Source: a virus. From it: a stretch of DNA of 23,560 bases. The notes beneath the pieces are model-generated. The model made no database searches and had not been told where the DNA came from. It saw only the letters and a list, made by a program, of their open reading frames with translations. The stretch lies in the IMG/VR virus record IMGVR_UViG_3300037071_001564, positions 1 to 23,560 of that record. One strand, 5' to 3'. Each line of letters begins with the position of its first letter. The stretch's first letter is position 1. Both the position numbers and the translations under genes were made by a program. This document shows positions 1-23,560 of the stretch, in pieces.

Positions 1-652
1 GAGCGGCTCGGAGACGGACGATGTCCTCGACCGGCACGATGAAGTGGAGCGGATCCTCGGGGTGCTCCTGCGCGTCACGGAGGATCGCCTGCGCGACCTC
101 GACCACGAGCTTCTGGTCGACGCTGCCGGTGCCGTTGTCTTCCGCGCCGGGCAGCTGCGGGCGCATCTCGGAGCGGTGCGCCTTCATGTGCTCGACCAGC
201 GTCGCGTACGTCCAGTTCTGCTTCGACGCCCGGTCGAGCCACTGCTTCTGCTCCTTCGGCTCCAGCCGCGACACGCGGGAGTGGTGGGAGAAGCCGAGGT
301 TCGTCTTCCGGATCTTCACCGACACGTTCGCGCAGACAGACTGGAACGCGAGCCGCGTCGACTCGGCCAGTCCGGTCGCCTCCGACAGCTGCGAGTACGA
401 CTCCGAGTTCGTGGTCTCCAGCTGGTTCAGGAGGTCGCCGATCCACCACGACGACGAGCGCTTCAGGACACCGAACCAGCGGAGGAGCGCGTCGGCCTGG
501 TCGTCGGTGAGCGGCTGCTCGATCGTGAGGCTGGTGAGGGTGATGGCCCCGGCCTCGTGGAGCGCCTGGATCAGCGAGAACGTCTCCGGCGGCAGCAGCT
601 GGAGTTGCTCGTCTGCGTCGGGGATCAGGTCGATGACTTCGCCGTTCGCCAT
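1..652 (-). CDS. ParB-like / DNA-binding phage protein, C-terminus beyond window
   Basis: This open frame begins at ATG 652 and runs about 217 residues to the left edge without a stop, so its C-terminus is missing. The ATG overlaps the previous gene's stop by one base (TGATG). The protein has an N-terminal segment rich in Leu and Asp, then WWIGDLLNQLE near residue 70, a helical stretch with SEATGLAEST, NLGFSHHSRVSRLEPKEQ near residue 120, and LVEHMKAHRSE near 160. The 'WIGDLLN ... SHH..V..L.P.EQ..WLD.A...W....L' pattern resembles phage and plasmid proteins related to the helical DNA-binding part of ParB/KorB proteins. That assignment is from memory of the pattern. It closes the 1794-652 gene group, so a regulatory or DNA-binding role is plausible. 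Confidence 0.75.
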   Translation of the reverse strand, partial: MANGEVIDLIPDADEQLQLLPPETFSLIQALHEAGAITLTSLTIEQPLTDDQADALLRWFGVLKRSSSWWIGDLLNQLETTNSESYSQLSEATGLAESTRLAFQSVCANVSVKIRKTNLGFSHHSRVSRLEPKEQKQWLDRASKQNWTYATLVEHMKAHRSEMRPQLPGAEDNGTGSVDQKLVVEVAQAILRDAQEHPEDPLHFIVPVEDIVRLRAA

Positions 653-990
653 CAGACCGGTGCCTCCTCGGTGATCGTCTCGTGGAGTTCGGCGCGGCGG
701 GAGTCCGGCACGATCTCCGCGACCGCGGGCGCGTCGCTGGCTTCGAGGGTCAGCTGAGCGGGGTCGACCGGCACGAGCTTCGGCGGCTGCGGCTTCTCGG
801 GCGCGCGGCCCTCGACCGTCCAGTTCGACAGCGGCACCGCGACGTACTCGCCCTCGTCCTTCGCGACGGAGGAGATCGCGGCGGTCGCGCCGCGCACCTC
901 GGTCTCTGCGACCAGCATGTACGTGAACTGTGAGATGCGCTTCAGCACGATGTACTTCGTCGGCTTCGTCTTCGTTGTCTTCTCGGTCAT
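652..990 (-). CDS. hypothetical protein, 112 residues
   Basis: I do not recognise this protein. Its ATG overlaps the stop of the upstream DNA-binding gene (TGATG at 988-992), and its stop overlaps the ATG of the next gene in the same way, so it sits firmly inside a translationally coupled group. The first 12 residues are Lys/Thr-rich (MTEKTTKTKPTK). A compact mixed region follows (residues 13-60, with KYIVLKRISQFTYMLVAE), and the tail is Pro/Ala/Glu-rich and acidic. No transmembrane segment, Cys motif or catalytic signature is visible. It could be a small adaptor or accessory protein for its DNA-binding neighbours, but this is only context. Confidence 0.8.
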   Translation of the reverse strand: MTEKTTKTKPTKYIVLKRISQFTYMLVAETEVRGATAAISSVAKDEGEYVAVPLSNWTVEGRAPEKPQPPKLVPVDPAQLTLEASDAPAVAEIVPDSRRAELHETITEEAPV

Positions 991-1463
991 CAGTTGGCCG
1001 CCTCCTCGCGGCGTAGCGCTCGGTTCAGGGTCATCCGGGGCAGGCCGTACTCGCGCTCCAGCGCCCGGATCGATTCACCCGCGTCGACCCGTCGGCGGAT
1101 CTCGGCCATCACGTCGGCGGCCAGCTGTGAGTCCGGCGGCGGCCGTCTCGTCTTCGTCGTCGGCGCGTCGAGGTTGTAGTGCTGGGCCAGGGCGAGCAGG
1201 ACGCAGCCGGTCTGCTTCCCGCCGATCGCGTCGGCGTGAGCCTGGATGGTGTGCTTCAGGACGGCGGGCATCCGGATGAACCACTGCTCCGACTTCGAGG
1301 CGGTGTACCGGTAGCCGGTCGGCTCCCACGCCAGCCCGTACCTCGTGGAGAGGATCTCGCCGAGCACGTCGTTCACGGATGTGTTCCGGCTCTCGGCGTC
1401 GGCGAGCACCTTCGCCCGGATGTCCTCGGGCACGTTCCTGATGTGGATCGCGGCGTCACGCAT
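990..1463 (-). CDS. tandem ribbon-helix-helix plus HTH DNA-binding protein
   Basis: The 157-residue protein appears to carry three DNA-binding units. Residues 5-43 (IHIRNVPEDIRAKVLADAES...) match the FitA/VapB-like ribbon-helix-helix pattern of a short strand followed by two helices. Residues 60-98 (QWFIRMPAVLKHTIQAHADA...) look like a second ribbon-helix-helix. Residues 126-152 (VDAGESIRALEREYGLPR...) form a resolvase-like helix-turn-helix. A Thr/Arg/Pro linker (about 100-112) separates the last unit. Ribbon-helix-helix folds bind DNA as dimers, so two in one chain could act as an intramolecular pair. No toxin gene is adjacent, which argues against a toxin-antitoxin module. The ATG lies 8 nt inside the previous gene. 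A repressor role at the phage promoters is inference. Confidence 0.85.
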   Translation of the reverse strand: MRDAAIHIRNVPEDIRAKVLADAESRNTSVNDVLGEILSTRYGLAWEPTGYRYTASKSEQWFIRMPAVLKHTIQAHADAIGGKQTGCVLLALAQHYNLDAPTTKTRRPPPDSQLAADVMAEIRRRVDAGESIRALEREYGLPRMTLNRALRREEAAN

Positions 1464-1794
1464 CGGTGAGCACCTTCCGTCCCTCCTCGGTCAGGATGAA
1501 GTACTGGCGTCGCTCGCCGCGGAACTCGCGCAGTAGGCCGCGGTGGGCGAGTGAGCGGAGGCGGGGGAACACCCGCAGGCCGGGCACCATGTTCCCGCTC
1601 CAGGATCCCTTCACGGCTCCGTTCCCGAGACGGCTCGCTCCCTGCACGTCGAGCTTCCAGGCGATGTCCTGCGCGGACGCGCCGCCGTACAAATCCCACT
1701 TCCGACCTGACGCCTGGATGTCGGCCACGGCTTGGAGGAACGCCCGATCTGGCGGGAGCGGCCGAAGGTGCTGGTTGTGCGAACGTCGTCTCAT
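1456..1794 (-). CDS. winged-helix-like small protein, probably leaderless
   Basis: This 112-residue protein begins at ATG 1794 (MRRRSHNQ). I preferred this start to a longer frame from 1848 because a promoter (1805-1833) lies directly upstream and would put the transcript start within a few bases of the ATG. The C-terminal third, with RLRSLAHRGLLREF and YFILTEEGRKVL, follows the helix-wing pattern of winged-helix proteins, where a recognition helix is followed by a hairpin and a 'LT..G' strand. The middle (DLYGGASAQDIAWKLDV) may supply the first helices. It heads a group with the ribbon-helix-helix protein. It is likely a transcription regulator; the target is unknown. Confidence 0.8.
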   Translation of the reverse strand: MRRRSHNQHLRPLPPDRAFLQAVADIQASGRKWDLYGGASAQDIAWKLDVQGASRLGNGAVKGSWSGNMVPGLRVFPRLRSLAHRGLLREFRGERRQYFILTEEGRKVLTDA

Positions 1795-1804
1795 GTCATC
1801 ATGG

Positions 1805-1833
1805 ACTCTAGCAGGGTGTGCTGCTGTTGTCAC
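1805..1833 (-). promoter_or_regulatory. promoter for the regulator group, leaderless type
   Basis: On the minus strand there is GTGACA (1833-1828), a 17-nt spacer and TAGAGT (1810-1805), with TGC just before the -10 (extended -10). The expected transcript start, 6-7 nt past the -10, is near 1798, and the ATG is at 1794. There is no room for a Shine-Dalgarno site. The helicase-loader-like gene's stop codon (1830-1832) lies inside the -35 hexamer. The -10 is identical to that of the 8168 promoter, but the shared leader of the other four promoters is absent. Confidence 0.6.
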
Positions 1834-2540
1834 CCCCTGATCTCGCACGCGTCGTGGAGCACCTTCTCGGCCTCGGCGTACAGCACATCGTCGGTGCCCT
1901 GCCTATCCCCCCGGAGGATCTCGATCGCGTCCTGACGCATCGCCTCGTCCGGCGGCGGCACGATCCGTCCGGCGTACCGCTGCGCCAGCCGCCACATCAC
2001 CGGCCTCGGGTGGATCCGCTCGGACTCCGGCAGCGCGAGCAGACGGCGGCCGTTCAGGCTCGACACGTTGTCGGGGGTGCCGTTCGTGACCGGTTCCCGT
2101 GCGGCCTTCAGGATCTCCGGGGTGAGCGGCGCGCCGACGGCGGCCTTCTTCACGAACGCGGCACGGCGGCCCTCGTAGTCCTTCCGGAACTGCGCGCGCA
2201 GCGTCTCCGGGCTGGTCGAGTTCCGGATCATCCACGGGCCGCCGCACGCCTTCAGCGACGCGCGCACGACCTCGTTGCCTTGGCTGTTCCCGGCGACGGC
2301 CATGTCCCACGCCTCCTCCGCCGACGGCAGCCCGAGCGCTTCCTCGGCGACCTCACGGCGGATGTCCGCGATCGTCGGCCGGTACACGCTGGTGTTCAGT
2401 AGACGCCGGGTCGCCGAGAGCACCATGCGGGGGTCGAGGTCGGACAGCTGCTGCGCGTACACCCGGGCCGACATGTCGGTGAACGGATGCTGGACGTACG
2501 CGGCCCGGAGGAGTTCGAGCGCTTCAGCCAGCGGATCCAC
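1830..2540 (-). CDS. replicative helicase loader-like protein
   Basis: The start is GTG 2540, preceded by a strong Shine-Dalgarno (GGAGGAGGTGCGAAGTG). It overlaps the initiator-like gene by 17 nt. The first 70 of 236 residues show the pattern of the phage helicase loader/inhibitor family (G39P/G40P-like): an N-terminal helical segment with EALELLRAAYVQHPF, then AQQLSDLDPRMVLSATRRLL and YRPTIADIRREVAEE. This 'P-T-I-A-D-I-R' motif is characteristic of that family. The C-terminal part is helical, charged and unassigned. Such proteins deliver the replicative DnaB-type helicase to the origin. Its place directly after a winged-helix initiator-like gene repeats the lambda O-P layout. The family call is from pattern recognition and moderately sure. 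Confidence 0.75.
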   Translation of the reverse strand: MDPLAEALELLRAAYVQHPFTDMSARVYAQQLSDLDPRMVLSATRRLLNTSVYRPTIADIRREVAEEALGLPSAEEAWDMAVAGNSQGNEVVRASLKACGGPWMIRNSTSPETLRAQFRKDYEGRRAAFVKKAAVGAPLTPEILKAAREPVTNGTPDNVSSLNGRRLLALPESERIHPRPVMWRLAQRYAGRIVPPPDEAMRQDAIEILRGDRQGTDDVLYAEAEKVLHDACEIRG

Positions 2541-3330
2541 TTCGCACCTCCTCCACGATCGACGCCATCGAGCGGGGGTTGTCGGCGAGCGTACGCGCGA
2601 AGTTGCGCGCGATGCCTTCCGGCCCCCACGTCAGGTCGGGCTTCTCCCGCTTCAGCTTCTCGGCGACAGCGGAGACCGCGTCAGCGACATGCCGCTCGTA
2701 CCCTTCAGGGTGCGCCTGCGCCTGCACCATCGCGTCCGGCCACCGGGCGGACACGTGCTGCCAGAGGATCGGGCGGATGTCCTTCAGCGCCCGCTGCACC
2801 CGAGCGCCGTTCAGATCACCGACGGCCTCCGTCGCCGCGACCAGCGCGTTCCACGCGAGGTCTTGCCCATCGACCTTCCGGCCCTTCACCGGATCGTACG
2901 ACGGGTCGACCTGGGGCACCGCGCCCGGCGAAGCCGGAAGGGGTACTGGTTCATCTTCCTGGTTCAAGGTAGTAACTGGTTCGTGGCTCATGGTGACCCC
3001 CTCCCCCTGGCTCATGGTGACCCCGGGGGGTGGCTCATGGTGAGCCACCGGTGTCGCATCCGCGTGAGGGAACCGGTACGTCGTGGAACGGTCTGCGCCG
3101 TCCTCCGTCTTCCGCCGGAGACGCTCGACAAGCCCTGATTCTTCGAGGTCGCCGAGCGCGCGCTTCACCGTCGCAGCGCTCAGTTCGGTGTCTTCCGCGA
3201 TCCTCGCGATCGACGGGTCGCACCGGCCAGTGTCCTTGTTCGCCCGGTCGGCGAGCGCAAGCAGCACCGCCTTCCTCGACGCGCTCCCCGTCTTCTGCTT
3301 CACCGCCCACGCCATCAGCACGTAACTCAT
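2524..3330 (-). CDS. replication initiator-like winged-helix protein
   Basis: This 268-residue protein starts at ATG 3330 (MSYVLMAWAVKQ), the overlap point with a possible leader ORF. Longer in-frame versions upstream look like noise. Residues 15-75 form a winged helix: KAVLLALADRAN, then DPSIARIAEDTEL, SAATVKRALGDLEESGLVER and a basic wing. This is the usual N-terminal domain of phage replication proteins of the lambda O / helix-turn-helix type. Residues about 96-129 are a low-complexity linker with repeated GVTMS. The C-terminal domain (about 135-268) is helical. The linker DNA carries direct repeats that look like origin iterons. Together with the helicase-loader-like gene downstream, this suggests it binds the origin and recruits the loader. 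A transcription-regulator role is the main alternative. Confidence 0.8.
   Translation of the reverse strand: MSYVLMAWAVKQKTGSASRKAVLLALADRANKDTGRCDPSIARIAEDTELSAATVKRALGDLEESGLVERLRRKTEDGADRSTTYRFPHADATPVAHHEPPPGVTMSQGEGVTMSHEPVTTLNQEDEPVPLPASPGAVPQVDPSYDPVKGRKVDGQDLAWNALVAATEAVGDLNGARVQRALKDIRPILWQHVSARWPDAMVQAQAHPEGYERHVADAVSAVAEKLKREKPDLTWGPEGIARNFARTLADNPRSMASIVEEVRSGSAG
2946..3043 (-). other. putative replication origin: iterons plus AT-richer repeat tract inside the initiator gene
   Basis: Read on the plus strand, TGGCTCATGGTGACCCC occurs at 2984-3000 and, identically, at 3008-3024. Its first 13 bases occur again at 3031-3043, giving spacings of 24 and 23 bp. Directly beside them the 7-mer CTGGTTC occurs three times (2946-2952, 2959-2965, 2976-2982) in a stretch of roughly half A+T, clearly AT-richer than its surroundings. 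Iterons next to an AT-rich unwinding tract, inside the linker part of an initiator gene and just before a helicase loader gene, match the lambda ori design. Function is inferred. Confidence 0.5.
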
Positions 3331-3371
3331 GGTCGTCCACCGGTCGGTGGTGTAGCCTTCGTCTCGGTCAC
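3327..3371 (-). CDS. possible 14-codon leader ORF
   Basis: A GTG at 3371 follows a good Shine-Dalgarno (GAAGGAGAACCAC) and opens a frame for 14 residues (MTETKATPPTGGRP). Its TGA overlaps the ATG of the initiator-like gene (ATGA at 3327-3330), the junction type used between established genes here. The initiator's own start has only a weaker GGTGG site. The ORF could therefore bring ribosomes to the initiator start by termination-reinitiation. It may also be coincidental; the peptide resembles no known leader peptide. Confidence 0.35.
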   Translation of the reverse strand: MTETKATPPTGGRP

Positions 3372-3410
3372 GTGGTTCTCCTTCCTTCTGCGGGGAACGG
3401 AAACTGCGGG

Positions 3411-3446
3411 GCCGACGGCCCTCGTCTAGCGGCGGGGGCCGTCGGC
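3411..3446 (-). terminator. GC-rich hairpin over a stop codon, possible terminator/attenuator
   Basis: GCCGACGGCC (3411-3420) and GGCCGTCGGC (3437-3446) form a perfect 10-bp stem. The 16-nt loop contains the stop codon of the signal-peptidase-II-like gene (3426-3428). No T-run follows, so it is at best an actinobacterial-style terminator or an RNA stability element between the second early operon and the replication genes. Confidence 0.45.
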
Positions 3447-3896
3447 ATTCAGAGGGGAGCGCGACCCTATCGCACTTCGACGGGCGAGTGTGAGCGCGAC
3501 AGCCCCGATGATCCAGAACACCTCGACGCACGCGACGAGACCCCCGGCGGTGAGCGCGAGGTCGGCGACGTTGTACGCCCAGAGGTTCGTCCAGCGGCCG
3601 TCGGGGTCTGCCTCGGTGAATGGGTTCGGGACGCCGCCGGTCGCCTCGTTCCAGACCACGTTCCCGAGGACTCCGGCGAGGACGAGCGCGAACCCGATCG
3701 AGCGGGCCATGAGCACGAACCCGACGCACCCGGTGAGGAAGACGGCGGTGTGCCAGAGCGGCGGCATCTGGTCGGCTCGGGCCTGCGCGTGCCATGTCCA
3801 GTCGCCCTCGCCTGGGGCGCGCCACTTCGTGACCGCGTCGACCGTGAGCACGCCGCCGACGGCGGCCGCCAGCCAGGTGTACGGGATCCGGCCCAT
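3426..3896 (-). CDS. signal peptidase II (LspA)-like membrane protein lacking conserved residues
   Basis: I start this 156-residue protein at ATG 3896, which overlaps the stop of the 33-residue gene (TGATG); a GTG at 3908 is possible. It has four hydrophobic segments. Three features recall lipoprotein signal peptidase II: TVDAVTKW (D20, K24) in the first helix, GVLGNVVWN (77-83) and AYNVADLAL (107-115) in the last. LspA uses two catalytic aspartates, one shortly after a GN..DR box and one in F/Y-N-x-A-D. Here the second is present (D112), but the box reads GNVVWN and the expected first Asp region reads GGVPNPF, with Asn91 at about the right place. It is probably not a standard peptidase. It may be a degenerate or repurposed relative. 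Confidence 0.7.
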   Translation of the reverse strand: MGRIPYTWLAAAVGGVLTVDAVTKWRAPGEGDWTWHAQARADQMPPLWHTAVFLTGCVGFVLMARSIGFALVLAGVLGNVVWNEATGGVPNPFTEADPDGRWTNLWAYNVADLALTAGGLVACVEVFWIIGAVALTLARRSAIGSRSPLNADGPRR

Positions 3897-3997
3897 CAGG
3901 TGAGCCACCAGATCAGGCCGACGATCGCTCCTCCGATGAGCGCCGCGAACCCGATCATCACGAACACGATCACCATCAGGGGGTCGCTGTCCCTCAT
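3896..3997 (-). CDS. 33-residue single-span membrane peptide
   Basis: ATG 3997 overlaps the upstream stop (ATGA) and the TGA at 3896-3898 overlaps the next ATG (TGATG), so this short frame bridges two genes exactly. The peptide begins MRDSDPLMVIVFVMIGF, continues as one long hydrophobic helix (about residues 7-32) and ends IWWLT. An acidic N-terminus followed by one span fits a small membrane protein. The next gene is also a membrane protein, so a partnership is possible. Function is unknown. It is easily missed by length cutoffs. Confidence 0.7.
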   Translation of the reverse strand: MRDSDPLMVIVFVMIGFAALIGGAIVGLIWWLT

Positions 3998-4224
3998 GCC
4001 GCCGCCCCGGGCACCGGGTCGCACGCGCCCTGCTCCTCGACCAGAGACGGAAGCTGCGACGCCCGCGCGCCGCGCTCGTTCCCGGTCAGTTTGAACGCGA
4101 TCATCCGGAGCTTGTTCCGCATCGTGTACCTGGAGATGTTCATGTCCTCGGCGATGTCGTCGGGGTACTCGCCGTCACGGATCCGCTCCACGATCTCGCA
4201 TTCGTTCTCGTTCAGTTGTGCCAT
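3994..4224 (-). CDS. LuxR-type helix-turn-helix protein
   Basis: This 76-residue protein is nearly all one DNA-binding domain. LNENECEIVERIRDGEYPDD, IAEDMNISRYTMRNKLR and IAFKLTGNERGARASQL follow the LuxR/GerE C-terminal pattern (L...E..I...I..G....DIA..M.IS..T......I..KL...). There is no receiver or sensor domain. I chose ATG 4224, with AGAGGA eight bases upstream. A GTG at 4299 also overlaps the ERF stop (GTGA), but the added 25 codons include AGA, CGA and CTA, which the phage otherwise avoids, and the extension is not domain-like. That leaves a 71-nt gap after the ERF gene. It is a likely regulator with unknown targets. Confidence 0.8.
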   Translation of the reverse strand: MAQLNENECEIVERIRDGEYPDDIAEDMNISRYTMRNKLRMIAFKLTGNERGARASQLPSLVEEQGACDPVPGAAA

Positions 4225-4295
4225 CAGCCGTCCTCTCGATAGTCGGTAGCACTGGAAGCCGGAAGCCCACCAGGCGGCGGACTCCAGCACGACTC

Positions 4296-5339
4296 TCACC
4301 GCATCGTCCCAGGCAGTTCTCCGTCGGGGCCGGGGCCGAACGGGACGTCATCGATCGGGAGGGTGTCCGCTGCCGCCGCGGCCTCGGCTGCCTCGATCGC
4401 CTCGGTCTCGTCGTAGCGAAGCTCGGGCGGCTCCTTCGCCGCGAACGCCCACTGGAACGCCTCGGTGATCGCCCCGGGTTCGCGTGACTCGACCGGCGGG
4501 AACGCGCCCACGTCGGTCTTCTCCACGATGCGGGCGACGGCGTTCGCCATCCTGGTCGCGTACTCGGTGCGCCGCTCCTCGGGCAGTTCCTCCCGCAGGC
4601 TCACCCCGAACAGTTCCGCGAGGAGCGGCTGGAGGGTCGCGGGCCAGTCGAGCGTCGGCCCGATCTGCTTCAGCGCCTCCCCCATCCTCTGCCAGTAGGA
4701 CGCGTCGAGCGGGATAGCCCCGTCAAGCATGTGCTTCCCAGGGTCGAACGGCCCACGCGCCGCAGATCGCGTCCTGGTGGCTCCTGGAGGCTGCTGCTGC
4801 CGTGGCTGCTGCTGCCCGGCGCGGATGGTCTCCTCCGGGCTGGAGCCGTCGGGATCCACCGTCTCCGCCGTCGACACCGCCAGCACGATCGCGAGCACCG
4901 ACTTGAACGCCATCGTGATCGCCTTCGACGTCGACTTGTCGCCCATGTCGGTTCCCTCGCCCCACGCCGACGCGACCACGCTGTCGCCGAGCGGCCCGTA
5001 GAACGTGAACTGGATCCGGAGGTTCGTCTCGTACATCGTCTTCCCGCCGTCCCGGCCGACCATCCGCTCACCGGGGATCCGTTCCAGCACCTCCGGCACC
5101 ACGATCACGCCGTACTTCCCGAGCAGCGGATTCAGTTCGTTCAGCACCGTGTCGTGCGACCGGAACATGAACCCCTGGTCGGCGTTGCGGGTGTCCTTCC
5201 CGATCGCGGGAAGCTCGGCCAGGATCCGCCCGAGCCGCTCGTGGATCGTCGCGTCCTCGTTCCACACCTCGTCGGCCTCGACCGCTGCCGCCGTCGCCTC
5301 CTCGACCGGCTGCTCCGGCTCCTTCGTCTTCGCTGTCAC
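4296..5339 (-). CDS. ERF family single-strand annealing protein
   Basis: The start is GTG 5339, which overlaps the previous stop (GTGA) and follows a strong GAAGGAGACGAC ribosome site. A longer frame from 5681 is Arg-rich and not credible upstream of that point. Of 347 residues, about 30-165 form the ERF domain: HERLGRILAELPAIGKDTRN, then YGVIVVPEV, and the signature GEGTDMGDKSTSKAITMAFK (127-146). ERF proteins are phage recombinases that coat single-stranded DNA and anneal complementary strands, replacing RecA-type pairing in phage recombination. The C-terminal half (Gln/Pro-rich 175-195, then charged helical) is variable in this family. No recognisable exonuclease partner lies next to it. 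Confidence 0.9.
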   Translation of the reverse strand: MTAKTKEPEQPVEEATAAAVEADEVWNEDATIHERLGRILAELPAIGKDTRNADQGFMFRSHDTVLNELNPLLGKYGVIVVPEVLERIPGERMVGRDGGKTMYETNLRIQFTFYGPLGDSVVASAWGEGTDMGDKSTSKAITMAFKSVLAIVLAVSTAETVDPDGSSPEETIRAGQQQPRQQQPPGATRTRSAARGPFDPGKHMLDGAIPLDASYWQRMGEALKQIGPTLDWPATLQPLLAELFGVSLREELPEERRTEYATRMANAVARIVEKTDVGAFPPVESREPGAITEAFQWAFAAKEPPELRYDETEAIEAAEAAAAADTLPIDDVPFGPGPDGELPGTMR

Positions 5340-5596
5340 GTCGTCTCCTTCACGTACGGATTGATAAGCCACCGGCCCGGCTCGCCGTCCTGCCACGGGC
5401 CGGTGTCCATGATCCCGAGCCGGTCGACGGCCGGGTCGATCATCCCCTCGTCCGTCCACATCTGGAGCGCGAGCATGATCCCCGCTGGGGTCTGCGCTCC
5501 GCCGCCTCCGACCCACTCCTGGCCCTCGGCGGCGACGCGAGCGATCCGGAACCTGGCGTCCTCCTCGTACTCCGCCGCCCGCTCGGCCGGGGTCAT
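5336..5596 (-). CDS. hypothetical protein, 86 residues
   Basis: ATG 5596 overlaps the previous stop (ATGA), and the TGA overlaps the ERF gene's GTG. The N-terminal third (MTPAERAAEYEEDARFRIARV) is a charged helix. A glycine patch (WVGGGGAQ) follows, and the rest includes MWTDEGMIDPAVDRLGIMDT. I recognise no family. Tight coupling to the ERF gene suggests co-expression with recombination functions. The longer frame from 5890 is Arg-rich noise before this start and was not used. Confidence 0.75.
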   Translation of the reverse strand: MTPAERAAEYEEDARFRIARVAAEGQEWVGGGGAQTPAGIMLALQMWTDEGMIDPAVDRLGIMDTGPWQDGEPGRWLINPYVKETT

Positions 5597-5790
5597 GTCC
5601 CGGCCCTCGCGCAGAACTCCTCCAGCGTCTCCTCCGGATACGGCTTCTGCACGAACCCCTTCTCCTGCGCCTCGAACACACGGCGGCAGAGGGTGCCGTA
5701 CGCGGCCGCCGCGATCCTCGCGTCGAAGTCGCGGAGGTACCGGGCGTTCTCCTCCGCGACGGCCTTGTCGACTGCCTTCGAGAGACTCAC
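5593..5790 (-). CDS. hypothetical protein, 65 residues
   Basis: GTG 5790 overlaps the preceding stop (GTGA), and the TGA overlaps the next ATG. The sequence (MSLSKAVDKAVAEENARYLR... ending EETLEEFCARAGT) predicts an almost fully helical, charged small protein. No motif identifies its role. It is the second gene of the operon driven by the 6008-6036 promoter. Confidence 0.75.
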   Translation of the reverse strand: MSLSKAVDKAVAEENARYLRDFDARIAAAAYGTLCRRVFEAQEKGFVQKPYPEETLEEFCARAGT

Positions 5791-5966
5791 GACCCGACCT
5801 GCACGAAGTCCTTACCGAACTGCCAGGCGGCAGAAGCGGTAGCGATAGACCGGTACCAGCGGCGCTGGCCCTCATACCGCACCATCTCACGCATCTGGTG
5901 CTGACAGCTGCGGATCGTGCGTCGCTGGATCTGAAGTCCGAGTGTGTGCGGGGCGGGCTGGTTCAT
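5787..5966 (-). CDS. hypothetical protein, 59 residues, first gene of the ERF operon
   Basis: ATG 5966 lies 5 bases after the conserved leader dyad GACGACTCC...GGAG-type site, with GAGGAGGA as its Shine-Dalgarno. The frame can be extended upstream to 6017, but that would run through the -10 box and leader, so 5966 is the real start. The peptide is basic and Arg/Gln-rich (HTLGLQIQRRTIRSCQHQMR, then YEGQRRWYRS). No family is recognised. Small basic early phage proteins often bind host factors or nucleic acid, but nothing here proves it. Confidence 0.75.
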   Translation of the reverse strand: MNQPAPHTLGLQIQRRTIRSCQHQMREMVRYEGQRRWYRSIATASAAWQFGKDFVQVGS

Positions 5967-5971
5967 GTCGT

Positions 5972-5985
5972 CTCCTCCTCGGGAG
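5972..5985 (-). promoter_or_regulatory. leader dyad over the ribosome site, CTCC/GGAG version
   Basis: On the minus strand CTCCCGAGGAGGAG can form a 4-bp stem (CTCC/GGAG) with loop CGAGGA, which contains part of the Shine-Dalgarno. It lies 5 bases before ATG 5966. Compared with the other three copies (GTCC/GGAC), the outer pair is changed on both sides, so pairing is kept. Confidence 0.6.
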
Positions 5986-6007
5986 TCGCTATCGATTGAC
6001 ACTCCGG

Positions 6008-6036
6008 ATTCAATCACACGTCGTCGTGGTTGTCAA
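6008..6036 (-). promoter_or_regulatory. cassette promoter 2 (ERF operon)
   Basis: On the minus strand there is TTGACA (6036-6031), a 17-nt spacer and TTGAAT (6013-6008), preceded by TGA (extended -10). The -10 begins the dyad TTGAATCCGGAGTGTCAA (6013-5996), whose TTGA and TCAA ends are inverted. The previous gene's stop (6014-6016) lies in the spacer. It is one of four copies of the same promoter-leader cassette. Confidence 0.75.
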
Positions 6037-6511
6037 GGGGCCGCGGCCGCTTCCCGCTCGACGGATGCCGACCCCTGTTACGTGTCCGGTGCTTCGCCCG
6101 CACACCGGTGTCCCACATCCCCGACTTCATCCGCCGCTGACGGTCGGCGTCCCACTGCCGCGCGAGATGGATCCGCTCGGTGTCGACCATCTCGCGGTGG
6201 ATCACCGTCAGCACGAACCAGCACCGCTTGAAGCGCTCCCGGTCGTACTGCTTCGCCGGGGCGATCACGGCGACCGTCGACTCTCCCTCGTCCCACACGT
6301 ACCGCGTCGTCCGCCCGTCGCTCGACGTCCGCTCGACCGTCCGGATCCACGACGGCTTCGACTTCGACATCCGCTGCGCCTGGAGCGCCTGCTTCACGAG
6401 CGCGTACACCGCCGACGCCGCCGACCGATGGTTCGCCGCGTCGGGGTGCCGCTCACGGAACCGCTCCTGCGCGTGGACGGACACGACCACCCCGACCTCG
6501 TCGGCGTTCAC
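6014..6511 (-). CDS. hypothetical protein, 165 residues
   Basis: I start this at GTG 6511 (MNADEVGVVVSVHAQERFRERHPD), which overlaps the previous stop (GTGA) and follows GGAGGTGGCAGC. The frame from 6643 is Arg/Pro-rich and implausible before that. The 'VHAQERFRERHP' opening, the beta-rich centre (SWIRTVERTSSDGRTTRYVW, STVAVIAPA) and KRCWFVLTVIHREM resemble small phage proteins with a BrnT/RelE-like alpha-beta layout, but I cannot assign a family. The C-terminus is strongly basic (MWDTGVRAKHRTRNRGRHPS). The stop falls inside the next promoter. It is the last gene of the 8168-6014 operon. Confidence 0.75.
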   Translation of the reverse strand: MNADEVGVVVSVHAQERFRERHPDAANHRSAASAVYALVKQALQAQRMSKSKPSWIRTVERTSSDGRTTRYVWDEGESTVAVIAPAKQYDRERFKRCWFVLTVIHREMVDTERIHLARQWDADRQRRMKSGMWDTGVRAKHRTRNRGRHPSSGKRPRPLDNHDDV

Positions 6512-6996
6512 GCTGCCACCTCCGTCCCGTACCGGTCGCGGTGGATCCTCCACGCCCGGAACGCCGCGAGGTCGCAGCGCAACTCGACGTCGACGCGGCG
6601 GGATCCGGAGCCGCGACGATGTCGCCGGTCGCCGAGCCGCCACTGCCGGTGGTGCTCGGCCTCGTGCGCCGTGACCGCGACGAGCGCCTCCCGCCAGTCG
6701 GCGAGGGGGAACGTCCGGCCGCCCTCCCGCTTCCGGTCGTACGGCACGTAGTCATCGATCTTCCGGTCGGGCCTCGGCAGTTTCACGAGGATCACCGGCC
6801 TGTCCTCCCCGGACTCGGGGTACCAGTAGTCGCGGGCGCGGCCGCGGGTGTACCCGTCCTTCGACCAGGACACCTTGACGTGGATCCAGTCGGCGACGTC
6901 GAGGGCGCGAAGCTCGCGCATCACGAGCGTCCGGATCTCGCGGGTCGGGTACGACGTGTCGTTGTCGAGCCTGACGGTCGGGCCTCTACGCCTCAT
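6508..6996 (-). CDS. putative HExxH zinc metalloprotein
   Basis: This 162-residue protein starts at ATG 6996, overlapping the upstream gene by 11 nt. The key signature is VAVTAHEAEHHRQWR (HEAEH at 111-115), the HExxH zinc motif of metallopeptidases. It is followed by RVDVELRCDLAAFRAWR (134-150), where E138 or D142 could be the third ligand, as in gluzincin-like proteins. The N-terminal half is alpha/beta with a charged RKREGGRTFP segment. A zinc-dependent protease or SprT-like nucleoprotein peptidase role is possible, but overall family membership is not established. It lies in an early-type operon next to the ADP-ribosyltransferase-like gene, so host takeover is a reasonable guess. Confidence 0.7.
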   Translation of the reverse strand: MRRRGPTVRLDNDTSYPTREIRTLVMRELRALDVADWIHVKVSWSKDGYTRGRARDYWYPESGEDRPVILVKLPRPDRKIDDYVPYDRKREGGRTFPLADWREALVAVTAHEAEHHRQWRLGDRRHRRGSGSRRVDVELRCDLAAFRAWRIHRDRYGTEVAA

Positions 6997-7543
6997 GGGG
7001 AAGCACCCCCGTCTCCAGGTACGTCGCGGTCTGCTCCTCCGACATCAGCGCCCGGATCGGCTCGACCCGGACGACGCGTCCGGCCACCACCTCGAACTCC
7101 TCCCGGGTCGTGATGAACCCGAGCACCTCGACGCACATGCCCTGGAACACGACCGGGGTCGCGTTGTCGCGGCGGATGCCGAGGAACCCGGCGCGCATCC
7201 CGGTCAGGTACCGGGCGAACCACTCGGCCTTCTCCTGGTCGAGCGTCCACGACAGCGCCGCCGCCGTGTCGTCGTCATGCCAGGCACCGCGGTACACACG
7301 CACCGGCGTCTCCGGCAGGATCGCCTCGTCGGACAGCACCGGCGCGCACCGCCGGAACTCCTCGCGAAGCTCGACCGCCCACGGCGCGAGCGCGTCGCAC
7401 ATGTTGAACCAGTACGCCAGCAGCGCCCGGCCCTCCTCCACGGTTGCCTCGCGGACGCAGGCGAGCAGCACCGCTGCCCTGTCCTCCGACCCGACGAGCG
7501 CCAGCCGCTCATCCCACCGATCGATGTCGACGGCTCCGTTCAC
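6986..7543 (-). CDS. ADP-ribosyltransferase-like protein (tentative)
   Basis: GTG 7543 overlaps the previous stop (GTGA). The 185-residue protein has an N-terminal helical part (1-75), then motifs in the order expected for an R-S-E mono-ADP-ribosyltransferase: VRVYRG (Arg85), LSWTLDQEKAEWFA (Ser98-Trp-Thr100, then a helix), and GFITTREEFEVVAGRVVRV (Glu149-x-Glu151) near the end. The 'YRG ... SWT...A.WFA ... R.E.E.VV' pattern is seen in many uncharacterised phage and bacterial proteins thought to have this fold. Such enzymes move ADP-ribose from NAD to a target, as T4 Alt and ModA do to host RNA polymerase and other proteins. The call rests on motif order and is not certain. Confidence 0.7.
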   Translation of the reverse strand: MNGAVDIDRWDERLALVGSEDRAAVLLACVREATVEEGRALLAYWFNMCDALAPWAVELREEFRRCAPVLSDEAILPETPVRVYRGAWHDDDTAAALSWTLDQEKAEWFARYLTGMRAGFLGIRRDNATPVVFQGMCVEVLGFITTREEFEVVAGRVVRVEPIRALMSEEQTATYLETGVLPHEA

Positions 7544-7965
7544 GGTCGCACCTCCACGTCATCGCAGAACCATCCCGCCGTGATCCCCTCGTCGGCGAGC
7601 CACCGCTCCTTCGTCCCGTCGAAGCACTCGACCAGAACCGCCGGGCCGATCCGGACGTCGCGGCCAGCGTCGTCGCTGTAGTCGCCGTCCTCCTCCGTGA
7701 CGCCGGTCACGAGACCGACGACACGTCCGTCGGACACGACCTCCATGCCCTCCCGGATCTCGACATTGTTGCGGTCGCGGATCTTGACGGGCGGCACCGG
7801 CCGCTCGTAGTCGACCAGGACGCGGCCGTGGTCGGGGCACCAGCCGCCGCCGTCGACCATCTGATCGGTCGTGGTCTGTCCGCACTTCGGGCAGTACGCC
7901 ATCTTCGTCTCCTCCCAGTAGGGGCTGAACTCGCCGCGCTCGCGGCCGTCGTCGGGGCCGGTCAC
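7540..7965 (-). CDS. zinc-ribbon protein with beta-barrel-like C-terminus
   Basis: GTG 7965 overlaps the previous stop (GTGA), and the first 21 codons all end in G or C, which supports this start. However, ATG 7902 (MAYCPKCG) has a stronger Shine-Dalgarno (GGGAGGAGACGAAG), so a second, shorter product is possible. Residues 25-46 form a zinc-ribbon-like site: C25-P-K-C28 and C43-P-D-H46. Residues 60-115 (IREGMEVVSDGRVVGLVTGV...) look like a small beta-barrel of the PRC/DUF2171 kind. The last third is acidic, with W and C residues. Function is unknown. It may bind nucleic acid or protein through the zinc site. Confidence 0.8.
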   Translation of the reverse strand: MTGPDDGRERGEFSPYWEETKMAYCPKCGQTTTDQMVDGGGWCPDHGRVLVDYERPVPPVKIRDRNNVEIREGMEVVSDGRVVGLVTGVTEEDGDYSDDAGRDVRIGPAVLVECFDGTKERWLADEGITAGWFCDDVEVRP

Positions 7966-8168
7966 GACCAGCCCTCGACGATCTCGGTGCGGGCGACCTT
8001 CCGGCTGTCGACACCGGCGATCTGGCGGCGGGTGCGGAGGTCGATCCCGCGGGCGAGCCGCGCGGCCTCGGCCTCGATGCGCTCCGGGGTGCCGCTCCGC
8101 TTCCGGCCGTGGCCGATCTGCGATCCGTCCTTCGCGTAGAAGTGGATCGTGACTCGTGCTGCACTCAT
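7962..8168 (-). CDS. hypothetical protein, 68 residues, first gene of accessory operon
   Basis: The ATG at 8168 lies 5 bases after the conserved leader dyad, and the stop overlaps the next GTG. The longer frame reaching 8399 would read through the leader, promoter and a hairpin, so it was not used. The protein begins with a strand-like MSAARVTIHFYAKDGSQIGH and continues with a charged helix (ERIEAEAARLARG). No family is recognised. Confidence 0.75.
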   Translation of the reverse strand: MSAARVTIHFYAKDGSQIGHGRKRSGTPERIEAEAARLARGIDLRTRRQIAGVDSRKVARTEIVEGWS

Positions 8169-8173
8169 CTCGT

Positions 8174-8187
8174 GTCCTCCTCGGGAC
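8174..8187 (-). promoter_or_regulatory. leader dyad over the ribosome site, GTCC/GGAC version
   Basis: On the minus strand GTCCCGAGGAGGAC forms a GTCC/GGAC stem around the loop CGAGGA, 5 bases before ATG 8168. It is identical to the copies at 18963-18976 and 19873-19886. Confidence 0.6.
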
Positions 8188-8209
8188 TCGCTTGCTTCTG
8201 ACACCACGT

Positions 8210-8237
8210 ACTCTAGCAGGTTCTCGGGAGATGTCAA
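8210..8237 (-). promoter_or_regulatory. cassette promoter 1 (accessory operon)
   Basis: On the minus strand there is TTGACA (8237-8232), a 16-nt spacer and TAGAGT (8215-8210), with TGC before the -10. A separate inverted repeat, TCTCGGG (8222-8228) with CCCGAGA (8239-8245), brackets the -35 and could be an operator. The -10 is followed by the conserved GTGTCA. Confidence 0.7.
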
Positions 8238-8248
8238 CCCCGAGATGC

Positions 8249-8274
8249 GGAGGGCGACCCGAGAGCCGCCCTCC
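8249..8274 (-). terminator. hairpin after the lysis genes, probable terminator
   Basis: GGAGGGCG (8249-8256) pairs with CGCCCTCC (8267-8274) around a 10-nt loop. It lies between the last membrane-protein gene and the accessory-operon promoter, where transcription of the late genes would be expected to end. There is no T-run. Confidence 0.5.
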
Positions 8275-8302
8275 CCACCGTCATGCTTCGCCGCCCCGGA
8301 CT

Positions 8303-8782
8303 CTACCCGGTCGTCTTCGGCAGCGCCGTCGGAGGAACCGGCTGCGCGGGCACCACGATCCCCGTCCCAGGCACCGGCGTCTCCCCCGGTGTCAGCCACG
8401 CCTGCACCGCCCGGACGAGGGAAGTCCCGATCGCGAGCATCCCCGCGACGGCGGCGGCCTTCCCGGCGTCGAGGTCAGGAGCGGACAGCACGCCTTCCAC
8501 GAGCGCGACGAACCCGACGAGCAGCGTCGTGATGCCGGTCAGGACAACCTCGGCGTACGCCGTCGGCACATGGAGCGCGTTCGCGACGGCGGTCGCCAGC
8601 TGCGGAATGAACACCCGGATCGCGCGGACTCCCGCGACGAGCGCCGCGATGCTCGCGGCCGCGGCGAGCGCTGCCGCCTGCTGGTAGTTCGGTGCGGCGA
8701 GGATGCCGGTCGCGAGCGCGAGGAACGCGATCGCCGCGTCCCGCACCGCTGCCCGGCCCGCCGCCGATAGCACTGACCTCAT
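8303..8782 (-). CDS. multi-span membrane protein, holin candidate
   Basis: ATG 8782 overlaps the previous stop (ATGA) and follows AGGAGGCACC. The 159-residue protein has about four Ala/Leu/Val-rich spans (near residues 15-31, 35-53, 78-100 and 107-127), a basic N-terminus (MRSVLSAAGRAAVRD) and a Pro/Thr/Val-rich hydrophilic tail. It is the last of five membrane proteins downstream of the peptidase gene. A holin or accessory lysis role is likely from position. The exact holin class cannot be told. Confidence 0.7.
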   Translation of the reverse strand: MRSVLSAAGRAAVRDAAIAFLALATGILAAPNYQQAAALAAAASIAALVAGVRAIRVFIPQLATAVANALHVPTAYAEVVLTGITTLLVGFVALVEGVLSAPDLDAGKAAAVAGMLAIGTSLVRAVQAWLTPGETPVPGTGIVVPAQPVPPTALPKTTG

Positions 8783-9222
8783 GGTGCCTCCTCCTGTTGG
8801 GTGCCTCCTGGCCCGGCAGGAGCCGGGTACGCAGCCTTACAGTCGACCAGCCACGGCCGGTCGGGATCCGGGTAAGCGTCCGGCCGCACGTTCAGCGCTT
8901 CGAGCCGCTTCGTCGTCTCACCGACCGACCTAACGAACCTGGCGCGGATCTCCGCGGACATAGCCTCGGCCGCCACGACCTCGGCGTCCGCGAGCTTCTC
9001 GGTGTAAAGCCAGTGCAGCCCCTCACGCGCGACGTTCGCGCGGCCGCACCCGACCTGAAGCGCGAGCGCCGATTCCTCGTCGGCGGCGCGGAGCCGGTCG
9101 ATCTCGGCGATCGCGGCGTCAGCCCGGTCGGCCGCGGTGTTCGCCCTGCCGATCGCGGACACCATCGCCACGGCCAGCACCACGATCGCGAAGACCATCA
9201 CGTACAGCAACGCGCGCCTCAC
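8779..9222 (-). CDS. single-span membrane protein of the lysis module
   Basis: I start this at GTG 9222 (MRRALLYVMVFAIVVL), which overlaps the previous stop (GTGA). A longer frame from 9282 adds implausible Arg/Gly-rich sequence. A basic N-terminus and one hydrophobic span (about 4-24) precede a long helical, Ala/Glu-rich soluble region with VGCGRANVAREGLHWLY near residues 55-75 and a Pro-rich end. This is an N-in, C-out topology. It could be a spanin-like or antiholin-like accessory, but no lipobox is visible. The pair of Cys residues in the outside part is notable. Confidence 0.7.
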   Translation of the reverse strand: MRRALLYVMVFAIVVLAVAMVSAIGRANTAADRADAAIAEIDRLRAADEESALALQVGCGRANVAREGLHWLYTEKLADAEVVAAEAMSAEIRARFVRSVGETTKRLEALNVRPDAYPDPDRPWLVDCKAAYPAPAGPGGTQQEEAP

Positions 9223-9749
9223 GAGTCGTCCTCCAGCAGCGGCGTGATGTCGACCTCCAGGTTCCTGGCGAGCGTCTGGCACTGCGGCAGCGTCCGTCGC
9301 ATCCCCCAGAGGCCACCGCTGGCCTCGTCACCGATCACGATCCTCGACAGTGCCGCCCGAGCCTTCATCGCCCGCTTCAGCGCCCGCTGCCGCGTCGGGT
9401 TCAGAGGCGACCCCGGCTCCCGCACGATCGCGTCTCGCGCACCCTCGACCTGGGACTGGAGCGCCGCGTCGAGGCCGTCGAGCGCCGACAGCAGCAGCGG
9501 CACGTCAGTCACACCCCGTAGGCACGCCACGACCTGCTGCGTGTTCGACGCCGTCATCTCGGCCTCCTCCCGCGCGAGGATCTCCGCCCGCAGAGACTGG
9601 AGTTCGGCGCGCTGGTCGAGGAGCGTCCCACGCTGCCCATACGCGATCGCGAGCAGCCCGGCCATGACGAGGGTCACGACGATCACGAACAGCGTCGCGA
9701 TCCGCCAGCGCGCCCGAGACGACACCCTCCCGATCAGACGGTCAGGCAC
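9219..9749 (-). CDS. membrane-anchored coiled-coil protein of the lysis module
   Basis: GTG 9749 lies 8 nt inside the previous gene. The 176-residue protein has a basic head, one span (about 17-38, RIATLFVIVVTLVMAGLLAI), then a likely coiled coil (TLLDQRAELQSLRAEILARE, about 43-65) and a helical C-terminal domain. The topology matches the next gene, so the two may form a pair. It resembles i-spanins in layout only; actinobacterial hosts lack a classical outer membrane, which makes that name uncertain. Confidence 0.7.
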   Translation of the reverse strand: MPDRLIGRVSSRARWRIATLFVIVVTLVMAGLLAIAYGQRGTLLDQRAELQSLRAEILAREEAEMTASNTQQVVACLRGVTDVPLLLSALDGLDAALQSQVEGARDAIVREPGSPLNPTRQRALKRAMKARAALSRIVIGDEASGGLWGMRRTLPQCQTLARNLEVDITPLLEDDS

Positions 9750-9984
9750 CAGGGTCGCCTCCTCGGCCGTTGCCGTTCGACTTCCGCCCGGCGATCGCTG
9801 CTCCGCCGAACAGCCCGGTCGCGACGGTCAGCGCGATCACATGGACTTCGGTATCCACCGGCTTCCCCGTGAACTGGCCGCCCAAAGTAGCGATGGCCCA
9901 GACAAGGAAGATGAAGCACCCGAGTCCGAGGAGCACCGTCTCGCGGACAGCGTTCTGGTCACGCCTACGGGCCACCTTCCGCAC
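9742..9984 (-). CDS. small two-span membrane protein, holin-like
   Basis: This 80-residue protein begins at GTG 9984, overlapping the previous gene by 20 nt. It has a basic N-terminus (MRKVARRRD), spans at about 17-36 and 46-66, and a short hydrophilic tail with KSNGNGRGGD. Two spans, small size, charged ends and position close behind the peptidase gene fit a class II holin. Other membrane genes nearby are equally possible holins. Confidence 0.7.
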   Translation of the reverse strand: MRKVARRRDQNAVRETVLLGLGCFIFLVWAIATLGGQFTGKPVDTEVHVIALTVATGLFGGAAIAGRKSNGNGRGGDPGA

Positions 9985-10159
9985 GCTTCCCCCGCAGGCG
10001 TCCGGAGCGTTCCACAGCAGAGACCAGCAGCAGCAGGCAGGGCACCGCGACGGCGGCGACGCCCGGGTTTCCCACTGCGAGCAGGACTCCCCACGCCACC
10101 AGCGCCAGTGGCAGCGTGAGCTTCATCAGTGCGACGAGCAGCAGTTCGATCACGATCAT
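9965..10159 (-). CDS. 64-residue membrane protein, holin-like
   Basis: The true start is ATG 10159 (MIVIELLLVALMKLTLP), which overlaps the upstream stop (ATGA). The larger frame reaching 10675 is an Arg-rich shadow before this. The peptide is two hydrophobic segments (about 1-29 and 33-49) joined by GNPG, with a basic tail (ERSGRLRGKRAEGG). It is a candidate small holin or holin regulator. Confidence 0.7.
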   Translation of the reverse strand: MIVIELLLVALMKLTLPLALVAWGVLLAVGNPGVAAVAVPCLLLLVSAVERSGRLRGKRAEGGP

Positions 10160-11055
10160 CTCCGCAGCGCCTCCCACGTCGCGACGGTCGCAGAGTCGGG
10201 ACGCCACAGTCGTCTCGGGCCGGGCCACGTACGGTAGTCGGGGAACGGGCCGGAGCCGGACGCCAGGATCGAGAACGACATGGTGGTGCGGTCGACCGGC
10301 ACCGGGATCAGCGCGAGGTTGCCGAGGCACGCTCCGACCGTCAGCTGCGGATGGTCGGCCCCGTACACCTGCGGGTCGATGTCCGCGCCGGGCACCGAGA
10401 GCGCCGTCGCGTAGTCGTACTGCCTGGGACTGGACGCCGTGTCGCTGGAGTTCACTGACCAGCCGAGCGGGACGGGAGCGCCTCCCTCGTTCCAGCCGCG
10501 CAGGAACGCCTCCGTCTTCCAGCGGCCCTCGCCCTCCGCCCACGTCTCCCCGTTCGCCTTCCATCCGCGGAGCGTCGGCAGCCGCCGACAGATCGCCGCG
10601 GCGTCCCGTCCGTCCTGCAACGGGTCGCTCCCCTGCCCGTACGTGCCCCACCCGACCTTCTCCCACTTCGCCCACTGCGACAGCGCCATCTCGGCCTCGT
10701 TCGCGGCTGCGTACGTGGTGTGCAGCAACTGCACGTACACCGCTGTCCAGCCGAGCGTGAACGCCCTCTCACGTGACGGCCCGTTGAAGTTGGAGAGGCC
10801 GCCCTCCGTGAACGCCGCGTCCCTTCGCCAGATGCCAGCGAGCGCGCTGACCGGCGGCGTCGGCGTCGGCGGGTTCTCCCGGCAGAGGATCTGGATGCCC
10901 TGCGCGAACGGATCCCCGCACGTGTTCTTCCTCGTGCCCGCGTACTCCGCCGCGAGCTTCCTCGCGTCGATCAGGTTCCCGAGCTTCGCCGCCCACGACA
11001 CGTAGGTGCCGCTCCCGAAGATCCGGGCCAGCCCCTCCCGCCCGGCAGCGCTCAC
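10156..11055 (-). CDS. hypothetical 299-residue protein after the lysin
   Basis: GTG 11055 overlaps the peptidase stop (GTGA). I do not recognise this protein. It is aromatic-rich, especially in Trp (WAAKLGNLIDARKLAAEYAG, SQWAKWEKVGWGTYGQGS, GWKANGETWAEGEGRWKT). It contains two Cys near the N-terminus and a helical N-terminal half. The C-terminal half is strand-rich with TMSFSILASGSGPFPDYR. There is no signal peptide. Its position between the peptidase and the first membrane protein suggests a lysis or virion role, for example cell-wall binding, but there is no direct sequence support. Confidence 0.75.
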   Translation of the reverse strand: MSAAGREGLARIFGSGTYVSWAAKLGNLIDARKLAAEYAGTRKNTCGDPFAQGIQILCRENPPTPTPPVSALAGIWRRDAAFTEGGLSNFNGPSRERAFTLGWTAVYVQLLHTTYAAANEAEMALSQWAKWEKVGWGTYGQGSDPLQDGRDAAAICRRLPTLRGWKANGETWAEGEGRWKTEAFLRGWNEGGAPVPLGWSVNSSDTASSPRQYDYATALSVPGADIDPQVYGADHPQLTVGACLGNLALIPVPVDRTTMSFSILASGSGPFPDYRTWPGPRRLWRPDSATVATWEALRR

Positions 11056-11678
11056 GTCGCGAGCGCCTTCGTCAGCTGCACGCCCACCGTGGGGGAGCCG
11101 GTCGTGTAGTCGGGGCCGTGGCCGGTGCTGCCGTACTTCAGCCACTCCTGGATCAGCGGCCGGGTGTCGAGGGCGTAGTGGATGTGGGGGCCGCCCTGGT
11201 CGGCCCGGATCTTCGCGACCGACGACAGCTTCGCGCCCTTGATGAACGACGCGCCCATCGCCGGACGGGACGCGCAGTGGAGGAACAGATGCACGATCCT
11301 GGAGACGCCGCGCACCTTGAAGCCGACGCCACCGTCGCTGCCGGTGTGGTCGATCACCTTGCACGCCTCCGGCGCGAGCACCGCCGTGCCGACCCGGACG
11401 ATGGTGTCATCGAACGCGGGCCACACCCCGTCGAACCCGTCGGTGTTGTGCGTCAGTTGGTACAGCAGCACCGTCTTCCCTCCCGGCTTCACCGGGCCGA
11501 GCGCCGGTACCGGCGGGACGGGCGGACGTTCGAGGGAAGCCTCGACCTCATCGATCAGCTTCATCGCCTGCTTCCACCTGAACGCTTCGGGTGTGTACCC
11601 GTGCTCGGTCTCCTTCAGGATGGCTTCGGCGTCCTGGAGCTTGTCGAGCCGCTGCTGATCGGTCAGCACCCCCGCCAT
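11052..11678 (-). CDS. M23-like peptidase, candidate endolysin
   Basis: The start is ATG 11678 (MAGVLTDQQRLDKL); upstream sequence has only weak ribosome-site match and GTG four codons in is an alternative. Residues 1-50 are a helical N-terminal region. A Pro-rich linker (51-66) leads to a domain (68-175) with the M23 layout: GVWPAFDD (D90/D91), GTAVLAPEACKVIDHTG, IVHLFLHCA (H134) and GGPHIHYALD (H165-x-H167). In M23 peptidases the Asp and the HxH His bind zinc, and an internal His is catalytic. The usual first His before the Asp is not obvious, so activity needs confirmation. It would cut peptidoglycan cross-links. Confidence 0.75.
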   Translation of the reverse strand: MAGVLTDQQRLDKLQDAEAILKETEHGYTPEAFRWKQAMKLIDEVEASLERPPVPPVPALGPVKPGGKTVLLYQLTHNTDGFDGVWPAFDDTIVRVGTAVLAPEACKVIDHTGSDGGVGFKVRGVSRIVHLFLHCASRPAMGASFIKGAKLSSVAKIRADQGGPHIHYALDTRPLIQEWLKYGSTGHGPDYTTGSPTVGVQLTKALAT

Positions 11679-11719
11679 GCTACGGGCCGTCCCGGAGATC
11701 CGGTTCGGCCGCGTGCCGC

Positions 11720-12211
11720 CTACACGTCGATCGTCCAGCCGCCGGACAGGTCGAAGATGATTCCCGTGCCGATGCCGGGTACGGCCGTGCCGTCGATCCG
11801 CATCTCGTGGGCGGAGACCGGCACGAGCGCGGAGTCGGTGCCACCGGTCGAGTCGGGGTCGTACGCAACGACGCAGATGTCGAGGATGTCTCCGGCGTCG
11901 ACGTCTGGGCTGCCGAACGTCACGAGCGGCAGTGTCAGTAGCGTGCTGTTGTTCGCGTCGTCTGGTGCCCACGCCGACAGGTCGGTGTTGTCGAGGACGA
12001 TCCGGGCGTACCCCGTGTTCGTGACTTCGTCGTAGCCTCCGGCCAGGATCGCGGCGACGGTGTCGAAGTCGCGCAGTCCCTCGATGCCGTCGGCGCTGCC
12101 GTCCGCGAGGGCGAGCAGCACGAGCACCGCGTTCGCCGGATCTGAGACGAGCACCCTCTGGTATAGCTCGACGCCACGTCCCTTCGCGATGTTGAACTCG
12201 ATCGCGCTCAT
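11720..12211 (-). CDS. hypothetical protein after the tail-tip genes
   Basis: ATG 12211 overlaps the stop of the 55-residue gene (ATGA). The 163-residue protein starts MSAIEFNIAKGRGVELYQRV, then VLVLLALADGSADGIEGLRDFDTVAAIL and TGYARIVLDNTDLSAWAPDD. The rest is a strand-rich domain (STLLTLPLVTFGSP, DILDICVVAYDPDS, TGIIFDLSGGWTIDV). These phrases are common in phage virion proteins lying between tail-tip and lysis genes. I take it as a structural protein of unknown location. Confidence 0.8.
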   Translation of the reverse strand: MSAIEFNIAKGRGVELYQRVLVSDPANAVLVLLALADGSADGIEGLRDFDTVAAILAGGYDEVTNTGYARIVLDNTDLSAWAPDDANNSTLLTLPLVTFGSPDVDAGDILDICVVAYDPDSTGGTDSALVPVSAHEMRIDGTAVPGIGTGIIFDLSGGWTIDV

Positions 12212-12375
12212 CCGGTCGGGGGCACCTCCCCCACGACCGTCTGGTCGGTCGTGTTGTCGATGTAGCGGACAACGGAGTCGAGGGCGATGGTCGCCTGCTT
12301 CGCCGCTGCCGGGACGACACGGTACGGTGGCACGACGTACGACACATCGGCTTCCTGGGCGATGCTTCGACTCAT
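12208..12375 (-). CDS. hypothetical 55-residue protein
   Basis: This frame (MSRSIAQEADVSYVVPPYRV... ending TVVGEVPPTG) runs from ATG 12375 to a TGA that overlaps the next gene's ATG (ATGA at 12208-12211). It fills an otherwise empty gap, uses the phage's preferred codons, and has AGGATC upstream as a weak ribosome site. It is a small soluble protein with no recognisable motif and probably belongs with the neighbouring virion genes. Confidence 0.7.
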   Translation of the reverse strand: MSRSIAQEADVSYVVPPYRVVPAAAKQATIALDSVVRYIDNTTDQTVVGEVPPTG

Positions 12376-12418
12376 CGCAGGGATCCTACTTCCCCCGCCA
12401 CCCGGGGCCGTGCCGCGA

Positions 12419-13039
12419 TCACGTCGGCACCTCCCAGCACACGATCTGGATGATCTCCATGTACGTTCCCCACGGGGCGTGGTCGGTCGGCCCTCCGGCG
12501 GCCCCGGTGTCGATCTCCAGATCCGTCGTGGACGCGGACGGGTTGTTCGCCGTCACGTACATGCGGGGCGGCGTCCCGCCGAACAGGTCGTTCGAGCGGT
12601 ACACGTACGAGTCGTGCGCGCCGTAGCCGCTCATCGCGCTAGGGTCGTGCGTCCGTTCGTAGTAGAGGAACTCGTCCTGGTCGATGCCATTCATCTCCGT
12701 CGCGAACGGAACGTCCGGCAGCCCCTCGCAGAACAGACGGTACGTGAACGCGTAGACGCCGCCCGCCAGGATCTCGATGCCGGAGTCCGGCCAGATCTCG
12801 GCGTCCGAGACCCGGAACACCGTCTCGCCGGGATCGTTCGTGACTGAGTCCTGGAACTGCACGACCTTCCGTTGTCCAGGGGTGATCACCTGCGGCTCCC
12901 GGTTGTAGACGCGTAGATACAGCGGGTTGCAGGCACCGACCGGGCCTTCGCTCTCGGTGAAGCGCCGCTCAAGCGCCTCGATCCGGTTCTCGTAGTCGGT
13001 CGCCCTCGTGCTCGCCGACTCACGCTTCAGCGGGTTCAT
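12419..13039 (-). CDS. putative minor tail protein
   Basis: ATG 13039 starts a 206-residue protein. Residues 1-32 are helical with heptad-like spacing (YENRIEALERRFTESE) and may trimerise. The rest is strand-rich, with VVQFQDSVTNDPGETVFRVS, SGIEILAGGVYAFTYRLFC and MYVTANNPSASTTDLEI. The 'I..G.Y.F...L' style of jelly-roll strand recalls TNF/C1q-like receptor-binding domains of phage tail proteins. It follows the tail hub gene, so it is probably a tail-tip protein. The specific fold is a guess. Confidence 0.75.
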   Translation of the reverse strand: MNPLKRESASTRATDYENRIEALERRFTESEGPVGACNPLYLRVYNREPQVITPGQRKVVQFQDSVTNDPGETVFRVSDAEIWPDSGIEILAGGVYAFTYRLFCEGLPDVPFATEMNGIDQDEFLYYERTHDPSAMSGYGAHDSYVYRSNDLFGGTPPRMYVTANNPSASTTDLEIDTGAAGGPTDHAPWGTYMEIIQIVCWEVPT

Positions 13040-13046
13040 CTGCTCA

Positions 13047-14141
13047 TCATCCCTGGTCGGCGCTCGTCAGCAGGTCGGCGACCTGATTGATCCCGTCGGC
13101 GTCGGTCACGACCTCGAACTCGTAGACGCGCTGGCTGCCGGAGAACCCGCCGTTCAGGCTCGACCCGGCCGCGACGTGGATCAGGTCGCCGGGCCTGAAC
13201 GCCGGGAAGATCCCGCGGTTCGGCTTCACGCTCGCGAACGTCCGAGGGAACGCCCGGAGCGCCGCCTCGCTGGCCCACCTCGCCTCGTAGTACGGGCGGA
13301 TCGTGTTCGCTCCGACCTCGTCCTTCGTCTGGATCTCCTGCCGGTAGTTGTACAGCCCACGAGAGATCGCGATGTCGGCCAGCAGATCGGCGGGCCAGGT
13401 GCCGCCGACGTGCGGCGCGGTCGGCGTGATGCTGCCCTTGTACTGGGTCTGGCTGATCCGGGGGGCGAGGAGATACCAGAGCGCGTTCACGACCTTCGCC
13501 ATGTCGACCGTGAGCGTCGCGACGGCCGCGTTGTGGGAGCCGGTGTCGAACTCGTACGACACGCTGCCGGACAGGTCGGAGCCGCCCTCCCCGTTCGTGA
13601 GGTTCACGACGGACGAGCCGGAGCCTGGCACGAGGAACACGTCCATCAGGCCGGTCGCGACGAGCAGCGCGCGCAGCTGCTCCAGGTTCATCGGGTACTG
13701 CATCAGGCTGTCGACGTTCGCGTCGAGACCGCCCCCGGCGACTGAGCCGACCGTCAGCGCGTACGGGCCTGGGTCGAACACGATCGTGTTGTCGATGTAC
13801 TCCGCCATGATCCCCGGCGCGTCGTCCGCCGACGACGTCGGGTCGATCAGGTTCCCCGACCCGGTCTTCACCATCCTGTCCTTCAGCGCGATCAGGTGGT
13901 CGTACGCGGTCGTCTCGGCGTACGCCGTGTCAGCGGTGCCGTCGTACTGCGGGAAGTGAACGTCGCCGATGAACAGCGTCGACCCTGCCTCCGTCAGCGT
14001 CAGTTCCTGCTGCCCGGCGGTCGCGGAGAACGCGCGGGCCGGATACCGGATCGACGCCTGCGCCGGACGCGACAGCTTCGGCCGCCACCGGATCAGCTGG
14101 CAGTACCGCGTGATGTCGGAGCCGTCGAGGAACGCCCGCAC
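13047..14141 (-). CDS. tail hub-like minor tail protein
   Basis: GTG 14141 lies 3 bases after the upstream stop. The 364-residue protein has a beta-rich N-terminus (MRAFLDGSDITRYCQLIRWR, SRPAQASIRYPAR, GSTLFIGDVHFP) like the first domain of siphophage tail hub (Tal/gp37-like) proteins. A helical central region (MQYPMNLEQLRALL) and a C-terminal segment (FRPGDLIHVAAGSSLNGGFS... VYEFEVVTDADGI) follow. Order after the tape measure and Dit-like genes supports the hub or baseplate role: linking the distal tail to the fibre and cell wall. No lytic domain is seen. Confidence 0.8.
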   Translation of the reverse strand: MRAFLDGSDITRYCQLIRWRPKLSRPAQASIRYPARAFSATAGQQELTLTEAGSTLFIGDVHFPQYDGTADTAYAETTAYDHLIALKDRMVKTGSGNLIDPTSSADDAPGIMAEYIDNTIVFDPGPYALTVGSVAGGGLDANVDSLMQYPMNLEQLRALLVATGLMDVFLVPGSGSSVVNLTNGEGGSDLSGSVSYEFDTGSHNAAVATLTVDMAKVVNALWYLLAPRISQTQYKGSITPTAPHVGGTWPADLLADIAISRGLYNYRQEIQTKDEVGANTIRPYYEARWASEAALRAFPRTFASVKPNRGIFPAFRPGDLIHVAAGSSLNGGFSGSQRVYEFEVVTDADGINQVADLLTSADQG

Positions 14142-14144
14142 GAT

Positions 14145-14636
14145 CTACCCCGAGATGTCCGGGTCTGGTGCCCAGAGCGTGAAGTCGGAGAACGTCGGCT
14201 CGTAGATGTTGTCGCCGCCGAACTTGATCTCCTGGCCGGGCAGCCCGTACATGCACGAGATCGACCGGGCCGCCGACGTCGCGTCCGTCCACGCCAGCGT
14301 CGCGGCCGACGTCAGCTGCGCTTCGAGCGCGGCGACGACGGCCTTCTGCAACGCCACGAGCTTCTGGATGTACTCGGTCTTGTTCGTCGCGGGGGTGCCG
14401 CCGGACAGCGTGCCGATGTGGACGCTGCCGGAGAACACGATCACCCGGCCCGCGAAGAACGCGCCCTGGAGGTCGAGGTCTCCGTTGTCCTGGGAAGCCG
14501 GGTCGATCTGCCTGCGGATCGGCTTCCCGTCCAGCCCGACGATGTCGTTGAACGTCGGCGTGACGAGGGTGTCGGTGTCCTTCGGCCCATTGATCGTGAT
14601 CCCGGCGTACGTGTACGTCGCGCAGATGTCAGCCAT
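14145..14636 (-). CDS. distal tail (Dit)-like protein
   Basis: ATG 14636 overlaps the tape measure stop (TGATG), the usual position for a distal tail protein. The 163-residue protein begins MADICATYTYAGITINGP and NDIVGLDGKPIRRQIDPASQ, with strand-rich ends and a helical centre (YIQKLVALQKAVVAALEAQL, about 88-108). Length and location are typical of a short Dit lacking carbohydrate-binding insertions. The assignment is from synteny, since Dit sequences diverge strongly. Confidence 0.7.
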   Translation of the reverse strand: MADICATYTYAGITINGPKDTDTLVTPTFNDIVGLDGKPIRRQIDPASQDNGDLDLQGAFFAGRVIVFSGSVHIGTLSGGTPATNKTEYIQKLVALQKAVVAALEAQLTSAATLAWTDATSAARSISCMYGLPGQEIKFGGDNIYEPTFSDFTLWAPDPDISG

Positions 14637-17600
14637 CAGACTCCGCCGCCCCCGTCGAAGCGCGCCTGCTCCATCACCCTCGCCTGCCGCGCCTGCCAGA
14701 AGTCGCCCATCGCGGCGGCCCGCTGCCCCGTCGCCTTCGCGTACTTCGTGCCGCCGTTCCCGCCGGTCGAGGTGTTCCCCTCCGTCGCCGCCGTGTTGCG
14801 GTCGAGCGCCGCGATCAGCCGGTCGATCTGCGGGTCAGCCGCCCGGGTCGGCCCCGAGATCGCCGCGGTTACCGACGTAGACCCGCGCGCCTTCGCGGCC
14901 GCCTGGAGTTGCTTCGACCCGGCCACGATCGACTTGTTGAAGTCGAACCCGGACAGCGGATCGATCCCGACGTCGCCGATGTTCGACGCGATGCTCCCGA
15001 ACAGTTCCGCGTTCTCGGTCAGGAACCCGGCGAGCGTCTTCCCCCCGGCCCCCTCCTTCTCCTTCTCCAGCAGGCTCCGCAGGGCGGCGCGCTTCTGCTC
15101 GACCGCGAGGAGCGCGTCACGCTGCGCCTTCGACCCGGCCTTCGCGCCGATCGCGACCTTCCGCCAGAACTGGATCTCGGCCCGCAGTCCCTTCTCCTGC
15201 GCGGCCTCGTCGCCACGCAGCGACGCGATCTCCGTCAGCGTCGACAGCCTGTCCGCCAGGTCGTCCGTGCGGGACTGAGCGGCCTCTACAGCGTCGGCGG
15301 CCATGTCGGTCTTGATCTGCTTCCCGTCCGCCACGGCCCGCGACAGCGCGTCCCTGAGCACGTCGAGCGCCTGGTTTCGGATCTCGACGTCCTTCACCCG
15401 CTTCTTCACCAGGACGATCTGGGAGCGGAGGACGTCCTGGAGCGCCGTGTTCGCGGCCTGGTCGTTCTTCAGTCCCTTCGTTCCCTCGGCCGCGATCACC
15501 GCGCGCTCCTCGTCGCCGCGGCCGATCTCCAGCCCGGTCACGAAGTCTCGGTCGCGCTTCTCCGCCGCCGTCTTCGCCCTGTCGGCGTTCTGCTTCGCCG
15601 TGTTCGCGGCGGCCTCCTGGTCGGCCGCGATGCCCGACTCGATCCCCTCGATCTGCTGCGTCGTCTGCGCCAGCTGCGCCCGCAGTGTGCGGCGCTGCTC
15701 GACCCGCGCCTCGGACGGGTTCTCGATCTTCTCGATCCTCTCGATCGCCTCGGCGATCCCGGCCCGCTTCTTCTTCAGCGCCGCCAGCTGCCCGCCGGTG
15801 TCGCCCTCCGCGATCGCCTTGTTCACCGACTCGTCGGCGGCCTCCCCGATCGAGTTGGCTTGCTTCACCCCGGCGGTCGCGGCCTCCGCGATCTTCGACG
15901 CGAGCGTCTGCCCGATCTTCACGCCCTCCTCCGCCGCCGTCGCCGTCGCGGCCCGGGAGCCGTCCTCGATCGCTGACCGGAGGGCCGCACCGATCAGCGG
16001 CCCCGACCTGGCGACAGCGTGGGCGGACTCCTCGATGCCGGAGCGTGCGGCCGCGCCGAGACCCACGAACACCGACTTCGGCAGCGCCTTCAGGATCGCC
16101 CGACCCGTCGCCGTCGTCTCCAGCTGCACGGCCTCCAGCGGAGTGATGACACCGTCGAGCAGAACCCGCCGCACCTCCGGCCCCATGTCCCGGAACGCAT
16201 TGATGAGCTTCTCGGTACCGGCCGGGCTGTCGTTCAGCGACTTCGAGATCGCCTGGATCTGCGCGATGATCTCCTTCGCTTCCTTCCCGATCCCCGTCGG
16301 CAGGAAGTCGACCGACGCCCGGTCTTGCCGCTCTTCCTCTAGCTCCGCGAGACGCTCCGTCAGTTCGCCGAGGTCGGCGTTTACGACGTCGAACTCGCCG
16401 CCACCGAGACCCTTCAGCGCCTGCACCGCACCGCGGATCGCACCAGCCAGGCCGCCGACAGCACCGGCCCCGGCCCCGACGGCCGGGAGGAGCGCCCCGC
16501 CGATCTCGACCGAGAGAGCGCCAACCTCGTTCTTCGCGAGTTGGATCTGCGACGCGGTCGTCTCGAACCGCTGCGCCGCCTCGTTCTGGAGCGCGTTGTT
16601 CTTATCCCACTCCGTCGCCCCGATCTTCAGCGAGTTCGACAGGAGGTCGCCCGCACCGGCCGACCGGAGCAGCGCGTCCCGGACACGGATGCCGCCGAGG
16701 CCGAGCCGGTCGAGCGTCGCGAACACCGACCCGCCCTCCTCGTCGATCCGGGCCAGCCCCCGAATGAACGCGGTGACCGCTTCCGCCGGGGCCGTCTTGA
16801 ACGACCGGGCGAAGTCCTCGCTCGACTGGCCCGCCACCTCGGCGAACGCCGCGAGCTTCTTCCCTCCAGCGTCGACCGACGACGCGATCCGGATGAACGT
16901 CGTGGAGATCGCGGTGCCCCCGGCCTCGGCGTTCAGACCGACGGACGCGAGCGCCGCGCCGAACGCGAGGATCTGATCCTGCGTCAGCCCGATCTGGTGT
17001 CCGGCACCCGAGATCCGCAGACCGAACTCCACGATCTCGGCCTCGGTCGACGCCGTCTTGTTGCCGAGCGCGACGATCGTAGATCCGAGGTTGTCGAACT
17101 GCGACTGCGGCAGCTGCGTGATGTTCGCCAGCCGAGCGAGCGAGTCGGCCGCCTGCTCCGACGTCAGGTTCGTCGTGACGCCGAGTTCGGCGACCGTCTT
17201 CGTGAACTCGGTGATCCCTTCCGTCTCGATGCCCAGCTGACCGGCGGCCGCACCGATCGCCGACAACTCGGTGGTCGTGACGGGGATCTCGGTCGAGAGG
17301 TCGATGAAGTCGGAGCGGATCTGCTGAAGCACCGGCTCCGTCGCCTGCACCGTCTTCCGGACACCCGCGAACGCGGACTCGAACTCGATCGCGGCCTGCG
17401 CCGTCTTCACCGCCGCGAGGCCGATGCCGACACCGACACCGGCCGCGCCGAGCGCCGCGATCTGCGTCGACCGTGCGGCAACACTGCCGAACTGGTTGAA
17501 CGCCTGCCCGGCCGTGCCGAGGTTCCTGGTCGTGGACGACAGACCCCGGTCGATGCCCGACCCGTCGAACCTCGGGGTGAACGCCGACGCCGCGAGGCTG

Positions 17601-17686
17601 CGCTCGATGCCGTCCTTCACCCGGCCGGAGAAGTTCCGGAAGTCCGGGACGATGTCAACGAACGCGGTCTCGATGGGTTCAGCCAT
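14636..17686 (-). CDS. tape measure protein
   Basis: The largest gene of the window, 1016 residues, starts at ATG 17686. Residues about 60-330 match the TP901-type tape measure core: a hydrophobic IAALGAAGVGVGIGLAAV (76-93), FESAFAGVRKTVQATEP, TELSAIGAAAGQLGIE, and GLNAEAGGTAISTTFIRIAS. A helical, Ala/Glu/Lys-rich rod follows (about 430-950), including QEAAANTAKQNADRAKTAAEK. By the usual 0.15 nm per residue the tail would be about 150 nm. The protein sets tail length and enters the tail tube. It is made with the G/T chaperones encoded just upstream. Confidence 0.95.
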   Translation of the reverse strand: MAEPIETAFVDIVPDFRNFSGRVKDGIERSLAASAFTPRFDGSGIDRGLSSTTRNLGTAGQAFNQFGSVAARSTQIAALGAAGVGVGIGLAAVKTAQAAIEFESAFAGVRKTVQATEPVLQQIRSDFIDLSTEIPVTTTELSAIGAAAGQLGIETEGITEFTKTVAELGVTTNLTSEQAADSLARLANITQLPQSQFDNLGSTIVALGNKTASTEAEIVEFGLRISGAGHQIGLTQDQILAFGAALASVGLNAEAGGTAISTTFIRIASSVDAGGKKLAAFAEVAGQSSEDFARSFKTAPAEAVTAFIRGLARIDEEGGSVFATLDRLGLGGIRVRDALLRSAGAGDLLSNSLKIGATEWDKNNALQNEAAQRFETTASQIQLAKNEVGALSVEIGGALLPAVGAGAGAVGGLAGAIRGAVQALKGLGGGEFDVVNADLGELTERLAELEEERQDRASVDFLPTGIGKEAKEIIAQIQAISKSLNDSPAGTEKLINAFRDMGPEVRRVLLDGVITPLEAVQLETTATGRAILKALPKSVFVGLGAAARSGIEESAHAVARSGPLIGAALRSAIEDGSRAATATAAEEGVKIGQTLASKIAEAATAGVKQANSIGEAADESVNKAIAEGDTGGQLAALKKKRAGIAEAIERIEKIENPSEARVEQRRTLRAQLAQTTQQIEGIESGIAADQEAAANTAKQNADRAKTAAEKRDRDFVTGLEIGRGDEERAVIAAEGTKGLKNDQAANTALQDVLRSQIVLVKKRVKDVEIRNQALDVLRDALSRAVADGKQIKTDMAADAVEAAQSRTDDLADRLSTLTEIASLRGDEAAQEKGLRAEIQFWRKVAIGAKAGSKAQRDALLAVEQKRAALRSLLEKEKEGAGGKTLAGFLTENAELFGSIASNIGDVGIDPLSGFDFNKSIVAGSKQLQAAAKARGSTSVTAAISGPTRAADPQIDRLIAALDRNTAATEGNTSTGGNGGTKYAKATGQRAAAMGDFWQARQARVMEQARFDGGGGV

Positions 17687-17697
17687 CAGTCACCACC

Positions 17698-18063
17698 TCA
17701 GCGCATCGTCGGCATCCCGGCCCGTCGCATGACGGCCTCCAGCTTCTTCATCTCCCGCTCCTCCCGCCGGAGGTCAGCCCGCGCCTGCGAGTCCCGCACA
17801 CGCCCCTCCATGTCGTCGCCGAGCGTCACGGCCGCGAACGGCGCGAGCTTCTCCAGCGCGTCCGTCAGCGAATCACCGGCAGCCATCCGGTACCGCATCA
17901 GGAGCGTGTACGCCGCGTCGAGGAACTCCCGCAGGTTCATGCTGCCGGGGTCGCCTCCGGCGAGGCCGACCTCGCCCTGGATGTACGAGCGGTGCTCCCA
18001 CGCCCAGCGCCCGAGGGCGAGGGCGTCATCGTAGGGCGGGCGGACTGCGTCTCCACCATCCAC
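17698..18063 (-). CDS. tail assembly chaperone, T frame (expressed by frameshift)
   Basis: This frame is -1 relative to the G gene and overlaps its end (17937-18063). It shows coding character from about YDDALALGRWAWEHRSYI onward, with MNLREFLDAAYTLLMRYRM and a charged end (REEREMKKLEAVMRRAG). The GTG at 18063 is weakly placed, so it is probably translated only as the C-terminal part of a G-T fusion of about 225 residues, as in lambda and most siphophages. The G-T fusion loads the tape measure and tail subunits during tail assembly. The stop lies 11 nt before the tape measure ATG. Confidence 0.85.
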   Translation of the reverse strand: MDGGDAVRPPYDDALALGRWAWEHRSYIQGEVGLAGGDPGSMNLREFLDAAYTLLMRYRMAAGDSLTDALEKLAPFAAVTLGDDMEGRVRDSQARADLRREEREMKKLEAVMRRAGMPTMR

Positions 18064-18374
18064 TTCTCCAGTTCCTTCAGGACGGCGTACGGCACCGCGT
18101 TCTCGGTGCGCGCCCGGATCTCGTCGTAGCGCTTGTGGTCGGTCTCCTTCAGGAACGACTTGATCCTGGAGTCGAGCCGCTCCAGCGCCTCCGCCGCGGC
18201 GTTCGGGTTCTCGTAGTCGTCGCCCTCACCACGCAGGCGGGCGCGCTCCTCGGCGAGGCCGTCTTCGTACTCGGCCATCACCTCGGGACGGACGTACACC
18301 ATCACGAACGCTTCCCCGCCGATCGTGAAGCCGAGGTCGGCGGCGGCGGGCATCAGAGCGTCGAAGTCCTTCAC
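17937..18374 (-). CDS. tail assembly chaperone, G frame
   Basis: GTG 18374 follows a strong AGGAGGAACC. The 145-residue protein has a coding-like body to about residue 113 (KDFDALMPAAADLGFTIGGE, RPEVMAEYEDGLAEERARL, YAVLKELEKWMVETQ). After this it becomes Ser/Thr/Pro/Arg-rich (PTMTPSPSGAGRGSTART), the look of an out-of-frame shadow of the T frame. The G/T pair is the standard frameshifted chaperone set before the tape measure gene. The shift must lie roughly between 18000 and 18050. I found no perfect XXXYYYZ heptamer there. Confidence 0.85.
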   Translation of the reverse strand: MKDFDALMPAAADLGFTIGGEAFVMVYVRPEVMAEYEDGLAEERARLRGEGDDYENPNAAAEALERLDSRIKSFLKETDHKRYDEIRARTENAVPYAVLKELEKWMVETQSARPTMTPSPSGAGRGSTARTSRARSASPEATPAA

Positions 18375-18463
18375 GGTTCCTCCTGAACTGTCGGGGTCTC
18401 GTGCCTCCGCTCTGGAGGGTACGCCCGCGCCCGGCAGAACGCGGCGAACTCGTGCCGACGTGC

Positions 18464-18492
18464 GACGGCCCCCGGTCTATGCGGGGGCCGTC
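18464..18492 (-). terminator. strong hairpin ending moron unit 2
   Basis: GACGGCCCCCG (18464-18474) pairs perfectly over 11 bp with CGGGGGCCGTC (18482-18492) around a 7-nt loop. It lies between the 144-residue gene and the chaperones. No T-run follows, so it may act as an actinobacterial-type terminator, or reduce rather than stop readthrough. Confidence 0.6.
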
Positions 18493-18522
18493 CAGACGCT
18501 GCCTGGTGTGTTCAGCGCTTCT

Positions 18523-18957
18523 TCATTCGGCCTCCTTCTCGAAGTACACGACGCCGGGGTGATCCTTCACTGCGTCCCAGGCTGCCCGGTGCGACTCCTT
18601 CGTCTTCGCGAGCTTGATCGTGGAGTCCCAGGAGGAGAACCCGTGGCCGTAGCCGCCCTCGATCTTCACCGTGACCATCCCGGGGTTCAGGCTGTCATCC
18701 TCGATGCTGATGACGGGGCCGACGATCCAGCCGCTCATCGTCTGCCAGCGAACCTTCATCCCGACGCGGAGTTCGGTCAGCGCGATCTCGGGGCGGGCGA
18801 TGGGATCCCAGATCTTCTTCGCGGCGACGGCTGCCTTCGTGTACACCTGGCCGGTGCCGCCGCACCCGTAGCAGCGGTCGCCGTGGATCTGGTTGTAGCT
18901 GTAGCGGCCAGATCCTCCGCACCTGCTGCACTCCGTGGTATCGAACTTCAGGGCCAT
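18523..18957 (-). CDS. DnaJ-type zinc-finger protein (moron unit 2)
   Basis: ATG 18957 follows the conserved leader dyad by 5 nt. The frame to 19008 reads through the leader and was not used. The 144-residue protein opens with two DnaJ-like knuckles: C10-S-R-C13-GGSG and C29-Y-G-C32-GGTG, spaced to bind one zinc. There is no J-domain. A middle region (VGMKVRWQTMSGWIVGPVISIED) suggests a small beta-barrel, and the end is charged helical. Its own promoter and hairpin, and the lack of any virion link, mark it as an accessory insertion among the tail genes. Function is unknown; it may modulate protein folding or bind nucleic acid. Confidence 0.8.
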   Translation of the reverse strand: MALKFDTTECSRCGGSGRYSYNQIHGDRCYGCGGTGQVYTKAAVAAKKIWDPIARPEIALTELRVGMKVRWQTMSGWIVGPVISIEDDSLNPGMVTVKIEGGYGHGFSSWDSTIKLAKTKESHRAAWDAVKDHPGVVYFEKEAE

Positions 18958-18962
18958 CTCGT

Positions 18963-18976
18963 GTCCTCCTCGGGAC
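18963..18976 (-). promoter_or_regulatory. leader dyad over the ribosome site, GTCC/GGAC version
   Basis: This is the same 14-nt dyad (GTCCCGAGGAGGAC on the minus strand) as at 8174-8187, 5 bases before ATG 18957. The loop CGAGGA holds part of the Shine-Dalgarno. Confidence 0.6.
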
Positions 18977-18998
18977 TCGAACTCTCTTGACACTCCGT

Positions 18999-19027
18999 AT
19001 TCAAGCACACCCTGCCGGGGTTGTCAA
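18999..19027 (-). promoter_or_regulatory. cassette promoter 3 (moron unit 2)
   Basis: On the minus strand there is TTGACA (19027-19022), a 17-nt spacer and TTGAAT (19004-18999), with TGC before the -10. The -35 lies in the palindrome GGGTTGACAACCC, and the -10 starts the dyad TTGAATACGGAGTGTCAA (19004-18987). The gp10-like gene's stop (19024-19026) is inside the -35. Confidence 0.75.
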
Positions 19028-19341
19028 CCCTTCGCGGCCTTCAGCGCCGGAACGAGGAACGGGAACTTCTTCCCGTTCCTGGTCTGCCCCGTCTCCAGGT
19101 ACAGCCCGTAGATCACATTCGTGCCGACGCGGCAGACCAGCTGCCCGTTCACGGTGCGAAGCTCGTGCGTGATCGAGCCGCGCAGGTTGTTCGTGTCGAC
19201 GCGCGGCCCTGGCCGCCCCGACGCGTTCTTCTTCGCCTGGTTCTGCACCCGGATGCCGCGGCGGGTGAGGTCGCGGGCGAGGCCGGAGCCGTTCAGCAGC
19301 TGCCGGTACGCCGAGGCGTGGGAGACGGTGTGGATCGGCAC
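19024..19341 (-). CDS. HK97 gp10-like tail completion protein
   Basis: GTG 19341 (MPIHTVSHASAYRQLLNG) starts a 105-residue protein; the ribosome site is weak. The pattern GLARDLTRRGIRVQNQAKKN, then RVDTNNLRGSITHEL, then CRVGTNVIYGLYLETGQTR and PFLVPALKAAKG is characteristic of HK97 gp10-like phage proteins ('L..SI......VGTN..YA.Y.E.G......PFL.PAL'). These act at the head-tail joint or tail end during assembly. It stands between two promoter-bearing accessory units, and its stop lies inside the next promoter. Confidence 0.85.
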   Translation of the reverse strand: MPIHTVSHASAYRQLLNGSGLARDLTRRGIRVQNQAKKNASGRPGPRVDTNNLRGSITHELRTVNGQLVCRVGTNVIYGLYLETGQTRNGKKFPFLVPALKAAKG

Positions 19342-19362
19342 CCTGGACAGGGTACTCCGCCA

Positions 19363-19398
19363 GAACGACGGACGGCCCCGAAGGGCCGCCGGTCGTTC
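19363..19398 (-). terminator. long hairpin with UUCG loop ending moron unit 1
   Basis: Two 16-nt arms (19363-19378 and 19383-19398) pair with two mismatches. On the minus strand the loop is TTCG closed by C-G, the extra-stable UUCG tetraloop. It follows the 62-residue gene by 12 nt and precedes the gp10-like gene. Without a T-run, it is a likely terminator or RNA-end protector. Confidence 0.6.
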
Positions 19399-19410
19399 CC
19401 GAGGTGGAAC

Positions 19411-19599
19411 CTATGTCGAGGCGATCGTGCGGGCGTCGTCGTAACTGTTGCCGCGTCCGACCTCGACCCAGTTCTGGCCGTCCCACTTCTGCACAACCCA
19501 CCAGACGAGACCGGCGATCGACTCGGGCCTGGTGCGGTGGCCGACGGAGTACCTCCATCCGTCGGCCGAGTACGTCCGGCTGAAGCTCGGCCGCAGCAT
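19411..19599 (-). CDS. hypothetical 62-residue protein (moron unit 1)
   Basis: ATG 19599 follows the previous stop after one base, with GGAAGGTGG as its ribosome site. The protein is aromatic and basic in its first half (MLRPSFSRTYSADGWRYSVG), then WWVVQKWDGQNWVEVGRGN and a short helix. The alternating WVVQKWDGQNWVEV looks like a beta-hairpin. No family is recognised. It is paired with the winged-helix-like gene under one promoter and ends before the UUCG hairpin. Confidence 0.75.
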   Translation of the reverse strand: MLRPSFSRTYSADGWRYSVGHRTRPESIAGLVWWVVQKWDGQNWVEVGRGNSYDDARTIAST

Positions 19600-19600
19600 C

Positions 19601-19867
19601 TCAGACCGCCACCTTCCGGGGATCGTACGAGGCCCGGATCCAGTCCAGATCCTCGCCGTGTTCGGCGGCGAGCGCGACGCCCGCCTCGGTGAACATCGCG
19701 AAGACGCAGTCTTCGTCGTCCATCGTGTCGATCAGGTCGAGCTTCTTCAGGTGGGTGAGGTTGCCGCGCTGCGCGGGGGAGACAGTCACGAGCGGCATGC
19801 CGCTCCAGTTGGGGGCGTCCTCTACGAGGCCCATGAACAGTTCGAGTGAATCGGGTGTGATCTGCAT
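19601..19867 (-). CDS. small winged-helix-like protein (moron unit 1)
   Basis: ATG 19867 lies 5 bases after the conserved leader dyad. The 88-residue protein shows a winged-helix pattern: VEDAPNWSGMPLV, SPAQRGNLTHLKKLDLIDTM as helix-turn-helix, and DDEDCVFAMFTEAGVALAAE as the wing and last helix. The 'rGNLt.Lkk..Li.......fT.aG' arrangement is common in small MarR/PadR-like regulators. The end (HGEDLDWIRASYDPRKVAV) is charged. It may regulate the four cassette promoters, its own included, but this is inference. Confidence 0.8.
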   Translation of the reverse strand: MQITPDSLELFMGLVEDAPNWSGMPLVTVSPAQRGNLTHLKKLDLIDTMDDEDCVFAMFTEAGVALAAEHGEDLDWIRASYDPRKVAV

Positions 19868-19872
19868 TTCGT

Positions 19873-19886
19873 GTCCTCCTCGGGAC
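19873..19886 (-). promoter_or_regulatory. leader dyad over the ribosome site, GTCC/GGAC version
   Basis: This is the same 14-nt dyad as at 8174-8187 and 18963-18976, 5 bases before ATG 19867, carrying the Shine-Dalgarno in its loop and right arm. Confidence 0.6.
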
Positions 19887-19907
19887 TCGCTTGCTCTGAC
19901 ACCCCGT

Positions 19908-19936
19908 ATTCAAGCACACCCTGTCGGGTGTGTCAA
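19908..19936 (-). promoter_or_regulatory. cassette promoter 4 (moron unit 1)
   Basis: On the minus strand there is TTGACA (19936-19931), a 17-nt spacer and TTGAAT (19913-19908), with TGC before the -10. The spacer holds the inverted repeat CACCC-GACA-GGGTG. The -10 runs into TTGAATACGGGGTGTCAG (19913-19896), matching the other copies. It starts 4 nt after the upstream gene ends. Confidence 0.75.
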
Positions 19937-19939
19937 GCC

Positions 19940-20518
19940 CTATGTCGGGATCGGGTCGGACGCGCCGTACCCGTCGATGTTCGCGCGGAACGTGGCTGTC
20001 CAGCCGCCGCAGCCGCCCATCGGGTCGACGGACGAGAACGTCTCCCACACCATCGCCGAGCAGACCTCGGAGAGGATGCCCTGGTACTTCCGGTTCGCGA
20101 TCCCGTTCTGCAACGCCCAGCCGTCCGCGTCGATCTGCCGGGCGGCCGCGGTCAGCGCCGCCGGTGACGGCGGCGTGTACTTCCCCTTCACGCTCGTGGT
20201 TCCTTCCGGGACGCACCGGCCGACGGTGACGGTCAGGACGGCCTGGAGGATCCACGCCCCGTACGCCTGCTTCATCCCGGACGCGCCGATCGGCGACGTC
20301 GGCCGAGTGAACCCGATCGGGAGCGACTCGACGTGGACGACGAGCATCTCGCAGCAGTCCCACACCGGCGGCCCGGGCGAGATGAACTGCCGGGCCGGAG
20401 CGCCCGTCAAGCCTTCGCCTGGGAGGAGCGTCGGGATCTCATCGAGCGAGTCCGACGCGGCCTGGAGCAGATCCGTCGCGAACAGGTGGAGGTCGTCGGG
20501 GCCGACGCCGCCTGGCAT
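19940..20518 (-). CDS. head-tail connector / tail terminator-like protein
   Basis: ATG 20518 overlaps the previous stop (TGATG) and starts a 192-residue protein. The same frame extends to 21373 but is an Arg/Pro-rich shadow there. It begins MPGGVGPDDLHLFATDLLQAA, then has a Pro-rich stretch, VWDCCEMLVVHVESL, AYGAWILQAVLTVTVGRCV and, near the end, MGGCGGWTATFRANID. This strand-rich layout and its place after the adaptor-like gene and before the gp10-like gene fit a head-tail joining or tail terminator protein. I cannot choose between these roles by sequence. Confidence 0.8.
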   Translation of the reverse strand: MPGGVGPDDLHLFATDLLQAASDSLDEIPTLLPGEGLTGAPARQFISPGPPVWDCCEMLVVHVESLPIGFTRPTSPIGASGMKQAYGAWILQAVLTVTVGRCVPEGTTSVKGKYTPPSPAALTAAARQIDADGWALQNGIANRKYQGILSEVCSAMVWETFSSVDPMGGCGGWTATFRANIDGYGASDPIPT

Positions 20519-21726
20519 CAGGTCGAGACCCCGGGCTGCGGCCGCGGGAACCGACGGGAGTCGGGCGACCACACCCGGGTGCGGCGCTGGATCCCCTGCG
20601 GCGCGTACGTGTTCAGGAACATGTCGACGGACGGCAGCCCGGTGCTCCACCCGGCGGCCTCGGCCCAGCCCCACGCGCGGAACGCGTCGAGGTCGATCGT
20701 GATCCCCCTGCGCTCGATCTTCGTGACACCGGCCGGGAGGTCGCAGTCGGACTCCACGCTGCCGCCGCCCTGGCACGTCGCGTACACCGCGCACGCCAAC
20801 TCCTCGGCTGCGTACTGGCCGATCACGGGCGGGTCGTTCCCGTACCGGTAGAGGATCGAGAAGGTGCCGTCGTCGGTCTCCGGCAGCGACAGATCCTGGC
20901 AGGACGGCCACACCAGTTGCACGTCCGGGTCGGACGGGTCTGGCACCCGCGTCAGCCAGCGGCGCTCGTCGAGCCGATACGTGGACGGGTCGACCAGCTG
21001 CCCGTCGATCGTCACTTCCAGGATCTCGCGGACGCTGCCCGTGAGGGGCACGCGGGAGAGAGGGGTGCAGCCGCAGCCGCGGTTGTACCTCGACCCGGCG
21101 TAGTAGCTCCAGGAGCCGTAGACGCCGAGGTCGGCGGTGCCGGACGCGCCGGGACGGTTCATCGGCAGCCAGCCCCACCCGTCCCAGTTCTGCCACGGGC
21201 CGCCGCAGGGGGTGCCGCACGGACGCACACGACGCTCGCACGTGCCCGGATACAGCTTGTTCGACAGCGCGTACAGCATCTGCGACGCGGCCACCAGGGG
21301 GCCGCTCAGGTCGGCCATCGAGTCGAGGCCGCAGCACTCCATCAGACGCGCCTCGCTCGACCATGCCTGGCACGGCCCCTCCGACAGCTGCCCGTCACCC
21401 GAGATCGGGGTCAGCGGCGGAATGTCCGGGATCACCGCGCCCGGGTCATACGTGACGAGGTAGTCGACGGCGTTCGTGTTCGGGTCGAACGACCCGTCCT
21501 TCGACCAGATCACGGTGAAGTCGCCGACGGTGCCGGGGGCCATCACGTCCGCGACCTTGTAGACGCCGGTGGTGCCGATCTCCGCGACCCCGGAGTTCGT
21601 CGGCCCCACGATCGTGTTGCCCTCGTTGTCGTTCACGAGGTACTCGACGGCGGCGGCCAGACCCGCCTCGCGGGCGTTGAACACGATGTCGAACGCGGTG
21701 GCGATCGCGACGCGGTAGTCGGCCAT
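20518..21726 (-). CDS. head-to-tail adaptor-like protein, Cys-rich, with N-terminal Ig-like domain
   Basis: ATG 21726 directly follows the glycosyltransferase stop with no gap. Of 402 residues, 1-95 form a strand-rich Ig-like domain (MADYRVAIATAFDIVFNARE, GTVGDFTVIWSKDGSFDP). The remainder resembles actinophage head-tail adaptors: SEARLMECCGLDSMADLSGP, YALSNKLYPGTCERRVRPCG, DGQLVDPSTYRLDERRWLTR and an AAEELACAVYATCQ helix. Many Cys (CCG, CGTPCGG, RGCGC, SCQ) are unusual for a cytoplasmically assembled protein and suggest metal or disulfide stabilisation. The adaptor role is inferred from these phrases and from order. Confidence 0.75.
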   Translation of the reverse strand: MADYRVAIATAFDIVFNAREAGLAAAVEYLVNDNEGNTIVGPTNSGVAEIGTTGVYKVADVMAPGTVGDFTVIWSKDGSFDPNTNAVDYLVTYDPGAVIPDIPPLTPISGDGQLSEGPCQAWSSEARLMECCGLDSMADLSGPLVAASQMLYALSNKLYPGTCERRVRPCGTPCGGPWQNWDGWGWLPMNRPGASGTADLGVYGSWSYYAGSRYNRGCGCTPLSRVPLTGSVREILEVTIDGQLVDPSTYRLDERRWLTRVPDPSDPDVQLVWPSCQDLSLPETDDGTFSILYRYGNDPPVIGQYAAEELACAVYATCQGGGSVESDCDLPAGVTKIERRGITIDLDAFRAWGWAEAAGWSTGLPSVDMFLNTYAPQGIQRRTRVWSPDSRRFPRPQPGVST

Positions 21727-22539
21727 CTACTCCTCCTCCAGGAACAGAACGTCATCATGGCCTACGGCCCGAACGGCCCGTGCCGCCGCCATCAGCGGCT
21801 CCGGCCGGTGCGGCCGGTCACGCCAGCACGCGATCAGCGCGTCGACGTCTCCTTCGAGGCGGGCGGCCATGTAGCTCGCGTGCCAGCGCTCCTCCTCCCA
21901 CGTCCCGACCATCCGCGCCCTGCGCTGGTACATCCGGATCGCCTCGTCCACCCGGCCGAGACCCTTCAGCGACTGCGCCGTGTAGTAGACGGAGCGGGGG
22001 TCACCGTCGGCGACGCCCGGTGCGAGCGCCTCGATGTCCCGCTCGATCTTGCCCATGTCGTAGGTGCCGTGATGGTGGAGCGTCAACCCGAGGAGGTTCC
22101 GGCGCTTCCCGTCACCCACCAGATACGAGTGCGTCTCCCCGGCGTACCCCCAGTCACGGCGGCCGCGGAGGAGCCACGGCATCCGCCACGACAGACCCCG
22201 ATCCTTCACCAGGATCCGCCACGCCTGCACCTCGGGGTCGGGATCCGCGTCGAGCCACTCCCCTAGCTTCGGGTGCTGCTCGACGGTCATGTCGGCGTCG
22301 ATCATCAGGATCCAGTCGGCCTCCCGCGCGAGCGCGAGCGCGCGCGTGCGAGCCTCGGCGAACCCCTCCCACGCCGCGTGCTGCACGAACGCGCCGAGGT
22401 CGGCGGCGATCGCGGGGGTGTCGTCCGTCGACCCGGTGTCGAGGACATGCACCGCGTCCACGAGCGGGCGGGCGGACTCGATCGCCTGGCCGATGGTGTC
22501 GGCCTCGTCCCGCGCGATCATCACGAGCGCGACGGTCAC
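21727..22539 (-). CDS. family 2 glycosyltransferase with TPR-like C-terminus
   Basis: GTG 22539 overlaps the upstream stop (GTGA). The 270-residue protein begins with the GT2 nucleotide-sugar fold: VALVMIARDEADTIGQAIES, HVLDTGSTDDTPAIA (D34) and WILMIDADM (D81-A-D83, the metal-binding DXD). A helical C-terminal part has TPR-like repeats (RSVYYTAQSLKGLGRVDEAI, MYQRRA, EERWHASYMAARLEGD), as in SunS-type transferases. It lies between a beta-helix appendage gene and a head-tail gene, so its acceptor may be a virion protein. Alternatively it could modify the host surface. Donor sugar and acceptor cannot be read from sequence. Confidence 0.88.
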   Translation of the reverse strand: MTVALVMIARDEADTIGQAIESARPLVDAVHVLDTGSTDDTPAIAADLGAFVQHAAWEGFAEARTRALALAREADWILMIDADMTVEQHPKLGEWLDADPDPEVQAWRILVKDRGLSWRMPWLLRGRRDWGYAGETHSYLVGDGKRRNLLGLTLHHHGTYDMGKIERDIEALAPGVADGDPRSVYYTAQSLKGLGRVDEAIRMYQRRARMVGTWEEERWHASYMAARLEGDVDALIACWRDRPHRPEPLMAAARAVRAVGHDDVLFLEEE

Positions 22540-23560
22540 GCCGCCACGTACCCGGGCGACTTGTAGCCGCGGCCCACCAGGGACGCCGGGACGAACATGC
22601 CGCTCGGATCAGCGCCGTCCGCGACGGTCGGCTTCCCCGCCCGCCACATGATGTTCGCGAGCCGCGGGTTGTCGATGTACCGGAGCCACTGCCCCTGCTT
22701 CGAGCCGCGCTCGTCCGGCGTGCCGACCTGCGGGTTGACAGGCGACCGGTAGATCATCGCCGTGCCGTCCACGTCGAGGATCTCGAACTGCGCCGCCGTC
22801 CCGTTCGGCCCGTACGGCTGATACTGCAACCCGTACTGCCTCAGCTGGTCACCGAGGTCGCGAAGCGTCCCGCTCGGATCGAAGCTCGTCTCCCACCAGC
22901 AGTTCGTGCCGCGCCAGACCGCGTGCTGCGGCGACCCCATGTAGATGTTCAGCGAGTTGCTTCGCCCGACCGGATGCATGTCGACGTCGCGGAGATCCCA
23001 GAACGCCGGGGTCTCCCGGCCGAAGCTCGCGGCGGGGCCGTCATCCACGAAGTCGGACAGGTACGTAAACGCAGACCAGCCGCTCATTCGGGCCACGCGG
23101 ATGCCCTTCGCCTTGTAGCCCGACCACACCTGGATCACGTCGGGGTGGCCCTGGCCGGAGCCGTCACGGAGGTCGCAGTGGATGTTCTGGAACGTAAACA
23201 GCTTCGGTGCCTTCAGAGTGAACCCGTTCGGCTGGTTCTTGACCCGGAAGCCCTCCACGAAGACCTGGCCGCCGTCGTCGCCCCCTTCGAACTGGAACGA
23301 CGAGTTGAACCCGTCGCCGCTTGTGTTCGCGTAGTCAACCTCCCCGGCGATGGCGACGATGTGCCTGCCTCCCTGGCACCAGATGCGGCCGCCGCCGGAG
23401 TAGTCGGCGTCGACCAGGAGGACGTGATCCTTGCCGTTCGTGAGCGGCACGGTGCCGTCCCGTTTCACCTCATGTACCTCGTAGCTCGGGAACGAGTGGT
23501 AGTCCTCCGGCTCGTTGCCGTTCCAGCCGGGCGGCGGCCGGTGCGGGAGCGTCCCGGGCT
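22536..23560 (-). CDS. beta-helix-like appendage protein, N-terminus beyond window
   Basis: The frame stays open to the right edge; residues before the GTG at 23468 (WNGNEPEDYHSFPSYEVHEV) read as normal protein, so the start lies outside. About 341 residues are visible. Short repeated strands (HVLLVDADYSGGGRIWCQGG, HIVAIAGEVDYAN, GQVFVEGFRVKNQ, LFTFQNIHCDLRDGSG, KGIRVARMSG) follow the pectate-lyase-like right-handed beta-helix pattern. The C-terminus has WWETSFDPSGTLRDLGDQLR and FEILDVDGTAMIYRS. Such proteins are often tail spikes or capsid decorations that bind or cut glycans. No catalytic residues are identifiable. Confidence 0.75.
   Translation of the reverse strand, partial: PGTLPHRPPPGWNGNEPEDYHSFPSYEVHEVKRDGTVPLTNGKDHVLLVDADYSGGGRIWCQGGRHIVAIAGEVDYANTSGDGFNSSFQFEGGDDGGQVFVEGFRVKNQPNGFTLKAPKLFTFQNIHCDLRDGSGQGHPDVIQVWSGYKAKGIRVARMSGWSAFTYLSDFVDDGPAASFGRETPAFWDLRDVDMHPVGRSNSLNIYMGSPQHAVWRGTNCWWETSFDPSGTLRDLGDQLRQYGLQYQPYGPNGTAAQFEILDVDGTAMIYRSPVNPQVGTPDERGSKQGQWLRYIDNPRLANIMWRAGKPTVADGADPSGMFVPASLVGRGYKSPGYVAA

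Follow-up and report, generated by a model that had tools for sequence, protein, structure and literature searches.

The closest described counterparts of the locus analysed here are the replication origins of phage lambda and the Stx phages. In lambda, dyad iterons bound by dimers of the O protein are followed by a 40-bp A+T-rich region that opens and then by P, and this layout inside the gene is a proven origin (PMC5043065, PMC7466680). The lambda record carries four annotated iterons in frames 0, 2, 2, and 1, with spacings of 20, 24, and 23 bp. The iteron plasmids P1, F, and RK2 likewise have initiator sites in phase with an A+T-rich tract next to them, but in plasmids most iterons are simple direct repeats to which monomers bind (PMC5043065).

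The DNA studied here, referred to as the window, was a 23.56 kb fragment with a GC content of 69%. The sequence evidence establishes that an O-like initiator gene contains a phased dyad array conserved as DNA, with a low-GC tract adjoining it. Very probably, the locus is a lambda-type in-gene origin, with predicted initiator-binding iterons and a predicted DNA-unwinding element. This design is already known from lambda, and the window is a well-supported new example of it. The features of the locus are listed in Table 1.

Table 1. Coordinates of the putative replication origin and the adjoining genes in the window.
Feature	Position	Strand	Remarks
O-like replication initiator, 268 aa	2524..3330	minus (3330->2524)	assigned by PHROG and Pfam profiles
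Iteron 1 core GGCTCATGGTGAGCC	3032..3046		extended palindrome 3030-3048, 19 nt, GTGGCTCA-tgg-TGAGCCAC; frame unlike iterons 2 and 3
Iteron 2 core GGCTCATGGTGACCC	3009..3023		23 bp from iteron 1
Iteron 3 core GGCTCATGGTGACCC	2985..2999		24 bp from iteron 2
Low-GC tract, putative DNA-unwinding element	2938..2984		immediately follows the iterons in gene direction
CTGGTTC copy 1 (GAACCAG on the coding strand)	2946..2952		within the low-GC tract
CTGGTTC copy 2	2959..2965		other reading frame
CTGGTTC copy 3	2976..2982		
Putative helicase loader, 236 aa, GTG start	1830..2540	minus	17-nt overlap with the 3' end of the initiator gene

The initiator matched phrog_1032 (E = 2.4e-24), the "O-like" family phrog_391 (E = 1.9e-19), and phrog_270 (E = 3.4e-19), as well as the Pfam profile HTH_36 (43 bits with a cut-off of 25). 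Many members of these three PHROG families of O-like initiators also have phased DNA repeats in the linker; unlike the protein match, however, the iteron sequences are lineage-specific. An AlphaFold model, built with 24 sequences comprising only the window and contig rows, consisted of a winged helix in residues 1–90 (pLDDT about 85–98), a disordered linker at approximately 93–154 (pLDDT below 50), and a helical C-terminal part. The array encodes residues of about 95–117. Thus, the profile matches and the model both agreed with the initial annotation, which had located the repeats in the linker of an initiator-like protein. A sequence search for a solved structure of lambda O returned none. 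A separate observation was made in Microbacterium phage ValentiniPuff (L027, 4001-4264), where an 88-aa protein comprises the winged helix only, without the linker and the C-terminal part; its TM-score against the initiator model was 0.91, normalised by the ValentiniPuff protein.

The direct repeats were found exactly as first described, with TGGCTCATGGTGACCCC at 2984-3000 and 3008-3024, and TGGCTCATGGTGA at 3031-3043, at spacings of 24 and 23 bp. A search of the window for direct repeats of 16 nt or more (seed 12, within 150 bp) gave no family other than this one. As in lambda, and unlike in the iteron plasmids, every copy is a dyad. The dyad of iteron 1 reads GGCTCA-tgg-TGAGCC, whereas iterons 2 and 3 read GGCTCA-tgg-TGACCC, so that the right arm TGACCC is imperfect in two of the three; with 6/7, 5/7, and 5/7 positions paired in the 15-bp cores, the iterons are imperfect inverted repeats. 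Their spacing of 23/24 bp corresponds to about two helical turns, which places them in helical phase. The stability of a single-strand hairpin of the array was no better than that of shuffles (z = 0.11).

In gene direction, the winged helix is followed by the iterons, the low-GC tract, the C-terminal part, and the putative helicase-loader gene. The 40-bp GC minimum of the tract is 45%, compared with 69% for the window as a whole, and one other equal valley was detected (19833-19872). The three CTGGTTC 7-mers reported beside the repeats were recovered, in frames 0, 2, and 0. They belong to a broader motif, AACC[AT][AG]T[ACT]A, with 31 copies in 45 genes, all located at nt 300–450. The motif was enriched relative to synonymous shuffles (31 copies against 9.6 expected and a shuffle maximum of 15); nevertheless, it is treated as a lead, since shuffling codons over the whole gene provides a weak null where the composition is local to a tract. 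The motif may belong to the unwinding tract as such or may in part reflect a conserved peptide (EPIxEPI). A longer pattern, AACCWGGAAGNNRAACCWGT, was rejected as not specific to initiators, since the scan gave 12 contigs and just 3 of the sites were in initiators. As a further observation, GAACCAG/GAACCTATCA repeats, sometimes frame-shifted, occur behind the iterons in the window (2946-2982) and in the O-like initiators L008, L013, L025, L029, L030, L042, and L051. These repeats are possibly a conserved element of the unwinding tract.

The gene following the initiator had been described as helicase-loader-like. Its position after the initiator was confirmed; its identity is suggested by weak profile matches, with E = 1e-4 for phrog_2289 "helicase loader" and E = 3.6e-4 for phrog_6028, and by synteny: in phage Pavtok, the gene immediately behind the related initiator belongs to phrog_6028 as well (E = 2e-79). 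The search among annotated phages gave no match for the candidate, and its single-sequence structure model (mean pLDDT 55) had no match in the PDB. Upstream of the initiator, a gene on the minus strand (4296-5351) encodes an ERF-family single-strand annealing protein (Pfam ERF, 5e-14; phrog_155). A putative beta-1,4-glycosyltransferase gene (21727-22539, minus strand; phrog_13126, 9e-19) lies immediately upstream of the gene for the head-tail adaptor (21726-20518), an unusual spot among structural genes. The host is probably an actinobacterium, because the head-tail adaptor is nearest to those of phages of Gordonia, Microbacterium, Mycobacterium, and Streptomyces.

The locus shares with lambda O/ori-lambda and the Stx phages an origin-like region that falls within the initiator gene, where it occupies the linker joining the DNA-binding and C-terminal parts. 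Imperfect inverted-repeat iterons spaced by 20–24 bp in different reading frames and an A+T-rich tract on the downstream side are also common to them (PMC7466680, PMC5043065), and the overlapping gene that comes next, a loader gene in lambda, is a putative one in the window. However, the window has three iterons, compared with four in lambda and six in the Stx phages, and their sequence is another one. In addition, the tract is only moderately A+T-rich (45–49% GC), and the candidate loader is not recognisably lambda P. The initial annotation, which called the sequences unrelated to those of lambda, went too far in this respect: the CTC-N5-GAG half-site layout is shared with lambda iteron 1, and the iteron core occurs in eight other distant initiators. 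Genes 46-44 of Microbacterium phage Lesiram offer another comparison. This high-GC actinobacterial phage also encodes a helix-turn-helix protein followed by an annotated helicase loader and SSB; however, its linker showed an in-frame repeat of 11 nt at 18 nt but no 22/23-bp array, and its loader and that of the window are not alike (BLASTP).

Overall, the earlier assignment to the lambda O/ori design was supported by the initiator families, the location in the linker, the palindromic iterons, the low-GC tract, and an anatomy recurring in dozens of relatives. Under this design, the winged-helix initiator would bind as dimers to the three iterons within its own gene. From the phased array it would bend the DNA and open the adjoining low-GC tract (2938-2984). 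The next gene (2540-1830) would supply the protein that brings the replicative helicase of the host to the melted region, where replication would then start. Binding by the initiator, strand opening, helicase loading, and origin activity are thus what we infer for the locus. A GC-skew check on the fragment gave negative values over most of its length, with no usable turning point.

The dyads might instead constitute an operator array, to which the winged-helix protein binds within its own gene for the control of transcription and not for replication. The evidence at hand does not distinguish regulatory from replicative binding; winged-helix regulators also bind dyads, and the best fold matches of the initiator model in the PDB are regulators. 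The model also matches viral O-like/HTH replication proteins. What makes the operator improbable is the context: the protein matches replication-initiation families and not repressors, and the iterons lie about 280 nt inside the gene, with the low-GC tract adjoining and the putative loader gene next. The same layout is that of the proven origin in lambda (PMC5043065, PMC7466680). A dual role in both regulation and replication is conceivable.

An origin of the lambda type presupposes sites that are kept as DNA, whereas repeats in a low-complexity linker could also mirror a repeated peptide with no role of the DNA. The two in-frame copies indeed encode a near-identical peptide, GVTMSQ/GVTMSH. 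Their identical codons, which the initial annotation had offered as evidence against a protein-level repeat, were confirmed, but they are moderate evidence when taken alone, as the 17-nt repeat arose in 3 of 300 synonymous shuffles, in which codons were permuted within the gene. The third copy lies in another frame because of the 23 bp spacing and encodes AHHEP instead of TMSH/TMSQ; the frame-shifted 14-nt repeat was obtained in none of the 300 shuffles. The 13-mer is read in two reading frames, and therefore the array is conserved as DNA and not as a repeated peptide.

The relatives of the initiator showed the same. No close relatives were recovered from viral contigs when the initiator, the loader, or the Erf-like protein served as the query, and the scan of genome contigs gave one distant match. 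The set of relatives found by protein similarity comprised 36 distinct initiators from viral contigs and phage records, including that of the window, and arrays were scored as identical stretches of 9 nt or more recurring after 22 or 23 bp, both of which put the copies out of frame. Such repeats were present in 18 of the 36 initiators, whereas synonymous shuffling predicted 0.95. With a single exception, the 26 repeats begin at gene nt 263–420, directly behind the winged helix. The iteron sequences vary by lineage, namely GGGTCAGAATCTGACCC in L004, GGGGTCGCCACACGACCCC in L051, and GGGGTGACACCCATGTCACC in Bifidobacterium phage PMBT6 (L028). The relatives without an array by the 22/23-bp measure were mostly A+T-rich ones, together with Lesiram. 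The initial annotation had considered that relatives might keep the linker and lose the DNA repeats; the reverse was observed, in that the linker peptide varies among relatives and the DNA design is retained. The repeated-peptide explanation is thus contradicted by the frame-shifted copies and retains almost no probability.

The iteron core was also searched for in DNA, independently of protein similarity. Among 2.9 million viral contigs scanned, 12 carried two copies of CTCATGGTGA 19–26 bp apart, and in 11 of these the site was located in the linker of a winged-helix initiator-like ORF. After near duplicates were merged, the 11 contigs represented 8 distinct proteins, all of which matched replication-initiation PHROGs; the match of the L087/L091 protein was weak (E = 9e-4). 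With the pattern reversed as a control, two contigs were obtained, neither with the site in an initiator. The shared iteron DNA encodes AHHEP, SHGE, LMVRP, or TMRP in different phages with a GC content from 41 to 69%. The arms outside the searched core vary and yet stay complementary (GG/CC, GT/AC, GC/GC, and TG/CA). These findings would be hard to explain other than by a protein-binding dyad common to distant initiators. A functionless recent tandem duplication through replication slippage could account for the 17 identical bases that copies 1 and 2 share at 24 bp, but it is contradicted by the recurrence of the core in the initiators of unrelated phages, across the same range of GC contents, while the spacers differ around a constant dyad core and the third copy lies in another frame, and we give it next to no credence.

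Some sites of the scan deserve separate mention. The twelfth CTCATGGTGA pair (L085, 4448-4480) does not fall in an initiator-like ORF and may be due to chance; its contig encodes a terminase-like protein as well. Unusually long arrays were found in other phage initiators. In L086, nine dyads GTCTCA-NNN-TGAGAC, mostly at 22/23 bp, occupy gene nt 351-560, and in L087/L091 the array covers gene nt 288-428, with seven dyads in L087 at a strict 21-bp period in one frame.

Across 32 array-bearing genes, the sharing of iteron 6-mers tracked the identity of the recognition helix when the rest of the winged helix was allowed for (partial Mantel r = 0.40, 0 of 2000 permutations). This correlation is what direct binding by the product of the same gene predicts, and we regard it as a lead because the gene set mixes two discovery routes and the correction is linear. 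A broader proposal, which we consider somewhat less likely than not, is that the iterons of O-like phage initiators follow the recognition helix, S-x-x-[ST]-[VIT]-x-R corresponding to a CTCA-NNN-TGAG core with variable outer arm bases. This would amount to a natural recognition code for phage origins, readable from sequence, along with an unwinding tract that has its own DNA-kept repeat, GAACC[AT][AG]T[ACT]A.

In conclusion, a likely replication origin can now be placed on an otherwise uncharacterised high-GC phage. The lambda plan, with the origin within a protein-coding linker, appears to be widespread among O-like initiators, in phages of very different base composition. The rule of dyads at 22–24 bp may serve as a simple predictor of origins, plasmid vectors, and incompatibility groups in phages of little-studied hosts. 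Since the initiator and its target are combined in one gene in each phage, these genes represent a natural experiment on site choice by winged-helix proteins, and the interest of the finding lies mainly in the generality of the rule and in the possible recognition code.

Follow-up and report, generated by a model that had tools for sequence, protein, structure and literature searches.

The window analysed here, 23,560 nt from an uncultured phage (IMGVR_UViG_3300037071_001564, positions 1 to 23,560) whose host is probably an actinobacterium, carries four copies of a promoter-leader cassette on its minus strand. Four such blocks had been listed in the first-pass annotation, and all are present. 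Cassette A (5964-6036) stands at the head of the Erf/replication operon, where it leads a 59-aa ORF (5787-5966) that is followed by genes for an Erf-like annealing protein (4299-5681) and for replication initiation (2527-3825), all on the minus strand. Its -35 box, TTGACA (6036-6031), extended -10, TGATTGAAT (6016-6008; hexamer TTGAAT, 6013-6008), and GTGTCA element (6002-5997) precede a Shine-Dalgarno (SD) hairpin, CGACTCC-CGAGGA-GGAGACG (5988-5969), and the ATG at 5966. Cassette B (8166-8237), also an operon head, leads a 68-aa ORF with no database family (7962-8168), and has its -35 at 8237-8232, extended -10, TGCTAGAGT, at 8218-8210 (hexamer TAGAGT, 8215-8210), GTGTCA at 8204-8199, SD hairpin at 8190-8171, and ATG at 8168.

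Cassettes C and D lie among virion genes. In cassette C (18955-19027), the -35 and the neck-gene stop codon overlap (-35, 19027-19022; extended -10 TGCTTGAAT, 19007-18999, hexamer TTGAAT, 19004-18999; GTGTCA, 18993-18988; SD hairpin, 18979-18960; ATG, 18957). The 144-aa ORF behind it (18523-18957), with a CxxC zinc-ribbon-like N-terminus, is inserted between the neck gene and the gene at 17940-18374, and is followed by a terminator-like stem-loop (18459-18498, minus strand; -28.2 kcal/mol over 45 nt, z = -3.3). The -35 of cassette D (19865-19936) lies 3 nt past the stop codon of the gene at 19943-20515 (-35, 19936-19931; extended -10 TGCTTGAAT, 19916-19908, hexamer TTGAAT, 19913-19908; GTGTCA, 19902-19897; SD hairpin, 19889-19870; ATG, 19867). 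Module D comprises an 88-aa ORF (19601-19867), an insertion absent from relatives, a 62-aa ORF (19411-19599) with a weak, below cut-off match to DUF6087, and a closing terminator-like stem-loop on the same strand (19363-19398; -30.3 kcal/mol over 43 nt, z = -4.1). Both stem-loops were stronger than all 60 control windows; neither has a U tract, and neither was called by a T-run terminator scan.

The virion genes flanking module D are adjacent in 5/6 relatives, with about 164 nt between them in the remaining one and 602 nt in the window, and those flanking module C are about 10-150 nt apart in the three relatives where both were found, compared with 650 nt. Morons, e.g., pid of P22, are small orphan genes with their own promoter and terminator, sometimes on the opposite strand (PMC3573128). 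As with P22 pid, the sites of modules C and D are empty in relatives, and both modules carry a promoter and a terminator of their own, as judged from sequence. C and D look like morons because these insertions are absent from relatives and end in strong stem-loops. Unlike pid, several accessory genes here share one standard promoter-leader, which also leads the Erf/replication operon. The positions first reported, at operon heads and within the virion genes, therefore hold, but C and D lead inserted accessory genes and not virion genes. The ORFs behind the cassettes have coding-type third-position GC (0.78-0.97), and the four proteins led directly (59, 68, 144, and 88 aa) have no similarity to one another, in line with the initial description of them as unrelated. 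PADLOC found none of its systems among ten cassette-module proteins.

Anatomy of the cassette and its leader

The cassettes share one order: TTGACA, 16-17 nt, the extended -10, 5 nt, GTGTCA, 7-8 nt, the leader, 1 nt, and ATG. The gap between ...ACGA and ATG, first given as 3 nt or less, is exactly 1 nt in 4/4 window copies, and the leader consensus in the window is CGA[G/C]TCCCGAGGAGGA[C/G]ACGA. The extended -10 and leader as first described need small corrections: the former reads TGATTGAAT in A and TGCTAGAGT in B, C and D both have TGCTTGAAT, and the leader of A is the variant CGACTCCCGAGGAGGAGACGA. TTGACA-N-GTGTCA was found four times in the window, against 0.01 expected, and GAGTCCCGAGGAGGACACGA with up to three mismatches also four times, against 0.03 expected (0/100 shuffles reached four).

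Convergence might have made ordinary strong promoters and ribosome sites look alike without their sharing any special role, and TTGACA and GAGGAGG are indeed consensus elements. However, GTGTCA and the CGA[S]TCC and [S]ACGA flanks are conserved as well, although they belong neither to the -35/-10 nor to SD pairing, and four copies stand against the 0.01-0.03 expected. Moreover, a strict leader pattern matched 54 stretches in 84,980 bacterial and archaeal genomes, but the promoter-GTGTCA arrangement accompanied none of them, and that collection thus yielded no prophage copy. Convergence is very unlikely on these grounds.

Directly before the ATG, the leader has the SD (CGAGGA) in the loop of a small stem-loop. 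One stem pair varies, being C-G in 13, G-C in 8, U-G in 1, and mismatched in 0 of 22 leaders; the evidence for covariation is this single pair, and the other three inner pairs were fixed by the search that collected the leaders. The hairpin is weak, and leaders fold no better than shuffles. We also considered whether a 5′-end GUGUC pairs with GACAC before the AUG, but copies whose leader has GAGAC retain GTGTCA, so the idea was dropped. An Rfam search found nothing.

Copies in related phages

The rest of the window holds no further match to the cassette, so the claim that it is phage-wide rests on related contigs. Finding these required alignment, as a search from a single protein found none. 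A lack of copies in relatives had been named at the outset as evidence against the proposal; a motif search of the related contigs did find further copies. One contig, G001 (IMGVR_UViG_3300037070_007140), has six, on both strands, and probably represents a further fragment of the window's phage, since its tetranucleotide correlation with the window (0.971) resembles that between halves of one genome (0.96-0.98; other relatives, 0.86-0.90). In a 45-kb relative the leader occurs six times, in four cases behind the full promoter; a 52.7-kb relative has two cassette copies, and a 4.8-kb piece has one. In the relative G003, a cassette leader again lies directly 5′ of the Erf gene, and the leaders at 2233 and 3449 are without a TTGACA -35; copies in G005 have poor -35 boxes (TTTACA and TTTTCA). 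Beyond these contigs, the whole window had no megablast match among 50,697 phage records, and blastn of the cassette against phages gave one 22-nt chance match only, inside a Microbacterium phage gene.

Across the ten copies of the window and G001, the -35, the TG of the extended -10, and GTGTCA are invariant, and the spacer is mostly variable. Copy B and one G001 copy share a 49-nt identical stretch. Such identity fits recent copying, and the C and D insertions sit exactly at gene boundaries, as might be expected if the cassettes were recombination or insertion scars, the repeats moving accessory genes and being conserved through recent copying more than through regulation. This reading is improbable: functional blocks are fixed while most spacers differ widely, a change on one side of the leader stem is matched on the other, and the arrangement is kept in diverged relatives (30-50% protein identity).

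The distance of GTGTCA from the -10 is 5 nt (4 in one copy), whereas the -35 and -10 are separated by 16 or 17 nt; a start-site element would be expected to behave in this way, at a fixed distance from the -10. In the relatives G007, G008, and G010, a matching promoter has G[AT]GCCATG at the GTGTCA position, and that ATG opens an ORF. This arrangement appears to be a near-leaderless form of the cassette, which would place the start site close to the GTGTCA position.

Relation to SAS/ESAS and other phage elements

Similar switches are already known in a few phage groups. In cluster K mycobacteriophages, SAS/ESAS combine a SigA-like promoter block with an SD element (PMC3203893, PMC11373665). 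These and the cassette are both repeated promoters with an SD element directly before the ATG of unrelated genes. Like cluster K sites, the cassette has many copies of a ribosome-site element a few nucleotides from the start codon, with a -35/-10 directly upstream that is SigA-like in its sequence. The cluster K SAS, GGGATAGGAGCCC, has complementary ends around AGGA, as in the cassette leader, and two Adephagia sites share the cassette-like spacing from TTGACA to TGTCAA, 29 nt. However, this 13-bp SAS has no match in the window with up to two mismatches, and in place of the 15-17 bp imperfect inverted repeat of cluster K there is only a 5-6 nt TTGACA/TGTCA match that is lost in relatives. Cassettes also occur among virion genes, whereas in cluster K the sites keep to the non-structural half, and, in a further difference from cluster K, a search of the cassette phage records found no integrase.

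Microbacterium cluster EF phages such as AnnaSerena also have SAS/ESAS (PMC7302621). Their SAS, GGGAAAGGACCCC, has complementary ends at the ribosome-site position, the upstream block centred on GTAGAG is close to the TAGAGT of the cassette, and one site lies among virion genes, as for C and D. The ESAS is poorly conserved in cluster EF, whereas the cassette promoter is near-consensus, and GGGAAAGGACCCC gave only two 2-mismatch matches in the window, at chance level and away from the cassettes. In cluster EC phages such as Quhwah, TAGACTATAGGTGTAAGC lies 21-30 bp before start codons (PMC7302621). One of the genes preceded by such a repeat is inserted between MuF and protease, much as cassettes lead inserted genes, and the virion proteins of the two phages are distantly related and in the same order; unlike the cassette, no conserved SD hairpin is described for cluster EC. 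A tblastn search with the annotated sigma factor of Quhwah found no counterpart in the window or in its relatives.

The stoperators of cluster A phages have the 13-bp consensus GGTGGMTGTCAAG. In the window, this gave two 2-mismatch matches, which is chance level, one of them overlapping the -35 of cassette A, and the cassette was not assigned to this class.

Overall, the cassette appears to be a distinct variant working like SAS/ESAS and not SAS/ESAS itself, because the SAS sequences and the long inverted repeat are absent. This agrees with the first-pass annotation, which saw a regulatory cassette repeated across the phage, leading unrelated genes and resembling SAS with a different sequence.

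Proposed function

The cassette most likely serves coordinated expression, as a promoter/leader module of the host sigma-A type, and probably a portable one, in which a sigma-A-type promoter and an SD hairpin leader serve both the replication operon and inserted accessory genes. The promoter would be a near-consensus vegetative one (TTGACA, 16-17 bp, TGnTAGAGT or TGnTTGAAT), read by host RNA polymerase without phage factors. Transcripts would start at or beside GTGTCA, giving a 5′ UTR of roughly 30-35 nt that ends in the short stem-loop directly 5′ of the ATG, where the hairpin may benefit translation. The same module would head the recombination/replication operon and drive accessory genes inserted between virion genes, on either strand, with their own promoter and stem-loop terminator. 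If host RNA polymerase suffices, we propose that the accessory genes are expressed with the early operon, apart from the surrounding late genes.

Alternatively, a dedicated phage regulator could bind the cassette, e.g., at a TTGACA...TGTCAA operator, and so make a true regulon of all copies, in the way suggested for the inverted repeats of ESAS. TTGACA-N28/29-TGTCA occurs in 10/10 window and G001 copies, TTGACA-N29-TGTCAA occurs at two sites in the Adephagia ESAS, and repression via the repeats was considered plausible in that phage (PMC11373665). However, the right arm keeps its distance from the -10 and not from the -35, and in G003, G005, G006, and G008/G010 the right block becomes AGTCA, GGGCCA, GTGCCA, etc., with no matching change in the -35; the operator dyad was rejected because it is not kept in relatives. 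Searches of the phage records with Sigma70_r4 and HTH_3 models gave nothing over the curated cut-off, and no integrase was found in those records, which also speaks against such control, although regulators of other folds are possible. We consider this regulator unlikely. Of the phage-wide regulon first proposed, the phage-wide part is supported; a dedicated regulator common to the copies is hypothetical, and plain host-polymerase promoters reused as parts account for the data equally well.

Coming back to the portable module, the cassette family bears on the role of SAS/ESAS, a question dating from 2011. It offers a third sequence with complementary ends around the ribosome site (GGG-AUAGGAG-CCC in cluster K, GGG-AAAGGA-CCC in cluster EF, and STCC-CGAGGA-GGAS in the cassette). 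A tentative idea is that the SAS-type elements of unrelated actinobacterial phages might form one functional class, with the SD in a minimal-stem loop beside the AUG that is recognised by a phage or host factor favouring phage messages, and with accessory genes entering the regulon when they bring a cassette along. The repeated G-C/C-G exchange at the stem pair is clearer in the cassette family than in other SAS-type elements and makes the hairpin idea directly testable. The cassette gives clues to the workings of such promoter-leader switches, and suggests that phages may add late-region genes outside late control, each gene arriving with a standard promoter, leader, and terminator.

Cassette copies in the window and in related contigs

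The window is a complete IMG/VR record (G000; 23,560 bp), and its minus strand encodes, in order, a head-tail adaptor, neck, tape measure and tail proteins, an Erf-like annealing protein and replication initiation. The first-pass annotation had claimed four minus-strand copies of a promoter-leader cassette, and all four were found exactly where it placed them (cassettes A to D; 5964..6036, 8166..8237, 18955..19027 and 19865..19936), with cassette A heading the Erf/replication operon. The promoter half consists of TTGACA, 16-17 nt, TGnTAGAGT or TGnTTGAAT, 5 nt and GTGTCA; after 7-8 nt it is followed by the Shine-Dalgarno leader CGA[G/C]TCCCGAGGAGGA[C/G]ACGA, 1 nt and ATG. Shuffling gave 0.01 expected copies of the promoter part and 0.03 of the leader in the window.

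When 2.9 million viral contigs were scanned for the leader pattern, only a handful matched. Six full cassettes, three per strand, occur in G001 (IMGVR_UViG_3300037070_007140), among them one back-to-back pair (7371-7475), where the -35 boxes lie 25 bp apart and divergent small genes follow. In G003 (IMGVR_UViG_3300044976_000012; 45 kb) the leader occurs six times, and four of these copies also have TTGACA plus a -10 region fitting AGGCATGAT; two copies were found in G005 (52.7 kb) and one in G006 (4.8 kb). The leader lies directly 5′ of both the Erf gene and the DUF932 gene in G003, and a cassette stands just upstream of their counterparts in G005. Another cassette-led gene in G003 (34624-35679; L023 14627-15679) is an enzyme-sized accessory gene, encoding a 351-aa protein with a class II glutamine amidotransferase domain.

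Because G005 aligns to the window and to G001 over different, non-overlapping parts, and the tetranucleotide profiles of the two agree at 0.971, as closely as two halves of one genome, the two contigs probably come from a single phage, or from phages very close to each other, and together hold ten cassettes in ~46.5 kb. In the phage records examined, among which the window, G001 and G006 are fragments, integrase, HTH_3 and sigma region 4 gave no match over the cut-off.

Cassette-led modules among the virion genes

Gene 19943-20515 and the neck gene (19027-19341) have homologues that lie side by side in G003, G005, G007, G008 and G010 and ~164 nt apart in G009 (distances in relatives were hand-corrected for unaligned ends); the corresponding 602 nt in the window are filled by cassette D and two small ORFs (19601-19867 and 19411-19599). 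From the neck gene to 17940-18374, the window has 650 nt, holding cassette C and a zinc-ribbon-like ORF (18523-18957); the homologues lie roughly 10-150 nt apart in G010, G009 and G005. Modules C and D are thus insertions. Minus-strand stem-loops close module D (19398-19363; z -4.1) and module C (18498-18459; z -3.3), beating 60/60 control windows, and no comparably strong stem-loop was seen at cassettes A and B. Comparable plus-strand modules occur in G001: gene 9082-9579 sits between protease and glycosyltransferase genes, which are close together in G005, G006 and G003, and gene 15552-15923 has a very stable stem-loop (40 nt, 18 pairs) after it. Modules C and D and the similar G001 modules fit the moron definition applied to P22 pid (PMC3573128).

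Glycosyltransferase genes also lie amid virion genes at 21730-22521 in the window and 8390-9040 in G001. Window gene 11723-12385 follows the tail genes, and its homologues in G005 and G006 lie between glycosyltransferase and capsid genes; it appears to have changed place.

The GTGTCA block and the predicted leader hairpin

GTGTCA is identical in 10/10 copies from the window and G001 and stays at a distance of 5 nt from the -10 (4 nt in one copy) despite the varying promoter spacer. G007, G008 and G010 have G[AT]GCCATG in its place, and this ATG opens an ORF in 11/11 cases found, ten of at least 66 codons and one of just 26, most with coding-type third-position GC; three correspond in position to homologues of window gene 993-1463. 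The sites (G007 5098, minus strand; G008 16262, 41107, 46411 and 51488, plus strand; G010 55111, 53509, 47772, 41969, 22320 and 7083, minus strand) read TAGAGT-N5-G[AT]GCCATG. In these relatives, which have no hairpin leader, the ATG lies 11 nt past the -10 and products often start MKST. These promoters look like a near-leaderless sister form of the cassette promoter, and on this basis transcription is predicted to start near the GTGTCA block. An apparent TTGACA/TGTCAA inverted repeat has 29-nt spacing, equal to two Adephagia ESAS sites, and is not relied on because other relatives do not keep it.

The leader, CGA[S]TCC-CGAGGA-GGA[S]ACG, could form a stem with the Shine-Dalgarno sequence inside a six-base loop. 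A set of 22 leaders was compared, 19 of them in this phage group and three on other contigs whose promoters differ. The variable pair is C-G in 13, G-C in eight and U-G in one, with no mismatch. The covariation score was 0.171 vs. 0.060 after shuffling (0/500 shuffles reached it), a value that concerns one pair only in related rows, with three other inner pairs fixed by the search pattern and the variable pair's 5′ base left free in every search. The outer two pairs are broken in some G003 leaders and in unrelated leaders, and thermodynamic z-scores were unremarkable.

Known SAS-type systems and the proposed mechanism

By layout, the cassettes are of the same kind as the SAS/ESAS repeats of cluster K mycobacteriophages (PMC3203893, PMC11373665) and Microbacterium cluster EF, and as the repeats of cluster EC (PMC7302621), whose virion proteins also mark its phages as distant relatives. 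The cluster K and EF SAS consensus sequences were not found in the window, so the cassette is a variant that appears to work as SAS/ESAS do and by sequence does not belong to them. Complementary ends (GGG...CCC) flank AGGA in the SAS of both clusters. One Pixie SAS, CGGATAGGAGCCG, carries a matched double change at both ends (CGG...CCG), which would suit a hairpin; other cluster K sites break the outer pair.

The nearest known phages, all below 60% protein identity to the window phage, suggest an actinobacterial host. The simplest account would be a standard promoter served by host sigma-A-type transcription, with the leader as a predicted strong, hairpin-framed ribosome site. Such a promoter-leader module would serve early operons, their early timing being predicted, together with inserted accessory genes.

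Follow-up and report, generated by a model that had tools for sequence, protein, structure and literature searches.

Our results support a model in which a short dyad, repeated just upstream of four genes of a virus, is probably an RNA hairpin that holds the Shine-Dalgarno sequence within a promoter-plus-leader cassette. We propose this with moderate confidence, since it rests on one covarying base pair. The hairpin, NUCC-CGAGGA-GGAN' (4 bp with a 6-nt loop), would stand in the short 5' leader of every cassette transcript. The window, by which we mean the whole 23,560-base virus record (69% G+C), contains STCCCGAGGAGGAS at exactly four places, every one of them on the minus strand:

5972 to 5985, minus strand: leader dyad CTCC-CGAGGA-GGAG, outer pair C-G, with the Shine-Dalgarno AGGAGG spanning the loop and the 3' arm
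8174 to 8187, minus strand: leader dyad GTCC-CGAGGA-GGAC, outer pair G-C, exact match
18963 to 18976, minus strand: leader dyad GTCC-CGAGGA-GGAC, outer pair G-C, exact match
19873 to 19886, minus strand: leader dyad GTCC-CGAGGA-GGAC, outer pair G-C, exact match

An ATG closely follows each dyad (at 5966, 8168, 18957 and 19867), and the fuller leader block reads CGA-NTCC-CGAGGA-GGAN'-ACGA, then ATG. The original prediction had described three copies of one form and one of the other before ATG, an outer pair altered on both sides with pairing kept, and a Shine-Dalgarno lying within the loop and right arm. The letters are exact in the window, the outer pair is indeed C-G once and G-C three times, and AGGAGG runs across the loop and 3' arm at 5972-5985 as described. 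By itself, however, the window offers one two-sided change of the outer pair. As evidence of covariation this single swap is weak; what supports it is a set of 17 more leaders from outside the window.

The genes behind the dyads are as follows:

5787 to 5966, minus strand: 59 aa, without a Pfam match; the longer reading 5787-6017 is without a PHROG match
7962 to 8168, minus strand: 68 aa, without a Pfam match; the reading 7962-8164 is without a PHROG match
18523 to 18957, minus strand: 144 aa, with CxxCxG repeats and weak PHROG matches, function unassigned
19601 to 19867, minus strand: 88 aa, without a family match

The CxxCxG repeats in the protein of 18523-18957 resemble a zinc-binding domain, and a Pfam search gave no match. 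Elsewhere the window carries an ERF-type recombination gene (4296-5339) and a tape-measure gene (14636-17686). The dyads at 18963 and 19873 lie 1.3–2.2 kb upstream of the latter, and the genes that they themselves lead have no assigned function. Megablast found no relatives of the window among 50,697 phage records; L210 and L455 were likewise without a match to named phages, and a search of named phages with the short leader gave matches at chance level only.

Each dyad closes a longer cassette, which runs from TTGACA through a spacer of 16–17 nt to TTGAAT or TAGAGT, then to GTGTCA about 5 bases further on, a variable stretch, the dyad and ATG. The pattern TTGACA-N38..64-CCGAGGAGG occurs at four places in the window against a mean of 0.00 over 100 shuffles, and the cassette is thus not a product of chance. 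The four cassettes are:

5974 to 6036, minus strand: promoter-leader cassette with TTGACA at 6036-6031, a 17-nt spacer, TTGAAT at 6013-6008 and GTGTCA at 6002-5997 (hexamers assigned by inspection)
8176 to 8237, minus strand: promoter-leader cassette with TTGACA at 8237-8232, a 16-nt spacer, TAGAGT at 8215-8210 and GTGTCA at 8204-8199 (hexamers assigned by inspection)
18965 to 19027, minus strand: promoter-leader cassette with TTGACA at 19027-19022, TTGAAT at 19004-18999 and GTGTCA at 18993-18988
19875 to 19936, minus strand: promoter-leader cassette with TTGACA at 19936-19931, TTGAAT at 19913-19908 and GTGTCA at 19902-19897

Judged from these hexamers, the promoter of each cassette appears to be sigma-70-like. 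If transcription is assumed to start 7 nt past the -10 box, the 5' leader is estimated at 31–50 nt.

The same element is found in other virus contigs. An IMG/VR scan with TTGACA-N38..66-TCCCGAGGAGGA returned 12 stretches, some of which are unrelated coding sites, and a scan leaving both outer pairs free added one further contig with a second copy inside it. Leaders with the exact 12-base core number four in the window, six each in G001 and G002, two in G007 and one each in G005, G003 and G004. Both the window and G001 have genes in common with G002, G005 and G007, at a protein identity of mostly 30–60%. Between the window and G001 no gene is shared, yet their cassettes are very alike, and the two may belong to a single genome, as separate parts of it, or to closely related ones; G007 has relatives of both. 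The dyads of G001 (L207/L208) sit among its head, portal and tail genes, and the genes that they lead have no assigned function. The relatives carry different promoters and different dyad-led genes, none of the latter being common to the contigs, which left no orthologous leaders to compare. In all 10 cassettes from the window and G001, the promoter lies between a TTGACA at -35 and an inverted TGTCA past the -10 box, and the copies in G002, G005 and G007 match this repeat only in part. In the window the promoter repeats extend over 5997-6036, 8199-8237, 18988-19027 and 19897-19936. Other scans contributed less: a promoter-only scan (56 stretches) gave one relative, L140, the remainder being unlike the cassette, and a tape-measure protein search gave 15 loci with kinship in the tape-measure gene only. 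Sites from a loose gapped pattern scan (at least 120 stretches) were unrelated by inspection and were set aside as evidence. In G002 (L209), at about 2229 on the minus strand, an ERF-type gene has both the dyad and an extra GC-rich hairpin-like stretch between the -10 box and the dyad; the related ERF-type gene of the window has no dyad.

Our alignment comprised 21 leaders with an identical 12-base core, 4 from the window and 17 from other virus contigs. The outer pair is complementary in every one of them (12 C-G, 8 G-C and 1 U-G, none broken), or in 19 of 19 when the G003 and G004 leaders are left out, whose contigs have little or no kinship and which may be chance matches. Its covariation score is 0.175 against 0.048 in shuffles, with 0 of 500 shuffles as high, and lies between 0.001 and 0.040 with slid partners; eight cells are altered on both sides. 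The dyad element is more general than the single observation in the window. The inner three pairs are uninformative because they are invariant across the 21 leaders. Most scan patterns fixed these pairs, so that covariation there could not appear; where the second pair was left free, in two scans, the family leaders kept T-A every time. Aligning the leaders of relatives, as had been suggested, revealed no frequent one-sided changes within the 4-bp arms. The accompanying search for more covarying pairs found two-sided changes that preserve pairing in the outer pair only. Of the flanking pairs, C-G is broken in 5 of the 21 leaders and G-C in 3, with no compensating change. Since these flanking pairs depart only by breaking, they lend no support to a longer stem, CG-A-stem-A-CG, and this candidate was dropped.

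How much this pairing means depends on how often the same core is paired elsewhere. A scan of bacterial genomes (47 stretches), in which no family member was seen, served as a control; there the outer bases around the 12-base core behind a promoter-like pattern are complementary in 16 of 47. In the viral scan that left two outer pairs free (36 listed stretches, with L429, L441 and L450 giving no row and repeats of identical context removed), both pairs are formed in 11 of 11 family leaders, whereas among 28 other sites the outer pair is formed in 8 and both in 2. For the outer pair, the difference between the 11 family leaders and the 28 other viral sites gives a Fisher p of 4.5e-5 if kinship is ignored. 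Viral sites outside the family with TCCCGAGGAGGA before ATG (L258-L375) are complementary in 49 of 100 against 33.7 expected among the matches listed, the 100 being a sample after removal of identical-context repeats and near-identical rows (over 70%). Same-core viral sites at unlikely starts are complementary in 28 of 62 against 21.0 expected, again among the matches listed. Because these unrelated sites are also over-paired, part of the covariation effect may have another cause, and codon phase is a possible one. At 37 non-family promoter-linked sites with CCCGAGGAGG, after removal of identical-context repeats, both outer pairs are complementary in 5, which is about chance, and we accordingly do not extend the covariation to phage leaders with this core in general. 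Promoter-linked leaders in L222, L236, L239 and L244 have fully paired arms, CACC/GGTG and GACC/GGTC, around CGAGGA, in chance-level numbers.

A further consideration is the number of independent changes that the 21 related copies represent, which may lie between 2 and 6. We built a tree of 19 leaders using only their flanking sequence, and none of its branches is starred; the best form of this tree needs 6 state changes, no fewer than 2 are possible, and just 1 is forced by starred branches. Five pairing-preserving changes at a background of 0.36, slightly high relative to the bacterial control of 16 in 47, would have a probability of 0.006. Two changes at a background of 0.49 would have a probability of 0.24, which is not significant; how strong the evidence is therefore turns on the event count. 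C-G is the sole type in G002, G005 and G007 (9 of 9), and G-C is confined to the window and G001 apart from two single copies in other contigs. Among the cassettes of the window and G001, the three pair types (G-C, C-G and U-G) are scattered over promoters with differing -10 boxes, so that a single origin would need recombination between promoter and leader. The original claim that covariation, even once, suggests selection was thus too strong, since control sites are complementary in 29–49% of cases and the events may number two; the part of it that stands is selection for the dyad, which is backed by 21 of 21 leaders.

The same counts bear on an alternative in which pairing is not selected at all: a strong, conserved ribosome-binding cassette would have spread by copying or recombination, its paired change arising once or twice, by chance or by hairpin-templated (quasi-palindrome) repair. 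That the starred branches force only one change, that unrelated sites are over-paired too, unlikely starts included, and that G002, G005 and G007 have C-G only while G-C lies nearly all in what is maybe one genome all agree with this alternative. It would nonetheless require the recombination just described for pair types to cross the differing -10 boxes of the window and G001; it must also accommodate the lack of any unpaired outer base in 21 leaders, and the invariance of the left-arm UCC and of the A after GGAGG, neither of which serves the Shine-Dalgarno. We regard it as unlikely, though a serious contender. A different alternative is that the dyad is a DNA operator, a palindrome for a dimeric DNA-binding protein just past the transcription start. 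The inverted repeat is present in the DNA, and the cassettes are repeated as operators are. However, 19 of 19 exact copies in the window and the four related contigs are in the sense orientation, GGAGG ending 4–8 nt before ATG, and none of these 19 places of the 12-base core lies outside a leader or on the other strand. The U-G copy keeps an RNA helix but is asymmetric as DNA, a single protein would have to accept both outer types within one contig, and a clearer operator-like repeat, TTGACA/TGTCA, surrounds the promoter in every one of the 10 cassettes of the window and G001. Sense placement, the U-G copy and the clearer promoter repeat favor RNA over a DNA operator, without proving it. Of the two possibilities originally offered, the RNA stem is the better fit, and we consider a DNA operator improbable.

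A special form of the RNA-hairpin reading is that the hairpin is bound by a protein, whether a CsrA-like reader of the loop GGA or a reader of the stem, that represses or times the translation of all cassette genes at once. CsrA sites are short-stemmed loops with GGA placed over the Shine-Dalgarno, and the dyad matches this form; moreover, the loop and inner stem are invariant in the 21 leaders beyond what a Shine-Dalgarno needs. Yet a search of the five contigs, which are possibly partial, gave no CsrA match (E up to 1), and no candidate regulator was found. This form of the model seems to us distinctly unlikely. Structured or recognized leaders over the ribosome site control translation in several phages, as at the targets of T4 RegA, gp32 and gp43 and at the coat operator of RNA phages. 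The window element is like these in being a leader over a ribosome site and unlike them in being repeated on many genes.

In folding predictions the dyad is present in the minimum-energy structure of all four window leaders, which are not unusually stable relative to shuffles (z of -0.37, -1.16, 0.25 and -1.64). In a 72-nt context the probability of the outer pair has a median of 0.37 over the 21 leaders; values near 1 occur in several G-C copies, and low ones in several of the C-G copies as well as in one G-C copy from G001. Freeing AGGAGG costs a median of 5.3 kcal/mol in the 21 leaders against 2.9 at 45 AGGAGG-ATG sites elsewhere in the same contigs, not all of them necessarily true starts (rank test, 19 versus 45, p = 0.0013). 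An alternative register with a 3-nt loop is seen for a C-G copy; because G-C copies would be unpaired at the outer position in that register, the swap favors the 6-nt loop. The A after GGAGG is invariant, as is its pairing partner, the U in the left arm. The anti-Shine-Dalgarno would want a U at this position, so the A does not fit that purpose. Rfam gave no matches at gathering score in the window, L207, L208 or L209.

If the dyad is an RNA hairpin, it would form on the nascent leader, keeping the GG of the Shine-Dalgarno in the 3' arm and displaying AGGA in the loop, and the stem would have to be opened by the ribosome or another factor. 30S entry might then proceed at one moderately restricted rate on every cassette gene. 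Transcription would be set separately, by the sigma-70-like promoter within its TTGACA/TGTCAA inverted repeat, a candidate repressor site.

Similar arrangements have been described in other phages. A study of cluster K mycobacteriophages reports 13-bp Start-Associated Sequences (SAS), GGGATAGGAGCCC, at ribosome sites, about half of them with an upstream Extended SAS (ESAS); its authors suggested that SAS act in translation initiation and did not decide whether some product binds to them (PMC3203893). A later report places an inverted repeat together with a SigA-like promoter in the ESAS of Adephagia and terms the role of SAS ill-defined (PMC11373665). Cluster K SAS keep to the non-structural half of the genome, and the consensus of the cluster K ESAS is a 17-bp imperfect repeat. 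Cluster EF Microbacterium phages also have SAS and ESAS, with the consensus GGGAAAGGACCCC before starts and an upstream element centered on GTAGAG (PMC7302621). The dyad resembles the cluster K SAS in being a short motif repeated a few nucleotides before mostly ATG starts of genes of differing families, and in having a Shine-Dalgarno between complementary outer arms (GGG-N7-CCC in SAS). It resembles the ESAS in its upstream inverted repeat enclosing a SigA-like promoter, an arrangement present in all 10 cassettes of the window and G001, and the repeat around the promoter looks, as in the ESAS, like a repressor site. The layout of the cluster EF elements is the same. The sequences are not the same: GGGATAGGAGCCC has no match in the window at up to 2 mismatches, and the two window matches to the cluster EF motif at 2 mismatches are at chance level. 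Because the layout is shared and the sequence is not, the dyad cassette would appear to work like SAS/ESAS rather than to be SAS. In contrast to SAS, the window dyad puts part of the Shine-Dalgarno in its 3' arm.

SAS were described in 2011, and their role was still called ill-defined or unverified in reports of 2024–2025, among them a survey from 2025, covering 188 cluster K phages, which states that SAS function needs experimental verification (PMC11373665, PMC12699233). A second SAS-like family, with unrelated sequence and arms that stay complementary, turns this into a testable idea, namely that a hairpin holds the ribosome site. Searches of the open-access literature found no report of this leader (14-mers and 12-mer) or of covariation in SAS. 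More speculatively, the hairpin may define a translational regulon, in which one factor made or recruited by the phage reads NUCC-CGAGGA-GGAN' and times all cassette genes beside a repressor at the promoter repeat, with SAS elsewhere embodying the same idea; we think this improbable but worth stating. The outer pair of SAS behaves differently from that of the dyad, which is paired in 21 of 21: it departs from G-C in 17 of 98 sites, remaining complementary in 2 of the 17 and broken in 15, although these sites, drawn from parts of six cluster K phages at up to 3 mismatches to the consensus, were chosen in a way that favors one-sided changes. The two departures that keep pairing are C-G in Pixie and T-A in ZoeJ. 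The Pixie SAS, CGGATAGGAGCCG, at locus position 3519 (L460), carries an outer G-C to C-G swap, as in the window.
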